Notes under the pieces: model-generated | Told to the model about the DNA's origin: nothing | Databases searched by the model: none | Seen by the model: the letters and a program-made list of their open reading frames with translations, nothing else | Shown: in pieces, positions 1 through 64,000 of the stretch | How the letters are laid out: each line of letters begins with the position of its first letter | Position numbering within the stretch: position 1 is the first letter of the stretch | Made by a program: the position numbers and the translations under genes | Assembly: GCF_039535785.1 (NCBI RefSeq) | Contig: NZ_BAAAXV010000009.1 | Span: 1,116,001-1,180,000, forward strand | Direction of reading: 5' to 3' | DNA: 64,000 nt | DNA from: Nonomuraea helvata | GTDB lineage: Bacteria; Actinomycetota; Actinomycetes; Streptosporangiales; Streptosporangiaceae

Positions 1-286
1 GCCGCGCGCCGGCCACGTCACAGGCCTCGGCCAGCCAGCGCACCGCGTGCCCGTTGACGGCCAGCGCCTCGGCCTCATGGGTCTCGGCGTCGTCCACCGC
101 CGTCCAGGCGGCGCAGTTGATCACGACTCTGGGGCGGTACGCGGACACGAAGTCGCGTACCGCGCGCCTGTCGCGCAGGTCCAGCTCGCTGCGGCCGAGC
201 GCGAGCACCGGCTCGCCGGTCAGCGCCGTCCTTTGGAGGACGTCGGCGGCGAGCATGCCGCCGGCCCCCGTGATGAGCCATCTCAT
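1..286 (-). CDS. rfbD: dTDP-4-dehydrorhamnose reductase, N-terminal part (runs off the window)
   Basis: The first 95 codons are visible, starting at ATG 286-284; the rest lies beyond base 1. The N-terminus carries a Rossmann NAD(P)-binding signature TGAGGMLAADV followed by ALGRSELDLRD and a VINCAAWTAVDDAE segment, which is the usual RmlD pattern. RmlD reduces dTDP-4-keto-L-rhamnose to dTDP-L-rhamnose, the last step of the pathway whose first two enzymes are encoded directly upstream. It starts 25 bp after the rfbB stop, so it is probably the last gene of the same minus-strand operon. No catalytic YxxxK can be checked because the gene is cut. Confidence 0.88.
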   Translation of the reverse strand, partial: MRWLITGAGGMLAADVLQRTALTGEPVLALGRSELDLRDRRAVRDFVSAYRPRVVINCAAWTAVDDAETHEAEALAVNGHAVRWLAEACDVAGAR

Positions 287-311
287 GCCGCCTCCCGGCG
301 TGACCACCCGA

Positions 312-1238
312 TCACGAGATCCACCAGTCGCGGTGCTCCGCGTACCAGCGGACGGTGTCCTTGAGCCCCTGCTCGAACGCGATCTCGGGCCGGTAGCCGA
401 GCGCCCTCAGCTTGGAGTCGTCCAGCGAGTACCTGCGGTCGTGGCCCTTGCGGTCCTCGACCTGCTCGACCATGTCCCAGTCCCGGCCGCAGGCTTCCAG
501 CAGGCGCGCGGTGAGCTCCTTGTTGGTCAGCTCGGCCGTACCCGCGATGTGGTAGACCTCGCCCGGCTCGCCCTTCTCCGCGACCCGGCGGATGCCCGCG
601 CAGTGGTCCTCGACGTGGATCCAGTCCCGGATGTTGCCGCCGTCGCCGTACAGCGGGACCTTCCTGCCGCGCAGCAGGTTGGTGACGAAGAGCGGGATGA
701 CCTTCTCGGGGTACTGCCGCGGGCCGTAGTTGTTGCCGCATCTGGTGATCGAGACGTTCAGCCCGTGCGTGATCGCGTACGCGCGGGCGATCAGGTCGCC
801 GCCCGCCTTCGACGCCGCGTACGGCGAGCGCGGTTGCAGCGGCGCGGCCTCGTCCCACGAGCCGCTGTCGATCGACCCGTACACCTCGTCGGTCGACACC
901 TGGACCACCTTCGGCACCCCTGCCTCCAGGCACGCCTGGAGGAGGGTCTGGACGCCCAGCACGTTCGTGCGCATGAACTCGGCCGCGCCCTCGATCGACC
1001 GGTCCACGTGCGACTCGGCCGCGAAGTTGACCACGAGGTCGTGGCCGGGGACGACGCTCTTGAGCAGTTCGGCGTCGCAGATGTCCCCGTGCACGAACTC
1101 GTGCCGCACGCCGTCGAGGTTGGCGCGGTTGCCGGCGTACGTGAGCTTGTCCAGCACTGTCACGTGCCCGTCGTGCAGGCTCCGGACGAAGTGGGAGCCG
1201 ATGAAGCCCGCGCCCCCAGTCACCAATATTCGCATCAT
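312..1238 (-). CDS. rfbB: dTDP-glucose 4,6-dehydratase
   Basis: A 308-residue short-chain dehydrogenase/reductase that converts dTDP-glucose to dTDP-4-keto-6-deoxyglucose in the cytoplasm. The NAD-binding motif TGGAGFIGSH lies at the start, the RmlB-typical DKLTYAGNRANL follows, and the active-site pieces STDEVYGS and YAASK are present. Two consecutive ATG codons (1238 and 1235) are possible starts. The first overlaps the rfbA stop as ATGA, implying translational coupling. At 308 residues it is slightly shorter than many RmlB proteins (about 330-350), but no domain is missing. It belongs to the sugar transferase-rfbA-rfbB-rfbD operon. Confidence 0.92.
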   Translation of the reverse strand: MMRILVTGGAGFIGSHFVRSLHDGHVTVLDKLTYAGNRANLDGVRHEFVHGDICDAELLKSVVPGHDLVVNFAAESHVDRSIEGAAEFMRTNVLGVQTLLQACLEAGVPKVVQVSTDEVYGSIDSGSWDEAAPLQPRSPYAASKAGGDLIARAYAITHGLNVSITRCGNNYGPRQYPEKVIPLFVTNLLRGRKVPLYGDGGNIRDWIHVEDHCAGIRRVAEKGEPGEVYHIAGTAELTNKELTARLLEACGRDWDMVEQVEDRKGHDRRYSLDDSKLRALGYRPEIAFEQGLKDTVRWYAEHRDWWIS

Positions 1239-2303
1239 GAACTGATCTGCACCTTGCTGTGATCGCCCAGCACGAGACGGTGGGCTCTGGGGGTGTTGGG
1301 CGCCGGGGTGACCTCGACGTCGTGGCCGATCAGCGACGACTCGATGCGCCGGACGCCGCTGATCGAGGCCCTGGGCAGCACGATCGAGTACTCGATCTCG
1401 CTGTCGGCGACCGCGCAGCGGGCTCCGATGGAGGTGAAGGGGCCGACGTAGCTGTCGCGGATCCGCGCGTCCGCGCCGATGATGGCCGGCCCCACGATCC
1501 TGGAGCGCTCGACCACCGCGCCCCGCTCGACGACGACGCGGCCCACCAGTTCGCTGGCCGCGTCCACCTGGCCGTCCACCCGGGGCTCGACCGACTCCAG
1601 GACCAGCCGGTTGACCTCCAGCATGTCGGTGACGTTCCCGGTGTCCTTCCAGTAGCCGGAGATGACCGAGGACTCGACACGCAGGCCCTCCTCGATCAGC
1701 CACTGGATGGCGTCGGTGATCTCCAGCTCGCCCCGCCAGGACGGCTTGAGCTCCGCCACGGCGGCGTGGATGGCCGGACCGAACAGGTAGACCCCTACCA
1801 GCGCCAGGTCGCTCTTGGGCCGCGCGGGCTTCTCCTCCAGCCCGACCACGCGGCCCTGGGCGTCGAGCTCGGCCACGCCGAACTGGCGCGGGTCGCCGAC
1901 CTTGGTGAGCATGATCTGCGCGGCGGGGCGCTCCCTGTGGAACCTGTCCACCAGGCCGTTGATGCCGCCCACGATGAAGTTGTCGCCCAGGTACATGACG
2001 AAGTCCTCGTCGCCGAGGAACTCCCGGGCGATCAGCACGCCGTGCGCGAGCCCGAGCGGCGCCTCCTGCCGCAGGTACGTGACCTGCAGCCCGAACGCGG
2101 AGCCGTCGCCCACGGCCGCCTCGATCTCCGGCTGGGTGTCCCCGACCACCAGGCCGAGCTCCCTGATCCCCGCCGCCGCGATCGCCTCCAGCCCGTAGAA
2201 CAGGACCGGTTTGTTCGCGACCGGCACCAACTGCTTGGCCGAGGTGTGCGTGATGGGTCGGAGCCGTGTGCCCGACCCCCCCGGCGAGCACGAGTGCTTT
2301 CAC
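1235..2303 (-). CDS. rfbA: glucose-1-phosphate thymidylyltransferase, long form, with an apparent frameshift near the 5' end
   Basis: The enzyme joins dTTP and glucose-1-phosphate to give dTDP-glucose, the first step towards dTDP-rhamnose. The main frame is open only from 2230, beginning at VPVANKPVLFYG. Upstream, a GTG at 2303 begins VKALVLAGG, but a run of seven G at 2276-2282 (minus sense) throws the frame. With six G the sequence reads on as GGSGTRLRPITHTS, the nucleotide-binding loop, and the protein becomes 355 residues, the length of the long RmlA/StrD-like group with a C-terminal left-handed beta-helix. This is either a sequencing error in a homopolymer or a real inactivating or phase-variable shift. 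The GTG lies 2 bp from the stop of the preceding sugar transferase. Confidence 0.85.
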
Positions 2304-2305
2304 CG

Positions 2306-3760
2306 CTAGTAAGCCCCTTCTCCACGGGTGACGACGGACCAGGTCTTCCAGAGGATCTGCAGGTCGAGGATGAGCGACCAGTTCTCCACGTACCGCAGGT
2401 CGAGGCGTACGGACTCCTCCCACGTCAGGTTGGAACGGCCGCTGACCTGCCAGAGGCCGGTCATGCCCGGCTTGACCACCAGGCGGCGGCGGACGTCGGC
2501 GCCGTACTTGCCCACCTCCTCCGGCAGTGGTGGGCGCGGGCCGACGAGGGACATCTCGCCGCGTAGGACGTTGAGCAGCTGGGGGAGCTCGTCGAGCGAG
2601 TATTTCCGCAGGAAAGCGCCTACCCGAGTGATCCTTGGATCGTTCCTAATCTTGAAGAGCACCCCGTCGAACTCGTTCGCATCGAGGAGGGCGTCCTTGA
2701 GCTGCTCCGCATCAGCCACCATCGTACGAAATTTCACGACACGGAAGTCTTTGCCGCCTTTGCCGACCCTGGTCTGGTGGAACAGCGCGGGCCCGTGGCT
2801 GGTGAGGCGGATCACCAGGGCGATGGCCAGCAGTGGCAGCGCCAGGGCCAGCAGCGCCATCATCGCGACCAGGCGGTCGAACACGGTCTTCACGACCTGC
2901 TTCGTGCCGTCGAACTCGGGGTGCTCCACGTGCAGGAGCGGCATCCCCGCGACCGGCCTGATGCTGATGCGCGGCCCGGCCACGTCCATGAGCGCCGGGG
3001 CGACGAAGAGATCGGTACGCGCGGTCTCCAGGCTCCAGGCCAGGCGCCGCAGCGCGGCCCCGTCGAGCTCCGGACAGGCCAGCACGGCCACGGCGTCGGC
3101 CTGTTCGCGCTCGACCACCTCGGCCACGTCGCCGAAGGAGCCGAGCACGGGAATGCCGTCCAGATCGACGTCCATCGCGCTCTCGGGCAGGCAGGCTCCC
3201 ACCACCTGCATCCCGTGGTACGGCTGGCGCCTGAACTGCATCACCAGGTCGAGAATCGACTCCCGATGCCCCACCGCGATCACCTGGCGCATGTAGTCGC
3301 CCACCGCTCTCTTCCGGTGGAGACGTCTACGCATCTGGTAGCGGTAGTAGAGCGTGGCCAGCAGCGCCAGCGGCAGCATCGCCATCACGAAACTACGCGC
3401 GATGACGGTCTGCGTGGCATAGGCCATGATGGCGACCGTGGCCATCAGGCCGACGCCGCCGTTGAAGACGGCCTTGAACTCCTCCGTTCCCTCGCCGTTG
3501 GCGCGCTGGCGATACGCCCCGCCCATCATGAGCGCGACAGGCCACGCGACGACCAGCCCGAATCCGAGCATGAACTCGACCAGCGGGATGAACACGCCGG
3601 CCATCAGCCGGACGCCGAGCACGCAGACGCATGCCAGCAGAGCGCACACCGTGTCCCCGCCTAACAGGAGCCGTAAGTACGCGCGCGTCCAGATGCTGGA
3701 CGCGCGGCGCGGCACGGCCCCGAGGAGCACGACAGCGGACTCCTCAGTCCCCACCCTCAT
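2306..3760 (-). CDS. polyprenyl-phosphate sugar-1-phosphate transferase (exopolysaccharide initiating glycosyltransferase, WcaJ/CpsE type)
   Basis: A 484-residue membrane enzyme that transfers a sugar-1-phosphate from a nucleotide sugar to undecaprenyl phosphate. The N-terminal half has about four hydrophobic helices and a CoA-binding-like domain. One more helix precedes the C-terminal catalytic bacterial sugar transferase domain with KVVKFRTM, SLDELPQLLNVLRGEMSLVG, PRPPLPEEV and VKPGMTGLWQVSGR. The frame is open to 3955, but ATG 3760 is preferred because family homology begins there and an AGGGTGG stands just upstream. It leads the rhamnose operon, so the product is probably a rhamnose-containing surface polysaccharide. 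The 268 bp upstream hold no gene and probably carry the operon promoter. Confidence 0.88.
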   Translation of the reverse strand: MRVGTEESAVVLLGAVPRRASSIWTRAYLRLLLGGDTVCALLACVCVLGVRLMAGVFIPLVEFMLGFGLVVAWPVALMMGGAYRQRANGEGTEEFKAVFNGGVGLMATVAIMAYATQTVIARSFVMAMLPLALLATLYYRYQMRRRLHRKRAVGDYMRQVIAVGHRESILDLVMQFRRQPYHGMQVVGACLPESAMDVDLDGIPVLGSFGDVAEVVEREQADAVAVLACPELDGAALRRLAWSLETARTDLFVAPALMDVAGPRISIRPVAGMPLLHVEHPEFDGTKQVVKTVFDRLVAMMALLALALPLLAIALVIRLTSHGPALFHQTRVGKGGKDFRVVKFRTMVADAEQLKDALLDANEFDGVLFKIRNDPRITRVGAFLRKYSLDELPQLLNVLRGEMSLVGPRPPLPEEVGKYGADVRRRLVVKPGMTGLWQVSGRSNLTWEESVRLDLRYVENWSLILDLQILWKTWSVVTRGEGAY

Positions 3761-4028
3761 AGCACCACCCTGACAACTCTGTGCACCGCGATAACTTGAC
3801 GTTCCTTGAACCACATGGGTTGACAAGTCCCACGCACAATCAAGGGCGGCGGCCCCCACTAAAGAGTAAAGATCGATTCCATCAGGGGGAATAACGTCAA
3901 ATGTCCACAACCGGACGAATGTAGGGTGGTCTTGGGGCTTGACGGAACGATCCATAAGTGCAGCGGTCTGGCTGGGAAAACGTGCGGTTTACGGCTTCAT
4001 TTCGCCAGGTTGCTGCCCTATCAACCCG

Positions 4029-4364
4029 CTAGTCGTACTCCAGATCCGGCAATGCGGACGGCGGGTCCGGACTGCGCCAGACGACCACAACCCCGTCCTG
4101 CGTGGAGTCGGCGGCCAGGGTCAGCCGTTCGAGGTCGAAATCCGGCAGGTAACGCAGGCGTGCCAGGAATGTGGCGTCCGTGGCCGAGCGCGGAACGACG
4201 CAGCCCTCGCCGTCGCGGTCGAGCAGGATATAGAGAACGTCTTCCCCGGATTCGGTGACGACACGGACCTCCACCACGTCCTCCCATGCGAGAGCCTCGA
4301 CGCTACCGTCCGCGTAGTGACGAGTGACGCCCTCTTCCGTGACATACACGTAGGAGTCCGGCAT
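4029..4364 (-). CDS. small conserved actinobacterial protein of unknown function
   Basis: A 111-residue acidic soluble protein beginning MPDSYVYVTEEGVTRHYADG. An ATG five codons upstream (4379) is also possible. It has an alternating beta-strand pattern (VTEEGVTRHYADGSVEALAW, EVRVVTESGEDVLYILL) and ends with VVWRSPDPPS. Proteins of this shape, with a DGSVE-x-W-(D/E)DxVEVRV core, occur widely in actinomycetes; this is a family impression from memory, not a search. No catalytic residues or membrane segments are seen. It stands alone between the polysaccharide operon and the GntR/EamA pair. Function unknown. Confidence 0.7.
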   Translation of the reverse strand: MPDSYVYVTEEGVTRHYADGSVEALAWEDVVEVRVVTESGEDVLYILLDRDGEGCVVPRSATDATFLARLRYLPDFDLERLTLAADSTQDGVVVVWRSPDPPSALPDLEYD

Positions 4365-4458
4365 CGGATTGCCGTGCATGGGCGCGATTCTTGCGAGTTC
4401 CGGGGCCGTCCCGCAAGGGTTCGCGCACAATGGTGCGCTTGGAGCGCGCTCCCGCCTT

Positions 4459-5082
4459 TCAGGCACCGCCCCAGGAGTGGCTGAGGTGCGCCGCCGCCGC
4501 CGCCCTGGCCGCGTCCTCCGGCCCGCCGGCGATCGCGTCGAGCAGCTCGCGGTGCTCGCGTACCAGCACGTCCCTGTCGGTGTAGACCGCACGCAACCGC
4601 ACCAGCCCGAGCCGTGTCTCGGCCGCGAGGACGCCGTAGAGGCGCTCCAGCCGCGGGCTCCCCACGGCCTCGATCAGCGCCTGGTGCAGGGCCATGTGCT
4701 CGGCCACGCTCTCCGACCACGGCGCGTCGGCGGGCAGCGCGGCCATCCGGTGCAGGGCCGAATCGGCCTCCGGCACCCGTCGTCCGGCCACGGCCCGCGC
4801 CATCAGGTCTTCGAGCGGGCGGCGTACGTACATGAGATCGTCGAGGTCCGAAAGCGTCACCTCGGGGACATAGGCGCTGCGGTTGCGCTCGCGCCTGAGC
4901 AGCCCTTCGTGGACGAGGCTCGCCAGCGCCTCCCGCACGGTCGGCCTGGCGACGCCGTACGACGCGGCGATCTCCTGCTCGGGCAGCGAGGTGCCGGGCG
5001 GGATCTCACCGGAGAGCACCCTGCTGCGCAGCGCCTCGGCGAGCGCGCCGACGGTGGAGACGGGTCTGAGCGGCAACGTCAC
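4459..5082 (-). CDS. GntR-family transcriptional regulator, FadR/FCD subfamily
   Basis: A 207-residue regulator. The N-terminal winged helix-turn-helix reads ALRSRVLSGEIPPGTSLPEQ, then ASYGVARPTVREAL and EGLLRR. The C-terminal FCD ligand domain is all helical, with HMALHQALIEAVGS and REHRELLDAI, whose histidines are usual metal ligands in this fold. GTG 5082 overlaps the stop of the upstream EamA gene as GTGA, so the two are co-transcribed and coupled. A 13-bp palindrome at 5974-5986 in front of the pair fits the published FadR-subfamily consensus TNGTNNNACNA, so autoregulation of the exporter-regulator operon is likely. The ligand is unknown. Confidence 0.9.
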   Translation of the reverse strand: MTLPLRPVSTVGALAEALRSRVLSGEIPPGTSLPEQEIAASYGVARPTVREALASLVHEGLLRRERNRSAYVPEVTLSDLDDLMYVRRPLEDLMARAVAGRRVPEADSALHRMAALPADAPWSESVAEHMALHQALIEAVGSPRLERLYGVLAAETRLGLVRLRAVYTDRDVLVREHRELLDAIAGGPEDAARAAAAAHLSHSWGGA

Positions 5083-5966
5083 GGCAGCGACTCTAGCTCC
5101 CTTTCCGGTACGGTCTGCCCTGCCGCCTTCTCGGGTACGGCGACCGCCACGAGGCTGAGCGCCAGCAGGACCAGCCCCGCGATCGAGACCGGGGCCAGCC
5201 GCTCTCCGAGCACCACCAGGCCGAGCAGCGCCGCGACGGCCGGCTCGGCGAGCGCCAGCGTGGCGGCCGTGGCGACCGGAGTGGTCCGCAGGCCGCGCCC
5301 GTACAGGAAGTAGGACAGAGCGGTCGTGCCGAGTCCCAGGTAGAGCACGGCGAGCAGCCCGCGCGGCTCCCCCAGCCAGCCGACCCCGCTCACCAGCAGC
5401 ACGGGCAGCATGATCAGGGCCGCCCCGCCGAACATCACCCCCATCACCGCGCCGGAACCGGCGCCCTGGCCGATCGCGTGCGCCGCCATCACCGCGTAGA
5501 AGGCGTAGAGCACGCCGCCGAGCAGCGCGAACAGCAGGCCGGAGACCATCTGCCCACCCGACTCGGCGCCCCCTCCGACGATCAGCGCCGCGCATCCGCA
5601 GATCGCCGCCGCGGTCGCCGCGCTCCAGCGCCCGCTGGGCCGGCGGCCGTGGAGCACCCAGGAGAGCAGGCCCGTGAAGACGGGACCGCTGCCGATCGCC
5701 ACCACGGTCCCGATGGCGACCCCCGTGCGGCTGACGGCCGCGAAGAAGCAGAGCTGGTAGGCGGCCACCGCGACGGCGGCCAGCAGGACGCCCGGTCTGA
5801 TCGCCTTCGTGACGCCCTTGCCGGCCAGCAGAACGAGCGCCGCACCCCCGATGACCAGCCGCGCGGCGGCCAGGGCGACGGAGTCGGCGGAGACGAGCAG
5901 CCCCGCCGTCCCGGCCGTGCCCCAGAGCACGGAGGCAGCGACGACTGCGAGGGGTCCATTTCTCAT
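5079..5966 (-). CDS. EamA/DMT-family transporter
   Basis: About 295 residues in ten hydrophobic helices arranged as two EamA repeats, typical of drug/metabolite exporters of the inner membrane (GPLAVVAASVLWGTAGTAG at the start, GTTALSYFLYGRGLR in the second repeat). The frame is open to 5993. ATG 5966, preceded closely by GAGGG, is preferred; ATG 5975 lies inside the operator palindrome and would need a leaderless message. The 3' end overlaps the GntR gene by 4 bp. The substrate is probably the metabolite sensed by the GntR protein, but nothing in the sequence identifies it. Confidence 0.88.
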   Translation of the reverse strand: MRNGPLAVVAASVLWGTAGTAGLLVSADSVALAAARLVIGGAALVLLAGKGVTKAIRPGVLLAAVAVAAYQLCFFAAVSRTGVAIGTVVAIGSGPVFTGLLSWVLHGRRPSGRWSAATAAAICGCAALIVGGGAESGGQMVSGLLFALLGGVLYAFYAVMAAHAIGQGAGSGAVMGVMFGGAALIMLPVLLVSGVGWLGEPRGLLAVLYLGLGTTALSYFLYGRGLRTTPVATAATLALAEPAVAALLGLVVLGERLAPVSIAGLVLLALSLVAVAVPEKAAGQTVPERELESLP

Positions 5967-5973
5967 GGCCCTC

Positions 5974-5986
5974 ATTGTCTGACAAT
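5974..5986. promoter_or_regulatory. Candidate GntR (FadR-type) operator
   Basis: ATTGTCTGACAAT is an inverted repeat of two 6-bp arms around one base, and its core TTGTCTGACAA fits the FadR-subfamily consensus TNGTNNNACNA exactly. A further half site GACAAT follows at 5989-5994. It lies immediately before the EamA-GntR operon and overlaps the stop codon of the upstream gene, so the regulator probably binds here to control itself and the exporter. Confidence 0.7.
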
Positions 5987-6363
5987 TAGACAATTTCGTC
6001 CAGCAGCTGGTCGATCAGCCGTCCGGCCGGGGCAGTCACCTCCGCCGCATAGTCGTCGAGCACGGCCAGGCCGTCATGGATGCCGGGGACGCTCTTGCGC
6101 GGCAGTTCGAGCAGGTGCTCGGCCTCCGCGGTGATCGCTCCCTCGACGTGGAAGGCGCCGCCGGAGGCGCTGATGGAGACCTCGAAGCGGACGACGCGGC
6201 CGTCGGGCAGCGTGAGGTCGGCGCCGACGCGGGCGCCGGCGGGCGGGAGGAAATAGGAGAAGGTCTCGGCTCTGACGAAGGGATGATGTAACCCGGCGAG
6301 CATCTCCGACGCCCTGCTCAGGGTCTCGAGGAGGCCGGCCGCGGCCAGGCTCTCGCTGTCCAC
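5986..6363 (-). CDS. hypothetical protein
   Basis: A 125-residue soluble protein starting at GTG 6363 (VDSESLAAAGLLETLSRASE) and ending QLLDEIV. A TACCCT box ends seven bases before the GTG, which fits a leaderless transcript. The middle is beta-rich (FVRAETFSYFLPPAGARVGA, then FEVSISASGGAFHVEG) and the C-terminus is helical. I do not recognise the family. It shares orientation with the EamA operon downstream, and its stop overlaps that operon's operator, so read-through is possible but co-function is not implied. Confidence 0.6.
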   Translation of the reverse strand: MDSESLAAAGLLETLSRASEMLAGLHHPFVRAETFSYFLPPAGARVGADLTLPDGRVVRFEVSISASGGAFHVEGAITAEAEHLLELPRKSVPGIHDGLAVLDDYAAEVTAPAGRLIDQLLDEIV

Positions 6364-6416
6364 CGAAAAAGGGTAGATCACCGGATGGGCAGGTGGCCAC
6401 CTACCGCACATCCGGG

Positions 6417-6914
6417 TCAGCTGTGCGTGACGGGGTCCGTGGCCAGGCGGGCATGCCGTTCGACGTCGTACCGGAGGCCCTCGTGACGGAGCTTCCCGCG
6501 CTCGATGCCCTCCGGCCGGAACCCCGCCTTCGTGGCCACCCGGCACGACGCCGGATTGTTCGTATGGTGCCCGAGCTCCAGCCGGTAGAGCCCGCGCTCG
6601 CCGAACGCCCACCGCACCAGCTCCTTGGTGGCAGCCACGGCGATGCCCCGCCCTCTGACCTCGGGCACGACCCAGTAGGACACCCAGCCGTTGTCGTGAT
6701 CGTCGATCCGGGACACCGCGACGTTCCCGGCGACCGACCCGTCGACCGTGACGGCGAACGCGTGTCCGACACCGGCCCACCCGGCGATCCACCCCATGGC
6801 GTCCTGAAGGGTGATCACGGGGAAGGGCGCCTGCGCGCGGAGATCCGGCGCCTGAAAGGCCCGCAGCACTGCCGGCGCATCGTCCTCGCGCCACTCCCGC
6901 AACCGAACGTCCAC
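6417..6914 (-). CDS. GNAT-family N-acetyltransferase (RimJ/RimL-like)
   Basis: A 165-residue acetyltransferase starting at GTG 6914. It shows the GNAT order: an N-terminal LREWREDDAPAVLRAF, then SVAGNVAVSRI, WVSYWVVPEVRGRGIA containing the acetyl-CoA phosphate loop RGRGIA, and LYRLELGHHTNNPASCRVATKAGF typical of RimJ/RimL enzymes that act on protein N-termini or small amines. The acceptor cannot be told from sequence. A TAATCT box lies 13 bp upstream of the start. It is a single gene with no operon partner. Confidence 0.88.
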   Translation of the reverse strand: MDVRLREWREDDAPAVLRAFQAPDLRAQAPFPVITLQDAMGWIAGWAGVGHAFAVTVDGSVAGNVAVSRIDDHDNGWVSYWVVPEVRGRGIAVAATKELVRWAFGERGLYRLELGHHTNNPASCRVATKAGFRPEGIERGKLRHEGLRYDVERHARLATDPVTHS

Positions 6915-6941
6915 ATTGTCGGAGATTACCCTGACATGCGG

Positions 6942-7307
6942 CTATAAGGCCTGCGGGCCGATCTGATGGGCCGCCTCGAACTCGGCCACCAGCCGCTTGG
7001 GGGCGGTCAGGCACCACGCCTCGGCCACCAACTCGAACAGCTCCTCGGGGTCGATCCTGTCGAGGTGCACCACCACCCAGCCGAACTGCCCGGCCGTGAA
7101 CTGCACCTCGAACACCTCGGGCCGCTCGGCCACCAGTGCGATCTGCTCCTGGAGCGTGGCCTTGAGCCCGACGGTCTCGGTGGCCTCCCACAGGTAGCCG
7201 AAGCCCTTGCCGCGCACCTTGAGGCCGACCCACTCGCCCCCATGGCCCACCTTGACCTCGGGCAGCCGATCCAGCATCTCGAGGAACTCATCCACGCTCA
7301 CGCCCAT
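6942..7307 (-). CDS. MmcQ/YjbR family protein
   Basis: About 121 residues from ATG 7307 (MGVSVDEFLEMLDRLPEVKV); the frame is open to 7367, but the first 20 residues do not look like this family. The body has the YjbR/CyaY-like alternation: EWVGLKVRGKGFGYLWEA, EQIALVAERPEVFEV, FGWVVVHLDRIDPEEL and the C-terminal ELVAEAWCLTAPKRLV. Members are small, often annotated as DNA-binding on structural grounds, and of unproven function. The gene is divergent from the SRPBCC operon, and its upstream region carries the twin operators at 7352-7395, so it may share their control. Confidence 0.8.
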   Translation of the reverse strand: MGVSVDEFLEMLDRLPEVKVGHGGEWVGLKVRGKGFGYLWEATETVGLKATLQEQIALVAERPEVFEVQFTAGQFGWVVVHLDRIDPEELFELVAEAWCLTAPKRLVAEFEAAHQIGPQAL

Positions 7308-7351
7308 GCCCGCCTGTGTACCAGAGCCGACCGACACTTCCCGGCCACCAG

Positions 7352-7395
7352 TTGAGCAGTCGCTCAAATCTGCTTATATTTGAGCAGTCGCTCAA
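7352..7395 (+). promoter_or_regulatory. Promoter with two identical TetR-type operators
   Basis: The 16-bp palindrome TTGAGCAGTCGCTCAA occurs at 7352-7367 and again, identical, at 7380-7395. The first TTGAGC also serves as a -35 box, with a 17-bp spacer to TATATT (7375-7380) as the -10, reading towards the SRPBCC gene at 7416. The second operator starts at the last base of the -10. Binding would block the promoter. The TetR gene at 8736, last in the same operon, is the obvious candidate. Confidence 0.78.
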
Positions 7396-7415
7396 GACCG
7401 AGGGGCGGGACGCGG

Positions 7416-8156
7416 ATGCGCCGACGGCAGCTCTACATCGAGACCCGGATCAGGGCGGACCTGGAGGACGTATGGCAGGCCACCCAGGACCCGTCCCGGC
7501 ACCAGCGCTGGGACCTGCGGTTCGGCCGGATCGAGTACCTCACCCCACGTGACGGCAGGCAGGCGTTCCGCTACGCCACGCTGGGCATCAGCGGTGTGGG
7601 GGTCAGCACGGGCAACCGGCACGGGCCCGGGGGAGGCCGGACGTCCGCGCTGCGGTTCGGCTCGCGCCACCCGCTCTCACCCATCCGCGCGGGGTCCGGC
7701 TACTGGCGCTACCTGCCGGTGGCGGACGGCGTCCGGTTCCTCACCTCGTACGACTACCGCCCGCGCGTCCTGCCCGGCTGGGCGATGTGGTGGGCCACCG
7801 CGTGGTCGTTCGACCGGTTGCGCCTGTGGCTGGAGACCGGCAGGACGCCGGAGCGTTCGCTGCGCCAGGCCCTGGCCGAGGCCGGCGCGAGAGCGGCCTC
7901 GGCGCTTCTCGCGGCCGCTCTTCTGCCGCCCCTGCCCGCGACCGCCGTACTCGCCGCCGCCCTGGCGCTGCCTCCGCTGCCGGGCACCCCGGCGGCCCGC
8001 CGCTGCCTGCACCGCCCACCCGAACGAGACAGACGACCGATGGGAGCACCATGTCCTCGATCTTCCAGCGCGCGCTCGGCCGCGAGTTCGCCCGCCTCCA
8101 CCCCCAGCTCCAGCGCCGGTTCAGCGTCGGGCTCGACAGCGGCGAAGCCTGCGTAG
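7416..8156 (+). CDS. SRPBCC-family protein with C-terminal hydrophobic segments
   Basis: The ATG at 7416 has GAGGGGCGGGA just upstream. Residues 1 to about 150 have a START/SRPBCC ligand-binding pattern (YIETRIRADLEDVWQATQDP, RWDLRFGRIEYL, GVRFLTSYDYRPR). They are followed by an alanine-leucine-rich region (ALLAAALLPPLPATAVLAAA) that looks like one or two membrane helices. The frame runs on 106 bp into the next gene, giving a low-complexity Ser-rich tail unlikely to be conserved; homologous sequence seems to end near HRPPERDRR. It is first in an operon with DUF4166 and TetR genes, behind twin TetR-type operators. The ligand is unknown. Confidence 0.75.
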   Translation: MRRRQLYIETRIRADLEDVWQATQDPSRHQRWDLRFGRIEYLTPRDGRQAFRYATLGISGVGVSTGNRHGPGGGRTSALRFGSRHPLSPIRAGSGYWRYLPVADGVRFLTSYDYRPRVLPGWAMWWATAWSFDRLRLWLETGRTPERSLRQALAEAGARAASALLAAALLPPLPATAVLAAALALPPLPGTPAARRCLHRPPERDRRPMGAPCPRSSSARSAASSPASTPSSSAGSASGSTAAKPA

Positions 8157-8719
8157 GCAGGGGCGTCATGACCCGCGTGTGGAACGCCGGCCGCCACATC
8201 CGTCCCTTCCTGGCCCTCGGCAGCCGCAGGAACGTCCTCGTCCCGGATGTCGGACCGGACATCCCCTTCCAGATTGAGAATTACCCGTATCTGGACTCGT
8301 ACGGCCGCGAGACCGTCACGTTCGTCCGCACGTTCCCCCGCGGCCGCTTCGACGCCACCATGATCTACGACGACGCCAGTGCCCGGATCGTCGACTATTT
8401 AGGCACCCACCAGCACCTCGCCACCCCGCTCGGCCTCTCCGTCGACGATCGGGGCGGGCTGGTCATCCGCTCCGGCCGCCAGCGTTTCCTCGAAGGCCCG
8501 CTCGCCCTCACCATCCCGCCGGCCGCCACGGGCACGGCGGTGGTCAGCGAGCACTTCGACGAGGAGACGGAGCGGTTCAGGATCGCGGTGACCGTGTCCA
8601 ACCCGTGGCTGGGCCGGATCTTCGGTTACTGGGGCAGCTTTACCGTCGAGTACGTGGACGTCGCGGAGCACGGCGTTCCCGCTAGCGTGAGGCCGAGGCG
8701 AGAGGACGCCCGCTGCTGA
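8051..8719 (+). CDS. DUF4166 domain-containing protein
   Basis: A 222-residue protein starting MSSIFQRALGREFARLHPQL at ATG 8051, inside the tail of the SRPBCC gene. The run RRFSVGLDSGEACVGRGVMTRVW, the FQIENYPYLDSYGRETVTFVR block and the C-terminal FRIAVTVSNPWLGRIFGYWG with FTVEYVD match the DUF4166 layout, a domain with no proven activity that often sits beside lipid-handling or SRPBCC proteins. It is soluble and beta-rich. It lies in the TetR-controlled operon and its stop is 16 bp from the TetR start. Confidence 0.82.
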   Translation: MSSIFQRALGREFARLHPQLQRRFSVGLDSGEACVGRGVMTRVWNAGRHIRPFLALGSRRNVLVPDVGPDIPFQIENYPYLDSYGRETVTFVRTFPRGRFDATMIYDDASARIVDYLGTHQHLATPLGLSVDDRGGLVIRSGRQRFLEGPLALTIPPAATGTAVVSEHFDEETERFRIAVTVSNPWLGRIFGYWGSFTVEYVDVAEHGVPASVRPRREDARC

Positions 8720-8735
8720 CGCGTAAGGAAACCTG

Positions 8736-9359
8736 GTGGCCGACACACGTACCAAGCTGCTCGAAGCCGCGCTCGCGACGCTGCGCAAGAACGGCATAGC
8801 GGGCGTCTCCGCCCGTACGATCGCGACCGAGGCGGGGGTGAACCAGGCTCTGGTCTTCTACCACTTCGGCAGCGTCGACCAGCTCCTGGCCGCCGCCTGC
8901 GAGCACGCCGCGCACCAGCGCATCGCTCTCTACCGCGCCCGCTTCGCCGCCGTGGCCACCGTCCGCGAGCTCCTCGACCTCGGCCGCTCCCTGCACGCCG
9001 AGGAACGGGCGGAAGGGAGCGTGGCGGCGCTCGCCCAGCTCCTCGCGGGCAGCCAGACCGACCCGAAGCTCGCCCCGGCCACCGCCACCGGCCTCAACCT
9101 GTGGATCCAGGAGGTCGAGCAGGCGCTGGCCAGGGTGCTGGCGAAGTCACCGCTGGCCGAGTTCGTGGACGTGGCCGGGCTGGCCAAGGCCACGGCCGCC
9201 GCGTTCGTCGGCCTGGAGCTCTACGAGGGCGTGGACCCGCAAGGGGCGAACCAGGCGTTCGACGCCCTCGAGAGCCTGGCCACGCTGGCGACGGCGCTGG
9301 ACGACATGGGCCCGCTGGTGCGCCGCGCCGCGCGGGCCCGCCTTCGCCGTCACTCGTAG
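8736..9359 (+). CDS. TetR/AcrR-family transcriptional regulator
   Basis: A 207-residue repressor with GTG start 8736 and AAGGAA at 8725-8730. The N-terminal HTH is canonical: KLLEAALATLRKNG, VSARTIATEAGVNQALVFYHFGSVDQLL. The C-terminal ligand domain is helical and not recognisable by substrate. It is the third gene of the SRPBCC-DUF4166-TetR operon and is the likely binder of the two palindromes at 7352-7395, giving negative autoregulation. Its 3' end overlaps the convergent VOC gene by 10 bp. Confidence 0.9.
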   Translation: MADTRTKLLEAALATLRKNGIAGVSARTIATEAGVNQALVFYHFGSVDQLLAAACEHAAHQRIALYRARFAAVATVRELLDLGRSLHAEERAEGSVAALAQLLAGSQTDPKLAPATATGLNLWIQEVEQALARVLAKSPLAEFVDVAGLAKATAAAFVGLELYEGVDPQGANQAFDALESLATLATALDDMGPLVRRAARARLRRHS

Positions 9360-9769
9360 TAGCGAACCTCCAGGACGTTGCCGTCGGGATCGGGGAAGTA
9401 GATCGTCTCCGGCGCGATGCCCTGCGCGCCGAACGAGTTGGTCCCGGAGCCGGAGATCTCGACCCCGTGCTGCTTCAGCCTGACCTTGAGCGCGTCGAAG
9501 TCCTCCTTGCCGACGGCCAGGCAGAGATGGTTGACCGGATGCCCGGCGCTCCCCTTGACCCCGGTGCCCTCTTCCACGCCCCTGGAGGCGTCGTACGTCA
9601 TCAGGTCGAGGATGGTTTCGGGCGAGACCCGCACGCTCGGGAAGGCTGCCTCACCTTCGCGAAACTCCTCGGCCCGCACCCCGGGCAGACCGATCACCTG
9701 CTCGTAGAAGCGCAAAGAGCCGAGCTGGTCCGAGACCCAGCAGACGAGATGGTCCAGGCGTACGTCCAT
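9350..9769 (-). CDS. VOC-family (glyoxalase/bleomycin-resistance-like) protein
   Basis: A 139-residue protein from ATG 9769, preceded by a perfect GGAGG. Two beta-alpha-beta-beta-beta repeats are visible: VRLDHLVCWVSDQLGSLRFYEQ and, in the second half, HLCLAVGKEDFDALKVRLKQ, ending ETIYFPDPDGNVLEVRYYE, the standard VOC C-terminus with a metal-ligand glutamate. The histidines at DHLV and NHLCL are the other probable metal ligands. Substrate unknown. It is transcribed convergently with the TetR gene. Confidence 0.87.
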   Translation of the reverse strand: MDVRLDHLVCWVSDQLGSLRFYEQVIGLPGVRAEEFREGEAAFPSVRVSPETILDLMTYDASRGVEEGTGVKGSAGHPVNHLCLAVGKEDFDALKVRLKQHGVEISGSGTNSFGAQGIAPETIYFPDPDGNVLEVRYYE

Positions 9770-9833
9770 GCATACCTCCGCTGCTCCGCCGCTCGCTGTC
9801 CACCTGCCGCTGCAGGCTGGTTGGACGCGACTC

Positions 9834-9862
9834 TCATAATGAAAGATGCGGATGACAGCCAA
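9834..9862 (-). promoter_or_regulatory. Candidate promoter of the VOC gene
   Basis: On the minus strand TTGGCT (9857-9862) and TTATGA (9834-9839) are separated by 17 bp and stand about 65 bp before the ATG at 9769, a reasonable vegetative -35/-10 pair in an otherwise GC-rich region. Confidence 0.45.
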
Positions 9863-9889
9863 GTAAACACGACAAATTGATCACGGATC

Positions 9890-12688
9890 CTATCCGTCGC
9901 CCACACGGAGCACCTCGCTCAGCCGCCGGCCGCGCCGCAGCGCCGACTCGATGGGCACCACGACGGCGACCGCCGCCAGCAAGGCGACGGTCACCAGGCC
10001 GAGCCGCCACCACGGCAGCACCAGGGCCGGGTCGCCGGCCTGCCCGGTGAGCAGCCGCAGCGCGAGCGAGTCGAGCATCAGGCGGGCGAGCGCCACCCCG
10101 AGCAGCGGGCCGGCCACGGCGGCGACCATCACCGGCGGCAGCAACTCCCCCGCGGCGACCCAACGGGCGTCCCGGGGCCGCAGGCCGAGGGTGCGCAGCC
10201 GGGTCAGGGTCTGCCACCGTTCCGGTGCGCTCGCCGCCGAGCCGAGAGCGAGGCCCAGCAGTCCCAGGGCCAGCAGGGTCGCGGCCGAGGCCCACGCCAG
10301 CCAGAGCAGCCCTGAGGTCAGCGGCGCCGCGCGGCGGGCACGCAGGACGTCCTCGCGCAGCACGGCATGCGCCGCGTCGGAGCTCGCGCCGCTCGCGGTG
10401 GCCGCCCGCGCCGCTCCGGGGCCGGTCGCCCATATCGTGTTCGGGGCGGAAGGCATGCCCGCGGCGGCGAGGGCCGCGGCGTCCACGAGGACGACGACGT
10501 CGCCGTCGCCGACGGCGGGCGCCGTACCGACGGCGGTGAGCCGGATGGACGGCGCGCCACCGTCCCGGAGCAGTTGCAGCCGCATGCCCGGCCGCAGGCC
10601 GCCGTCGCTCGAACGCACCAGCGCAGGGACGTTGCCGTGGCCGGTCGCCCCGAGCCGGGCGAGATCCGGCGCGTCCGGCAGCGGAGTGGAGCCCAGCAGC
10701 CGCCGGAACGCGGAGACGTCCACGATCACCAGGCGTGGGGCGACGATCAGCGAGTCGGCGACGACGCGCGCGCTGTCGGTCACCTGCCCGGCGACGGCCT
10801 GCCGGACTCCCGGCGCGGCGGCGATGCGCCGGGCGAGCTCGGGCGTGGAGGCCGTGGCGGCGGGGATGACGTCGAGGCGGGCATCGGCGCCGACGGTACG
10901 CCACGCGCCGTCCGCCAGGCCCTGGCCGGCGGTGGCGTCGAGGGTGAACGCGAACGACGCCAGCGCGGCGGAGGTCACCATGACCAGCAGCGGCAGCACG
11001 CGCGCGGACGTCGCGGCAGCCCTCGCTGCGCCGAAGACCGCCAGCGGGCGGCGCGAACGCAGTGCCTGCTTGAGTGCGAGGCCCGTGCCCGCGGGCAGCA
11101 GCCGCAGCAGGAGAAGCGTGCCGGCGAGAACCCCGAGGGCGGGCGCGCTCGCGGGCAGCGCACCGCCACCGTCCAGCCCGAGTCCCGTCCCTGCCGCATC
11201 ACCGGAGGAGTCGGCCGGGAGTATCCCGCGCTGGTGCAGCGCGACGAAGGCGGCGACCGCGGCGATGACGACGGCGGCCTCAAGGGCGGCGCGGCGCAGC
11301 TGGACGGTGTGCCTGGCCCAGCGGCGGGCGGACCGGTTCGCCGGGACACGCCGGTCACGGGTGGCACGGGCGGCGGCGAGCGTACCGAATGCCGGGCCGG
11401 CGGCGGCAGCGGCGAGGACCACGGGCACCGCCCACCCCCAGGACGCGCCCGGGGCCACCGTACGGGCGAGCGCGAGCCCGGCCGCGGCGGCCACCAGCGC
11501 GACCACGGCGGACTCGAGCAGCAACTCGGCACCGAGGTCAGGCAGGGACGCCCCCCGTTGCCGGGCGGCGGCCAGCGCCGGGGCGCGGCGGCGTACCAGC
11601 AGGTCGGCGGCGAGGAGCAGGACCAGGACCGCGGCGGCCAGCACGCCGGCGAGCAGCACCGACGCCTGCGCGAAAGCGGCTCCGACCTGGCCTCGTACGT
11701 TCCGCAGTACGCCGTCGAGCTGCGTCTCCCACTTCAGCGAGCCGTCGCGGGCGCCGGAGGAGCCGGAGGCTGCCTTGAGCACCACCACCTTGCCGGAGAT
11801 CGCCTCGGCGGAGTCCCAGGTGAGCACGCCCGGGTCGGGGCTGAACCAGACGGTGCGCTGAAGTTCGTCCCGATCGAAGGCGAGGCGGGCGTCCGGCAGG
11901 GAGTCGGGTGACAGCAGGCCACCGAGTCGGGTCGTGCCCACGCCGTCCGCTCCTGAGACGGGACGCAGCAGCGAGGGGGCGAGCCGCCAGGCGGGATCGG
12001 CGCTGTCCGTCGCCCGGAAGATGCCGCTGACCTGGACCTTTCGCACGTTTCCCCGGTCGTCCGCCAGCGGGATGCGCGCGCCGGGGCGCACGTGGAGAGC
12101 GGCGGCGTCCGCCTCCGACAGACCGACCTGCACCAGCCAGGGCGGCCCGCCGTAGGGGACCTCGACGTGGCTGTCCGCCGCCGAAACGGTGGGCCGGGGC
12201 GGTCCGCCCTCGGTCCAGGTCACCTGCGGCCCACCGCCGGCGTCCTTCGCCAGATAGGCGAGCTGGAAGGTGCGCAGCACGCTGCCGTCGGTGATCTTGA
12301 GTACGGGGCTGGTGACCGCAGCGACGGGTGGACGGAGCGCGGCGCGCAGGCCGGGGCCCAGCTCGTCCGTGGCCCTGTCGCGCAGGTCGTCGACGTCCTC
12401 GGCAAGGCGGGGAGCGCGTACACGTCCGCCGTTGGGTCCGTCGTCGAGCTCTATGCGGGCGTGGACCAGGACGTCGCCGTCGCCGCCTGCGTGGCGTACC
12501 GCCTCTCGGACGGAGTCGTCGGCGGTCGCGCGCAGCAGCGGCGGGACGGCGCCGGCGAGCAGGGTGACGACCGCCACGACGGCGGCGGCCAGGAGCAGGG
12601 GCCCGGCGTCGGCGACGGCGCGCCCGCGGACGCTGGGCCAGTGCAGGGCGGGCGGCCACCAGCGACCGAGCGCCCGGAGCCACCTCAC
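9890..12688 (-). CDS. FtsX-like ABC transporter permease (second permease of the operon)
   Basis: About 932 residues, best started at GTG 12688 (VRWLRALGRWWPPALHWPSV), which overlaps the stop of the 22-codon ORF as GTGA; GTG 12706 is an alternative. An N-terminal helix (LLLAAAVVAVVTLLAGAVPP) is followed by a large extracellular MacB-like domain, then helices and a second FtsX block (LLWLAWASAATLLALGLLGL, SALRRGRRLSEVLRVGD at the end). It belongs to the ATPase-ATPase-permease-permease operon. Such MacB/LolCDE-type systems move lipids, peptides or drugs, or act in envelope work without transport; the substrate is not evident. Confidence 0.85.
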   Translation of the reverse strand: MRWLRALGRWWPPALHWPSVRGRAVADAGPLLLAAAVVAVVTLLAGAVPPLLRATADDSVREAVRHAGGDGDVLVHARIELDDGPNGGRVRAPRLAEDVDDLRDRATDELGPGLRAALRPPVAAVTSPVLKITDGSVLRTFQLAYLAKDAGGGPQVTWTEGGPPRPTVSAADSHVEVPYGGPPWLVQVGLSEADAAALHVRPGARIPLADDRGNVRKVQVSGIFRATDSADPAWRLAPSLLRPVSGADGVGTTRLGGLLSPDSLPDARLAFDRDELQRTVWFSPDPGVLTWDSAEAISGKVVVLKAASGSSGARDGSLKWETQLDGVLRNVRGQVGAAFAQASVLLAGVLAAAVLVLLLAADLLVRRRAPALAAARQRGASLPDLGAELLLESAVVALVAAAAGLALARTVAPGASWGWAVPVVLAAAAAGPAFGTLAAARATRDRRVPANRSARRWARHTVQLRRAALEAAVVIAAVAAFVALHQRGILPADSSGDAAGTGLGLDGGGALPASAPALGVLAGTLLLLRLLPAGTGLALKQALRSRRPLAVFGAARAAATSARVLPLLVMVTSAALASFAFTLDATAGQGLADGAWRTVGADARLDVIPAATASTPELARRIAAAPGVRQAVAGQVTDSARVVADSLIVAPRLVIVDVSAFRRLLGSTPLPDAPDLARLGATGHGNVPALVRSSDGGLRPGMRLQLLRDGGAPSIRLTAVGTAPAVGDGDVVVLVDAAALAAAGMPSAPNTIWATGPGAARAATASGASSDAAHAVLREDVLRARRAAPLTSGLLWLAWASAATLLALGLLGLALGSAASAPERWQTLTRLRTLGLRPRDARWVAAGELLPPVMVAAVAGPLLGVALARLMLDSLALRLLTGQAGDPALVLPWWRLGLVTVALLAAVAVVVPIESALRRGRRLSEVLRVGDG

Positions 12689-12753
12689 GACGCCACCCGC
12701 AGCCACGTGACGTCGACGCGGCGGGGAGCCCGCAGGGCGGTGCGCCCCCTCAT
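12685..12753 (-). CDS. 22-codon bridging ORF made by a gene-end duplication
   Basis: ATG 12753 overlaps the stop of permease 1 as ATGA, and the TGA at 12687-12685 overlaps the GTG of permease 2 as GTGA. The last residues (RRVDVTWLRVAS) copy the C-terminus of permease 1 (RRVDATQLRVAS). It probably has no function of its own beyond keeping ribosomes moving from one permease to the next. Whether it is translated is not shown. Confidence 0.45.
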   Translation of the reverse strand: MRGRTALRAPRRVDVTWLRVAS

Positions 12754-12790
12754 GACGCCACCCGCAGTTGCGTGGCGTCGACGCGGCGGG
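12685..12790. repeat. Direct repeat of a permease gene end (2 x 41 bp)
   Basis: Bases 12685-12725 and 12750-12790 match at 36 of 41 positions, offset by 65 bp. Each copy encodes the last codons of permease 1 plus its stop. The duplication produced the bridging ORF between the two permease genes. Confidence 0.8.
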
Positions 12791-15700
12791 CCTGCACGAT
12801 GACGACGGCGGTCACCGCGAGCGTGCATCCGGCCAGCAGCCCGGCGAGCAGGGCGGACTCGGCGGCCCACGGCCAGACGGGCAGGGCCGCAGGTACCGGC
12901 GCGGCGCCGGTGTCGGAGCGTACGAGCAGGGGCGCGACGACGCGGGTGGCGAGCGCGCCGACGGCCGCGCCCGCCGCGAGCAGGGGCAGCAGGATGCCGA
13001 CGTGCTGGCCGAGCAGCACGGCACGGACCTCGCGCCGGGTCATCCCCAGACCCCGCAGCCGCGCCACCTCGAGCGCGCGACTCCGGAGGTCGAAGGTCAC
13101 GTGCAGCACGACACCGGCGAACAGCAGCAGGGCCGCGGCCGGGACGAGCAGCCGCAGCGCGGCCGGCAGGCCGGCGCGCAGGGGTCCGCCGGTGAGGCGG
13201 GCCGCCTCGGACGCGCGGGTGGTGACGCTGCCGAGGTGGAGATCGGTGGCCCGGACGGCGGCGTCCGCCCGGGTGGGGTGACCGACCCACCAGGCGTCCA
13301 CGGGGAAGTCGAGGTTGCCGCTGACGACGAGCGCGCGGGAGAGGGCGTCCAGGTCGGCCAGGATGGCCGCCGCACCAGGGGCGGACGGGACGGTGGGCAG
13401 CACCTCGGTCACTCTGACCGGGACGGCGGTGAGGCCGACGGTGAGGTCGAGCCGGGCGCCGAGACGGGCACCGGCCTCGGCGGCGAAGCGGGTGGAGACG
13501 GCGACGGGTACCGGTCCTGGAGCCGGGAAGGCGGTGGCGACCAGGGTTCTGGCGGCGTCCGGTGGACCCTTGAACTCGACGGTCGTCGTCATCCTCACCT
13601 GGATGCCGGCAGCGTTGCGGGCGAGGGCGACCGCCGGAGAGCCGAGCTGCCCGGGAGCGGGCCCCGCGGAGGTGGCGGTCCAGGACGACCCGGGCGCCGC
13701 GCCGGCGGGGCCGGGAGCCCCGGGCACCGTGAGCGTGACGGCGACGCGGTCGGCGCCGGCCGGGAGTTCCGCCGAGGCGTCGGAGTAGCCGATGCCGACG
13801 TTCCCCGGTGCGGTCACGTCGACCGCGAACGGAAGGGACACCGCGACAAGCCGCAGTCCTTCGGCCGTCGCGCAGGCCGGCAGCGGGTGCGCCTTGCCGT
13901 CGAGCGGGACCGGCGCACCGGTGCAGGGCGTCCGCAGGCCCGTGGCGTCCTGCACCAGCAGCCGGGGTGTCACGGTGAGCGGGGTCGCACCGCTCGCCGT
14001 CCCGGTCAGGGTGAGCGCGGCGCCGGCCGGGACGGGGAGCCCGGTGGCGCGGGCCGGCGGCGCGAGGGCCGCCCCTACGTCCTTCCAGCTGTGGCCATCG
14101 TCCAGCCGGCCGCGCAGCAGCGCCTCGGCGCGGGCGGTGTCGACGGCGACCAGCCGCGGTGCGTCGCCGGCGCGGCCGAGCCACTGCCCGACCGCGATGC
14201 CCCGGTCGGTGGCCGGACTCACCGCTCCTCCGGTGGCCGCGCCGACGGCCACGCCCTGCCCGGCGTCCGGCGGGGTGGCGAGGGTGAGGGCGAGATCGGT
14301 GCCGACGGACAGATCGGCCTGGTCGTGCTGGGAGCGCTGCCACGTGGCGTCGAAGCCGGTCCCGAACGTGGCCGCCGCACAGGCCAGGCCGATGAGCAGC
14401 CCCGCGGCGACCGCCTGCGGCCGGCGGGCGGCCTCGAACGCCGCCAGCGGGAGCAGCAGCCCGCGGGCACGGCGCGCCAGCCGGTCGGCGCCGCGCAGCG
14501 CGGGCCACACCGGGCGCAGCGCCAGCGCGGAACCGGCGGTGAGCAGCAGCGCGGGAGCGAGCACCCGTACGGCGTCGGCCGGTGAGCCGGAGCCGGTGGG
14601 CTGGTCGCGCAGCTGCCACCAGCCGACGGCGGCGAACACCACGAGCAGCAGGTCGGCACCGGAGCGGGCCAGCAGTTCGCGCCGGTGGCGACGGTCGCTG
14701 ACGGCGGGGGCGGACCGCACCGAGAGGGCGACCAGCACCGCCGCGAGCACCAGCGCGGTGCCGGCGACGGCGAGCACCTGGACGCCGGTCACCCCCGGCT
14801 GGACGGAGAGCCCGGCCCCTGCCATCGGCGGCAGGTGGGTCAGGCCGGCATGCAGGGCGGAGGAGGCGGGTATCGCGAGCGCGGCGGCGAGGAGCGCGAG
14901 TGCACCGGCCTCGACGGTGGCGGCGGCGACGAGCTGACCGCGGCTGACACCCAGCGCGGACAGCAGGGCGGTCTCGTCGGCGCGGACGCCGGCGGTCAGC
15001 CGTCCGGCGAGGGCGAGTGCGGTCGCGGTCAGGACGATGCCGAGGACGGCGACGGCGAGCACGGCCGCCGCGGTGACCTCCTGCTCGTCGTGGGCGGCCA
15101 GCAGCGTCGAGGGCAGCAGGGTGGCGACGCGTTCGATCCGTACCCGGTTGCCGAGGGTACGCGCCAGCCGGCGGTCGGCGCCGAGCACGGCCTCGGCGAC
15201 GGTGTCGAGGTCGCGGCGATCGGGAGCGGACAGGTCGGGATGGGCGGTGATCTCCAGCCGGTCGACGGTGAAGCCGCCGGCGAGCAGGTCACCGAGATCG
15301 ACGATGAACGGCCCGTAGGCGTGGACCGGCTGCACGGAGCGGCCGTCGTGGTAGGCCAGGTCGTAGCCGGCGCCGGCGAGGAGGTCGCGATCCCAGCCGG
15401 TGCCCGGCAGCGGGCGTACGACGCCGACCACGGTCACGTCCACCGCCGGGCCGGGGTCGCCGAACAGCTCCGCACCGAGACGGACGCGGGCGCCGGGGGC
15501 GAGGCCGAGCTGTCGCGCGGTGGACTCGAGCACGACGGCCTCCAGCGGCCCGGCGGGCTGCGCGGCGTCGGCCCGCGGCCCGGCGGGGTGCCCGGCGTCG
15601 GCGGCGGCCCGCGGCCAGCGCCCGGTGGTCAGCTGGGCTCGGGCCGGCAGATCCTCCACACCCGACAGGTAGGTCTCAGCGGGGACACCGCCTCCACCGG

Positions 15701-16142
15701 CGGGCTGGGCACCGGGGCGCGGCGACCCACCGCCATCCCCGCCGCCAGGCCTGCCATCGCGTCCACCGCCAGGCCCGCCATCGAGCCCGCCATCGAGCCC
15801 GCCATCGCGTCCACCGCCGGGCGTCGCCGGCAGCGATCGCAGCACGGACGACGCGCGTGCGGTCGTCGTCGTGGCGAACGGAGCGAGCGCCGAGGTCAGC
15901 ACGCGGCGGGTGTCGTCGGCGACGGATCGCGCGTCCTGGGCGCGGACGGTGACGGTGTAGGCGGTGACGTCGACCCGGTCGGGGGTGGCGCGGGACGCGG
16001 CGCTCTCCAGCGCCTGCTCGGCGGTGCGGGTGACGAGCAGGGCGCAGGTGCCCAACAGGGTGAGGCCGACCATGGCGACCGCCAGGAGGGCTGTCAGCAG
16101 GGGCCACTGCGCGCGGGCTCGGCGGGCGAGCAGCCTCAGCAC
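12750..16142 (-). CDS. FtsX-like ABC transporter permease (first permease, very large)
   Basis: A 1,130-residue membrane protein starting MLRLLARRARAQWPLLTALL. It has a first transmembrane helix, then a long extracellular region with a Gly/Asp-rich insert around residues 108-138 (repeats of GGLDG and GGRDG), then central and C-terminal FtsX blocks (AAVLAVAVLGIVLTATALAL; LLVPAAALLLFAGVVLHVTF; RALEVARLRGLGMTRREV). The last motif is the classic FtsX coupling region after a helix. The ATPase gene upstream is separated by the 36-bp tandem repeats, and the next permease follows through a coupled mini-ORF. No substrate can be assigned. Confidence 0.86.
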   Translation of the reverse strand: MLRLLARRARAQWPLLTALLAVAMVGLTLLGTCALLVTRTAEQALESAASRATPDRVDVTAYTVTVRAQDARSVADDTRRVLTSALAPFATTTTARASSVLRSLPATPGGGRDGGLDGGLDGGPGGGRDGRPGGGDGGGSPRPGAQPAGGGGVPAETYLSGVEDLPARAQLTTGRWPRAAADAGHPAGPRADAAQPAGPLEAVVLESTARQLGLAPGARVRLGAELFGDPGPAVDVTVVGVVRPLPGTGWDRDLLAGAGYDLAYHDGRSVQPVHAYGPFIVDLGDLLAGGFTVDRLEITAHPDLSAPDRRDLDTVAEAVLGADRRLARTLGNRVRIERVATLLPSTLLAAHDEQEVTAAAVLAVAVLGIVLTATALALAGRLTAGVRADETALLSALGVSRGQLVAAATVEAGALALLAAALAIPASSALHAGLTHLPPMAGAGLSVQPGVTGVQVLAVAGTALVLAAVLVALSVRSAPAVSDRRHRRELLARSGADLLLVVFAAVGWWQLRDQPTGSGSPADAVRVLAPALLLTAGSALALRPVWPALRGADRLARRARGLLLPLAAFEAARRPQAVAAGLLIGLACAAATFGTGFDATWQRSQHDQADLSVGTDLALTLATPPDAGQGVAVGAATGGAVSPATDRGIAVGQWLGRAGDAPRLVAVDTARAEALLRGRLDDGHSWKDVGAALAPPARATGLPVPAGAALTLTGTASGATPLTVTPRLLVQDATGLRTPCTGAPVPLDGKAHPLPACATAEGLRLVAVSLPFAVDVTAPGNVGIGYSDASAELPAGADRVAVTLTVPGAPGPAGAAPGSSWTATSAGPAPGQLGSPAVALARNAAGIQVRMTTTVEFKGPPDAARTLVATAFPAPGPVPVAVSTRFAAEAGARLGARLDLTVGLTAVPVRVTEVLPTVPSAPGAAAILADLDALSRALVVSGNLDFPVDAWWVGHPTRADAAVRATDLHLGSVTTRASEAARLTGGPLRAGLPAALRLLVPAAALLLFAGVVLHVTFDLRSRALEVARLRGLGMTRREVRAVLLGQHVGILLPLLAAGAAVGALATRVVAPLLVRSDTGAAPVPAALPVWPWAAESALLAGLLAGCTLAVTAVVIVQARRVDATQLRVAS

Positions 16143-16249
16143 AGGCGACTCCGGCCGATCAGGAGACTTTCTGCCCGCAGGCGACTCCGGCCGATCACGA
16201 GACGTCCTGCCCGCAAGCGACTCCCGCCGATCACGAGACGTCCTGCCCG
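16142..16249. repeat. Three tandem copies of a 36-bp unit at an operon junction
   Basis: Units at 16142-16177, 16178-16213 and 16214-16249 all follow the pattern CA(G/A)GCGACTCC, then GCCGATCA, ending CTGCCCG. The third copy contains the last codons (GQDVS) and stop of the ATPase gene, so the array is a reiterated gene end. It fills nearly all the gap between the ATPase and permease 1, and its last base is the first base of the permease start codon. Confidence 0.85.
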
Positions 16250-16923
16250 TCGAGCCGTCCGTCGTTGATCCGGATCACCCGGTCCGCCAGCGCGACCATC
16301 GTCGGGTCGTGCGTGGACACCAGCGCCGTCACACCCTCGGACTCCACCACACCGCGCAGCAGCCCCATCACCGACAGGCCCGTCTCGGCGTCCAACTGCC
16401 CGGTCGGCTCGTCGGCGATCAGCAGCCGGGGCGAGGCGGCCAGGGCCCGGGCGATCGCCACCCGCTGCTGCTGGCCGCCGGACAGCTCGCCCGGACGCTG
16501 CTCGGCGTGCTCGGCCAGGCCCACCAGCTCCAGCAGCAGCTCGACGCGGCGCTCACGCTCCCCCGACGGCACGCGGGCCAGCCGCAAGGGGGCGCCGACG
16601 TTCTCCGCGGCCGAGAGCACCGGGATCAGGCCGAATGTCTGGAAAACGTAGGAGACCTTCTCACGCCGTAATCGCGACAGGCCGTCCTCGTCGAGAGCCG
16701 TGACGTCCGTACCGTCGACGAGGACGGTCCCGGAGTCCGGGCGGTCCAGACCGCCGATGACGTTGAGCAGAGTGGTCTTGCCGGAGCCGGACCGTCCGAT
16801 GAGAGCGGTCATGGTGCCGGCGGGGAGGTCGAACGACACGTCCCGCAGCGCCTGGACGGCGGCAGGTCCGGTGCCGAAGCGCCGGTGGACGCCGCGTACG
16901 GTGAGCAGCGGAGCGGCGCTCAT
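16231..16923 (-). CDS. ABC transporter ATP-binding protein (MacB/LolD type)
   Basis: A 230-residue ATPase from ATG 16923, which overlaps the stop of the preceding ATPase as ATGA. Walker A is GRSGSGKTT, the Q-loop YVFQTFGLIP, the signature LSGGQQQRVAIARAL, Walker B LLIADEPTGQLD and the H-loop STHDP. Length and motifs match LolD/MacB ATPases, which pair with FtsX-type permeases, here the two genes downstream. Its 3' end lies in the 36-bp tandem repeat, copies of which restate GQDVS-stop. Cytoplasmic face of the membrane. Confidence 0.92.
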   Translation of the reverse strand: MSAAPLLTVRGVHRRFGTGPAAVQALRDVSFDLPAGTMTALIGRSGSGKTTLLNVIGGLDRPDSGTVLVDGTDVTALDEDGLSRLRREKVSYVFQTFGLIPVLSAAENVGAPLRLARVPSGERERRVELLLELVGLAEHAEQRPGELSGGQQQRVAIARALAASPRLLIADEPTGQLDAETGLSVMGLLRGVVESEGVTALVSTHDPTMVALADRVIRINDGRLDGQDVS

Positions 16924-17852
16924 GAGCGTTCGCCGAGGTCGGGGCGGATCGTGACGTGGTCCGCCTCCAGCGCCAGCCGTACCCGCCTGGTCAGCGCCAG
17001 CGCCTCCCGGTAGTCGCGCGGGATCTGGACCCGCCCGGCGCGGTCCATCACGGCGTACTCCTCGGCGATCACCTCGGTGTCGCCGTCGGCGCCGGTGGCG
17101 GTGCGGCGCAGCACCTCGCTGCTGGTACGCCCGTCGCGGATCGCCACGGTCCGCTCGACCTGGCCGCTGACCGCAGGGTCGTGGGTCACGATGACGACGG
17201 TGACACCGAGCTGCCGGTTGACCTCCCGCAGCGTCGTGAAGACCTCGGCGGAGGTGGCAGTGTCGAGCTCGCCGGTCGGCTCGTCGGCCAGCAGGACGCG
17301 GGGCTGGTTGGCGAGGGCCACCGCGATGGCGACCCGCATCTGCTGCCCGCCGGACAACTGGGCGGGACGCCGGTCGGCGCAGCCGGCGATGCCCAAGGTC
17401 TCCAGCAGCTCGGCGGCGCGGGCGCGGCGGGTGCGGGCCGGCGTACGGGCCGCCGTCATCGGCAGGTCGATCATCTGCTGTGCGGTCAGGTACGGAACGA
17501 GGTTGCTGGCCGTCTGCTGCCGTACGAATCCGACGGTGTGCCGCCGGTAGTGCACGCGGTCGGCGCGGGACATCGCCAGCAGGTTCCACCGGTCGACGCG
17601 TGCCCGCCCGGCGGTGGGGGCGTCGACGCCGGCGAGGATGGACAGCAACGTCGACTTGCCCGACCCGGACGCCCCGACGACGGCCACCATCTCGCCGCTC
17701 TCCACGGCCAGGTCCAGCCCTTGCAGTGCCTGCACCTCGACCGATCCGGTCTGGTAGATCCGTACCAGGCTCTCGCAGGCGATCAGCGTGTCCCGCCCGA
17801 ACTCCGGCGCCTTCGGAGGCGGCTGCGGCAGGGGCAGCGGCGTTCTGGACAT
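16920..17852 (-). CDS. ABC transporter ATP-binding protein with C-terminal extension
   Basis: A 310-residue ATPase, first gene of the operon. Walker A is GASGSGKST, the signature LSGGQQMRVAIAVAL, Walker B VLLADEPTGELD and the H-loop VTHDP. About 80 residues follow the ATPase core and include AVMDRAGRVQIPRDYREAL, which looks like an AbrB-type strand motif, and an acidic tail. Two unequal ATPases with two unequal FtsX permeases suggest a heteromeric complex. On the minus strand a TATAGA box lies about 45 bp upstream of the start as a possible -10. Confidence 0.9.
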   Translation of the reverse strand: MSRTPLPLPQPPPKAPEFGRDTLIACESLVRIYQTGSVEVQALQGLDLAVESGEMVAVVGASGSGKSTLLSILAGVDAPTAGRARVDRWNLLAMSRADRVHYRRHTVGFVRQQTASNLVPYLTAQQMIDLPMTAARTPARTRRARAAELLETLGIAGCADRRPAQLSGGQQMRVAIAVALANQPRVLLADEPTGELDTATSAEVFTTLREVNRQLGVTVVIVTHDPAVSGQVERTVAIRDGRTSSEVLRRTATGADGDTEVIAEEYAVMDRAGRVQIPRDYREALALTRRVRLALEADHVTIRPDLGERS

Positions 17853-18086
17853 CCCCCTCCTCGGTGCGGCGTCGCGCTGATCTCTGGCCAGACTCTATAG
17901 CCCCCAGCACCGGGGCAAACACCCCTGCAACGGGCTCCCACGCACGATTTACCGATCAGGCGAAGCGCTGGCCGACACTTTGCGCAACGCGCCGCAAGTG
18001 GCTGGCATCGGCCATTCATCCTCGATTCATGACCAGCGACCGCATCCTGTGCGGCCCGGCTGGTGGGGGTGACAGGGGGACCGGGC

Positions 18087-19577
18087 ATGTCGAACACCAC
18101 AGTTGACTCTGTCGATTCGGCGAAGCCTGAATCCCGTGCGATCGCCCGGCTCGAGATCGGCATGATCGTCGGCGGCCTCGCCGGAATCACCTTCCTGCTG
18201 CCCCACGGGCTGTACTGGGGCGACGGCGGATCTCGCTTCATCTACCTCTGGAGGCTGCTGGGCGAGAAACACCTGAGCGAGGAGAAGTATTCACTGATCG
18301 GCCCCTTGTTCTCCACCCCGCTCTGGCAGTTGGGCCTGGTGTATCAGTCGCCCGAATGGTGGTGCGAGAAGTACAACGCGCTGGTTTTCGCCATCGGGTT
18401 GTTCGTCTTCTACTGGATGCTCCGCGATCACGTGTCGCGCCGCCTGCTACGCCGCTTCCTCCTGCTGCTGACCTTCGCCTCGATGTTCTCCAATCATCTG
18501 CTCTTCTACTGGGGCGAGGTGTTCACCGCGGTCATGGTCGGCATGGGCACCGTCTGTCTGGTCGCCAAACGCCGCGGATGGACGGCAATCGTGCTCGGTG
18601 TCGCCAACGCCCCCGCCACCCTGCCCGCCATGGCGCTGTTGGCCGTCGAACGCATCTTGGCCACGCGGCGACTGCGAGTGGGCCTGGCTGTCGTCGCGGC
18701 CGTGGCGGTCGTCCTGCTCGAAGCCTGGATCCGCAGAGGCAACCCCTTCGAGACCGGATACGGAGACGACAGAGGCCCTAGAACGATCATGCCGTTCTCC
18801 GGTCGGCCCGGCCTCAGTTATCCGATCTTCTTCGGGCTCCTGTCGCTGCTGTTCTCGTTCGGCAAGGGACTGCTGTTCTTCGCGCCCGGCCTGTTCCTGC
18901 CCGTGCGCCGGAGGATCGCCGGACTCCCCGGCCGCGCGGGCGTGGATCTGACGGCGCTCTACAAGATGTGGATCGCGTTCGTGGTGGGCTTGGTCCTGCT
19001 CTACTCCACCTACTGGTCGTGGAGCGGGTCCACCTTCTACGGGCCCCGCTACCTGCTGTTCGCCTCCTTGCCCGCATGCCTGGCACTCGCGGTCCGCCTG
19101 CACCGGCGGGACTCGTCGATCCTGACGAACACGATCACAGTCCTGGCACTCGGCCTTTCCCTATGGGTCGGCCTGAACGGAGCCGTCTTCGGCGACGCCC
19201 CCGCCCGCAAGGTCTGCCTGGAACCGACCAACTTCTTCGTCTTCGAGGCGCCGCTGTGCTACTACACGCCTGAGTTCAGCGCTCTTTGGGTCCCGTTCAT
19301 CGATGCGCCGGAGCTGACCGTCGGTCAACAGGTCTATCTCCTGTACGGACTGTGCGTGGCCGGCTATCTGATGACACCCCCGCTACTGGCTCTGACCGGA
19401 CAGCTCCTCGCCCGAGCATGGCTCCTGGTGAACGGCGGCCGCCGCACGACCCCTTCTGCCTCGGTGCCGGCGGCAGAAGGCCGCTGCCAGCTGGTCACCA
19501 GCAGCGCATGTGCCGACGCATCGCGGCGACTCGCTAGCCTGAGTCACGATGAACGGTTTGACGACGTCGAAAGGTGA
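18087..19577 (+). CDS. polytopic integral membrane protein, possibly a GT-C-type glycosyltransferase
   Basis: A 496-residue protein starting MSNTTVDSVDSAKPESRA at ATG 18087, with GGGGGA upstream. It has about ten to twelve hydrophobic segments (IGMIVGGLAGITFLLPHG, NALVFAIGLFVFYWML, IFFGLLSLLFSFGKGLLFF). An early acidic loop after helix 1 (YWGDGGSRFIYLWRLLGEK) and the FYGPRYLLFASLPACLAL segment recall polyprenol-dependent GT-C mannosyltransferase-like proteins, but no DxD motif is clear, so this is only a fold-level suggestion. The 3' end overlaps the methyltransferase gene by 29 bp. The first of a run of plus-strand genes that includes a cis-prenyltransferase. Confidence 0.65.
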   Translation: MSNTTVDSVDSAKPESRAIARLEIGMIVGGLAGITFLLPHGLYWGDGGSRFIYLWRLLGEKHLSEEKYSLIGPLFSTPLWQLGLVYQSPEWWCEKYNALVFAIGLFVFYWMLRDHVSRRLLRRFLLLLTFASMFSNHLLFYWGEVFTAVMVGMGTVCLVAKRRGWTAIVLGVANAPATLPAMALLAVERILATRRLRVGLAVVAAVAVVLLEAWIRRGNPFETGYGDDRGPRTIMPFSGRPGLSYPIFFGLLSLLFSFGKGLLFFAPGLFLPVRRRIAGLPGRAGVDLTALYKMWIAFVVGLVLLYSTYWSWSGSTFYGPRYLLFASLPACLALAVRLHRRDSSILTNTITVLALGLSLWVGLNGAVFGDAPARKVCLEPTNFFVFEAPLCYYTPEFSALWVPFIDAPELTVGQQVYLLYGLCVAGYLMTPPLLALTGQLLARAWLLVNGGRRTTPSASVPAAEGRCQLVTSSACADASRRLASLSHDERFDDVER

Positions 19578-20703
19578 GTTCGGGCTCACCCGCTTCCCCG
19601 AGGACCCCCGCGACCCGCTACGCGCCTGGGACGCCGCCGATGAGTACCTGCTGCGGCATCTCGAGGGAATCGACGGCGAACCGATCGGCCTGTCGGGCAC
19701 CGTGGTCGTGCTGGGCGACCGCTGGGGCGCCCTGGTCACCGCACTCGCCGATCACCGACCCGTGCAGATCACCGACTCCTACCTCACCCAGCAGGCGACC
19801 CGAGCGAACCTGAGTCGCAACGAGATCGCCCAGGACGCCGTGCGGCTCTGTACGACCATGGATCCGCCACCACCCCGGATCGACGTGCTGCTGATCCGGG
19901 TGCCCAAGGCGCTCTCGCTCCTTGAGGACCAGTTGCACCGTCTCGCGCCGCACGTGCACGCGGGCACCGTGATCGTCGGCGCGGGAATGGTCACCGAGAT
20001 ACACACTTCGACGCTGCAGCTGTTCGAACGCATTCTCGGGCCGACCAAGACGTCACGGGCGGTGAAGAAGGCACGGCTCATCTTCTGCTCACCTGACTCC
20101 CAGATGCCCCGTAGCCCCAGCCCGTGGCCGCGAACGTACACCCTCCCCACCGGGATAGGAGCGGTCTCAGGGCTCACCGTCGTCAACCACGCCGGCACCT
20201 TCTGCGCCGACCGGCTCGACATCGGCACCCGGTTCTTCCTGCAGAACCTGCCGCGGCTCCGGGGCCGTGCGCATGTCGTGGATCTGGGCTGCGGCAATGG
20301 GGTGATCGGTCTCGCCGCGTCACTGACCGACAGCCAGGCCAAGGTGTCGTTCATCGACGAGTCCTACCAGGCGCTGGCCTCGGCGGAGGCCACGGTCCGA
20401 GCGAACACCGACATGAGCGGCACCGCGACGTTCGTGGCGGCCGACGGCATGTCCGGCGTACCGGCGGGGACGGTGGATCTGATCCTGACCAACCCGCCGT
20501 TCCACACGCACCGCGCGAGGACCGACTCGACGGCCTGGCGCATGTTCAACGGTTCGCGCGCGGCACTACGCCGCGGCGGCGAGCTCTGGGTGGTCGCCAA
20601 CCGCCACCTCGGCTACCACGTGAAGCTCCGTCGGCTGTTCGGCAATTGCGAGGTCGCCGCAAGCAACCCCAAGTTCGTCGTCCTACGAGCCGTCAAGGGC
20701 TGA
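19549..20703 (+). CDS. rlmG: RlmG-like 23S rRNA (guanine-N2) methyltransferase
   Basis: A 384-residue protein colinear with E. coli RlmG as I recall it: RFPEDPRDPLRAWDAADEYL at the start, DSYLTQQATRANL, EIHTSTLQLFERILGPTKTS, the SAM motif VVDLGCGNGVIGL, the catalytic NPPFH that marks N2-guanine methylation, and the C-terminal FGNCEVAASNPKFVVLRAVK. RlmG modifies G1835 of 23S rRNA in E. coli. Actinomycete copies may act on the same or another target. It overlaps the membrane protein gene by 29 bp, so it is likely co-transcribed, although the roles seem unrelated. Confidence 0.85.
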   Translation: MNGLTTSKGEFGLTRFPEDPRDPLRAWDAADEYLLRHLEGIDGEPIGLSGTVVVLGDRWGALVTALADHRPVQITDSYLTQQATRANLSRNEIAQDAVRLCTTMDPPPPRIDVLLIRVPKALSLLEDQLHRLAPHVHAGTVIVGAGMVTEIHTSTLQLFERILGPTKTSRAVKKARLIFCSPDSQMPRSPSPWPRTYTLPTGIGAVSGLTVVNHAGTFCADRLDIGTRFFLQNLPRLRGRAHVVDLGCGNGVIGLAASLTDSQAKVSFIDESYQALASAEATVRANTDMSGTATFVAADGMSGVPAGTVDLILTNPPFHTHRARTDSTAWRMFNGSRAALRRGGELWVVANRHLGYHVKLRRLFGNCEVAASNPKFVVLRAVKG

Positions 20704-20818
20704 CCGCGCTCCAAAGGTTCCGGTGGTGGTGACACGGATCACCGTCACCGGCCCCTCATCGCTGTCACAGCCCCCGGCCCCATTCCGTCATAGGAGTAGG
20801 CAAGGTTAGGGGGCCCAA

Positions 20819-22201
20819 ATGCGTTCGTTGCCGGCCAGACGCCGCTCGTTTCAGTTCTCCCACTGGTCATTCATGTTCGCGGAAATCGCCGTCTGGTCGT
20901 TCGTGGTCCTGGCAGCGACCGGGGCGGTGCTGATGGTGTTCTACGACCCCAGCATGTCCCAGGTGGCCTATGACGGCTCGTACGGCCCTCTGCGCGGACT
21001 CTTTGTCAGCAGAGCCTTCGACTCGACCATGCACCTGAGCCTGGAGGTACGCGGCGGCCTGCTCATCCGCCAGGTCCACCACTGGGCGGCGCTCGTCTTC
21101 GTGGCGGCCGTCGTCCTGCAGTTGCTGCGCATGTTCCTCACCGGCGCGTTCCGCCGCCCGCGCACCGGACAGTGGCTGATCTGGGTGACGCTGCTGGCGC
21201 TGGGCATGGCCGCGGGCGAGACCGGCAACGCCCTGCCTGACGACATGCTGTCGGGTGGGAGCCTGTGGCTGATCATGTCGGTCGTGCAGTCCATCCCCGT
21301 GGTGGGAACCTGGGTGATGTCGCTGCTGTTCGGCCCGGACTTTCCCGGCGACAGGGTCATTCCGGTCATGTACGGAGCGCACCTGCTGATCCCGATCGTC
21401 ATGGCCGCGATGCTGATCGCCCGCGAACTGCTGGTGCGGCGGCACGGCCACTCCCGGTTCATCACCTCCCTCCCGGCGCAGCGGAGCGCACGCCCGACGA
21501 TGGCGCTCGCAACGACCGGCATGCTGATCATTCTCGGGTTCGGTTTCCAGATCGCCCCTATCTGGCTGTACGGCCCTGCCAAGCCGACGCAGATCTCGGC
21601 GGGCTCGGTTCCCGACTGGTACATGGGCTTCCTCGACGGCGCCCTGCGGATCATGCCCGGATGGGAGCTCCCCATCGGGGACCACACGCTCAACCTCGCG
21701 GCCCTCGTCCCCACACTGGTGGTACCCGGGGTCTTCTTCACCGCCCTGGCCGCCTACCCGATGGCCGAGCGCTTCCTCCTCTCGCGACGCAGCCGCCGCG
21801 ACGCACTGGGCCGGCCGAAGACCACGAGACGCATGGCACGCGAGACGCCCGCACATGACCTGCTCGATCGGCCGCATGAGACGCCGGTGAAGACAGCCAT
21901 CGCCGTCGCCGGCGTCACGTTCTACGGCCTGCTGTGGGCAGCCGCGGCCAACGACCAGATCGCCCACCAGTTCCACCTGAACGTCAATGCTGTGACGATC
22001 TTCTTCAGGTTCGCCGTGGTCATCGGCCCCGTCATCGCCTTCGTCGTCACCCGGTGGATCTGCCTCGCACTCCAGCAGACGGATCGCCACGTGGCCGAGC
22101 ACGGAGTGGAGACCGGGATCATCATGCGGTCCCCGGACGGCGGGTTCCACGAACGGCCGGCGCCGGCGCAGCAGGAGAGCCGGGAGCCGGCGATCACCTG
22201 A
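20819..22201 (+). CDS. orphan QcrB-like cytochrome b lacking both heme bH ligands
   Basis: A 460-residue membrane protein with GGTTAGGGGG before ATG 20819. It matches actinobacterial cytochrome b of the bcc complex: QVHHWAALVFVAA, FLTGAFRRPR, DDMLSGGSLW, FGPDFPGDRVIPVMYGAH and the quinol-site loop PDWY (265-268). First-turn histidines H87 and H188, which ligate heme bL, are kept. The partners 14 residues on in helix B (Q101) and 14-15 on in helix D (R202/E203), which should ligate heme bH, are not histidine. No qcrA, qcrC or cta genes are nearby. It is therefore probably not a respiratory bcc subunit but a one-heme electron carrier or quinone-linked membrane reductase, perhaps serving the oxygenase encoded two genes downstream. 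Confidence 0.82.
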   Translation: MRSLPARRRSFQFSHWSFMFAEIAVWSFVVLAATGAVLMVFYDPSMSQVAYDGSYGPLRGLFVSRAFDSTMHLSLEVRGGLLIRQVHHWAALVFVAAVVLQLLRMFLTGAFRRPRTGQWLIWVTLLALGMAAGETGNALPDDMLSGGSLWLIMSVVQSIPVVGTWVMSLLFGPDFPGDRVIPVMYGAHLLIPIVMAAMLIARELLVRRHGHSRFITSLPAQRSARPTMALATTGMLIILGFGFQIAPIWLYGPAKPTQISAGSVPDWYMGFLDGALRIMPGWELPIGDHTLNLAALVPTLVVPGVFFTALAAYPMAERFLLSRRSRRDALGRPKTTRRMARETPAHDLLDRPHETPVKTAIAVAGVTFYGLLWAAAANDQIAHQFHLNVNAVTIFFRFAVVIGPVIAFVVTRWICLALQQTDRHVAEHGVETGIIMRSPDGGFHERPAPAQQESREPAIT

Positions 22202-22241
22202 GGGCGATGACGGGTCCCCGGCGAGCGCAACACGTTCAGTA

Positions 22242-23000
22242 ATGATACAGTCACATACAGCTATGGAAATCATCAGCGGGTTGCCGAGGCACGTGGCTTG
22301 CGTGATGGATGGAAACGGCCGGTGGGCCGCGCAGCGATCGCTGCCGCGCACCGCCGGCCACGAGGCGGCGGAGGCCGCCGTGATCGACGTCATCGAGGCG
22401 GCACGCTCGGCCGGCATCAAGTGGTTGAGCCTGTACGCCTTCTCCACCGAAAACTGGCGCAGGCCGACGGGCGAGGTCGACATCCTGATGAGGCTCGTAC
22501 GGCGGACCATCCGCAAGCACGCACCAGCGCTGCACGCGCGCGGCGTCCGGTGCAGGTTCCTCGGCATGTCCGATCCACGGATCCCGACTCCCCTGGTCCA
22601 GGACATCACCGACCTGATGACGCTGACCAGCGACAACAGGCAGATGACGCTGACGGTCGCCTTCGATCACGGGGGACGCCGCGACATCGTGGAGGCCGCC
22701 CGATCGCTCATCCACGCCGCCGTGCCGGCCGAGCAGGTCACCGAGGCCACCTTCGCCCGGCACCTCCCCTACTCCGACACTCCGGATGTGGACCTGGTCA
22801 TCCGCACTTCCGGAGAGCAGCGAATCTCCAACTTCATGCTCTGGCAGGTGGCCTACGCCGAATGGGTCTTCCCACAGGTGCTCTGGCCCGACTTCCGCGC
22901 GACCCACCTCTGGGAGTGCCTTGAGGTCTACCGGTCGCGCCAGCGCCGATTCGGCGACGTCCGCCGGTCGATCGCCACTACGGGAGAGGAACCTCGATGA
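22242..23000 (+). CDS. uppS: cis-polyprenyl diphosphate synthase (UppS family)
   Basis: A 252-residue cis-prenyltransferase that condenses isopentenyl diphosphate onto an allylic primer. The catalytic VMDGNGRWA (Asp23), LSLYAFSTENWRRP, AFDHGGRRDIVEA and RTSGEQRISNFMLWQVAYAEWVF blocks are all present, so it should be active. The AFDHGGR in place of the more common AFNYGGR is a small departure. Start ATG 22242 or ATG 22263; neither has a strong ribosome site. Its stop overlaps the start of the MpaB-like oxygenase as ATGA. Because of this coupling it may be a pathway enzyme making a dedicated cis-prenyl chain rather than the cell-wall UppS. Symbol by family only. Confidence 0.88.
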   Translation: MIQSHTAMEIISGLPRHVACVMDGNGRWAAQRSLPRTAGHEAAEAAVIDVIEAARSAGIKWLSLYAFSTENWRRPTGEVDILMRLVRRTIRKHAPALHARGVRCRFLGMSDPRIPTPLVQDITDLMTLTSDNRQMTLTVAFDHGGRRDIVEAARSLIHAAVPAEQVTEATFARHLPYSDTPDVDLVIRTSGEQRISNFMLWQVAYAEWVFPQVLWPDFRATHLWECLEVYRSRQRRFGDVRRSIATTGEEPR

Positions 23001-24412
23001 CCCGGACCACCGCAGAGCAGACCGTCGACGTCTTCGGGCCGGACTCGATGCTGCGCCGCCTCGTCAACGACCCGCGGTGGGGCCTCGCGGTGACCCGCGC
23101 CACGGTGCTGGAAGCCGCGCACCCACAGATCGGCACGGCGCTGATCGAGAACTCGACATTCGTGACCCATCCGTGGCGGCGTCTGCGCAACACGTTGGTG
23201 AGCACGCAGCGCATCCTCAGCTCGGACCATCACGTTCGCGACCGGGAGGCTGCCCGCCTCAACCGCCTGCACGCCCGCATCTCGGGCACCGACCCGCAAG
23301 GCCGCCGCTACGACGCGATGGACGCCGGAGCACGCGCCTGGGTGGTGGCGACCCTGTTCGAATCGACGGTGACGATGTATCGGCTGAGCGGGGAGTCGCT
23401 CGACAGGTGCGCACTGGAACAGCTCTACGCCGAGTACCGTGCGTTCCTGACCCTGATCGAGGGCGACGGCGACCAGCTCCCCGCGACGTTGCAGGAGTTC
23501 TGGCCCTACTACGACGACATGATCGACCATCACCTGGAGAGCACCGAGGCGGTACGGGTCATCCTCTACCGGCTCTTCGCCAACGTGCCCGCGCCGCCCT
23601 TGCTGCGCGACCATCCCGCGGTGTGGGCCGCGGGCCGAGCCGTGGCAGGCCCGGTGGCCGCCGCGATCACCATCGCGTCGCTGCCCGAATCCTTCTGCCG
23701 GCGCGTCGCCCTGCCCGACCTCCCAGGCGCGCGGGCGCTCATGCACGGGGCCTACCTGACCGCCGGACTCGCCACCCGCCTGCTTCCGGACAGCTGGGTG
23801 CACGTCAGCTCGATCATGAGCCTGCTGGACCCCGACCACGCCAGTGGCGCCGGACCATGGGTGACCGTACGCCGCAAGGCGGGCCAGGCCGCGGCCCTGC
23901 TCAGACTCATGACCCCGGCCCCCGACAAGGCCGGCCAAGCCACCCGCTCAGCCGACCGGTTCTTCGCCGAGGTCCTGGACCAGACCGGCGACGGCCACCT
24001 CGCCTGGCCTGACCTGGCGGCCATGGCACGAGAGCTCGCCACTCGCCTCGACCTGGACGAGAAGGACGAGGAGCGGCTCTACAACGCCTACGCCGCCTGG
24101 TGGCGCGATCTGCAGACCAGTCTCGACGCCGACGGCGACGGACGCGTCACCCGACAGGAATACGCCGCCTCAGCCGCTTCCCTGCCCGGCTCCGGACTGG
24201 TCAAGATCGCCGACGTGCTGTTCGACGTCACCGACACCGACGACGACCAGACGATCGACGCACAGGAATACCAGCGGCTGTTCCGCACGGCGTTCCACCG
24301 CGACCTGACCGGCAGCGCCGGCAGCTACTCACGCAGCGCTTTCGTCAGACAGTTCCTGTCCTTCATGTCCGGGCAACAGCACTCGACCGCCTACGACTCC
24401 CTCCTGTCCTAG
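22997..24412 (+). CDS. MpaB/latex-clearing-type oxygenase domain (DUF2236) fused to EF-hand calcium-binding repeats
   Basis: 471 residues. Residues about 20-260 match the DUF2236/MpaB-Lcp family: DPRWGLAVTRATVLEAAHPQ (His42), RLNRLHARISGTDPQGRRYD (His92), ARAWVVATLFES and LPATLQEFWPYYDDM. Characterised members are heme-b enzymes that cleave isoprenoid C=C bonds (mycophenolate MpaB, rubber oxygenase Lcp). The C-terminus has three EF-hand loops: DQTGDGHLAWPD (328-339, Asp at position 12), DADGDGRVTRQE (377-388, canonical) and DTDDDQTIDAQE (413-424). GAGAGGAA precedes the start, which overlaps uppS as ATGA. Coupling to a cis-prenyltransferase suggests a calcium-responsive oxidation of a polyprenyl product. 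Confidence 0.85.
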   Translation: MTRTTAEQTVDVFGPDSMLRRLVNDPRWGLAVTRATVLEAAHPQIGTALIENSTFVTHPWRRLRNTLVSTQRILSSDHHVRDREAARLNRLHARISGTDPQGRRYDAMDAGARAWVVATLFESTVTMYRLSGESLDRCALEQLYAEYRAFLTLIEGDGDQLPATLQEFWPYYDDMIDHHLESTEAVRVILYRLFANVPAPPLLRDHPAVWAAGRAVAGPVAAAITIASLPESFCRRVALPDLPGARALMHGAYLTAGLATRLLPDSWVHVSSIMSLLDPDHASGAGPWVTVRRKAGQAAALLRLMTPAPDKAGQATRSADRFFAEVLDQTGDGHLAWPDLAAMARELATRLDLDEKDEERLYNAYAAWWRDLQTSLDADGDGRVTRQEYAASAASLPGSGLVKIADVLFDVTDTDDDQTIDAQEYQRLFRTAFHRDLTGSAGSYSRSAFVRQFLSFMSGQQHSTAYDSLLS

Positions 24413-24451
24413 TCAGAGGTGCCGTCGGGCCCCGGCATGCAAGGATGCCTC

Positions 24452-25105
24452 ATGAGCAAGCTGACCGGACAGCAGATCGCAGACGAAGGGCTGGACGGGT
24501 GGGCCTACCTGCTCGGCGGCCTGCAGACCCGCATCCTGACCAAGGACTTCGCGACCGGGCTCTCAGTCGTCAACGCCATCGGCGCGGCGGCCGAGGAGAT
24601 GAACCATCATCCCGACCTCGACCTGCGCTACACCCACGTGGACGTCCGATTGACCAGCCACGACGAGCGCGCGGTCACAGACCGCGATGTCCGGCTGGCC
24701 CGCGCCGTCTCCTCCATCGCCGCCGAGGCCGGGGCGCAGCTGGAGTCCTCGAACGTCTCCCGGCTGGAGCTCGCCCTTGACACCCCGGCCGGAGAGTCGG
24801 TTCCGCCGTTCTGGGCCGCGGTGCTGGCGACGGAGTATCTGTCAGGCCCCGACTTCGGCGACGAGGTCCGCGACCCAGCCGGCGTTCTGCCGACCGTGTG
24901 GTTCCAGACGTCCGGCAGCGAGGAACCCCGCCAGCGCTGGCATCTCGACATATGGGTGGATCCTGCGCAGGTCCAGCCACGCATAGACGCGGCGCTCGCC
25001 GCCGGCGGCACGCTGGTCAGCGACGCGGGGGCGCCGAGCTTCTGGGTGCTCGCCGACCCCGAAGGCAACCGGGCCTGCCTGTGCACCTGGCAGGCCCGGG
25101 GCTGA
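24452..25105 (+). CDS. 4a-hydroxytetrahydrobiopterin dehydratase domain fused to a VOC domain
   Basis: 217 residues from ATG 24452 with AAGGATG upstream. The N-terminal half has the pterin dehydratase pattern NAIGAAAEEMNHHPDLDLRY, TSHDERAVTDRDVRLA, with the catalytic HHP pair and the later His. The C-terminal half (RLELALDTPAGESVPPFWAA, WHLDIWVDPAQVQPRI, DPEGNRACLCTW) is a glyoxalase-like VOC domain. The fusion is found in actinomycetes and its combined role is not established. It sits 40 bp after the oxygenase gene and may be co-transcribed. Confidence 0.88.
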   Translation: MSKLTGQQIADEGLDGWAYLLGGLQTRILTKDFATGLSVVNAIGAAAEEMNHHPDLDLRYTHVDVRLTSHDERAVTDRDVRLARAVSSIAAEAGAQLESSNVSRLELALDTPAGESVPPFWAAVLATEYLSGPDFGDEVRDPAGVLPTVWFQTSGSEEPRQRWHLDIWVDPAQVQPRIDAALAAGGTLVSDAGAPSFWVLADPEGNRACLCTWQARG

Positions 25106-25132
25106 CGTAACCGCCACAGCGCTGAAGCTGGG

Positions 25133-28100
25133 TCAGCGCAGGCGGGACTCGATCGCCTCGATGATCCGTGGACGCAGTTCCGCGGCGCGGATGACGGCGT
25201 CGACGGATCCGACCTCGACCGCGCGCTGGATGTTGTGCACGCGGTCGAACTTCGCGGCCACCTCGCCGAGCTTCTCCACGCGCACCGACGAGCGGAGCTC
25301 GTCGAGCTCCGCGGTCAACGCGGCGCGGTCGGTGCCGGAGGCGGCCGCGATGCGGGCCTCCAGGTCCCGCACGCGCGGGTCCGCCGCGGTGCGGGCGTCG
25401 ACGTCGCCGGAGAACACCACCGCGGCGGCGGGGGCGCCGCCGAGCACCGAGGCGAACGACCCTTCCAACGCGAGCACGGTCATGTTCGGGTTCAGCGCCT
25501 TCGAGAACACCACAAACGCTCCGCCGTGGTACCGCGAGATCACGCAGAACACGATGGGTCCGCGGAAGTTCACGATCGCGCGGCCGATCTCGGCACCGTA
25601 CTCCAGTTGCAGCTTCCGCATCGACTCCGGCGAGCCGTCGAAGCCCGACAGGTTCGCGAGCACCACCAGCGGCCGGTTGCCGCTGGCCGCGTTGATCGCC
25701 CGCGCGGCCTTCTTCGACGACCGCGGGAACAGCGTGCCCGCAGTGTAGGCATCCGGGCCATCGGTGGGCGGGAAGCCGCGTCGCGGCACCGACCGTGACT
25801 CGATGCCGAGCAGGCACACCGGCATGCCGCCGAGATGCACGTCCTGCACCACCGTGGTCTCCGCGTCGGCCATGCCCGCCCAGCGTTCCAGCACCGGATG
25901 GTCCTGGTCGGAGAGCGCCCGCATCACGGTCCGGATGTCGAACGGCTTCTTGCGGTCCGGGTTGGCCTCGGCGGAGAAGATCTCACCGACGGTGGCGAAG
26001 TCGCTGTCCGCCACCGCATGCGGGAAGTCGGAGATGTCACGGTTGACGGGGTCGGTGGTCTTCGCCCGCCGCGGCGCCTTCTCGCCGGGTGCGACGTACG
26101 TGTGGTCGTAGTACGACATCAGCACGTCCCGGGCGGCGGACAGGTTCGGAGCCCAGTACTGCGCCTGCCCGTTCGGGCCCATCACCCGGTCGTAGCCGCC
26201 GATGCCGAAGTTGTCCTCGGCCGAGACGCCACCGGAGAAGTCGAGCGATTGCTTGCCGGTGAGCACCATCGCCGAGTCCGGCGTCATCACGAGGATGCCC
26301 TTGGTGTGCATGAGCATCGTCGCCTCGGCGTTCCAGTACGGCTGCGCGCCGACGTTGATGCCCGCGACCACGATGTTGATCTCGCCGCCGTCCTGGGTGA
26401 ACTCGACGATCCGCTTGAGGGCCGCGGCCACCCAGTCCATGTTCTCGGTGCCCGACTCCATGGAGATCCGGGCGCCGGCGGACAGCGCGTACCACTCCAG
26501 CGGCACCTGCATCCGCTCCGCCAGGTCCAGCGCGGCGATCACGCGGCGGCACTCCGGCTCGGACAGCGCGCCGAGGGCCTTCGTCGGGTCGCCGAGCAGC
26601 ACGACCCTGGTGACGCCCTCCGGGTGCCGCCGGGTCGGCGTGGTGACCACGCCCGCGACGATCGCCGCGGTGTTGCGCCCCTTCGGCCGATCGACCGGCA
26701 CCAACAGGTGGTCGTCGTCGAGGTCGTGCTCGACGAAGTCGCCCAGCAGGCCGGTCAGCTCGTACGGGTACACCGTGTTGCGGCTGCTCGCCCGCAGCAC
26801 CTTCAGCCGATAGTCGTCGACCGGCTCCACCGGCTCGTCCGACGGCTCGCCGACGGTCAGCTCGGCTCCGCCGGTGGCGTCGAAGGAGATGCGTACGGCG
26901 ATCTTGGTCAACTCGCCGGTCTTCCGGTCGCGCTGCCGCGCGATGAACAGGATCTCCTCCAGCCCGGCGCCCGCGGTCGTCGGCCGCACGCGCCCAGCGA
27001 TCATCTCCATCTCCGCGCGGGTGATCTCGCTCGGCGGCCAGACGTAGACCACGATCCGGTTGGTGTTGAAGCGTTTCTTCGACGGCCGCCGCGACTGTGC
27101 GCGGCGGATCGAGTCGAGGCAGGTGGCGATGGTGTCCTCGACCGTCGGCAGCGCGACCAGCCTGCCGTCGTGCTCGCGCAGCTCGGTCAGGTCGCGGACC
27201 TGCGCGAACGCGACGAGGCGGTCGTCCGACGGGTTCTCCCGCGCCACGCACTGGAAGAGGTAGACCTCCTCGTCCGACGACGGCAGCCGGGTGAGGTCGA
27301 ACTTGCCCAGCCGCTCGATCTGCATCCGCTGCGCGATGTACGGGTGCAGGCCGCGGATCAGCCGCTCCTCGGTCATCCCGTCGGCCGACGGGCGGAACGT
27401 GAAGTGGTGGTGCATCACCGCGCCGCCCCTGCCCGCGACGGTGGCGGTGAGCCTGCGGACCTGGTCCGGCAGCGGGTGGGCGCTGACGACCTCGTGCAGC
27501 GCGGCCGCCATCGCGTCGGAGTCCTCTGGCTGGTTCTCCCAGCCGAGATAGATGTCGGCGTCGATGGCCTCCTCGCCGCTCGCCAGCTCCGCGAGCCCGC
27601 GCAGCGCGCCACCCAGCGCTTCGAAGCTCACCGCGGAGGAGACCACGCACGAGCCCGCGCGGTCGGCGACCACGAACGTGCAACCCGCGACCTCGCTGGT
27701 GCGGACGCCGGTGAGACCCTTGTTGCCGTAGTACCGCCGGGTCAGCACCTCCAGCATGACCGCGTTGTCCAGGTCGTCGCGGACCAGCCGCTGGCCGAGC
27801 AGCCGCACCAGCGGCTCGGTGGTGCGGACCATCTCGGCGATGCGCTCGGCGCGGTCCGGCGCGTCCGGGTGCGCGTCCAGATGGCGCAGGTTCTTGCGGA
27901 CGTCGGCGTAGACGCGGGCGCGGTTGCGGCGCAGCAGCGGTCGGCCGAACCACGCGAACACCACGCCGCGCGCGAGGTCGGAGACCACGGGGAAGCGGAC
28001 CTGGGTGGCCGCCAGCAGCCGCTCCAGCGCGAGACCGGCGGGCTCACGCAGCGCCTCGTCCGGCGGCGGCTCCCGCAGCCACGCGCGCAGCAACGTCGCG

Positions 28101-30598
28101 ACGACCGTGGCGTTGGCGGACGCGCGTTGCTGAGCGAGGAAGATCCGGAACACGCCGGCCTCGAGCTCGGGAGAGCGCTCCAGTTCGGTGACGCCGTAGT
28201 GCCCGAGCGCCTTGGCGAGCTTGCCCTGGAACGCCTCCGGCAGGCCGGCCCGCTCCACGTCGAGGCTCTGCAGGTAGGTGTGGAAGTATTCGCGGGCGCT
28301 GTGCACGTGGCCGGCGCCCCCGCCGTCCTCGCCTGCCGGCCGGTTGCGGCTCAGCTCGGCGAGGTCGGCGAACACGTCAACGAGCTGGAGCTCCTCGGCC
28401 AGCGGCCGGTGGCCGTCCTCGGTGGCCGTCCGGCGTGCGGCGAGGTATTCGTCGAGCACCCGGCGTTCGTCGTGCGGGTCGACGTCGAAGCCCAGCAGCA
28501 GGCTGCGCAGGTCCTCCTGGCCGCGCGTGGCGCGCTCCCGCGCCGGGATCTTCCCGGGCGCGGCGGGCAGGTCCAGCTTGACGGAGCCGGCGGCCGAGAC
28601 GCCCTCGGCTTCGGCGCCGTCGTCGGCGAGCGGCTCGAGCCGCAGCAGCGGTGCACCCGTCTCCACCTGGCTGCCCACGGACACGGCGCATTCCTTCAGC
28701 CGCGCCCTGAACGGCGCCCGCAGCACCGTCTCCATCTTCATGCTCTCCAGCACCAGCACCGGCGCACCCGCCTCGACCTCGGCGCCGATCTCCAGCGGCG
28801 TGGCGACGACCAGCGCGGGTGCGGGCGAGCGGACGACGCCGCCCTCGTCGCGGCTGACCCGGTGCGTCACGCCGTCCACCTCGAGCAGGTGGATCGGCCC
28901 GTGCGTGCCGGTGAGGATCCGGTAGCGGGCGCCGTTGACCACGATCTGCCCGGTGTGCCGGTCGAAACGGTCGAGCTCGACGTCGGCGGTGCGGACGGCG
29001 TCACCTGCTTCGACGCCGACACGGAACCGATGCGCGCCGACCCGCGCGACGCGCACCCGGTAGGCGACGCCACGCAGCTTGAGGTCCAGCGGCCGGCCGC
29101 TCTCGTGCTGCACCTGCGGGCGTCCGCCGAACGCCGTCGACAGCAGCCGCTGCCGCTCGGCGCGCTCCTCCTCCTCGTACGCCTCGATGGCGGCGACCGC
29201 CAGCGCGACGGCGGAGTGCCGGTGCGAGACGAGCCTGCCCTCGCCGCGCACGCGGTCTATCCAGCCGGTGTCCGCGACGGCGTCGATCACCTCGGGCTGG
29301 TCGAGCAGGTCGAGCACGAAGCTCTTGTTCGTCGCGCCGCCCTCGATGATCACCTTGGTCTGCGCCATCGCCCGGCGCAGCCTGCCGAGTGCCTCATCGC
29401 GGTTACGGCCGTAGGCGATGATCTTCGCGATCATCGAATCGAAGTCGGCGGGGATGGTGTCGCCCTCGCTGACGCCGGTGTCGACACGGATGCCCGGCCC
29501 GGCGGGCAGGTCGAGCCGCGCGATGCGACCTGGGGCGGGCGCGAAGTCGCGGTCGGGGTCCTCGGCGTTCAGCCGGGCTTCGATGGCGTGGCCGCGCTCC
29601 ACCGGCGGCTCCCCCTCGAGCCTGCCCCCGGACGCCACCCGCAGCTGAGCCTTGACCAGGTCGAACCCGGTGGTGATCTCGGTAATCGGATGCTCGACCT
29701 GCAAGCGCGTGTTGACCTCGAGGAACGCGAACAGCTTGTCGCCGGGGTGGTAGAGGAACTCGACGGTCGCCGCGCCGCGGTAACCGACCGCGACGGCCAG
29801 CCGTTCGGCCGACGCCTTGAGCTCGGCCGCCTGCACGGGGCTGAGCACCGGCGACGCCGACTCCTCGATGACCTTCTGGTTGCGCCGCTGCACCGAGCAG
29901 TCGCGGACGCCGAGCGCCCACGCGGTGCCCGCACCATCGGCGATCACCTGAACCTCGACGTGCCGGGCACCGGTGACCAGCCGCTCCAGGAACACGATGC
30001 CGCTGCCGAACGCCCGCGCGGCCTCCTGGCTGGTGCGCTCGTAGGCGTCGGCGAGCTCGACCTCGTTCGTGACCACGCGGATGCCACGCCCGCCGCCGCC
30101 CGCGGTCGCCTTCAGCATCAGCGGATAGCCGATCTCGGCCGCCGCCGCCAGAGCTGCGTCCAGGGTCTCCACGGCACCGCGGCTCCACGGCGCGACCGGC
30201 ACGCCGACCTCCTCGGCGATCAGCTTCGCGCCGATCTTGTCGCCGAGCTTGCGCATGGCTTCCGCACTCGGTCCGACGAAGGTGACTCCGACCTTCTCGC
30301 ACAACTCCGCGAAGGCCGGGTCCTCCGCGACGAAGCCCCAGCCGACCCATGCGGCGTCGGCCCCGGTCTCCACCAGCGCGCGCTCCAGCACCTTCAGATC
30401 GAGGTACGGGCGCGCGGACGCGGGGCCGAGCTCGTAGGACAGATCGGCTTCACGGACGAAGGTGGCCGTGCGGTCGACGTCGGTGTACAGGGCGACGGTC
30501 TCGATCCGTGTCCCGATCTCCGCGGCGATATCCCGTACGGCGTGGATGAGCCGCATAGCGGCCTCACCACGGTTGACGATGGCGACACGACGGAACAC
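25133..30598 (-). CDS. giant single-chain acyl-CoA carboxylase (biotin carboxylase + BCCP + carboxyltransferase)
   Basis: 1,821 residues from GTG 30598 with AGGAAGG upstream. The N-terminal biotin carboxylase has VAIVNRGEAAMRLIHAV, KATAGGGGRGIRVV and FLEVNTRLQVEHPITE. A biotinyl domain with ESMKMET follows (biotin on Lys621). A long central region of about 500 residues precedes the carboxyltransferase part (GINVGAQPYWNAEATMLMHT, NLSGFDGSPESMRKLQLEYG, GGAFVVFSKALNPNM, GGAPAAAVVFSGDVD). All functions of an acetyl/propionyl-CoA carboxylase sit on one chain, as in eukaryotic ACC, unlike the usual split AccA/AccD. The short-chain acyl substrate is not decidable. It is probably the original downstream neighbour of msrA before the island grew. 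Confidence 0.92.
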   Translation of the reverse strand: MFRRVAIVNRGEAAMRLIHAVRDIAAEIGTRIETVALYTDVDRTATFVREADLSYELGPASARPYLDLKVLERALVETGADAAWVGWGFVAEDPAFAELCEKVGVTFVGPSAEAMRKLGDKIGAKLIAEEVGVPVAPWSRGAVETLDAALAAAAEIGYPLMLKATAGGGGRGIRVVTNEVELADAYERTSQEAARAFGSGIVFLERLVTGARHVEVQVIADGAGTAWALGVRDCSVQRRNQKVIEESASPVLSPVQAAELKASAERLAVAVGYRGAATVEFLYHPGDKLFAFLEVNTRLQVEHPITEITTGFDLVKAQLRVASGGRLEGEPPVERGHAIEARLNAEDPDRDFAPAPGRIARLDLPAGPGIRVDTGVSEGDTIPADFDSMIAKIIAYGRNRDEALGRLRRAMAQTKVIIEGGATNKSFVLDLLDQPEVIDAVADTGWIDRVRGEGRLVSHRHSAVALAVAAIEAYEEEERAERQRLLSTAFGGRPQVQHESGRPLDLKLRGVAYRVRVARVGAHRFRVGVEAGDAVRTADVELDRFDRHTGQIVVNGARYRILTGTHGPIHLLEVDGVTHRVSRDEGGVVRSPAPALVVATPLEIGAEVEAGAPVLVLESMKMETVLRAPFRARLKECAVSVGSQVETGAPLLRLEPLADDGAEAEGVSAAGSVKLDLPAAPGKIPARERATRGQEDLRSLLLGFDVDPHDERRVLDEYLAARRTATEDGHRPLAEELQLVDVFADLAELSRNRPAGEDGGGAGHVHSAREYFHTYLQSLDVERAGLPEAFQGKLAKALGHYGVTELERSPELEAGVFRIFLAQQRASANATVVATLLRAWLREPPPDEALREPAGLALERLLAATQVRFPVVSDLARGVVFAWFGRPLLRRNRARVYADVRKNLRHLDAHPDAPDRAERIAEMVRTTEPLVRLLGQRLVRDDLDNAVMLEVLTRRYYGNKGLTGVRTSEVAGCTFVVADRAGSCVVSSAVSFEALGGALRGLAELASGEEAIDADIYLGWENQPEDSDAMAAALHEVVSAHPLPDQVRRLTATVAGRGGAVMHHHFTFRPSADGMTEERLIRGLHPYIAQRMQIERLGKFDLTRLPSSDEEVYLFQCVARENPSDDRLVAFAQVRDLTELREHDGRLVALPTVEDTIATCLDSIRRAQSRRPSKKRFNTNRIVVYVWPPSEITRAEMEMIAGRVRPTTAGAGLEEILFIARQRDRKTGELTKIAVRISFDATGGAELTVGEPSDEPVEPVDDYRLKVLRASSRNTVYPYELTGLLGDFVEHDLDDDHLLVPVDRPKGRNTAAIVAGVVTTPTRRHPEGVTRVVLLGDPTKALGALSEPECRRVIAALDLAERMQVPLEWYALSAGARISMESGTENMDWVAAALKRIVEFTQDGGEINIVVAGINVGAQPYWNAEATMLMHTKGILVMTPDSAMVLTGKQSLDFSGGVSAEDNFGIGGYDRVMGPNGQAQYWAPNLSAARDVLMSYYDHTYVAPGEKAPRRAKTTDPVNRDISDFPHAVADSDFATVGEIFSAEANPDRKKPFDIRTVMRALSDQDHPVLERWAGMADAETTVVQDVHLGGMPVCLLGIESRSVPRRGFPPTDGPDAYTAGTLFPRSSKKAARAINAASGNRPLVVLANLSGFDGSPESMRKLQLEYGAEIGRAIVNFRGPIVFCVISRYHGGAFVVFSKALNPNMTVLALEGSFASVLGGAPAAAVVFSGDVDARTAADPRVRDLEARIAAASGTDRAALTAELDELRSSVRVEKLGEVAAKFDRVHNIQRAVEVGSVDAVIRAAELRPRIIEAIESRLR

Positions 30599-30811
30599 GC
30601 GACCAAGCCTTCCTGCAGACGAACGATGCTTCACACGCCGGGCCACAGAGACTCCCGGCACTGTCCACCTTTCCGTCTACCGGCCGGAAGCGCCATGTAG
30701 GAGACATCGCATGCTCTGCCGCTCCAGTTGTAGCAACCGATCAAAGGCCGACGGCCGTCCGCACGTGACCGGGCGTGTCGGGACAGAGCAGCAGTGCACT
30801 TCGAGGGCCGG

Positions 30812-30970
30812 TCACGACTCCCCGACGTCAGCCCCACCGGGCAGGCCACGCCGGTGCCGCAGCACCCGTTCGGCACTCTGATGCCGACGGGTCCGCGCCG
30901 CAGTCATTTCTGCCTGTACTCGGCCGACGCACTCACCGTCCCAGTACTGCTGGTGATAGCACTCATCTCC
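30812..30970 (-). pseudogene. Degenerate msrA 3'-end fragment (copy 0, oldest)
   Basis: In minus sense, 30941-30970 reads as the TATCACCAGCAGTAC (YHQQY) part with an upstream GAGATGAGTGC arm. After about 60 unrelated bases, 30812-30877 continues with the GTGCCGAACGGG...CACCGGCGTGGCCTGCCCGG part of the msrA end, now with a short deletion that shifts the frame. It is the most damaged of four copies and the farthest from intact msrA. The rest of the gene-free stretch 30599-31112 shows nothing else recognisable. Confidence 0.7.
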
Positions 30971-31112
30971 AGGCAACAACTTGCCCCCGCAGACAACCAG
31001 GCTTCGAGACGCATGCAGCAAGCGACTCCGTCCGACTGTTCAGGAAATCCCCGCTCTCCGCCTCCAACGGAGTTCGGCTTTTTCCCGAACACCGAGGGAC
31101 TGGGCAGCACCA

Positions 31113-31649
31113 ATGGAGGCCAGGTCACAGCCTCAGAACGAGGCTGAAGTTCTGCGAGCCGGAATGACTGTGCTAGCTGACCGCCTGCCAGCTGGGTGGG
31201 ACATCCAACCGCTGAGCCACAGACTGCTCGATGCTCGCTTCGACGCTCTCTGGAAGGTGACAGCACCGGACGGAACCTCGGTCGTGCTGGTCGTGGAGGC
31301 CAAGCGGGTGGTGGAGAGACGTGACACCGCTACGCTGCTCCATCAGTTGAATGCTGCGGCGGACGAGCATCCAGGCAGCCGCGGGGTTGTCGTCTCTCGC
31401 TATCTGTCGCCACCCGTGCGTAAGCGGCTCTCGGACGCGGGCCTCTCCTACATCGACGCGACAGGGAACATCACCCTGAACGTCTCTCAGCCCGGTCTGT
31501 ACATTGCAGACCGAGGAGCCGACCATGATCCGTGGCGCGGTCCTGGAAGACCGCGCTCGTCCGATCTCGGTCCGCGCTTCTCGATGCCTTGGCCGCAAAC
31601 GATGGCCGGCCGCACCGAGCGCAGGGCAGTGGCCGCGACCACAGCGTAG
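31113..31649 (+). pseudogene. truncated nuclease-like/DNA-binding protein remnant
   Basis: 178 codons from ATG 31113. The fold-like core DARFDALWKVTAPDGTSVVL, VVEAKRVVE resembles a PD-(D/E)xK endonuclease strand pair (D...ExK). It is followed by SRYLSPPVRKRLSDAGLSYI and DATGNITL, RGADHDPWRGPGRPR. Proteins with this run normally continue for well over 100 residues with winged-helix repeats. Here the frame ends after about 30 residues of low-complexity sequence, so the gene is truncated. It lies between msrA fragment 0 and the sugar operon, as expected for a decayed island gene. Original role unknown; an AbiEi-like antitoxin or regulator is possible. Confidence 0.5.
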
Positions 31650-31733
31650 ATCAGTAGACCGTGTGGTCCTCCGCCTTCTCCGTCAAGCTGGCGCACGGGA
31701 TCACATCAACACATAGGGGTCGCGCTGTGGCAG

Positions 31734-32684
31734 TCAGGCGGACGCCGAGAGGCGGATGACCTCCACCTGGCCGTCCAGCAGGACCGGGCCGGCGGCGTAC
31801 GGAACCAGCAGCGTGTCTCCCCGCCGGAGCGACAGGTCGTCCTTGTCGCCGATCAGCCTGCCCTCTCCGGCCACCACGACCAGCACGCTGAAGCCACGTT
31901 CCAGGCGTTCGCCGCCATACAGGCGGCGAACGGCGAAGAACTCGTCCGCGGCCTCGGGCAGCAGTCGCGCCGGAGTACCGCGGAGTTCGTCGAGGCGTGA
32001 TGGCGTCCAGGCGCCGCGGTCGACGCACTGCAGGGCCAGGTCATAGCCGAGGCCGAGGTGGCCGCCGGCGAGGCCGAAGCCTTCGTACTCCAGCAGCACC
32101 GAGAAGTCGGTCGGCTCCTGCACCTCGACCAGCAGGATGCCGTCGCCGATCGCGTGCGGCAGGCCGGCCGGGCAGAGGATCGCGTCGCCGGCCGCAACCG
32201 GGATTTTGTTGGTGGCGGCGAGCATGGCCTCAGTCTTCTGCCCGTCCACCCAGCCGGCCAGCTCGGCGGCCTCCACGTCACGCGCAAAGCCCAGATGGAC
32301 GTACGCGCCGGGCCGCGCGGAGACGATCACCCATGCCTCGGTCTTCCCGTACGGCGAGGCGAGGTGCGCGGTGGCGAAGCGGCGGTCAGGGTGCACATGC
32401 AATGGCAGCCGCTGGCCGGCGTCGAGCAGCTTCACCAGCACGCCGGTGTCGGCGCGTTCCGGGCCGAGCCACCAGCGCGGGTCCGCGGCGATCGCCTCCG
32501 CCAGCACGCGGCCGTCGGCCAGGGTGGACAGTCCGGATGGGGCGAGCCCGAACCTGGAGGTCACCGAGCCCACCCAGTCCTCCGGGCGGTCGGGCAGCCG
32601 CGGCATGTTGCGGAACTCGGCGATCCGGCCGGCGCCGCGATAGAACGTCTCGGGCTGGTTGGCAGGCAGCACCTCGACCGTCAT
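31734..32684 (-). CDS. class I mannose-6-phosphate isomerase-like cupin enzyme
   Basis: 316 residues from ATG 32684, overlapping the kinase stop as ATGA. Cupin metal ligands are visible in LHVHPDRRFATAHLASPYGK, TEAWVIV and AGLPHAIGDGILLVEVQEPT, the usual type I phosphomannose isomerase order. It should interconvert an aldose-6-phosphate and a ketose-6-phosphate. It is last in a transporter-aldolase-kinase operon, so it probably brings the imported sugar (mannose-like or an unusual hexose) to the ketose form used by the kinase and aldolase. Confidence 0.8.
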   Translation of the reverse strand: MTVEVLPANQPETFYRGAGRIAEFRNMPRLPDRPEDWVGSVTSRFGLAPSGLSTLADGRVLAEAIAADPRWWLGPERADTGVLVKLLDAGQRLPLHVHPDRRFATAHLASPYGKTEAWVIVSARPGAYVHLGFARDVEAAELAGWVDGQKTEAMLAATNKIPVAAGDAILCPAGLPHAIGDGILLVEVQEPTDFSVLLEYEGFGLAGGHLGLGYDLALQCVDRGAWTPSRLDELRGTPARLLPEAADEFFAVRRLYGGERLERGFSVLVVVAGEGRLIGDKDDLSLRRGDTLLVPYAAGPVLLDGQVEVIRLSASA

Positions 32685-33877
32685 CGGTGTCCCTTCAGGG
32701 CCAGCTCCGCGAGGAAGCCGCCGACGAACGTGTCGCCGAGCCCGACGGTGGTGGGGTTCTGGACGTCGAGTGCGAAGCCGGGGACACAATCGACAGTCGC
32801 CCCCATGCGCGAGCGCAGCGCCGCCGCGAAGGCGACGGACTCGGGCCGCCGGGCCAGTCGGCGCAGACGCTCGATGTCCTCCTTGCTGAATTCGTCGCCG
32901 TGGCAGTAGCGGGTGGCCGCCATGACCGTGCCGGTGTCGAGGGCGTCGGCGTAACCGCCTGCGCCGAGCGCCACAGCCCAGTACTTCGTGTGCAGCACCA
33001 GCGTCGGCACCGGGATGAGCGCGTGCACCGCCGTGAGCGCCTCTGCGACATCCTCGGCCGAGAGCAGGTCGACCGGGCGCCCGATGTGCGACTGCAGCTC
33101 GTCCTCGTTCAGTCCGTACACGTTGATCTCGTCGAGCAGCGCATCCCGGACCCGGCGGCTGAAGGCGGGCTCGTGGTATGCCGCGTCCTCGAAGTAGGCC
33201 ACCGCCCCGTACGGCAAGTGCCGCATGTGCTCTTTCAGGGAGGCGAGCCTTTCGTCGAGCTCCGCCTTGTCGCGCATGGCGTTGAATCCGGAGATCAGAA
33301 AGATGTCCGCCTTGCCCAACCGGTCGCCGAGATCGTCGGTGAGCAGCAGGGCAGCGTTCGCCGGGTCGTTGACGTAGATCAGGCGGTTCGGGAACGGCGC
33401 GACGATGTCGATGTCGCTCGCCCGGACCCGCAGGCCCTTGTCGTACTGGACGATCAGGTGTGGGTAGAAGGTGTCCTCGACACCGCTGTTGATGTACTCG
33501 CAGTCCGCCGGCAGCAGCCGGCGGAAGGTGTCGTTGACGCTGACCAGGTGCAGCGTGGACGGCACGCCGAGCCGGCTCATCACGATCCCGCCCCGCACCG
33601 AGGTGCCGCCCAGAGTCTCCCGATGCGGGAACCGGTTCGCGAAGGTCGACAGCGCCGGGGCGGAGGCGACGAAGTGTTCGCCGCCTCCGCCCCGGGCAAC
33701 GTACCCGAGGATCGACACCACGAGGTCCCGCTCAGTGGTCACCGTGGCCGGCGACGTCAGTTCCGCGGCCACGATGCCGTACTCGGCGACAAGCTGTTCC
33801 AGGACACTGGTGGTCAGCTTCAACTCGTAGTCGACGCAACCGCCGAGGCCCAGGATTATCCGGGACGCGTCTGCCAT
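32681..33877 (-). CDS. ADP-dependent phosphofructokinase/glucokinase family sugar kinase
   Basis: 398 residues. The ribokinase-like fold with GLGGCVDYELKL at the start, NVYGLNEDELQ carrying the NxxE motif, and TTVGLGDTFVGG carrying the catalytic GxGD point to the ADP-dependent PFK/glucokinase family, first known from archaea and present in some bacteria. It would phosphorylate a hexose or hexose phosphate using ADP, giving AMP; nucleotide preference in bacterial members is uncertain. Placed between an aldolase gene (1-bp gap) and an isomerase gene (4-bp overlap), it most likely makes the aldolase substrate, a ketose-1,6-bisphosphate. Confidence 0.82.
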   Translation of the reverse strand: MADASRIILGLGGCVDYELKLTTSVLEQLVAEYGIVAAELTSPATVTTERDLVVSILGYVARGGGGEHFVASAPALSTFANRFPHRETLGGTSVRGGIVMSRLGVPSTLHLVSVNDTFRRLLPADCEYINSGVEDTFYPHLIVQYDKGLRVRASDIDIVAPFPNRLIYVNDPANAALLLTDDLGDRLGKADIFLISGFNAMRDKAELDERLASLKEHMRHLPYGAVAYFEDAAYHEPAFSRRVRDALLDEINVYGLNEDELQSHIGRPVDLLSAEDVAEALTAVHALIPVPTLVLHTKYWAVALGAGGYADALDTGTVMAATRYCHGDEFSKEDIERLRRLARRPESVAFAAALRSRMGATVDCVPGFALDVQNPTTVGLGDTFVGGFLAELALKGHR

Positions 33878-33878
33878 G

Positions 33879-34742
33879 TCAGTAGAGCGAGCCCTTGCCG
33901 GCGGCGCCGAACAGCTCGATCTTCTGGGCGGCGACCACCTTCATGGCCTCGATGCAGGCGGGCTGGATGGCGTTCGGCTCGCGCACCTTCCGATCGTTGC
34001 CCAGCACCTCGCGCATCTTGTCGTGGTAGGCGACCTTGATATCGGTGGAGATGTTGATCTTGTTGATACCGATTCGCGCCGCCTCGCGAATCTCGTCGTC
34101 CGGGTTGCCTGAGCCGCCGTGCAGCACCAGGGGGATCTGCACCCGGCTCTTGATCTCCTTGAGCAGGTCGAGCTTCAGCTCTGGCTTGAGGTGGGCCGGG
34201 TAGAGGCCGTGGAACGTCCCGATCGCGACGGCGAGGCTGTCCACGCCGGTCTGCTCGACGAACGTGACCGCGTCATCAGGGTCGGTGTAGATGATCTCGG
34301 CGGCGCCCGCCTCGGCGTAGCTGTCGTTCCCGCCGATCGTGCCGAGCTCGCCCTCCACCGACACGCCGAGAACGTGCGCGGAGTCGGTGACCTTCTTGGT
34401 GATCGCGATGTTCTCCTCGAACGGCTTCAGCGACCCGTCGATCATCACGGAGGTGAAGCCGTACTGGATCGCCTGCAGGATCTGCTCATAGGTGGCGCCG
34501 TGGTCCCAGTGGATCGCGATCGGGACGCTCGAGTTGTGCGACCGCTCGACGATGCCGGTGATCATCTCGCGGCCGATGTGCCGAACCTCGTCCGGGTGGA
34601 TCCCGACGATCAGGGGGGCGTTCATCTCCTCGCTGATCTCCACGATCCCCTTGAACATCGCCCAGTCGCTGATGTTGAAGGCGGGCACGGCGAAGCTGTG
34701 TTCGTTGGCGACGTCCAGGATCGCCTTGCCGGTCGTCAGCAT
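33879..34742 (-). CDS. class II ketose-bisphosphate aldolase (GatY/KbaY/FbaA family)
   Basis: 287 residues from ATG 34742 with AAAAGGAGAG upstream. Zinc-aldolase motifs are in order: FAVPAFNISDWAMFKGIVEI, IAIHWDHGATYEQI (catalytic Asp and metal His), GTIGGNDS, GTFHGLYPAHLKPE (metal His) and VLHGGSGNPDDEI (metal His plus phosphate loop), then NKINISTD. It cleaves a ketose-1,6-bisphosphate (tagatose, fructose or a relative) to dihydroxyacetone phosphate and an aldehyde. It links the ABC permeases to the kinase in one operon. Confidence 0.88.
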   Translation of the reverse strand: MLTTGKAILDVANEHSFAVPAFNISDWAMFKGIVEISEEMNAPLIVGIHPDEVRHIGREMITGIVERSHNSSVPIAIHWDHGATYEQILQAIQYGFTSVMIDGSLKPFEENIAITKKVTDSAHVLGVSVEGELGTIGGNDSYAEAGAAEIIYTDPDDAVTFVEQTGVDSLAVAIGTFHGLYPAHLKPELKLDLLKEIKSRVQIPLVLHGGSGNPDDEIREAARIGINKINISTDIKVAYHDKMREVLGNDRKVREPNAIQPACIEAMKVVAAQKIELFGAAGKGSLY

Positions 34743-34776
34743 TTTGTGCGTTCTCTCCTTTTGCGTGCTGGGTGTG

Positions 34777-35622
34777 TCAGGCCTTGACGGCGCCGGCGGT
34801 GAGCCCACCGATGAACCGTCGCTGGAACAGGAGGAAGAGGAGGAGGACCGGAATGGACCCGAGGATGCTCATCGCCATCATCTGGTTCCACTCGTACGAG
34901 TGCTGGCCCATGAGCAGTTGGATGCCGATCGGCACGGTGCGCATGTCGTCGGTACGGGTCAGAGTGAGCGCGAACAGGTACTCGTTCCACGAGATCATGA
35001 ACGTGTACACGCCGACCGCGATCAGACCGGGCACCGAGATCGGCACCAGGATCCGCCACAGCGCGGTCCAGCTGGTGCCGCCGTCGACCTTGACGGACTC
35101 GTCCAGCTCTCGTGGCAGCGTGTTCAGGTACGCGGTGATCATGATGATCGCGTACGGGAGCGTGAACACCATGTGCGTGAGGATCAGGCCGGGATAGGTG
35201 TTGTACAGCCCGAGCCCGACGACGAGCCCGAAGTACGGAATGACCAGCGTGATCGGCGGCACGGCCTGGACACCGACGATCACGGCGTTGATGCTCTTCT
35301 GGAACGGGAACGTGAAGCGGCTGAAGGCGAACCCGGCCAGGACGGCCACCAGCAGCGTCAGGATGGTCACCGCGAAGGCGACGATGTAGCTGTTGAGGAA
35401 GTACCGCAGCTGGGTACCGTTGCCCAGAATCTCCGCGTAGGCGTCGAACGAGAAGCTGTTGGTGACGAGCTTCGGCGGATTCTGGAAGACTTCTCCGTTG
35501 CTCTTGAACGAGGTGGACAGCAGCCACAGGACCGGCAGGCCGGCGAACAGCCCGCCGATGACGAGGCCGGTGATGACGCCGGCCTTGGCGAGGGTGCGAC
35601 GGGTCTTGATGGTGGTGGCCAT
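34777..35622 (-). CDS. carbohydrate ABC transporter permease (MalG type)
   Basis: 281 residues with six transmembrane helices and the cytoplasmic EAA-type loop ELDESVKVDGGTSWTALWRI, VPISVPG, which docks to the ATPase. It ends RRFIGGLTAGAVKA, a very common MalG C-terminus. It forms a heterodimer with the MalF-type permease encoded 7 bp upstream. No ATPase gene is in the operon, so a shared MsiK-like ATPase elsewhere is expected, as in other actinomycete sugar importers. Confidence 0.92.
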   Translation of the reverse strand: MATTIKTRRTLAKAGVITGLVIGGLFAGLPVLWLLSTSFKSNGEVFQNPPKLVTNSFSFDAYAEILGNGTQLRYFLNSYIVAFAVTILTLLVAVLAGFAFSRFTFPFQKSINAVIVGVQAVPPITLVIPYFGLVVGLGLYNTYPGLILTHMVFTLPYAIIMITAYLNTLPRELDESVKVDGGTSWTALWRILVPISVPGLIAVGVYTFMISWNEYLFALTLTRTDDMRTVPIGIQLLMGQHSYEWNQMMAMSILGSIPVLLLFLLFQRRFIGGLTAGAVKA

Positions 35623-35629
35623 GCTTCTC

Positions 35630-36571
35630 TCACCGCTCCCTTTGCTGGCGTACGTAGAAGAAGGCCAGGATCATCGTCAGCAGCAGCACGATCACGGCGG
35701 CGGCGGACGCGGTCGCGAACTCGTACTCGCTGAAGGCTTGCTTGTAGGTGTAGGTGCTGAGCATCTCGGTGGCGTTCAGCGGCCCGCCGCCGGTCGTCAT
35801 CCAGATCAGTGCGAACTGCTGGGACGTCCAGATCAGGTCGAGCACTCCCATGCTGACGATCACCGGTCTTAGTTGGGGCAGCGTCACGTGCATGAACCGC
35901 TGGAACCAGTTCGACCCGTCCATCGCGGCCGCTTCGTACAGGTCGTTGGGGATGCCCTGCAGCCCGGCGAGCAGGCTGATCATGAAGAACGGGTAGCCGG
36001 ACCAGATGTTGACGAACGTGACCGCCCAGAGCGCCTTGCCCGGGTCGCCGAGCCAGTTCACGCCCTCCTGAATGAGACCCAGCGCGTGCAGCACGTAGTT
36101 GACCACACCGGACGGGTCGAGCAGCAGCCGCCAGATGACGGCGATCACCGCGATCGTGAACAGCCAGGGCAGGATGTAGACGATTCGGAAAACGGCCTTG
36201 GCGACCCCGCCCAGCAACTGGGTGTTGAGCATCATCGCGAAGGCCAGGCCGAGGACCAGGTGGGCCACGGTGCTGACCGAGATGAAGATGGCGGTGTTCT
36301 CCAGCGCCGCCAGGAAGTCCGGGTCGGTGAGCACCGTGGTGTAGTTGGCGAACCCGGCGAACACCGGGTTCTCCTGGACGATCACGTTGTCCTGGAACGA
36401 GTAGCTGATCACCATGACGATGGGGACCACCATCAGGACCACGATCAAAAGCACCGTGGGGGACAGATAGCCGTACGGGATCAGGCGCCTGGCCAGGGTG
36501 GAGCGGGTCCGGCCGGGTGTGACCCGTTCCTCGGTGGGCGGCGCCATCTTCGGTGCCGTCATGGATGTCAT
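35630..36571 (-). CDS. carbohydrate ABC transporter permease (MalF type)
   Basis: 313 residues with AAGGAG before ATG 36571. A cytoplasmic N-terminal tail is followed by YLSPTVLLIVVLMVVPIVMV and five more helices. The EAA loop is DLYEAAAMDGSNWFQRFMHV, TLPQLRP. This is the partner of the MalG-type permease. It follows the binding-protein gene by 55 bp, the standard order in sugar importer operons. Confidence 0.92.
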   Translation of the reverse strand: MTSMTAPKMAPPTEERVTPGRTRSTLARRLIPYGYLSPTVLLIVVLMVVPIVMVISYSFQDNVIVQENPVFAGFANYTTVLTDPDFLAALENTAIFISVSTVAHLVLGLAFAMMLNTQLLGGVAKAVFRIVYILPWLFTIAVIAVIWRLLLDPSGVVNYVLHALGLIQEGVNWLGDPGKALWAVTFVNIWSGYPFFMISLLAGLQGIPNDLYEAAAMDGSNWFQRFMHVTLPQLRPVIVSMGVLDLIWTSQQFALIWMTTGGGPLNATEMLSTYTYKQAFSEYEFATASAAAVIVLLLTMILAFFYVRQQRER

Positions 36572-36626
36572 CGCTTTCTCCTTGATCGCGCGCCGCGCCG
36601 GGGGACCGGCACGGCGCCCGGGCGGG

Positions 36627-37916
36627 CTACCCGATCACCGAGGACCAGGACTCCTGCGACTTGGCGAGGGCGGCGTCGACACTGGTCTTGCCGGTCAGCA
36701 CGAGCTGGAGCTGCTCGTCGAAGCTGCGCATCAGGTCCTCGGACTTGGGCAGGCCGACGAACTCGTTGGCGGGGTAGCCCTGCTGGTAGATGTCGAAAGC
36801 GGTCTTGAACAGCGGGTCACTGTTGCTGAAGTCCGGCTTGGCGTTCTTGTTACCCGGGAAGCCGTTCGCGATCGTGCTCAGCTTCGCGTTGGTCTCCTGG
36901 CTGAGCAGGTAGGACACGAACTTGAACGCCTCGGCCTTGTGCTCGGTGGAGTTGGAGATGCCGATACCCCACGACGCGTACGGGATGCCGCGCTTGCCGG
37001 TGTAGCCGTCCTCAGCCGGAAGGGCCGCCACCTCGAACTTCAGATCCGGCTTGTTCTTCTTGATCAGGTTGATGTGCGCGAGCGAGTCGATCATCATGCC
37101 GACCTGGCCGTTGGTGAACTTCTCGACCTTGTCCTGCTCTTTCATGGTGAGCGAGCCGGGGGCGATGACGCCCGCGTCGTTCAGGCTCTTCACGTACTCG
37201 ACCACGCTCTTGACCGGCGCGCCGGTCAGGTTTGGCTTGCCGTCGGTCAGCATGCTGCCACCGGACGCCCAGAGCCAGGACATGACGTCGTTCTGGATGC
37301 CGTTGGGGACGGCGCTGTCGAGCGGGAGCGCCCAGCCCTTCACGTCACCGCCGGTTGCGCTGATCTTCTTGGCCGCGTCGAGGAACTGGGTGCGCGTGGT
37401 GGGCACCTCGGCGACGCCGGCCTTGGTGAGCAGGTCCTTGTTGACGAAGAGCGGGTAGACGAAGTTGACCACCGGGATCATGTAGGTCTTGCCCTTGACC
37501 TGCACCTGACTGGCGAGCTCGCCGGCGTCGTACTTCGCGTCGGCCATCAGCTTGGACAGATCGGTGATCGCGCCCTGCTTGGCGAAGTCGTTGACCCAGG
37601 CGCCGTCGAGACCCACCACGTCGGGCAGGGTCTTCGACGCGGCGCCGGTGATCAGCTGCTGCTTCGTCGACGCGTACGGCGCGCTCAGCAGCTTGATCTT
37701 GATCTTCGGGTTCTGAGCGGTGAAATCGTTAACGATCTTGTCGAACTCCCCGGCAGGGAGCTCGGACCCCCACCACTGGGCGAACTCCAGCGTCACACTG
37801 CCGTCCGCGGCGGTGTCGCCCGAGGCACCCGAGCCGCACGCCGCCACGAACGCGACCGTCGCAGCCGCTGTCGCCGCCCCTATCACTCGCTTCACCCGGG
37901 TTGCACCAACCGCCAT
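36627..37916 (-). CDS. extracellular sugar-binding lipoprotein of an ABC importer
   Basis: 429 residues with GAAGGAG before ATG 37916. The signal peptide AATAAATVAFVAAC gives a lipobox with Cys27. The mature protein has family 1 solute-binding features: SVTLEFAQWWGSEL, DVVGLDGAWVNDFAKQGAI, NKDLLTKAGVAEVP and GIGISNSTEHKAEAFKFVSY. It captures a sugar or oligosaccharide outside the cell and hands it to the two permeases. It is the first gene of the operon and diverges from the DeoR gene, which probably represses it. Confidence 0.92.
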   Translation of the reverse strand: MAVGATRVKRVIGAATAAATVAFVAACGSGASGDTAADGSVTLEFAQWWGSELPAGEFDKIVNDFTAQNPKIKIKLLSAPYASTKQQLITGAASKTLPDVVGLDGAWVNDFAKQGAITDLSKLMADAKYDAGELASQVQVKGKTYMIPVVNFVYPLFVNKDLLTKAGVAEVPTTRTQFLDAAKKISATGGDVKGWALPLDSAVPNGIQNDVMSWLWASGGSMLTDGKPNLTGAPVKSVVEYVKSLNDAGVIAPGSLTMKEQDKVEKFTNGQVGMMIDSLAHINLIKKNKPDLKFEVAALPAEDGYTGKRGIPYASWGIGISNSTEHKAEAFKFVSYLLSQETNAKLSTIANGFPGNKNAKPDFSNSDPLFKTAFDIYQQGYPANEFVGLPKSEDLMRSFDEQLQLVLTGKTSVDAALAKSQESWSSVIG

Positions 37917-38150
37917 GACGGGCTCCTTCTATAACGAGATCTTTCCGTCCTCTGCCGAGTTGGCCGTCACGTTAGCAGCGTGTTACGAACACCTACAAGA
38001 GAAGAACCGCAAAAAACTGCGAACTACGGCATAATGTGGTGCCATGAAGCAGGATCCGGCACGCTATTGTCACCCTCTGATCTGTAAAGATCTCCGCCCC
38101 TACCGGCCTTCGGTCGACCCTGCCCACGCTTGCAGCTCTCAGCAGATCTA

Positions 38151-38196
38151 TGCGGCAATATGCTCAGTAGGCGCTGACTTGTGGCATACTGCCGCA
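38151..38196. promoter_or_regulatory. Inverted repeat before the DeoR gene (candidate operator)
   Basis: TGCGGCAATATGC (38151-38163) and GCATACTGCCGCA (38184-38196) are complementary at 12 of 13 positions, 20 bp apart, just upstream of the DeoR start at 38214. A CATACT box inside the second arm could be a -10. A DeoR-type tetramer could bind both arms to control its own gene and, across 240 bp, the divergent sugar operon. Confidence 0.55.
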
Positions 38197-38213
38197 CTGA
38201 CAAGGGGGAATCA

Positions 38214-39032
38214 GTGAGCGTTGACAGGGACGAGCGGCAGCGCCACCTACCCGCAGGGCGCAAGGCTCAGCTGGCCGCGTACGTGGCCGACACCGGCCAA
38301 GTCACGGTGGGCGAGCTCGCCGAGCGCTTCGGCGTCTCCATCGACACCGTGCGACGCGATCTCGATCAGCTGGCCGCCGAGGGCATCCTCGTGCGTACAT
38401 ACGGCGGCGCTGTCAGCCTGTCCACGGTCTCCCGCACCGACCGCGCCGTCGACCAGCGGCTTGCCGTGCAGGAGCAGGAGAAGGAGAAGATCGGGGCACT
38501 GGCCGCGACACTGGTCGAGGACGGCTCGACCATCATGATCAACGGCGGGACGACCACTCTTGCGCTCGCCCGCAGTCTGGGCCAGCACCGCGACCTCACG
38601 GTGGCGACGAACAATCTGCTGGTGCCGAGCGCGCTCCCGCCTACGGCCATCCGCGACATCTACGTCTTCGGCGGCGCGGTGCGCGCGCTCACCCTCGCCA
38701 CGATCGGCCCGGTCAGCTTCCGCGCCAACACCGGCGCCGAGCTGGACATCAGCTGCGATCTGGCGCTGATCGGCGTCGGCGCGGTCGCCGCCGACGCCGG
38801 CTACACGACGAGCAACCTCGCCGAGGCCGCGATGATGCAGGAGATGATCTCCCGTGCGGCCCGCGTGGCGATCCTCGCCGACTCGTCCAAATTCGGCCGC
38901 CGACTGTTCGCCCAAGTGTCGGAACTAGGCGCTGCCGACTACCTGATCACCGACACCACACCGCCACCCGACCTGCGGGCTGCCCTTAAGGCGAGCGGCG
39001 TGGAGGTGCTCACCCCCGCGGCCAAGGCTTAG
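38214..39032 (+). CDS. DeoR/GlpR-family sugar-phosphate-sensing repressor
   Basis: 272 residues from GTG 38214 with AGGGGG upstream; ATG 38181 is less likely because it lies in the inverted repeat. The N-terminal HTH is TGQVTVGELAERFGVSIDTV, RRDLDQLAAEGILVRTYGGA, and the C-terminal DeoRC sensor has GSTIMINGGTTTLALARSL, TVATNNLL and AILADSSKFG. Members bind sugar phosphates. The position, divergent from the transporter-aldolase operon, makes it the likely local repressor. The gene is followed directly by msrA fragment 1. Confidence 0.9.
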   Translation: MSVDRDERQRHLPAGRKAQLAAYVADTGQVTVGELAERFGVSIDTVRRDLDQLAAEGILVRTYGGAVSLSTVSRTDRAVDQRLAVQEQEKEKIGALAATLVEDGSTIMINGGTTTLALARSLGQHRDLTVATNNLLVPSALPPTAIRDIYVFGGAVRALTLATIGPVSFRANTGAELDISCDLALIGVGAVAADAGYTTSNLAEAAMMQEMISRAARVAILADSSKFGRRLFAQVSELGAADYLITDTTPPPDLRAALKASGVEVLTPAAKA

Positions 39033-39048
39033 TGCCCAGAAGAGCTTG

Positions 39049-39160
39049 TCAGGCCTCACCAGACGTCAACCCGACCGGACAGGCCACCCCGGTGCCGCCG
39101 ATTCCGCAGTACCCGTTCGGCACTTTAAAAAGGTATTGCTGGTGGTAGCAGTTCACCTCG
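39049..39160 (-). pseudogene. Displaced msrA 3'-end fragment (copy 1, candidate att site)
   Basis: In minus sense this encodes [32 protein letters not shown] and a TGA stop, i.e. the C-terminus of MsrA without the rest of the gene. The upstream arm GAGGTGAACTGC is not msrA but recurs in similar form at copies 0 and 2. Within the 19-codon core it differs from copies 2 and 3 only at synonymous third positions. Confidence 0.85.
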
Positions 39161-39270
39161 CGCACCAATAGGCAAGACGTGACATGAGTGGCTATGGCAC
39201 AACTTGGCGACAGCCTTAGGTAAAGAAGTCGCACTCAAGGTGTGTGCCAGTGGCCACCTCGCCGACGAGT

Positions 39271-39285
39271 GTGCGATTATCGCAC
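39271..39285. promoter_or_regulatory. Palindrome over the XRE-ImmA start region (candidate operator)
   Basis: GTGCGATTATCGCAC is a perfect inverted repeat (6-bp arms, TTA centre) ending one base before ATG 39287. The GATTAT within it is a plausible -10 of a leaderless promoter. The XRE protein encoded next probably binds here to repress its own operon. Confidence 0.65.
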
Positions 39286-39286
39286 C

Positions 39287-40381
39287 ATGAGCACGCTCGA
39301 TTGGACCGACATCGGCGCGCGAGTCCGCGAGTCACGGCTGGCCATGCGGCTCTCCCAGGAGCAGCTGGCCGAGCTGACCGGCCTCGACAGAACCATGGTC
39401 AGTAAGATCGAGGCGGGCACAAGGCGTCTCGACGCTCTGGAACTCGTACGACTGGCCCGAGCACTCGATCTTCCAATGGGCCATTTCCTCAACGCGCCTC
39501 CAGCCGTTATGTCCCACCGCCCGCCTCTGGCCGAGGACACGGCGTCGCCTGCCGCACAGGCTTCCTATCGCATGGATGTGGCTCTCGCGGCCTGGATTCG
39601 GGAGATCCGACTCCTGGTTTCTCTCGAGGCGCTAAAACTCATCCCCATCAAGCGATACAACGGCAAGGTCGATGGGCCAGCGGCGGCTGCAGATGCGGCC
39701 CGGTGGCTGAGAGCCGAACTGGATTTGGGGCTCGCCCCCATCGAATCGCTCGCCGGCCTGTGTGAACGGTGTGGCCAGTTCGTCCTGGTGACCGATCTTT
39801 CTGGAGAAGGTGCTTCGGCTATAGACGGTGACGTGGCTGCCGCCGTCGTCTCCATCAGCGGTGATCCCGGACGGCGGCGAACCACTGCCGCCCATGAACT
39901 CGGCCACCTGATTCTGGGCGATGAATACTCCACCGACCTGGGAGTAGGCACCTCCCGCGAAGCTCGTGAAGCCGTGATAGACACCTTCGCCGCTGAGCTT
40001 CTCCTGCCAGTTGAGGCGATCCGGCGTACTGCGCCATCGACTGCCCTCACCAGAGCGGAGTTGGTTCGTCTCGCGGCGGAGTACCGGACGTCCTGGAGTC
40101 TCGCGCTGCGGCAGGCAAGAGTCGCCGATGCAATCAGCCAGAACGAAGAGAAGGACCTGCGGACCTGTCCACCGACCTTCGCGGAGTTCAGGGATTCACT
40201 GGGCTGGACACCTCAGCCGGATTTGGACGAGATCCGCGTATCTCCAAACTTCGCCCACGCGGTGATGACGGCGTACAAGAACGGTCGGATCACCAGTCAC
40301 CGAGCTCTGGAGCTTATGCACGGACAGCTCAAGAGCGAGACGGATCTGCCTCCGATAGCTGAGACGGAAGAGCGCCCGTGA
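39287..40381 (+). CDS. XRE regulator fused to an ImmA/IrrE metallopeptidase domain
   Basis: 364 residues. Residues 1-65 form an XRE HTH (GARVRESRLAMRLSQEQLAE, LTGLDRTMVSKIEAGTR). The C-terminal two thirds is a COG2856/M78 domain with the zinc motif HELGH (203-207) and a later glutamate in FAAELLLP. ImmA-type proteases cleave partner repressors after a stress signal. Its stop overlaps the PIN-domain gene as GTGA. XRE-COG2856 genes paired with PIN genes have been proposed as toxin-antitoxin systems by comparative genomics. The pair fills one small segment between msrA fragments 1 and 2. Confidence 0.88.
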   Translation: MSTLDWTDIGARVRESRLAMRLSQEQLAELTGLDRTMVSKIEAGTRRLDALELVRLARALDLPMGHFLNAPPAVMSHRPPLAEDTASPAAQASYRMDVALAAWIREIRLLVSLEALKLIPIKRYNGKVDGPAAAADAARWLRAELDLGLAPIESLAGLCERCGQFVLVTDLSGEGASAIDGDVAAAVVSISGDPGRRRTTAAHELGHLILGDEYSTDLGVGTSREAREAVIDTFAAELLLPVEAIRRTAPSTALTRAELVRLAAEYRTSWSLALRQARVADAISQNEEKDLRTCPPTFAEFRDSLGWTPQPDLDEIRVSPNFAHAVMTAYKNGRITSHRALELMHGQLKSETDLPPIAETEERP

Positions 40382-40929
40382 CCGAATCGAAGCCAATCGG
40401 CCCTTTGCCTCCGCTCGTGACTGACACCATGGTGCTCCTTCACTTTGCCAAGGCCGACCGGCTCGACGTTCTAGGAGCAAGTGTCACGGAGATGTCCACG
40501 ACTCTTGTAGTTGTCGACGAGCTGGGCAAATACTCCGATGAGTGTCCCTCGCTGCAGCGCCTCACGGAACTTGAGTGGTTGCGAGTCCAACCGCAGGATT
40601 CGGTCGAAGAGCTCATCGCCTTCGACACATGGAGCCAGCTGCTCGGCACCAGCGACGATTACGACAAGGGAGAAGCCAGTGTCTTCGCCGCGGCTCAGGT
40701 ACATGGCTTGGTTGCACTCACGGATGACCGAGACGCGACGAAGGTGGGCCGGGCGAATGGACTCAAGATCCACGGCACCATATGGCTGCTGACCCGACTG
40801 CAGGGGCTCGGCAAAATGACTCTGGTCGAGATTTGCAACCACGTGGACGCTCTACGAGCCTCCGGGATGCGCCTTCCCTGCACAGGACCTGAGCTTCCGG
40901 GCTGGGCCAGAGACCGCGGGCTTCTCTAG
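40378..40929 (+). CDS. PIN-domain nuclease, probable toxin partner of the XRE-ImmA protein
   Basis: 183 residues from GTG 40378, overlapping the upstream stop. PIN-fold acidic residues are visible: Asp16 in [12 protein letters not shown], Asp47/Glu48 in VVVDELG, Glu99 in [11 protein letters not shown] and Asp116/117 in VALTDDRDA. They would bind magnesium for RNA cleavage. The coupled XRE-ImmA protein is the expected antitoxin and autoregulator. The TAG stop lies at the edge of msrA fragment 2. Confidence 0.8.
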
Positions 40930-40970
40930 GTCGTCCCTGCGACGACCGTTCGTCCTCGCCGTTCGTCCTC

Positions 40971-41073
40971 GCCGGTCGTCAGGCCGACGGGGCAGGCCAC
41001 GCCCGTGCCGCCGATCCCGCAATACCCGTTCGGCACCTTAAAAAGGTACTGCTGGTGGTAGCACTTCGCCTCG
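40971..41073 (-). pseudogene. Displaced msrA 3'-end fragment (copy 2, candidate att site)
   Basis: In minus sense it reads [32 protein letters not shown]. The 59-bp core matches copy 1 at 55 positions, all four changes being synonymous third bases of the msrA frame. The upstream arm GAGGCGAAGTGC resembles that of copy 1. It separates the XRE-ImmA/PIN segment from the ParE/Phd segment. Confidence 0.85.
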
Positions 41074-41093
41074 GGCAATAGATGGGCAGCAAC

Positions 41094-41612
41094 CTAACGG
41101 GGCTTGGACCGGTACTCAGCCCACAAGTCGACGGCCTCTTGGAGGTCAAGAGCAGCAACGTCCTCGCGGGCCATCCCCACCGTGTGTATCAACCGGTCAG
41201 CGAGCCAATCCGGAACCGGTTCTCTAGGGGGTGCTTTCTCCACCCGAATATGATCGGCCAGCGCGCCAAGACGCTCGATCACCTGGCCAAGCTGGATGAT
41301 CTCGGGACGGTCAGCACCCGCCTCACGAACCCTCGCCGTCGCCTCCACGTACACTTCCGCGTCGGCCCGCTCACCGACAGCCCAGACCTCGCAGATCTCC
41401 ACCGACTTGTCCTCGGTGATGCGGTAAACGACACGCCAGGTGTTGCGGCCGACCACCAGCTTCCGGAAACCGGTCAGTTCACCGCCGAGCGGGTAACCCG
41501 CCTCAGGGTTGTCCAGCAGGAGAAGAATCTTTTTGAGTACCTTGGGCGCCGCGTCCGGGCCGATGCGTCGGAGGTCGTCGACCGCCGGCGCCGTGAAGAC
41601 GACGTCGGACAC
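41094..41612 (-). CDS. RelE/ParE-family toxin with C-terminal extension
   Basis: 172 residues from GTG 41612. Residues 1-90 have the ParE/RelE pattern: VVFTAPAVDDLRRIGPDAAP, KVLKKILLLLDNPEAGYPLG, ELTGFRKLVVGRNTWRVVYR, IVEDKSVEICEVWAVGERAD-like ending. About 80 further residues (REAGADRPEIIQLGQVIERL and after) are absent from simple ParE toxins. It follows the Phd-type antitoxin gene by 3 bp, so the two form a type II module. Target (ribosome or gyrase) cannot be told. Confidence 0.85.
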   Translation of the reverse strand: MSDVVFTAPAVDDLRRIGPDAAPKVLKKILLLLDNPEAGYPLGGELTGFRKLVVGRNTWRVVYRITEDKSVEICEVWAVGERADAEVYVEATARVREAGADRPEIIQLGQVIERLGALADHIRVEKAPPREPVPDWLADRLIHTVGMAREDVAALDLQEAVDLWAEYRSKPR

Positions 41613-41615
41613 GGC

Positions 41616-41924
41616 TCACTCGTCGTCCGGGATGGCGGCCAGTGACTCGCGAGTATGGCCGAAGGCGGCAAGCACCTCATCGAGCGAGACCCGCTCCCCC
41701 GTGTCCGTGACCGACCGAGCGAGCACAAGCGCCAGATCACGCAGATCAGCCGCCGCTTCCTCCAACTCATTGAGTCGGCGAATGCTTACCACAGCCGCCA
41801 CTGGCTGATGCCGACGGGTAACGACCAGATCAGTCCCCTGCTCCGCATCAGCCACCAGGCGGGCAACCCCTCGCTGGGCCGCCTCCGTGACGCTCAGCTC
41901 AGTCGCGTCGTGCAGAACAGTCAT
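41616..41924 (-). CDS. Phd/YefM-family antitoxin
   Basis: 102 residues from ATG 41924. The N-terminal DNA-binding Phd fold shows SVTEAAQRGVARLVADAEQG, TDLVVTRRHQPVAAVVSI. The C-terminal helix (LRDLALVLARSVTDTGERVS) would wrap the toxin. It is first in the operon and 3 bp before the toxin gene, with nested inverted repeats over its promoter, consistent with the usual autorepression by the antitoxin or the complex. Confidence 0.87.
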   Translation of the reverse strand: MTVLHDATELSVTEAAQRGVARLVADAEQGTDLVVTRRHQPVAAVVSIRRLNELEEAAADLRDLALVLARSVTDTGERVSLDEVLAAFGHTRESLAAIPDDE

Positions 41925-41949
41925 GCATAAACTGTACATCTTTCTGCAC
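41910..41949. promoter_or_regulatory. Nested inverted repeats at the toxin-antitoxin promoter
   Basis: GTGCAGAA (41910-41917) pairs with TTCTGCAC (41942-41949), and inside them ACAGT pairs with ACTGT around the ATG of the antitoxin. On the minus strand TACAGT stands close to the start as a possible -10, so this is a good autoregulatory operator. Confidence 0.6.
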
Positions 41950-42161
41950 AGAACCGCGATCCCGGGGCGGTGAGCTGCCTTTCAGATCTCCGCTCCTGCC
42001 CACGATCCAGCCGCCCAGACGCGCTCGAATGACGGCATGTAGCGTCCCGCTGCCGTCCTGCCGTCCAGGCGGCGGAATTGGGAGGTCAGGTTGGCCAAAT
42101 ACGAAGATCAGCCCAGCCCGGCGGTCCTCATTGGATGACGACTTCGGAGGGTGGTGCCAGG

Positions 42162-43085
42162 ATGGGCGGCATGCTGGCGATCACTATGGTGACCGAGGAC
42201 GGTCGCCGGTTCGTGCGTGCGGGCGAGGAGGACATCGCCGGACTGGTCGGTGGGCTGGGGCCGCGGAACTACAGGTTCCTGATCCTTCAGCGGATCCCCG
42301 ACCTGCCAGACGTCTTCATGCAGGTGTGGCACGACGGAGGCGACTATACGCTCGAGCATCGTGAAGGCGGGGCCGACCGGCACTTCCAGCTCATCCTCGA
42401 CAGGCCCGAGCCGGTGATCGCAGCCATGACCGCGTGGGCACGCCAAGAGGACAGCTGGCGATCCGTGCTTGCCTGGACCCCGTTGGACCTGGGTACGCCC
42501 GAACCGACTCCGCCGCTCGACCTGGAAGAGGACGATCGTGCGAGCCTCGAGGCGCGCATCCGCGAGGTGGCCACCGGCGGATATGCGACCAGAGCGGAAC
42601 TGGCCGAGGTCGCGGAGGAGTACCTGGTGTCAGGCGATCGCCGGCCTGTCTCCCCTGAACAGGCCCGCGAACTAGCCGACCGGCTATGGCTGGAGCGCGT
42701 CCAGGAGCAGGCTGCCTGGGAGGGCGAAACCGACCCCGATCGACTCACCCGCGCCTTCACAGCCTTGGCGGCCGCCGGCATCACGGCGAAAGAGAACTTC
42801 ACCTGCTGCGGTTCGTGCGGCCGAACGGAGATCGGCGGCGCGGGCTCACCGGACGCCCGAGGTTACGTCTTCTTCCACAGCCAGTGCACGGACGCCGCCG
42901 CAGCCGGACATGGCCTGACGCTCCTGTACGGCGGCTTCGACGGCTCGCCGGCCACCACATCGACCATCGGCCGTGAGGTCGTGGCCGCGCTCGAACTGGC
43001 CGGCCTCCCCGCCGAATGGAACGGCGATCCGGACCAGGCCATCACCGTCACGCAGATCGACTGGCGCAGACGCCTCATCGGTTGA
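42162..43085 (+). CDS. DUF6891 domain-containing protein
   Basis: 307 residues from ATG 42162 with GGAGGG upstream; the frame is open to 42078. The N-terminal half is an immunity-like beta domain (RFLILQRIPDLPDVFMQVWH, DGGDYTLEHREGGADRHF). The C-terminal half has the DUF6891 features KENFTCCGSCGRTEIG, GYVFFHSQCTDAA and LLYGGFDGS, and ends WRRRLIG. The CCxxC could bind a metal. It is the only gene besides the ParE/Phd module between msrA fragments 2 and 3, so it may be cargo of the same cassette. Function unknown. Confidence 0.78.
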   Translation: MGGMLAITMVTEDGRRFVRAGEEDIAGLVGGLGPRNYRFLILQRIPDLPDVFMQVWHDGGDYTLEHREGGADRHFQLILDRPEPVIAAMTAWARQEDSWRSVLAWTPLDLGTPEPTPPLDLEEDDRASLEARIREVATGGYATRAELAEVAEEYLVSGDRRPVSPEQARELADRLWLERVQEQAAWEGETDPDRLTRAFTALAAAGITAKENFTCCGSCGRTEIGGAGSPDARGYVFFHSQCTDAAAAGHGLTLLYGGFDGSPATTSTIGREVVAALELAGLPAEWNGDPDQAITVTQIDWRRRLIG

Positions 43086-43226
43086 CGTCAATCCGGCAGC
43101 GCAGCCGACGGCCACGAAGAATCCAGGCAAGCGACCGGCTGATCGTAGGTTTCCATGCCGCGCAGGTCATCAGGGAAGGCAGGCCCAGGCGTTCCGCAGC
43201 ATGGAACCCGGCGAAGTCCGCTTTGC

Positions 43227-43330
43227 TCACTCGCCGGCGGGTGCGATGCCCACCGGACAGGTGACACCGGTGCCGCCGATCCCGCAATATCCGTTCGGCA
43301 CTTTAAAAAGATATTGCTGGTGGTAGAACT
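43227..43330 (-). pseudogene. Displaced msrA 3'-end fragment (copy 3, candidate attL beside the recombinase)
   Basis: In minus sense it reads [26 protein letters not shown], then IAPAGE and a stop. Four synonymous third-base differences separate its 19-codon core from copy 1. The upstream arm (GAGAGTTAAGTTC) runs straight into the inverted repeat before the serine recombinase, the position expected of an attachment site. Confidence 0.85.
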
Positions 43331-43364
43331 TAACTCTCCGCAACAATTCATGCGAGGAGAGTTA
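43331..43364 (+). promoter_or_regulatory. Hairpin covering the recombinase ribosome-binding site
   Basis: TAACTCTCC (43331-43339) and GGAGAGTTA (43356-43364) are perfect complements with a 16-base loop, ending one base before ATG 43366. The second arm holds the Shine-Dalgarno GAGGAGAG, so the stem could hide it. Alternatively it is an operator or part of the att arm. Confidence 0.6.
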
Positions 43365-43365
43365 C

Positions 43366-44874
43366 ATGACCAATGTCCCAGTCGTCTCCTACGCTCGCAT
43401 ATCCGCCGACATCAGGCGAGACGAGCACGGTGTGCAGGACCAGCACAGGCTCAACCGGGAGACGGCAGCGCGGCAGGGGTGGACGGTCGTCCATGAGTAC
43501 ACGGACAACGACAAATCAGCGGCGAAAGCCGACGTCGTACGCGACGACTTCGAGGCAATGCTACGGGCTCTGCGGGCGGGCGAACTGCCGAACGGTACGG
43601 CGGTGCAAGGCGTCGTCATCGTCGCCGAAGACCGGCTCGCTCGGCGTCCCGGCGACTACGAGCGCTTCGTCGAAGCAATCACTTACCAGGACGGCCGCGT
43701 GTTCGCCGATGCTCGCGGCACGAAGGATCTCTACAGCGAGGACACAGAGAGCATGGGGCTCTTCGGCGCCGTGATCTCCAAGATGGAGGTCCGCAAGATG
43801 CAGCGCCGCATGCGCCGCTCGCACCGTATGCGCGCTGAGCAGGGTCTACCCGTCGGCGGCACACGCCCGTTCGGCTGGAAGCCCGACCGGCTCGCCCTCG
43901 ACCCCCAAGAAGCACCGCTCGTACGGCAGGCGATCCTCGACCTGATCGCTGGACGCTCGCTGTACTCCATCACCAACCAGTGGCGCCAGGAGGGTGTAAA
44001 GACCTCGCTCGGCAATGAATGGCTGCCCAGTTCGCTCAAGCTGACGGTACAGAACCCTCGGGTCTGCGGCTGGCGGGAGATCAACGGCGAACTCGTCCGC
44101 GACTCGACAGGAAATCCCGTGGTCGGGCAGTGGGAGCCGATCGTCTCGCCTGAGCAGTGGATGGCGGTTAAGAACATCTTCGACGCCCGAAAGGGCCATT
44201 TCATCTACCGAGACGGGCGAGTCGGCCACATCCTCACGCCGGACTTCCGCGAGCCGAACTACCTCCTCACAGGCTTCCTGCGCTGCGGCCGTTCCAAGCC
44301 CGACGGCTCCCTCTGCAACGCGTCCCTCCGCGTCACCCACAGCAAGGACTGCATTCAGCACATCTACCTCTGCCCGACCAAGACAGCCGGCGGCTGTGGC
44401 GGCGTCGGCCGGCGCGGTGACATGGTCGATCTCTACATCTCGGAGGCGGTCCTCGCCAAGCTGGAAGAAGTCCAACTCGCCGCCTCCGCTGATCCCGTCG
44501 AATGGTCTGGAAAGGCGGAGTACGAGGATGCGAAGTCCCGCCTGGAGGAGCTTCGGGTCCAGTGGACCGCAGGGAACATCACCAACGAACTGTTCTTCTC
44601 GGTGGCCCCGGACTTGGAGAAGCGGATCGCCCGCCTCCGTACCGAGGCGCAGAACTTCACCGCTGCCGCCCAACGCCGCCAAGCCCGCTCCGACACCGAC
44701 ATCACCGAGATCCGACGGCGCTGGTACCTGGCAGAGGAGGACGGCGGGCTGCCCCTCACCATCAAGCGGTCCTACATCCGCGAGGCCCTCCTGGCAGTGA
44801 TCATCTATCCCTCTGGCAAGGGGCGCAGGAAGTTCAACCCGGATCTGCTTGAGCCGATCTGGCGAGAAGGCTGA
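43366..44874 (+). CDS. large serine recombinase (site-specific integrase)
   Basis: 502 residues. The resolvase domain has VSYARISAD with nucleophile Ser13, VVIVAEDRLARRP and MGLFGAVISKMEVRKMQRRM. Next comes the recombinase domain (GTRPFGWKPDRL, SITNQWRQEGVKTS, NPRVCGWREING), a zinc-ribbon region (LLTGFLRCGRSKPDGSLCN, IYLCPTKTAGGCGG) and a helical, probably coiled-coil stretch near residues 380-430. It should integrate and excise an element between attP and attB without host factors. Its start is 35 bp from msrA fragment 3, so the msrA 3' end is the likely attB. A strong terminator follows the gene. Confidence 0.93.
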   Translation: MTNVPVVSYARISADIRRDEHGVQDQHRLNRETAARQGWTVVHEYTDNDKSAAKADVVRDDFEAMLRALRAGELPNGTAVQGVVIVAEDRLARRPGDYERFVEAITYQDGRVFADARGTKDLYSEDTESMGLFGAVISKMEVRKMQRRMRRSHRMRAEQGLPVGGTRPFGWKPDRLALDPQEAPLVRQAILDLIAGRSLYSITNQWRQEGVKTSLGNEWLPSSLKLTVQNPRVCGWREINGELVRDSTGNPVVGQWEPIVSPEQWMAVKNIFDARKGHFIYRDGRVGHILTPDFREPNYLLTGFLRCGRSKPDGSLCNASLRVTHSKDCIQHIYLCPTKTAGGCGGVGRRGDMVDLYISEAVLAKLEEVQLAASADPVEWSGKAEYEDAKSRLEELRVQWTAGNITNELFFSVAPDLEKRIARLRTEAQNFTAAAQRRQARSDTDITEIRRRWYLAEEDGGLPLTIKRSYIREALLAVIIYPSGKGRRKFNPDLLEPIWREG

Positions 44875-44898
44875 GCACAGGACGCCCAGGACGTCCCC

Positions 44899-44936
44899 AG
44901 AAGGCTGTCTCCCTTACCCAAGGGCGACAGCCTTCT
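44899..44936 (+). terminator. Rho-independent-like terminator after the recombinase
   Basis: AGAAGGCTGTC (44899-44909) and GACAGCCTTCT (44926-44936) pair perfectly, and the loop adds CCCTT/AAGGG pairing. It begins 25 bp after the stop of the recombinase and is followed by a modest T-containing tail. Confidence 0.8.
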
Positions 44937-45379
44937 TACTTTACCTCCGAACTATCGGCGACAGCCGGACTTCTACGGACACAACCGGACGCCCACGGTA
45001 CGTGCCGGACGTCTGCACTCCCGTCGCCATAGGAACTCCGACCTGCGTAAACGCGTTCTCAGAGTGGTACAACGTACTCACACCAAGAGCCACCGTCCCT
45101 CTACAGCACGACCGCAGCGAACATCTCGGCGAATCACCTCAAGGCGCATAGACGATTCCGGGAAAGCACATCCACGACCACTAATGACCCGTCGGACTTC
45201 CCGGCCCGACGGTAGGTGTCAACACCGAGCGCGCCATTCACCTTCTCGCCGCACTCCATTCCTGTTCTCTCGCTGCTGGTACCACCGCCAAAGGCTGTCT
45301 TCGGGCTGCCTAGGCGCCGGTATCTGGCCGTGCTCGTCAGGTACGGCGGTGGCTCCCGCCCACGAGCTGAGGAGGCCAC
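44937..45379. other. Gene-free stretch in the integrative element
   Basis: No convincing coding sequence on either strand. A short inverted repeat CCGTCGG/CCGACGG (45189-45195 and 45206-45212) is the only structure seen. In related elements an excisionase or small regulator would be expected here; none is recognisable. Confidence 0.4.
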
Positions 45380-45587
45380 CTGAACCAACCGAACGAGCTG
45401 TCTGCCCAGGAGTGGGGCAAGCAGCAAGCCGCACGATCCCCTCGCTGGTCAGAAGAGAAGTGGCAGCGCATCGCCACCGTGCTCGGCGTATGCGTCGCCC
45501 GCCAAACCCCGCCCTGTCGACGACGCGTGAATACTGACCCCCAGGCGACGGCCGAAATCTGACCCCCCTTGCAGTTCACTCTGGAGG

Positions 45588-46811
45588 GTGATCAAGGTGG
45601 AGGACTGGGCGGAGATCCGCCGGTTGCACCGGGCCGAGGGCATGCCCATCAAAGCGATCGCGCGGCATCTGGGCATCGCCAGGAACACGGTGCGGCGGGC
45701 GCTGGCGGCCGAGGAGCCGCCGAAGTATCAACGGCCGGGTAAGAAGTCGATCGTGGACGCGGTAGAACCGCAGATCCGGGCGCTGCTGCGGCAGTGGCCG
45801 GACATGCCCGCGACAGTGATCGCCGAGCGGATCGGCTGGCAGCGATCGATGACCGTGCTCAAGGACCGCATCCGGCAGATCCGGCCGGAGTACCGGCCGC
45901 TCGATCCTGCCTCGCGCACCAGCTACCAGCCGGGCGAGCTAGCCCAATGCGATCTCTGGTTCCCGCCGGCACGTATCCCGGTTGGCCCCGACCGAGGGAT
46001 GAGTCTGCCGGTGTTGGTCCTGGTCTGCGGCTACTCGCGCTGGCTGCTGGCCCGGATGATCCCCTCCCGGGCGGCCGGGGACCTGTTCGCCGGGATGTGG
46101 ACGTTGCTGTCCCTGCTCGGAGCCACCCCCAAGACGCTGGTGTGGGACAACGAGGGCGCCATCGGGGCATGGAAGGGCGGACGCCCGCAGCTCACCCAGG
46201 ACGCCGAAGCCTTCCGCGGCACTCTCGGCGCCCGCATCCTGCAGTGCCGGCCAGCCGATCCGGAGGCCAAAGGCCTGGTGGAGCGAGCCAACGGCTATCT
46301 GGAAACCTCGTTCCTGCCGGGCCGGGCCTTCACCGGCCCGCACGACTTCAACACCCAGCTGGAGGGTTGGCTGCAGCGGGCTAACCAGCGCCATCACCGG
46401 CGCCTGGACTGCCGCCCGGCGGACCGGATCAGCGCGGATCGGGCAGCGATGGTCGCGTTGCCGCCCGTGCCGCCGACCGTGGGCTGGCGCAGCGCGACCC
46501 GGCTGGCGCGCGATCACTACGTGCGCGTCGCCTCCAACGACTACTCCGTCCACCCGTCGGCGATCGGCCGCCTGGTCGAGGTCGTCGCCGACCTGGAGCA
46601 GGTCACGGTGACCTGCGCGGGGCAGGTGGTGGCCCGGCACGAGCGCTGCTGGGATGTCCACCAGACGCTCACCGACCCCGCTCACGCCAGGGCCGCGGCG
46701 ACGCTGCGCGCGGCCCGGCTGCAGGCCGTGGCCACGCCGATCGACACCGAGGTGGAACAACGCCAGCTCAGCGACTACGACGCCCTGCTCGGCATCGAGA
46801 CGGTGGCGTGA
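45588..46811 (+). CDS. istA: IS21-family transposase IstA
   Basis: 407 residues starting VIKVEDWAEIRRLHRAEGMP at GTG 45588; GTG 45597 has the better-spaced GGAGG. The N-terminal HTH is KAIARHLGIARNTVRRAL. The DDE catalytic core is seen as LAQCDLWFPP (Asp), LVWDNEGAIG (Asp) and AKGLVERANGYLETSF (Glu). The C-terminal part has the typical SNDYSVHPSAIGR strand. It cuts and joins the IS ends. The stop overlaps istB. Confidence 0.93.
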   Translation: MIKVEDWAEIRRLHRAEGMPIKAIARHLGIARNTVRRALAAEEPPKYQRPGKKSIVDAVEPQIRALLRQWPDMPATVIAERIGWQRSMTVLKDRIRQIRPEYRPLDPASRTSYQPGELAQCDLWFPPARIPVGPDRGMSLPVLVLVCGYSRWLLARMIPSRAAGDLFAGMWTLLSLLGATPKTLVWDNEGAIGAWKGGRPQLTQDAEAFRGTLGARILQCRPADPEAKGLVERANGYLETSFLPGRAFTGPHDFNTQLEGWLQRANQRHHRRLDCRPADRISADRAAMVALPPVPPTVGWRSATRLARDHYVRVASNDYSVHPSAIGRLVEVVADLEQVTVTCAGQVVARHERCWDVHQTLTDPAHARAAATLRAARLQAVATPIDTEVEQRQLSDYDALLGIETVA

Positions 46812-47635
46812 TGGCCGCACGAACCAGCGCCGCCACCGCGTCAACGGCGGCAGCCAGCGGCCGCAACATCGGCGCCGAGCTGGCCTACCTGACCCGCGTG
46901 CTGAAGGCACCTTCACTGGCAGCGGCCATCGAGCGGCTAGCCGAACGGGCCCGCGCCGAGTCCTGGAGTCATGAGGAGTTCCTGGCCGCCTGCCTGCAAC
47001 GTGAAGTGGCCGCCCGCGACTCCCACGGCGGCGAGGCCCGCATCCGCGCCGCGCGCTTCCCGGCCCGCAAGGCCCTGGAGGATTTCGACTACGACCACCA
47101 GCGCTCTCTCAAACGCGAGGCCATCGCGCATCTGAGCACGCTGGACTTCGTCACCGCCAAAGACAACGTAGTCTTCCTCGGCCCGCCCGGCACCGGCAAA
47201 ACGCACCTGTCGATCGGCCTGGGCATCCGCGCCTGCCAAGCCGGCCATCGGGTCGCTTTCGCCACCGCTGCAGAGTGGGTGGCCCGTCTGGCAGACGCGC
47301 ACGCCGCCGGCCGCTTGCAGGACGAGTTGATCAAGCTGGCCCGCATCCCGGTCCTGATCGTCGACGAGGTGGGCTACATCCCGTTCGAGTCCGAGGCTGC
47401 CAACTTGTTCTTCCAGCTGGTCTCCAGCCGCTACGAACGCGCCTCGCTGATCGTCACGTCCAACAAGCCCTTCGGCCGCTGGGGCGAGGTGTTCGGCGAC
47501 GACGTGGTCGCCGCCGCCATGATCGACCGTCTCGTCCACCACGCCGAAGTCATCTCACTGAAGGGAGACAGCTACCGGCTGAAGAACCGCGACCTGGGCC
47601 GGGTCCCACCGGTCCGCTCTGAGCACGAGCAGTAA
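46811..47635 (+). CDS. istB: IS21-family helper ATPase IstB
   Basis: 274 residues from ATG 46811, which overlaps the istA stop (TGATG). AAA+ features are complete: Walker A GPPGTGKTHL, Walker B IPVLIVDEVGYIPF, sensor region SLIVTSNKPFGRWGEVFGDD and the C-terminal AMIDRLVHHAEVISLKGDSY. It loads on DNA and selects the target site for IstA. The reading frame is undamaged. Confidence 0.93.
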   Translation: MAARTSAATASTAAASGRNIGAELAYLTRVLKAPSLAAAIERLAERARAESWSHEEFLAACLQREVAARDSHGGEARIRAARFPARKALEDFDYDHQRSLKREAIAHLSTLDFVTAKDNVVFLGPPGTGKTHLSIGLGIRACQAGHRVAFATAAEWVARLADAHAAGRLQDELIKLARIPVLIVDEVGYIPFESEAANLFFQLVSSRYERASLIVTSNKPFGRWGEVFGDDVVAAAMIDRLVHHAEVISLKGDSYRLKNRDLGRVPPVRSEHEQ

Positions 47636-47735
47636 CCAACGACAAGACCAGGGGGTCAAGATTCAACCGTCGTCAGGGGGTCAGAATTCGGCCGTCGTTG
47701 ACACCGCCCGACGGCTCCTCCGGGAAGGACGCCGC

Positions 47736-49073
47736 ATGAGCGAGGTTCCTCACCTGTCACCCGAGATGCTGGCCGTGATGCAGCGAGCGGCCATGCCCGA
47801 CTTCGCCCGCTGGCAACAGATGGTCCACGCCACGGGCGGCTGCGCCCAACCGGTCCGGCTGCACGGCGAGAGGTACACGCTGGACAGCCGGACGGGCGAA
47901 GTCCTCGACATGTACCGGACCGCCGACGAGCCAACCGGCTTCCTACTCACAGCATGCGGCAACCGGCGCGCGTCCAGATGCCCGGCCTGCTCGGCGGTCT
48001 ACAAGGACGACACGTACCACCTGATCATCACTGGCCTACGCGGCGGCAAGGGCGTTCCGGAGGAGGTCAGCCAGCATCCCCGGGCGTTCGTCACCTTCAC
48101 CGCCCCCTCCTTCGGAGTCGTCCACGCCCACCGCGAGCAGTCCGGCCGGACACTCCCATGTCGTCCGCGCCCGAACCGTCCCGTCTGCGAGCATGGCCGG
48201 TCGAAGGGTTGCGGTTTGCGTCATGAGCGCGATGACGTCCAGGTCGGACAGCCCCTGTGCGTGGACTGCTACGACTACATCGGAGCCGTCCTGTGGAACG
48301 CTCACGCGGGCGTCCTCTGGCGGGAGTTCGCCAAGACGATGCCGAGCGTCCTGGCCCGCCTGCTCGGCATCACCCGAATGAAGCTACGCCGGACGGTCCG
48401 CCTCTCGTACGCCAAGGTCGCCGAGCACCAAGCGCGCGGCATGGTCCACTTCCATGCCGTCGTCAGACTCGACGGACCGGACGGACCCGCCGACCACCCT
48501 CCGGACCACATCACTATCGACCTGCTCGACCGGGCCATACGCCGGACCGCCGATCAGGTCGCGGTCCGAATAGAGGACGGACCGCCCTCGCCCGTCCGGT
48601 GGGGCGATCAGCTCGACATACGGCCGGTCTACGTCTCGGCCGAGCTGGGCGGGTTGAGCGATCAGCGAGTCGCCGCGTACGTGGCCAAGTACGCCACCAA
48701 GGGAGCCGAGTCTGCAGGCACCGTTGACCGTCCGATTCGACATGCCGGGGAGATCGCCAGGTTGGAGGTCACCGAGCACGCCCGCCGCATGATCTACACC
48801 TGTTTCAGTCTCGCCGAGCTCCAGCCCTACCGAACCCTGCTCCTGCGGCGGTGGGCGCACATGCTCGGCTACCGGGGACACTTCTCCACCAAGTCCCGCC
48901 ACTACTCGATCAGACTCGGGGACATTCGACAGGCCCGCGCCGGCTTCCGTGCCGAGCAAGCCCGGCTGATCATGGGCACTGCGCCTCCCGATCCGGAGAA
49001 GACCGTGACGGTAGGCGAATGGCGCTATGCCGGAAGCGGCCACCGCCACGGAGAGGCTTTTGGGCTGAGGTAG
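47736..49073 (+). CDS. repSA: RepSA-type rolling-circle replication initiator, apparently frameshifted near its end
   Basis: 445 residues as read. Cysteine-rich regions (CGNRRASRCPAC; CEHGRSKGCG, CVDCYDY) flank the HUH endonuclease motif HFH at 238-240 (RGMVHFHAVVRLDG). A downstream KYATKGAESAG and RRWAHMLGYRGHFSTKSRHY are typical of RepSA initiators of pSAM2-like elements. The frame stops at 49073 after GEAFGLR. Moving back one base in the TTTT at 49058-49061 gives FWAEVARQRIATARKI and ends at 49135, the kind of tail such proteins have. The element keeps replication and integration genes but no visible TraB/FtsK-type transfer gene. Now uncoupled from its upstream ORF by IS21. Confidence 0.85.
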   Translation: MSEVPHLSPEMLAVMQRAAMPDFARWQQMVHATGGCAQPVRLHGERYTLDSRTGEVLDMYRTADEPTGFLLTACGNRRASRCPACSAVYKDDTYHLIITGLRGGKGVPEEVSQHPRAFVTFTAPSFGVVHAHREQSGRTLPCRPRPNRPVCEHGRSKGCGLRHERDDVQVGQPLCVDCYDYIGAVLWNAHAGVLWREFAKTMPSVLARLLGITRMKLRRTVRLSYAKVAEHQARGMVHFHAVVRLDGPDGPADHPPDHITIDLLDRAIRRTADQVAVRIEDGPPSPVRWGDQLDIRPVYVSAELGGLSDQRVAAYVAKYATKGAESAGTVDRPIRHAGEIARLEVTEHARRMIYTCFSLAELQPYRTLLLRRWAHMLGYRGHFSTKSRHYSIRLGDIRQARAGFRAEQARLIMGTAPPDPEKTVTVGEWRYAGSGHRHGEAFGLR

Positions 49074-49142
49074 CACGCCAACGGATCGCCACCGCTCGCA
49101 AGATCGCACGACAGCAAGCAGACGAGGACCGGTAGGGCCCGC

Positions 49143-49181
49143 GCCTCTAGACCTAGAGAGATCACCTCTAGGTCTAGAGGC
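49143..49181. terminator. Perfect 16-bp hairpin between convergent genes
   Basis: GCCTCTAGACCTAGAG (49143-49158) pairs fully with CTCTAGGTCTAGAGGC (49166-49181) around a 7-base loop. Each arm is itself nearly palindromic (CTCTAG/CTAGAG). It lies between the end of repSA and the end of the SLOG gene and would terminate both, or act as a cruciform site for the Rep protein. Confidence 0.75.
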
Positions 49182-49183
49182 TC

Positions 49184-49660
49184 CTAATCTCGCCGGGCCC
49201 CATCAGGCCAGATCACCCGCACGGGCACCTCCAGCCGCTGCGCCTCGGCCACCACGTCAGCAGTCCCGCCATAACCTCGGGCCGGCTGCCCGTCCCAGAC
49301 GGCGAACAACACCTCGACGTCGTCCAGCATCCGCGCACTGGCCGCCATGTGCGACTCCGCGGTGGACTCCACAAAGTCCAGCCTGTGAGTCCGGACCGCC
49401 CGGCCCAGCAACTCGTCGTACGCAGCCTGGCACTCGCCCGGCAACCCATCCCGATACTCCTTGGCAGGGATCACGGCTTCCAGCACGCCGCCGAGGTCGA
49501 GTACCGCGCGAGCGAAGATCTGATCAGCCCCGTCCGCCAGGCAGGACAACCCGGCGACTTCAGGACCGTACTCCGCGAGCGCCTGGCGTACCGCCCCGTC
49601 GATCAGTACGGCGGTCTCCTCCGGCAAGCCCCGGTGGCCGGACACAGCGATGCGAACCAT
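49184..49660 (-). CDS. SLOG/LOG-like nucleotide-binding protein
   Basis: 158 residues with a Rossmann-like SLOG layout: MVRIAVSGHRGLPEETAVLI, GLSCLADGADQIFARAVLDL, VEVLFAVWDGQPARGYGGTA, DVVAEAQRLEVPVRVIWPDG. The GHRGL and GYGGTADVV loops are where SLOG proteins hold nucleotide ligands. SLOG proteins are proposed sensors of nucleotide signals in stress or defence systems. It lies 7 bp after the TPR-XRE gene, so the two form an operon. The specific role is unknown. Confidence 0.75.
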   Translation of the reverse strand: MVRIAVSGHRGLPEETAVLIDGAVRQALAEYGPEVAGLSCLADGADQIFARAVLDLGGVLEAVIPAKEYRDGLPGECQAAYDELLGRAVRTHRLDFVESTAESHMAASARMLDDVEVLFAVWDGQPARGYGGTADVVAEAQRLEVPVRVIWPDGARRD

Positions 49661-49667
49661 GATTCCC

Positions 49668-50909
49668 CTAGATCAGAGTGGCGTGAAGACGCTCGTCGAA
49701 CGAGCGCAAAGCGCCGGACGACGGCCCGGCATACGATCGTCGGAAGTTCTTGACCCGGTGCAGGACACGCTCGGAGCCATACGTCGTCGCCACCGTAAGC
49801 GCGTTGGAAGCCAGATACAGCGCCTCGTCATAGCGCCCCGACATGGCCTCAGCCGTCGCCACCTCCGTCATGAGCACACCCCGCTGCTTCGCGCCGGGCT
49901 GGGCCGACGAAAGCGACTCATTGAACGCGGCAACGGCTTCAACCGGCCGCTTGAGCCGTACCATCACCAGAGCCCGATACCCCGCCAGCTTGGCGTGATC
50001 GAACGGGAACACCCATGGCCAAGGCGGCGCGGCGGCCCGTTCACCAGCCCGTACCGCCTCCTCAGCCGCGCCCAACGCCTGAAGCGCTGCCGCCTCGTCT
50101 CGCGCGGTCGCATGGCCGAGCGCTTCGAGACTCGACAGCCACGCACGAGCGATGGCCGGTGGCCGCTCACCGATCTCCCACCGCGCCCGCACCAGGAGAT
50201 TCAGTCCAATCAGCGGATCGTCGGCGTCGATCTCGAACGCGGCCAGACTACCGATCATGTACGCCGCCAGCAGCGCATGGTTGGCCCGTCGCGCGCTGTC
50301 GATGGCGCGCCGGTAGTAGAAACGCGCCGAACCGGTGTCCTGCATGTCGGCATGCACCCAGGCCGCGAAGCCCGCCGCCTCGCTCAGACCGGCCCGGATC
50401 TCGTCAGCATGCGGAGACCGCGACGCGCGGCCGAGAACGCGGCTCGCAAGATCGACCTGCGCCACAGCCGGCCTGGCGAGTTCGCGCGCAGGCGTGACCG
50501 CCTCCAACCGACGCTGGGCGCCCGTGATGCTGGTCAGCGTGGCGGCCGTCGTCTCGTCCACATCGGGCCGCTTGGGCAGGGCCACCCCCGCCAGCGCGGT
50601 CAACGCCAGCGCCTTGCCGAAATCTCTGCGCTTCGTCGGATCGTCATCCCCTCGGGTTCCGAATCGGAGCAAATGAAGCGGCACCCCGATCTGGATGGAT
50701 ATCTCCCGGACCTGGTCCACAGTGAGCGGCTGACGACCACGCAACACCTTGGACACCCAACTCTGGGAGTAGCCGACCGCCTCAGCGAGCTGGCCCTGCG
50801 TCCAACCGTGCGCCCGCCGCACCTCTTCGAGGATGGTTGGTAGATCGCACTCGGCGAGAGCGGCGGCCACGACTGGCCCGGACCAGAACTGCGGCGGTAT
50901 CTGGGTCAC
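49668..50909 (-). CDS. XRE-family regulator with TPR-like C-terminal domain
   Basis: 413 residues from GTG 50909, with TAACCT 9 bp upstream, so probably leaderless. The HTH is RRAHGWTQGQLAEAVGYSQS, WVSKVLRGRQPL. After KRRDFGKALALTALAG comes an array of helical pairs with TPR character (GSARFYYRRAIDSARRANHA, WLSSLEALGHATARDEAAAL, RYDEALYLASNALTVATTYG). Such proteins are abundant in streptomycete-type genomes and mobile elements. It is probably the element's regulator and is coupled to the SLOG gene. Confidence 0.85.
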   Translation of the reverse strand: MTQIPPQFWSGPVVAAALAECDLPTILEEVRRAHGWTQGQLAEAVGYSQSWVSKVLRGRQPLTVDQVREISIQIGVPLHLLRFGTRGDDDPTKRRDFGKALALTALAGVALPKRPDVDETTAATLTSITGAQRRLEAVTPARELARPAVAQVDLASRVLGRASRSPHADEIRAGLSEAAGFAAWVHADMQDTGSARFYYRRAIDSARRANHALLAAYMIGSLAAFEIDADDPLIGLNLLVRARWEIGERPPAIARAWLSSLEALGHATARDEAAALQALGAAEEAVRAGERAAAPPWPWVFPFDHAKLAGYRALVMVRLKRPVEAVAAFNESLSSAQPGAKQRGVLMTEVATAEAMSGRYDEALYLASNALTVATTYGSERVLHRVKNFRRSYAGPSSGALRSFDERLHATLI

Positions 50910-51023
50910 AACGCTAGGTTAAGCCGCTGACCTCGGCCGAACCGATATTCGTGACGGGAATACCCGTACCACCAGCAGCACTAGGCCGTTCACCTGCGGT
51001 TTCATGACGGCAACGCTCAGTAC

Positions 51024-51344
51024 ATGAACGAACTACCGCCTCACCCTTTGGCCGCCGCACAACAACTGGCCGCCGCCCTTGCGGACGAGGGAATCACTGC
51101 CGACGTCCATCACGACTACGGCACGCCCATGGTGTCGGTCTGGGTCGGGCTGATCGTTTGGTGTGCGGACGGCACGTACTGGTGGCGCACCGGCTGGAAC
51201 CCACGCAGACACCGACCGATCTACGCAGGCCACCCCTTCACTCAGCCGGCCCGCGCCGCCCACCGCGTCGCCCTTCGCTACACGCAACTGCGCATGTCGC
51301 ATCCGCTCTCGTCACTGATCGCCGGAGCACAGCCGTGCCCCTGA
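51024..51344 (+). CDS. small hypothetical protein of the integrative element
   Basis: 106 residues starting MNELPPHPLAAAQQLAAALA. It has an amphipathic N-terminal helix, then a beta region (VSVWVGLIVWCADGTYWWRT) and PARAAHRVALRYTQLRMSHP. No catalytic motif or signal peptide. Small proteins of this style accompany XRE-TPR regulators in Streptomyces elements; role unknown. Divergent from the XRE gene and overlapping the next small gene by 10 bp. Confidence 0.65.
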   Translation: MNELPPHPLAAAQQLAAALADEGITADVHHDYGTPMVSVWVGLIVWCADGTYWWRTGWNPRRHRPIYAGHPFTQPARAAHRVALRYTQLRMSHPLSSLIAGAQPCP

Positions 51345-51559
51345 CCGTGCAGCAAGTGCTCAACAGATTCCCCGGCTGGCAGATCACCGACATGTCCGGA
51401 GGCTGGGTCGCCATGCGAATCAACTTCATGCCCAAGAACAGCGGTCTCTCCAACGTGCGTTGCGGAGAGACATTGGAGGAACTGGCCGGGAATCTACACG
51501 CTGAGATCAGGCAGCAGAAGTCACGGGCATCGGTAGCAGGTAACTCGATGGCAAGCTAA
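51335..51559 (+). CDS. small hypothetical protein
   Basis: 74 residues from GTG 51335, inside the end of the previous gene, which suggests coupling. It reads VPLTVQQVLNRFPGWQITDM, SGGWVAMRINFMPKNSGLSN and ends in a helical, polar tail (LEELAGNLHAEIRQQKSRAS). I do not recognise the family. The two-gene unit probably belongs to the integrative element. Confidence 0.55.
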   Translation: MPLTVQQVLNRFPGWQITDMSGGWVAMRINFMPKNSGLSNVRCGETLEELAGNLHAEIRQQKSRASVAGNSMAS

Positions 51560-51995
51560 CCAGGGGCGAGGCTCTCTATCCCCGGCGACGGATGCGTTGC
51601 GGCAATCCGAACTTCCGCTTTTCAGGCGAACCGATCGCCATGCTCGGCTGATCGCAACCCCGGTCAGACGCGTGTGGAAGGTCGCTTGGATGCGTCGATG
51701 TGTGGGGACGTTGCTGGCAGCCCTGCTGTCACCTCGACCAGAGAAACCCGGTGGCAAGGCCCGACGAAGGAGGGCCGCGGCAGTTCCCTGAGCCGATCGC
51801 CCTGGCCCGTATGGCGCGTGCCGAAGTCAGCGATCGTCATGGCCTCAGCCGAACACCTCATTGCGAGTGAGAACAAAATCACTCATGCCGTTCAGGTGAG
51901 GCGGGTAAGCCTGCTCAAGGTGACCTCGCTGTTCGGCGTCATCCGCCAACGTCCGTGATCGTCCAGAACCATTGCCAGTATGTGCAGTGATGCGA
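51560..51995. other. Gene-free stretch
   Basis: No supported coding sequence, RNA gene or clear repeat. Codon bias is poor in every frame and base composition is less GC-rich than around it, as expected of decayed element DNA. Confidence 0.4.
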
Positions 51996-52481
51996 CTAGG
52001 GTTGCTTCTCACCCTGATCGAGACCGAGGTCTACGCGCATGCAATTTCGTAGCGCAGCAAATCGAGCAGCCCACTGCTGTTGCGCTTCACGAAAGGCAGG
52101 GTCGCTGTTTGCCCCTCCCCCGCCTTCTATAAGGTCGCGCAGGCTTCGTAGAGCATTGAATGCGGCTGTAGAGGCATCGGTGACATGGCCTGGAGCAACA
52201 AGTGCCACTTGATACCGTGCCTGGTATGCTCCTCCCGCCTCAAAGGCTTCGAGAGCTAGACGGGCCTTGTCTTCGATGGGCGAGCCAGCATTCCGGGCTG
52301 CAACCCTAAGATGGTGGCGCGTTAGTGAAAGTGCGGCAAGGTAGTCGCCATATAGCTGTCGCCTGACAGTTCGGCTTTCCTCCCGCTGGTTGCGATTCGC
52401 TCGAGTCCAGTCGGCGAGCAGCGTCGCAGCAATGCCAATCACGGCACCGAGTGCAGTGCTAAATAAGGGTATCCAGCTCAT
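51996..52481 (-). CDS. hypothetical membrane-anchored protein
   Basis: 161 residues starting MSWIPLFSTALGAVIGIAAT. One N-terminal transmembrane helix is followed by a charged helical domain (DWTRANRNQREESRTVRRQL, YGDYLAALSLTRHHLRVAAR, QQQWAARFAALRNCMRVDLG), so the bulk is probably cytoplasmic and coiled. Codon usage is less GC-biased than in the flanking chromosome, a sign of acquired DNA. A standalone gene near the msrA end of the element. Function unknown. Confidence 0.65.
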   Translation of the reverse strand: MSWIPLFSTALGAVIGIAATLLADWTRANRNQREESRTVRRQLYGDYLAALSLTRHHLRVAARNAGSPIEDKARLALEAFEAGGAYQARYQVALVAPGHVTDASTAAFNALRSLRDLIEGGGGANSDPAFREAQQQWAARFAALRNCMRVDLGLDQGEKQP

Positions 52482-53208
52482 ATCAGTGATTGTAAGCGCA
52501 TTGAAGTGGCACTTACCTCGGGGACTTGCTGAATACGGCGATGATTACAGCAAGGACCCTTTGAGGATACGCTACATAATGAGTTTTATGCTCATCCCAA
52601 ATTATTTGATATCAGTGGGCTGGGTATCGCCACTCCAGCGGTAACCTGATCTGATCACCTCGTACGCCGTCGACCAACCGCGGAGCGGCAGCGGGCCGGC
52701 TCCGGAGTGTCAAGCCCGGCTTCGTGTGCACCTCCACCGTCACCGTTCCTCGGTCATGTGTTGGCCTGCGGTCACAGCCGGGCTTGATGCGGAGGAACTG
52801 GTCTGCTGGGCTCGCCTGGGTCGACGGTGTGCAAGGTAATCAGGTTCCATCTCAACAACCCCACGAGCTGGACCCCATCGAGATGATCAGCTCGGGGCCA
52901 GAGATTCCCTGCCAGAGGCATGATCTGACGATCGGAGGCTGCGGACTGTACGTCGGTCTCTGAGCTGTACTCCGTGATGAGCGCGCCGATTCAGGCTGTC
53001 TATTGCGGTGGTTGGGCGCGTGGGCGTGCTGGCCGCGACCGGCCGAAGAGCTGCAGCGCGGCCAGCTGGCGCCCGGACGCGCCGTCGACCGCCGCAGGCG
53101 GGCGGCTTGAACCTGTAAGGAAGGTTGTCGCCGAAGACGGCTCTGGCCCATGATCGACGCCGGACGGACCGGGCGACCATAGGCCAGGAACTAGCTATCT
53201 CCGCAGGT
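52482..53208. other. Gene-free stretch with an AT-richer patch and a 12-bp inverted repeat
   Basis: No supported gene. Bases about 52490-52620 are clearly AT-richer than the rest. TCAAGCCCGGCT (52710-52721) and AGCCGGGCTTGA (52776-52787) are perfect inverted repeats 54 bp apart, perhaps the relic of an insertion end or a foldback. An 80-codon open frame at 52724-52963 has no coding features I trust. Confidence 0.4.
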
Positions 53209-53865
53209 CTACGCCTCGCCGGAGGTCAGGCCCACCGGACAGACGACGCCCGTCCCGCCGATTCCGCAGTAGCCGTTTTTGTTGCGGTGGAGGTACTGCT
53301 GGTGATAGTCCTCGGCATAGTAGAACGGGCCCGCCGCGGCGACCTCCGTGGTGATCTCACCGTAGCCGGCCGCCTTCAGCACCCCCTGGTACGCGTCCCG
53401 AGACGCCTCCGCCGCCTTCTGCTGCTCCGGCGAGTGGTAATAGATGGCCGAACGGTACTGCGTCCCCACGTCGTTGCCCTGGCGCATGCCCTGCGTCGGG
53501 TCGTGGGCCTCCCAGAAGACCCTCAGGAGCTCCTCGTACGACACCTGAGCCGGGTCGAACGCCACCCGGACGACCTCAGCATGGCCCGTGAGGCCGCTGC
53601 AGACCTCCTCGTACGTCGGGTTGGGCGTGTAGCCGCCCTGGTAGCCCACCGCCGTCGTGACGACCCCGGGCGTCTGCCAGAACTTGCGCTCGGCGCCCCA
53701 GAAGCAGCCGAGGCCGAAGTCGGCGACCTCCCGGCCCGGGGGCGGGGTGAGCGGGGCGTCGAGGACCGCGTGGCGGGAGGGGATCGGCATCGGGTCCTGG
53801 CGGCCCGGGAGGGCGTCCTCGGGTCGGACCATCGATGTCTTGTTGCCGCCGAAAAGCCAGCCCAT
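53209..53865 (-). CDS. msrA: peptide-methionine (S)-S-oxide reductase
   Basis: 218 residues from ATG 53865 with GGAGG upstream. It repairs oxidised methionine (S epimer). The catalytic Cys is in [50 protein letters not shown] and [12 protein letters not shown] follow. The C-terminus [32 protein letters not shown] holds a likely resolving Cys. The same C-terminal coding end, without the rest of the gene, recurs at 43.2, 41.0, 39.1 and 30.8 kb in the same orientation. This makes msrA the probable integration target. The present tail (LHRNKNG) differs from the fragments (LFKVPNG) and may have been supplied by the last element. Confidence 0.93.
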
Positions 53866-53979
53866 GGCACTACCTCCACTAGGTCTCGTCCCAGAGTACA
53901 TAGCCCCCAACGCTTTAGAGCGGCTACACAATCCCGCATAGCGGACAAAATTTGTGTTTAAAGGTGGTAATGGCCGAAA

Positions 53980-54912
53980 ATGGGCTTCATGCCTGATCTT
54001 CGGCGCGGTGTCTTGTTCGGGATCGCCGCCTACACCTTGTGGGGCCTGTTCCCCCTCTACTGGCCGCTCCTCAAGCCGTCCGGCGCCGTCGAGATCCTGG
54101 CGCACCGCATGGTGTGGTCGCTCGTCGTGGTCGCCGCCGTGCTGGCCGTCCGCCGGCACTGGTCCTGGATCCGCCCCCTCGTCAGACAGCCCGCGAAGCT
54201 GGGACTCCTCGCGCTGGCCGCCGCGCTCGTCACCGTGAACTGGGGCGTCTACATCTACTCGGTCAACAGCGGGCACGTCGTCGAGAGCGCTCTAGGCTAC
54301 TTCATCAACCCGCTCGTCAACGTGCTGTTCGGCGTGGTGCTGCTGCGGGAGCGGATGCGGCCGCTGCAGTGGGCGGCCGTCGGGTTCGGGGCGCTCGCGG
54401 TGGTGGTGCTGACGGTCGACTACGGGCGGCCGCCGTGGATCGCGCTCACGCTGGCCGTCAGCTTCGGCGTGTACGGGCTGGTCAAGAAGCGGGCCAACGT
54501 GGCGGCCACCGAGGGTCTCGCCATCGAGGCCCTGGTGCTGTTCCTTCCCGCGCTCGGCTACATCCTCTTCCTGCAGACGGGCGGGCAGGGAACGTTCGCC
54601 GGGCACGGACTCGGGCACGCTCTGCTGCTGTTCGGAGGCGGGGTGGCCACCGCTGTGCCGCTGATCTGGTTCGGGGCGGCGGCCATCCGGGTGCCGCTCA
54701 GCACCATGGGGCTCCTGCAGTACATCGCGCCGGTCCTGCAGTTCGCCTGCGGCGTGCTGATCGCCAAGGAGACGATGCCGTCCAGCCGGTGGATCGGGTT
54801 CTCGATCGTCTGGCTGGCCTTGGCGATCTTCACGTACGACAGCATCCGAACGGCCCGGGCCGCCCGGCGCGTCCGGCTGTCAGCCAGAACGCTCGACCAC
54901 GTAGTCACATAG
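53980..54912 (+). CDS. rarD: EamA-family transporter, RarD type
   Basis: 310 residues starting [23 protein letters not shown] 53989 is an alternative. Ten membrane helices with RarD signatures: [71 protein letters not shown] and [15 protein letters not shown]. RarD proteins are DMT-type permeases, named from a chloramphenicol-sensitivity phenotype, with an unknown substrate. Divergent from msrA and overlapping the polyprenyl synthase gene convergently by 33 bp. Confidence 0.92.
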
Positions 54913-55869
54913 CGCCAAAAATGCGGACCTGGCGGGGATGTCGGGAAGGCCGGAGATGTCGGTACGAGCCCGGTCCACCCACGATTCCAGCTCCGCCCGC
55001 GCCTGCCCCATCGCGGGGTGGGCGCGGAGCAAGGTCAACGCCTCGTCCACGTCCTCTTCCGCCACCGGCCCCGACAGCAGCTCGCCCAGCCGGGAGGACT
55101 CGTCCGACGCCAGCGCGTACAGGACCGGCAGGGTCTTGACGCCCTCCCGCAGGTCGGTCCCCGGCGTCTTGCCCGACTGCACGCCGGTGGAGGCCACGTC
55201 CAGCAGGTCGTCGCCGAGCTGCCAGGCCACGCCGATGGCCTCGCACGCCCGGCTGAGCCGCTCCTCGACATCGGCGGGGGCGCCGGACAGCAGCGCGCCG
55301 AAGCGGCCGGAGGCGGCGATCAGGGAGCCGGTCTTGTCGGTCAGCACGCCCAGGTGGTGGGCGATCGGGTCTTCGCCGTCACGCGGGCCCACGGTCTCGC
55401 GGATCTGCCCCTGCACGAGGCGGGAGAACGTCTGCGCCTGAATGCGGATCAACTCGGGGCCGAGATCCGCGAGGAGGTCGGACGCCTGGGCGAACAGGAA
55501 GTCGCCGGTGAGGATCGCCACGGTGTTGTCCCACCGGGCGTTGGCGGACGGAGAGCCCCGGCGTACCGGGGCCTCGTCCATGACGTCGTCGTGGTAGAGC
55601 GAGCCCAGATGGGTCAGCTCGATCACCACCGCGCCGGGCACGACACCCGGCGCGGACGGGTCGCCGAACTGCGCGGCGAGCAGCAGCAGCAGCGTGCGGA
55701 ACCGCTTGCCGCCGGCCTCGATGAGGTGCTTGGACGCCTCCGTGACGAAGGCGTCCTCGCTCTCCACCGACGAGCGCAGGAGTTTCTCGACCGCGGCCAT
55801 TCCGGTGGCCAGGTCCTGCGCCAACCGCTCGTCCTCGATGGGAAGGTCAACCACGGGAGGCGCAGACAT
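54880..55869 (-). CDS. trans-polyprenyl diphosphate synthase
   Basis: 329 residues from ATG 55869 with AAGGGG upstream. Both aspartate-rich motifs are present, DDVMD in HLGSLYHDDVMDEAPVRRG and DDLLD in WQLGDDLLDVAS, with GGKRFR near the start binding isopentenyl diphosphate. It elongates an allylic diphosphate. The gene directly follows nuoN by 10 bp, an order common in actinomycetes, and the product is most likely the menaquinone side chain, the quinone used by the complex I encoded upstream. Confidence 0.9.
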   Translation of the reverse strand: MSAPPVVDLPIEDERLAQDLATGMAAVEKLLRSSVESEDAFVTEASKHLIEAGGKRFRTLLLLLAAQFGDPSAPGVVPGAVVIELTHLGSLYHDDVMDEAPVRRGSPSANARWDNTVAILTGDFLFAQASDLLADLGPELIRIQAQTFSRLVQGQIRETVGPRDGEDPIAHHLGVLTDKTGSLIAASGRFGALLSGAPADVEERLSRACEAIGVAWQLGDDLLDVASTGVQSGKTPGTDLREGVKTLPVLYALASDESSRLGELLSGPVAEEDVDEALTLLRAHPAMGQARAELESWVDRARTDISGLPDIPARSAFLALCDYVVERSG

Positions 55870-55879
55870 ACAAAACCCC

Positions 55880-57463
55880 TTATCTGATGAACAGGCTGCG
55901 AGCAGCGTCGTTGGCAACACCGAGCACGGACTCCGGGTAGAGCCCCACCCCTACGGTAACCAGCAGGGAGACGGCGATGACGGCCACGGTCCCCATACTG
56001 GGCACCGCGATCGCCGGTCCGTCGGCCGCCGGCTCGCTGAAGAACATCAACACGATGACGCGGACGTAGAAGAACGCGGCGATGGCCGAGGCCACCACAC
56101 CCACCACGACCAGGCCGGCCATCCAGCCGCCCATCGAGTCGCCGGGCTGCGTCCCGCTGTTCAGGGCGGCCGCGAAGACGGCGTACTTGCCGAAGAAGCC
56201 GCTCGTCATCGGGATGCCCGCGAAGGCCAGCAGGAAGAAGGCGAAGACCCCGGCCAGCAGCGGCGCGCGCTTGCCGAGCCCGGCCCAGCGTGACAGGTGC
56301 CCGGCCTCGCCGCCCGGGTCACGTACGAGCGTGACCACCGCGAACGCGCCCACCGTGGTGACGCCGTAGACCGCGAGGTAGAACAGGATCGCCTTCAGGG
56401 ACACGACGTTCTGGTCCGCGGAGCCGTACGTGGCCATCACGCCGACGAGCAGGAAGCCCGCGTGCGCGATCGACGAGTACGCCAGCATCCGCTTGATCTC
56501 GGTCTGTGTGATCGCCAGGATCGAGCCGACGATCATCGTGAGCGCGGCGACGCCCCAGATGATCGGCCGCCAGTTCCAGTCGAGGTTGCCCAGACCCACC
56601 CAGAACACCCGCAGCACGGCGCCCACGGCCGCGACCAGCGTGCCGGAGGCCATCAGAGCGGTGATCGGGGTCGGAGCGCCCTGGTAGACGTCCGGCTTCC
56701 AGGCCTGGAACGGCGCTGCGCCGATCTTGAACAGCAGGCCCACGCCGAGCAGCGCCAGCCCGAGCATCAGGATCGGGTCGAGCGAGGCGCTCTTGGCCAT
56801 GGCCGCGTTGATGCCGGGCAGCGAGACGGTGCCCGCGAAGCCGTACACCATCGCGGTGCCGTACAGGAAGAAGGCCGAGGAGAACGCGCCCAGCAGGAAG
56901 TACTTCATGGACGCCTCCTGCGACAGCAGGCGGCGCCGGCGGGCCAGGCCGCACAGCAGGTAGAGCGGCAGCGACATGACCTCGAGGCCGACGAACATCG
57001 TCAGCAGGTCGTGGGCGGCCGGGAAGAGCAGCATGCCGCCGACGGCGAACAGCACCAGCGGGTACACCTCGGTGTGCCCGCTGCCCTCTGCCTCGGCCTC
57101 CTCCTCGTCGGCGCTGCCGGGCACGGCCGCGGCCGAGGCGACGAAGTGGCCCTCGTCGTTGATCAGCAGCACGCACACGAACGACAGGACGAGGATGACG
57201 CCCCAGATGAACAGCGCGGGCCCGTCCACCGCGACCGCGCCCATGGCGACCGGCGCGGTCGGCACGTTGCCGCGCAGGACCTGCACGAGCACCAGCGCGA
57301 ACGCGCCGAACAGGCTCAGCAGGGTGAGCGGTACGTGGATCGACTTACGCAGGTATCGCGGCGCGAACGCCTCGACCAGCACGCCGATGATGGCCGCGCC
57401 GAAGACCACCAGCAGCGGCGCCAGCGTGCCGTACTCGATCGTCGGCGCTGGGATGGAGTTCAC
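55880..57463 (-). CDS. nuoN: NADH-quinone oxidoreductase subunit N
   Basis: 527 residues from GTG 57463, overlapping the nuoM stop as GTGA. About fourteen membrane helices with antiporter-like motifs: LFAVGGMLLFPAAHDLLTMF, GLEVMSLPLYLLCGLARR, FKIGAAPFQAWKPDVYQGAP, KRMLAYSSIAHAGFLLVG. It is one of the three proton-pumping antiporter-type subunits of complex I. An insert of charged residues (SADEEEAEAEGSGHTE) in an early loop is an actinobacterial oddity. Last nuo gene of the operon. Confidence 0.95.
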   Translation of the reverse strand: MNSIPAPTIEYGTLAPLLVVFGAAIIGVLVEAFAPRYLRKSIHVPLTLLSLFGAFALVLVQVLRGNVPTAPVAMGAVAVDGPALFIWGVILVLSFVCVLLINDEGHFVASAAAVPGSADEEEAEAEGSGHTEVYPLVLFAVGGMLLFPAAHDLLTMFVGLEVMSLPLYLLCGLARRRRLLSQEASMKYFLLGAFSSAFFLYGTAMVYGFAGTVSLPGINAAMAKSASLDPILMLGLALLGVGLLFKIGAAPFQAWKPDVYQGAPTPITALMASGTLVAAVGAVLRVFWVGLGNLDWNWRPIIWGVAALTMIVGSILAITQTEIKRMLAYSSIAHAGFLLVGVMATYGSADQNVVSLKAILFYLAVYGVTTVGAFAVVTLVRDPGGEAGHLSRWAGLGKRAPLLAGVFAFFLLAFAGIPMTSGFFGKYAVFAAALNSGTQPGDSMGGWMAGLVVVGVVASAIAAFFYVRVIVLMFFSEPAADGPAIAVPSMGTVAVIAVSLLVTVGVGLYPESVLGVANDAARSLFIR

Positions 57464-59019
57464 TGACCTGTCCCCTTCTCAGCGATGGTGGAGGTCGGCA
57501 CGTGCACGTTGGTCAGCGTCTGCTGCACCGACGGGTTGATCACGTCGAGCAGCGGCTTGGGGAAGAAGCCGAACCCGATGATCAGTGCGACCAGCGGAGC
57601 CAGGACCCAGACCTCGCGGGCGTTCAGGTCCTTGAACGCCTTGACCGGCTCGGCGGTGGGCCCGTTCAGGGTGCGCTGGACCATCCACAGGATGTAGACG
57701 GCGGCGAGGATCACGGCCACCGCGGAGACCACCGCGGCCACCGTCAGAGCACCCGAGCCGTGGGCCTGGCTGGAGTACGTGCCGATCATGACCATGAACT
57801 CGCTGACGAACGACGAGAGTCCGGGCAGCGAGAGACCGGCCAGACTGGCGACCAGGAAGAAGCCGGCGAGCAGCGGTGCGACCTTCTGGACGCCTCCGTA
57901 GTCCCCGATGAACGGCGAGCCGCGCCTGGCGATGAGGAAGCCCGCGGCCAGGAACAGCGCGCCGGTGGCGAAGCCGTGGTTGACCATGTAGAGGGTGGCG
58001 CCGGACTGGGCCACGGACGACATGGCGAACACGCCGAGCACGATGAAGCCGAAGTGCGAGATCGACGTGTACGCGATGAGCCGCTTCATGTCGGTCTGCC
58101 CGATGGCCACGATGGCGCCGTAGATGATGCTGATGACCGCCAGGACGACGATCGGCATCGTGAACGCCTTGGACGCGTCGGGGAACAGCTCCAGGCAGAA
58201 GCGGAGCATCCCGAACGTGCCGACCTTGTCCAGCACGCCCACCAGCAGCACGGCGGCACCGGCGGGAGCCTGCGCGGCCGCGTCGGGCAGCCAGGTGTGC
58301 ACCGGCCAGAGCGGGGCCTTGATCGCGAAGGCGATGAAGAAGCCGCCGAACAGCCACTTCTGCATGGCCGGGTCCTTGATGGCCCCGATCAGCTCGGGGA
58401 ACATGAACGTGGACTTGCCGGCCACGAAGTACAGCCCGATGACCGCGACCAGCATGAGCAGGCCGCCGAACAGCGAGTACAGCAGGAACTTGACGGCCGC
58501 GTAGGACCGCTGGGCGCCGCCGTACGACCCGATCATGAAGTACATCGGGATCAGCATGGCTTCGAAGAAGACGTAGAAGAGGAAGATGTCGGTCGCCGCG
58601 AAGACGCCGATCATCATCGTCTCGAGCACGAGCAGCAGCGAGAAGTAGGTCTTCACCGATCGCTTGGGCGTGATGAGCGTGCCGTCGGCGGTCTTGACGC
58701 CGTCGGCGTCGTGCCAGGAGGCCAGCACCACGAGCGGCACCAGCACCACCGACAGGGCGATCAGCACGAGCGCGACGCCGTCGACGCCGACCCCGAACTT
58801 CACACCGAAGCTCGGGATCCAGTTGTACTCGGCCGCGAACTGGAACCGAGGGCCCGACGGCTTGTACCCGGCGGCCATGACGCCCGTGAGCACCAGCGTC
58901 AGCAGCGAGACCAGCAGCGTTACCTGCTTGGCCAGCTTGTCACTGCCCTTGGGAAGCAGGGCCACCACGATGGCGCCCACCACGGGCACCGCCATGAGTA
59001 TCGGAAGCCAGGGTGACAT
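57460..59019 (-). CDS. nuoM: NADH-quinone oxidoreductase subunit M
   Basis: 519 residues from ATG 59019 ([20 protein letters not shown]), sharing one base with the nuoL stop. Antiporter-like membrane subunit with FFEAMLIPMYFMIGSYGGAQ (glutamate of the proton channel), FAIKAPLWPVHTWLPDAAAQ and KRLIAYTSISHFGFIVLGVF. Pumps protons in the membrane arm between NuoL and NuoN. Length is normal. Confidence 0.95.
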   Translation of the reverse strand: MSPWLPILMAVPVVGAIVVALLPKGSDKLAKQVTLLVSLLTLVLTGVMAAGYKPSGPRFQFAAEYNWIPSFGVKFGVGVDGVALVLIALSVVLVPLVVLASWHDADGVKTADGTLITPKRSVKTYFSLLLVLETMMIGVFAATDIFLFYVFFEAMLIPMYFMIGSYGGAQRSYAAVKFLLYSLFGGLLMLVAVIGLYFVAGKSTFMFPELIGAIKDPAMQKWLFGGFFIAFAIKAPLWPVHTWLPDAAAQAPAGAAVLLVGVLDKVGTFGMLRFCLELFPDASKAFTMPIVVLAVISIIYGAIVAIGQTDMKRLIAYTSISHFGFIVLGVFAMSSVAQSGATLYMVNHGFATGALFLAAGFLIARRGSPFIGDYGGVQKVAPLLAGFFLVASLAGLSLPGLSSFVSEFMVMIGTYSSQAHGSGALTVAAVVSAVAVILAAVYILWMVQRTLNGPTAEPVKAFKDLNAREVWVLAPLVALIIGFGFFPKPLLDVINPSVQQTLTNVHVPTSTIAEKGTGQ

Positions 59020-60926
59020 CAGATGTTCCCAACGAGGAGCAGGGCGCCGGTCAGCAGGGCGGCACCGATGAAGATGGACAGCGCGTACGTTCTGGCGAAG
59101 CCCGTCTGGAGTCTCCGCAGGCGCCCGGAGCTGCCGCCGATGCCCGCGGCCAGGCCGTTGACGAGACCGTCGATGCCGCGGTTGTCGAAGAACACCGCGA
59201 TCCGGGTCAGCCACTGGCCGGGGCGCATGAAGAGCGACTCGTTGAGCGCGTCACCGTACAGGTCGCGCCGGGCGAACGTGGTGAGGAACGAGCCGCGCGG
59301 CTGCACGACCGGCACCTCGGCCCGGCCGTACTTCATCCAGGCGAAGGCCGCGCCGACCGCGACGAGCGCGAGCGTGGCGAGACCGGGCGTGCTGGCGAAG
59401 TGGAACACCGGCTTCTCCTCCGGCGCCCCGACTGCCGGGGCGAGGAAGTCCATGAGCCGGTTGCTCAGGATGAGGTAGCCACCCAGGAAGATCGAGCCGA
59501 TCGACAGGATGATCAGCGGCCAGGTCATGACGGCCGGCGACTCGTGCGGGTGGGCGTCCTCGGCCCAGCGCTTCTCGCCGAAGAAGGTCATGAAGACCAT
59601 CCGCGACATGTAGAAGCCGGTGATGCCCGCGCCCAGCACGGCCAGCCAGCCCAGGACCTGGTTGTGCTCGACGGCCGTCTCGATGATGCCGTCCTTGGTG
59701 AAGTAACCGGACAGCAGCGGGAAGCCGATGATCGCCAGGTAGCCGATGAAGAACGTGACGAAGGTGACCGGCATGACCTTGCGCAGCCCGCCGTACTTCC
59801 GCATGTTCACTTCATCGTTCATGCCGTGCATGACCGAACCGGCGCCGAGGAACATGTCGGCCTTGAAGAAGCCGTGCGTGATCAGGTGGCCGATCGCGAA
59901 CGCGTACCCGGCGGGGCCGAGGCCGGCGCCGAGCATCATGTAGCCGATCTGCGACATCGTCGAACCGGCCAGGCCCTTCTTGATGTCGTCCTTGGCGCAA
60001 CCGATGATCGCACCGGCGAGCAGCGTGGCCGCGCCGACGATGGAGACCGCGAGCGCGGCGCCCGAACCGGGGTGGAAGAAGAACGCCCCGGAGCGGACCA
60101 CCAGGTAGACGCCGGCGGTCACCATGGTCGCGGCGTGGATCAGGGCCGACACGGGGGTCGGGCCCTCCATGGCGTCGAGGAGCCAGGACTGCAGCGGGAG
60201 CTGCGCGGACTTGCCGCACGCGCCGAGGAGCAGCAGCAGGCCGATGGCCAGCGTGGTGCCGTTCTCGACGCCGGTCGTCTTGGCCGCGAGGTCCTTGAAG
60301 GCGAGTGTGCCGAACGTCGTCCAGATGACGAACATGCCGACCAGCAGGCCGAAGTCACCGACGCGGTTGACGATGAACGCCTTCTTCGCCGCGACCGCCG
60401 CCGACGGCTTGAACTGCCAGAACCCGATCAGCAGGTACGAGGCCAGACCGACGCCCTCCCAGCCGATGAACAGGCCGACGTAGTTGTCGGCCAGCACCAG
60501 CAGGAGCATCGCGGCCACGAACAGGTTCAGGTAGGAGAAGAACCTGCGCCGGTGCTCGTCATGGGCCATGTAGCCGATCGAGTAGATGTGGATCAGCGAG
60601 CCCACACCCGTGATCAGCAGCGCGAAGCTGATCGACAGCGGGTCGATCAGCAGCCCCATCTTCACCAGACCGGGGATGAAGTCATAAAGCTCGACGGCCC
60701 GCCGACGCTCCTCTTCCCCGAACCCGATGAGTTGGAAGAACGCCAGCACCGCCACGACGAACGAGGCGAGGGACATGGCCACGCCCAGCAGATGGCCCCA
60801 GCGGTTCGTGAACCGGCCGAACACCAGCAGGATGAACGCCCCCACCAAGGGGAAAGCGATCATCAGCCAGGCGTTGCCGATCACCCCGCCGGTGTGCTGG
60901 ACGATCTCAGCAACATGAGATTCCAC
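59019..60926 (-). CDS. nuoL: NADH-quinone oxidoreductase subunit L
   Basis: 635 residues. Distal antiporter-like subunit with [70 protein letters not shown] and [20 protein letters not shown]. The long C-terminal part holds the lateral helix region seen in all NuoL ([20 protein letters not shown] near the end). Complete and in operon order after nuoK, 10 bp away. Confidence 0.95.
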
Positions 60927-60936
60927 CAGTCACCTC

Positions 60937-61233
60937 TTAGTACTTCAGCAGGTTGGCGTCGTCGACCGACGCGGACCTGCGGGTTCGGAAGATCGTCACG
61001 ATGATGGCCAGGCCGACCACGACCTCGGCCGCGGCCACCACCATCACGAAGAACGCGATGATCTGGCCTTCCAGGTTGCCGACCTGCCTGGAGAAGGTGA
61101 CGAACGCGAGGTTGCAGGCGTTGAGCATGAGCTCCACGCACATGAACACCACGATCGCGTTACGCCTGATCAGCACACCCAGGGCGCCGATGCCGAAGAG
61201 CAGGCCGGACAGTACGAGGTAGTGCGTCGTCAC
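60937..61233 (-). CDS. nuoK: NADH-quinone oxidoreductase subunit K
   Basis: 98 residues from GTG 61233, overlapping the nuoJ stop as GTGA. Three membrane helices with the essential glutamates in [18 protein letters not shown] and [15 protein letters not shown]. Small membrane-arm subunit in the proton-transfer chain. Normal length (E. coli 100). Confidence 0.95.
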
Positions 61234-62039
61234 TTGGTCACCTCATTGTTCTGCTCGACGCCGTGCGGCTCGATGCCCCGCTCCTCGGCGTCCTCCTCGG
61301 CCGTGTGCTGGATGGCCTCGGCGAGCCTCGGGTCCTCGGGCAGGTGGCCGTGCTCGACGTCGTAGCGCGCGATGTAGCGGTTGACCGAGGACTCGGCGGC
61401 CGTCCCGTCGGGGAGCAGCGCCGGCATGTCGATGGCGTTGCTCCTGGCGTAGGTGCCGGGGCCCGGCAGCGGCGACGGGCGGTCGCCGAGGAACCGGGCG
61501 CGGGCCAGGTCCTTCTGCGTGGGCTTGTCGGTGAGCTTCTCGCGGTGCGCCAGCACCATCGCGCCCAGCGCCGCCGTGATCAGCAGCGCCGAGGTGATCT
61601 CGAACGCGAACACGTACTTGGTGAACAGCAGCAGCGCGATCGAGCGGATGTAGCCGCCCTGCGCCGTGGCCTGCGCCAGCCCGGCCTGGTCGGCGAACAT
61701 CGCGTTGCCGATGGCCAGGACGATCAGGACCACGAAGCCGAGGGACGCGATGGCCGCCCAGAAGCGCTGGCCCTTCAGTGTCTCGACGAGGGAGTCGGAG
61801 GAGTCGACGCCCACCAGCATGAGCACGAACAGGAACAGCATCATGATCGCGCCGGTGTAGACGATGATCTGCACCGCGGCCAGGAAGGGCGCGTCCTGCA
61901 CGGCGTACAGGACCGCGAGGCAGAGCATCACCGTGCCGAGCATCAGCGCGGAGTACACGGCCTTCCTGTTGAAGACCATGCCGAGTGCCGCGCCGACGGA
62001 TACGACGGCGAGGACCCAGAACGTGACGGTCTCACCCAT
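61230..62039 (-). CDS. nuoJ: NADH-quinone oxidoreductase subunit J
   Basis: 269 residues from ATG 62039 ([20 protein letters not shown]); the frame is open to 62078. The start overlaps the nuoI end by 8 bp. Five membrane helices with [20 protein letters not shown] are followed by a soluble C-terminal tail of about 90 residues ([20 protein letters not shown] and after), longer than the E. coli protein and typical of actinobacteria. Membrane-arm subunit near the quinone site. Confidence 0.94.
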
Positions 62040-62547
62040 TGGTCCGCCCCAGCCGGTAGTAGTCCTCTTCGGTCTCACCGAGCCGCATGGGGTGCGGCGG
62101 CTGCTCCATGCCCGGGGTCAGGGGCGCGAGGAGCATCTCCTTGGTGTAGATGAGGCTCTCACGCGTGGTGTCGGCGAGCTCGTACTCGTTCGTCATGGTG
62201 AGCGCGCGGGTCGGGCAGGCCTCGATGCACAGGCCGCACAGGATGCACCGCAGATAGTTGATCTGGTACGTGCGCCCGTAACGCTCGCCCGGCGAGAAGC
62301 GCTCCTCCTCGGTGTTGTCCGCGCCCTCGACGTAGATCGCGTCGGCCGGACACGCCCAGGCGCACAGCTCGCACCCGACGCACTTCTCCAGCCCGTCAGG
62401 CCAGCGGTTGAGCTGGTGACGCCCGTGGAAGCGAGGGGCCGTCGGCCTCTTCACCTCCGGGTAGTTCACCGTGACGGGCTTCTTGAACATGGTGTGGAAG
62501 GTGACCCCGAAGCCCTTGACGGGGTTCAGCCAATCAGTTAGTCCCAC
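62032..62547 (-). CDS. nuoI: NADH-quinone oxidoreductase subunit I
   Basis: 171 residues. Two CxxCxxCxxxCP clusters bind 4Fe-4S centres N6a/N6b: [20 protein letters not shown] and [20 protein letters not shown]. It passes electrons from the peripheral arm to NuoB. The start overlaps the end of nuoH by 14 bp. Sequence is complete. Confidence 0.95.
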
Positions 62548-63835
62548 TGGGAATCTCCTTGTGCTGCACCCCGTGGTAGTGCGGCAGATCGAGCGGCGGC
62601 ACCGGGAAGCCGCCGGCCGTAGGCTCTTCGGACAGTTCCTGGAACTCGGCCTCGACCTGGGCCTTTCTGGCTTCCTTGCGCCGCTGGTTGACGGTGTCGA
62701 ACCGCATCCAGATGGCCAGCGCCCCGATCACCACGACCGCGCCGAGCCCGATGCCGAGCGTCTTGTTGCCGTCGTTGACGACCACGTTGCGCACGGCGGC
62801 CACCAGCATGATCCACGCCAGGTTGACCGGGATCAGCACCTTCCAGCCCAGCGACATGAGCTGGTCGTAACGCACACGCGGCAGCGAGGCGCGGACCCAG
62901 ATGATGAAGCTGAAGGTCAGCACGAACTTGATCAGGAACCACAGCACCGGCCAGTAGCCCTGGTTGGCCCCGTCCCACAGCGAGATCGGGAACGGCGCCC
63001 GCCAGCCGCCCAGGAACAGCGTCACGGCGATGCCGGAGGCGGTGAAGGTGTGCAGGTACTCGCCCATCATGATCAGAGCGAACTTCAGCGACGAGGAGTA
63101 CTCGGTCTGGAAACCACCGACCAGCTCGCCCTCGCCCTCCGGCAGGTCGAACGGGATACGCGCGGCCTCACCGAACATGCAGATCACGTAGACCAGGAAG
63201 GACGGGATGAGCAGCACCACGAACCAGGTCTGCTCCTGCGCCTTGACGATCTCCGAGGTGGACAGCGTCCCGGCGAACAGGAAGATGGCCACGAACGACA
63301 GGCCCATGGCGATCTCGTACGAGACCACCTGCGCCGCCGACCGCAGACCGCCGAGCAGCGCGTACGGCGAGCGCGACGACCATCCGGCCAGCACCACGCC
63401 GTAGACCGACACGGCACCCATGGCCAGCATGAACAGCACCGCCACCGGCAGGTCCACCAGCTGCAGCGGCGTGCGCACGCCGAACAGGTTGACCATCGGC
63501 GCGAACGGCACGATCGAGAAGGCCAGGAACGCCGGCACCACCATGATGACCGGAGCCAGCAGGTAGAGCACCTTGTCCACGGTCCGCGGGAAGAGGTCCT
63601 CCTTCAGGCCCATCTTCAGACCGTCGGCGACCGACTGCAGCAGACCGAACTTGCCGGCCCGGTTGGGGCCGTAGCGGTTCTGCATCCTGGAGATGAGCTT
63701 CCGCTCGAACCAGACGCCGAACAGAATGCCCAGCATCAGGAAGGCGAAGATCATCACGGCCTTGATGATCGTGATCCACAGCGGGTCCTTGCCGAAGTCG
63801 GCAAGGGTGGGATCGGCCGCGAGAACGTGGGTCAT
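62534..63835 (-). CDS. nuoH: NADH-quinone oxidoreductase subunit H
   Basis: 433 residues from ATG 63835, overlapping the nuoG stop as ATGA. Eight membrane helices with the quinone-chamber motifs [40 protein letters not shown] and [20 protein letters not shown]. The acidic loop after helix 5 is intact. The C-terminal soluble tail (about 50 residues, rich in E and P) is longer than in E. coli, as usual in actinomycetes. Confidence 0.95.
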
Positions 63836-64000
63836 GAGGCGCTCCCGATGGTGACGATGTCGCCGGCCACCGCGCGCAGGTCGCGCGTGACCGAGCAGCC
63901 GCCGGAGTTCGTCGGCACCCAGACCACGCGGTCCGGCAGGTCCGCGACGCGCACGGGCAGCGTCACAGTGTCGGCTCCTGAGCCGCCGACGACGAGCTTG
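63832..64000 (-). CDS. nuoG: NADH-quinone oxidoreductase subunit G, C-terminal end (partial)
   Basis: The last 55 codons only; the gene continues beyond the window. The visible part reads KLVVGGSGADTVTLPVRVAD, LPDRVVWVPTNSGGCSVTRD and ends IVTIGSAS, which matches the molybdopterin-dinucleotide-binding-like C-terminal domain of NuoG. The TGA overlaps the nuoH ATG, fitting nuoG-H order. Confidence 0.85.
   Translation of the reverse strand, partial: KLVVGGSGADTVTLPVRVADLPDRVVWVPTNSGGCSVTRDLRAVAGDIVTIGSAS

Follow-up and report, generated by a model that had tools for sequence, protein, structure and literature searches.

The window analyzed here, a 64,000-nucleotide (nt) stretch of the Nonomuraea helvata genome, contains one intact msrA gene and four displaced msrA 3′ ends, and all five lie on the minus strand (Table 1), in keeping with the original prediction of an array oriented like the intact gene. 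The core of the intact gene occupies positions 53307-53297, and its stop codon ends at 53209. At all four displaced ends, the core TACCACCAGCA, starting at 43325 (copy 3), 41060 (copy 2), 39147 (copy 1), and 30958 (copy 0), is preceded by a related non-msrA arm, which had been predicted for copies 0 to 2. The copy farthest from msrA, copy 0, in which the arm TTGTTGCCTGGAGATGAGTGC abuts the core TACCACCAGCA at 30979-30948, was also correctly singled out as the most decayed; 71 bp separate its core from the VPNG codons versus 13 bp in the other copies. Copies 1 to 3 encode a common stretch of 19 amino acids, and its codons differ at five (copies 1 and 2), four (copies 1 and 3), and five (copies 2 and 3) bases, all of them synonymous third positions; the predicted four differences thus held for copies 1 and 3 and were one too few for copies 1 and 2, while their synonymous nature stood. 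The intact copy differs from copies 1 to 3 by 18 to 21 bases in 10 to 13 codons, 4 of these nonsynonymous, owing to a different type of tail (LHRNKNG). Within its own genome, a query of the 33-amino-acid tail matched these five places only, and a search for PF01625 returned a single msrA gene.

Table 1. Positions of the msrA copies, units, and flanking genes within the window
Feature	Position	Strand	Remarks
Intact msrA	53209..53865	-	218 aa with the start codon adopted in this analysis
msrA-side half site (B arm) plus core	53297..53328	-	TATCACCAGCA
Resident unit	43326..53296		9,982 bp core to core, including the msrA tail
HTH-TPR regulator	49668..50909	-	NsdA family; NF053720 above cut-off; in several of the elements
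158-aa protein	49184..49660	-	no assigned function; in several of the elements
RepSA replication initiator	47736..49073	+	pSAM2 type; PF20199, E 3.2e-153; NF041486 below cut-off
istA/istB	45588..47635	+	IS21-type insertion sequence within the element; PF01695, E 2.9e-82; Mu-transpos_C_2, E 4.1e-29
Large serine recombinase	43366..44874	+	502 aa; PF07508, E 3.8e-16, over cut-off
Displaced msrA 3′ end, copy 3	43227..43346	-	arm TTGTTGCGGAGAGTTAAGTTC plus core
Cassette	41082..43226		DUF6891 protein and YefM/ParE-type toxin-antitoxin pair
DUF6891 protein	42078-43085	+	in the 41082..43226 cassette
YefM/ParE-type pair	41616-41939 and 41094-41612	both -	ParE_toxin and phd_fam over cut-off
Displaced msrA 3′ end, copy 2	40926..41081	-	arm CTATTGCCCGAGGCGAAGTGC plus core
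Cassette	39169..40925		HTH-IrrE and 183-aa proteins
183-aa protein	40378-40929	+	resembles the PIN-like partner in locus L047
HTH-IrrE protein	39242-40381	+	
Displaced msrA 3′ end, copy 1	39049..39168	-	arm TTGGTGCGCGAGGTGAACTGC plus core
8.2-kb unit	30980..39048		arm and core at both ends
Displaced msrA 3′ end, copy 0	30802..30979	-	arm TTGTTGCCTGGAGATGAGTGC plus core intact; tail interrupted, decayed
Far flank	6945..9769		glyoxalase, TetR, YjbR; common chromosomal flank

The window's YefM/ParE pair is mostly 83-98% identical to those of other Nonomuraea loci where these are full length, and the HTH-IrrE/183-aa pair has a 93-94% identical counterpart in N. terrae (locus L044). The 8.2-kb unit encodes a DeoR regulator, a sugar-binding protein, two ABC permeases, an aldolase, a sugar kinase, and a phosphomannose-isomerase-like protein. 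The distance between msrA and the glyoxalase/TetR/YjbR flank is 43 kb in the window versus 12.5-16.9 kb in 11 relatives, and the variable region is therefore larger than the island of about 22 kb originally proposed. A giant carboxylase gene had been expected directly after msrA at empty sites; however, none of the 59 further loci, inspected over stretches no longer than 20 kb, contains it, and it is therefore not a general old neighbor of msrA, the actual common far flank being glyoxalase/TetR/YjbR. A tRNA gene as the target was likewise discarded, there being none in the window.

The resident element and its recombinase

The unit next to msrA carries a recombinase, an IS21 insertion, RepSA, the 158-amino-acid protein, and the NsdA-family regulator. 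The large serine recombinase does adjoin the nearest displaced end, a distance of 40 bp separating its start at 43366 from the Tyr codon there. For this recombinase and its relatives at 82-91% identity, an msrA tail adjoins the gene in 9/9 genomes (window included); for the more distant recombinases of genomes G018 and G037 (59-65%), the 260 bp before the start contain no msrA tail. The zinc ribbon PF13408 scored below its cut-off (E 0.0012; 19.6 versus 25.3 bits), PF00239 (resolvase) gave no match at E≤0.1, and the only NCBIfam match was XisF, below its cut-off. S13 in the YARIS motif, which we take to be the catalytic serine, is invariant in 8 sequences. Searches of phage records returned 246 matches, all below 60% identity, with ten among the matches listed at 27.7-29.5%, and searches of a plasmid collection returned 26 records, the best (64.7%) being a chromosome-sized N. 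gerenzanensis record and the other nine among the matches listed reaching 25.7-29.5%. On these identities, the occurrence of the gene in known phages or plasmids was rejected. The single match among PDB sequences was an integrase (E 3.1e-5).

Tails of the type [RH]N[KI]NG occur in 10/10 msrA genes adjoining a recombinase element (one recombinase being truncated to 119 amino acids) versus 2/45 others. Since this tail type is tied to the recombinase element, the last ~30 codons of the window's intact msrA probably derive from the resident element. The same type ends 12/55 msrA genes versus 1/87 displaced ends, a skew that would fit closure of the site by a resident element but might also mean that the element arrived recently.

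Spread of the arrays and conservation of the arm

The 33-amino-acid tail query matched at least two places in 37/54 Nonomuraea genomes, a count that takes in some weak second matches and a few that lie far from msrA (e.g., G020 and G029), and arrays of msrA tails were also found in other genera of the Streptosporangiaceae. A strict arm-plus-core pattern gave 26 matches in 19/54 Nonomuraea genomes, all at tail matches, while its reversed control gave none in the 54 genomes. An exact scan of 84,980 species for arm plus core gave 23 stretches. They are confined to five genera of the Streptosporangiaceae, and each is followed by an msrA-like tail. Judged by these scans, the stacking at msrA spans a bacterial family, which the original prediction had missed. 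The strict pattern yielded 86 arm-bearing (P) sites, or 87 after a site first classed as B had been reassigned to P; it forces the core, omits decayed sites such as copy 0 of the window (where it picks up 2/4 displaced sites), and shapes the counts given below for cassette classes, own and next tails, reading frame, content matches, and arm profile. Locus L046, with no msrA in its stretch, was left out of the oriented set.

An arm profile built from 28 Nonomuraea content classes scored a mean of 13.1 on 29 classes from other genera versus -27.1 (sd 1.8) on shuffled arms; 23/29 of these arms exceeded the 99.9th percentile of random 21-mers and 6/29 fell below it. As far as such profiles define a motif, the scores establish that one arm motif precedes unrelated contents in several genera. 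This finding bears on the notion that the displaced ends are relics of tandem msrA duplications, which would fit their match to the msrA end in orientation and sequence. Since a non-msrA arm stands directly before the core at the displaced strict sites, with a common breakpoint, since N. helvata has one msrA gene, and since the uninterrupted and filled sites described below display insertion, we give such an origin practically no credence.

Uninterrupted and filled msrA sites

In genus g33 of the same family, two msrA genes are uninterrupted at the core and two are filled (9.2 or 8.9 kb), with flanks in common. Positions 74-1828 of the uninterrupted locus L158 correspond to 1-1755 of the filled locus L160 (92%) and 1761-2728 to 10872-11834 (94%), and these boundaries therefore delimit a unit of 9,184 bp; the unit of L161 measures 8,885 bp, and all four pairings of uninterrupted and filled sites are consistent. 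At the filled sites, msrA carries a new in-frame tail, and the resident one is found at the opposite end of the unit: the filled gene agrees with the uninterrupted one at 20/22 bp before the core and at only 15-19/65 of tail bases 60-125, versus 7/22 bp and 57-60/65 for the displaced end. The large serine recombinase encoded by the insert shares 81% identity with that of the window. At the level of aligned sequence, these pairings demonstrate insertion at the core with replacement of the tail in this genus. Locus L158 is not pristine, since remnants of decayed tails occur 0.9 and 1.9 kb downstream, and the right flank shared by L158 and L160 amounts to just 0.97 kb, with a further 0.64-0.66 kb shared with L161. 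A third filled locus, L169, has the left flank in common and lacks the right flank of L158 and L160.

The tail of L159 looks chimeric, its proximal part being element-like and its distal part resident-type, as would be expected if integration proceeded by homologous recombination between the ~95-bp msrA tails and not site specifically. However, such a process would assign no role to the 21-bp arm that lies upstream of the core and is common across genera before unrelated contents; moreover, identity to the uninterrupted gene switches at the core, and the recombinase borders the site in all 9 genomes that carry it or its close relatives. We therefore consider integration by homology very improbable, although the homology that the tails provide means that some shuffling may have arisen in this way.

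Displaced tails are in frame (≥4/6 motif residues kept) at 68/87 sites, with 64.5% of the differences among these at third positions, and the in-frame proportion by array place is 32/35 at the first, 19/23 at the second, and 6/12 beyond. Together with the g33 sites and the dependence of tail type on element type, these counts support the original proposal that elements integrate into msrA, provide it with a new in-frame tail, and displace the old one. A GDPS-type tail was considered as invariably the oldest, farthest, and native end. It ends the intact msrA frame in several genomes, and in L160 and L161 the displaced tail is of this type; however, a GDPSEW-like tail in L041 has another tail beyond it and so is not the most distal, and several displaced tails of L163 are GDPS-type, and the general rule was therefore dropped. 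Most loci with a GDPS-type msrA end have other tail pieces downstream (L158, L162, L164, L165, and L166); for L159 and L167, none were reported.

Small cassettes

Among the 82 units, 71 have no recombinase match, and 36 of the 39 units below 2 kb match toxin-antitoxin proteins. Any match within the interval was counted here, whereas a related control demands that 60% of the match lie inside, and distal stretches also contain decayed cassettes. As these same cassettes supplied the toxin-antitoxin queries, 36/39 measures how often those families recur; some of the proteins stay below Pfam cut-offs. By these matches, most units appear to be small and devoid of a recombinase, many with toxin-antitoxin pairs, a feature absent from the original prediction.

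A YefM/ParE unit of 1014-1018 bp recurs in 8 Nonomuraea species at varied array positions and a VapBC-like unit of 928-938 bp at 6 loci. Homology within a cassette class stops at the core, and the sequence past the next tail is unrelated. The interior distance of YefM/ParE units does not track msrA-body distance (r -0.27). In comparisons whose sequence slices, for cassette classes as well as own and next tails, begin one base early, a unit's own tail was linked to its content class (57.9 versus a genus-matched null of 45.1, sd 3.0; p 0.0005) and the next tail somewhat so (48.5 versus 40.6, sd 3.6; p 0.012); a Mantel test of interior versus own tail within the YefM/ParE class was not significant (r 0.21, p 0.17). 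The array arrangement, the loss of frame with distance, and the recurrent toxin-antitoxin content of the small units are evident from these alignments and matches.

Such arrays might also have been built by ordinary tandem accretion, with complete elements inserting and mostly decaying to CIME-like remnants in which addictive toxin-antitoxin pairs survive, so that the small units would not be mobile themselves. This route has been described for other elements (PMC5704250), and buried remnants do occur, namely, recombinase and RepSA pieces in L041 and HTH-TPR and 158-amino-acid protein genes in L032 and L033. In contrast, the compact YefM/ParE (8 loci) and VapBC-like (6 loci) units recur with equal ends in differing species, places, and neighborhoods, and independent decays would not be expected to produce equal ends. 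We regard accretion and decay as unlikely, though the least so of the alternatives weighed here.

Proposed mechanism

Collectively, we propose, with a probability of roughly 0.8, that a family of integrative units in the Streptosporangiaceae uses the msrA 3′ end for attachment to the chromosome and that these units stack by recombination at the core. A circular unit would consist of an arm (P), the core (TACCACCAGCARTA), and an msrA-coding tail (P′). When such a unit recombines at the core, most likely through the large serine recombinase of the 6- to 10-kb element, the msrA body would be joined to the incoming tail, so that the gene stays whole, and the previous tail would end up beside P at the far end; repeated insertion at msrA would then stack units in one orientation. 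This recombinase is presumed to be the catalyst of integration, and it may, as an integron integrase does, also move the recombinase-less cassettes in trans. The RNKNG tail of the autonomous element is presumably a poor target while resident, and the cassette tails would regenerate a usable site.

Relation to known systems

Titles and abstract openings of the open papers listed contained no report of msrA-stacked units. Composite SCC islands are known from staphylococci. SCC and enterococcal cassette chromosome (ECC) elements, the latter of 21-78 kb, are inserted by serine recombinases close to where a conserved gene terminates, with att sites at both ends (PMC6222049). The units described here resemble these elements (CcrAB, 3′ region of rlmH) in combining a serine recombinase with a conserved-gene 3′ end but differ in the msrA target, the single recombinase, the replacement of ~30 codons, and the arrays of ~1-kb cassettes; in place of the ccr recombinases at rlmH that define SCC, we found msrA as the target and the subthreshold XisF match. 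With AICEs of the pSAM2 type, the resident element shares RepSA and an integrase, while an FtsK/SpoIIIE-like transfer protein, an AICE feature, was not among the element proteins scanned (a subset of the open reading frames). Of 144 AICEs surveyed, 19 use a serine recombinase, and "methionine sulf" does not occur in the main text of that survey (Ghinet et al., PMC3218068). CIMEs and IMEs of the ICESt1 type accrete in tandem at a target gene and include elements that have lost their recombination genes (PMC5704250); the msrA units share the tandem accretion and the lack of such genes but recur as minimal cassettes whose ends are equal, and an array contains several of them.

The arrays recall integrons in their short cassettes, many with toxin-antitoxin genes, in one orientation at one insertion point. 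Integron cassettes are short, carry one or two genes in one orientation, and many encode toxin-antitoxin systems. Unlike in integrons, recombination takes place where the coding sequence of a housekeeping gene ends, the recombinase that borders the sites is of the serine class (PF07508) whereas IntI is a tyrosine recombinase, and its gene belongs to a mobile element that has itself been inserted. We tentatively suggest, at slightly less than even odds, a serine-recombinase counterpart of the integron, in which a housekeeping-gene end would serve as the platform, cassettes would regenerate it, and ~1-kb toxin-antitoxin cassettes would be exchanged in trans, family-wide, by a separately traveling recombinase that closes the platform while resident. 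If so, cassette arrays of the integron kind arose a second time, with unrelated recombinase chemistry and with capture at the end of a protein-coding gene. This would account for the pile-up of toxin-antitoxin pairs at one place in these actinomycetes, and the arrays would document, in order, which genes each genome has captured. For the engineering of Streptosporangiaceae, it would provide an integrase that preserves its target gene.

At the sites of the recombinase elements, attP and attB have a short core in common, one arm pair differs, and the gene adjoins the att site. The tail arm is alike in attP and attB, which is unusual for serine recombinase elements, and with such half-identical sites (core and tail alike, other arm different), what determines the direction of serine integrases becomes a directly testable question.

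Results

All five msrA 3′ ends named in the original prediction are present in the window, on the minus strand in each case, and the table collects the coordinates of these and neighboring features. Copies 1 to 3 of the displaced ends encode an identical run of 19 residues, and their differences do fall on synonymous third positions, as had been claimed; the count of four bases for both pairs 1/2 and 1/3 stands for pair 1/3 only, pairs 1/2 and 2/3 each differing at 5. Copy 0 retains the core and the arm, the non-msrA stretch that precedes a displaced core, with 71 bp between the core and the VPNG codons versus 13 bp in the other copies. The window's own genome (11.26 Mb) contains one PF01625 gene and five matches to the tail, the msrA-coding 3′ end beyond the core.

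Features of the msrA region in the window
Feature	Position	Strand	Content
Core of intact msrA	53307-53297	-	TATCACCAGCA
Displaced msrA end, core start	43325	-	
Displaced msrA end, core start	41060	-	
Displaced msrA end, core start	39147	-	
Displaced msrA end, core start	30958	-	
Element	43.3-53.3 kb		Recombinase (PF07508), IS21 insertion, RepSA, 158-aa protein, NsdA-family HTH-TPR regulator
IS21-type insertion	45588-47635		Within the element; recombinase on one side, RepSA on the other
Sugar operon	31.7-39.0 kb		Cargo of a larger unit
1842-aa fusion	25133-30661		Biotin carboxylase, biotinyl and carboxyltransferase domains; in variable region

The recombinase occurs at 82-91% identity in eight other Nonomuraea genomes (only 120 aa in G035 and split in G024), and an msrA tail adjoins it in 9/9 genomes, the window included; relatives in other genera, at 83, 73 and 63% identity, are placed at msrA or beside an msrA tail. 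All 10 intact msrA genes beside an element end in [RH]N[KI]NG versus 2 of 45 at other loci, and one of these two exceptions, locus L065, retains a RepSA remnant. At another locus, L103, two opposite-facing genes for recombinases with 63 and 61% identity to that of the window, and two RepSA genes, lie behind a single RNKNG-tailed msrA. Of the recombinases located away from msrA, the nearest (59-65%; L080, L081 and L083 in genomes G018 and G037) adjoin other sequences, by eye aldo/keto reductase-like and methyltransferase-like genes, and the family therefore seems to have targets other than msrA.

That elements enter msrA, bring a new in-frame tail and displace the old one, as originally predicted, was supported in g33, another genus of the Streptosporangiaceae. 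At loci L158 and L159 msrA is uninterrupted at the core (end type GVNAGDPSNWCPTGLTS); at L160 and L161 these flanks recur, separated at the core. Positions 1-1755 of L160 match 74-1828 of L158 (92%) and positions 10872-11834 match 1761-2728 (94%), the 68-bp overlap of the two alignments being the tail; core to core, the units in L160 and L161 measure 9,184 and 8,885 bp. The filled-locus msrA agrees with the uninterrupted gene at 20/22 bp before the core and at only 15-19/65 of tail bases 60-125, versus 7/22 and 57-60/65 for the displaced end. The inserted recombinase is 81% identical to that of the window, its start adjoins an arm and core, and the filled-site msrA has a new C-terminal end with RNVNG at the place of the [RH]N[KI]NG given above. 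Taken as a sequence comparison, the uninterrupted and filled loci show insertion, tail replacement and tail displacement. The right flank common to L158 and L160 spans only 0.97 kb, with 0.64-0.66 kb further with L161; L158 has decayed tail pieces 0.9 and 1.9 kb downstream, and a third filled locus, L169, shares the left flank and not the right.

In L159 (G159:C2, msrA end near locus 1793), MsrA is uninterrupted at the core and combines an element-like proximal tail (LHRNVNG) with a resident-type distal end (GVNAGAPSNW), perhaps the scar of element loss by homologous recombination between two tails. Another type of MsrA end, GDPS...CPTGLTSS with its variants, was seen in L106, L108 and L116, where a hairpin and a T-rich stretch, terminator-like by eye, follow it, and in the intact msrA of L158 and L162-L167.

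Consecutive strict sites, a pattern that misses decayed sites, delimit 82 units with a median of 2.1 kb, 71 of them with no recombinase match. In 36 of the 39 units below 2 kb we matched one or both partners of seven predicted toxin-antitoxin types (YefM/ParE, two VapBC-like PIN types, Gp49/XRE, a Phd-like pair, HTH_17/PIN_3 and IrrE/PIN-like), versus a mean of 3.2/39 (maximum 11; 500 draws) for equal-length random stretches distal to the last strict site; some putative partners, such as proteins of 103 and 117 aa, had no match in a Pfam search. Larger units have other contents, for example the sugar operon of the window. We did not find the 1842-aa carboxylase fusion in any of the 59 further loci that were inspected.

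The YefM/ParE unit is 1014-1018 bp long in eight Nonomuraea species, at differing places. Members of a class have content and arm in common up to the core, and the sequence beyond the next tail is unrelated. Arm similarity inside a genus is 0.845 within and 0.505 between classes; nevertheless, one arm motif trained on 28 Nonomuraea classes scores 13.1 on 29 classes of other genera versus -27.1 (SD 1.8) for shuffles, and 23 of these 29 exceed the 99.9th percentile of random 21-mers.

Class mates resemble each other more than under permutation of classes inside each genus, both in their own tail (57.9 versus 45.1, SD 3.0; P = 0.0005) and in the next tail (48.5 versus 40.6, SD 3.6; P = 0.012); without genus matching, median ranks are 0.007 (P = 0.001) and 0.13 (P = 0.004), respectively. 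Within the YefM/ParE class alone, the interior correlates weakly with the own tail (r = 0.21, P = 0.17) and does not track the msrA body (r = -0.27).

Reading frame is kept in 68 of 87 displaced tails, the in-frame counts running 32/35, 19/23 and 6/12 by place in the array, and third positions account for 64.5% of differences in in-frame displaced tails and 69.5% in intact ones. This bias and the falling in-frame share indicate that displaced tails are probably former msrA ends, which served the gene before displacement and decay with age. One tail (G006:C574:46545-46637) lies within an open frame of 320 aa, in a part of its contig that lacks an msrA body, and is possibly a displaced tail fused to another reading frame.

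A 33-aa tail query (E ≤ 0.01) matched 48/54 Nonomuraea genomes, 37 of them at least twice and up to nine times, some matches being weak or distant from msrA. Multi-tail genomes also occur outside Nonomuraea among 200 family genomes (68 genera; 11 genomes from the window's genus), with up to nine tails in G117. The exact arm and core pattern TNGCNNRRRRYNRRSYNCTACCACCAGCARTA was matched by 23 stretches in a scan of 84,980 species, from which records close to the window's own were perhaps omitted. An msrA-like tail follows in every one, and all belong to Streptosporangiaceae: Nonomuraea (with [Actinomadura] parvosata), Microbispora, Microtetraspora, Planobispora and Planotetraspora. In Nonomuraea the pattern gave 26 matches in 19/54 genomes, each at a 33-aa-tail match, and the reversed pattern gave none in the 54 genomes.

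Discussion

Integrons stack short cassettes by means of a tyrosine recombinase. The msrA system works alike; however, it is without the integron's defining recombinase, and we therefore do not class it as one. Earlier reports describe serine recombinases that insert SCC/ECC elements in the rlmH 3′ region (PMC6222049), AICEs with RepSA and an integrase, of the serine class in 19/144 (PMC3218068), and CIME accretion by stacking of decayed elements (PMC5704250). Among the papers listed for msrA integration, serine-recombinase elements or cassette arrays, no title or abstract opening gave an account of the msrA system.

All evidence comes from sequence comparison, with one genome per species and many draft assemblies with contig breaks. 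The best reading is that a large serine recombinase integrates units site-specifically at the core in msrA, each unit bringing arm, core and msrA tail. Cassettes retain an ordinary tail, so that insertion yields a site similar to the original one, and the autonomous element brings the [RH]N[KI]NG tail. We infer that the recombinase may act in trans, that insertion may be reversible and that the site may close. The [RH]N[KI]NG type accounts for just 1 of 87 displaced ends. This rarity suggests either infrequent use of the site during residence of the element or a recent arrival of the element.
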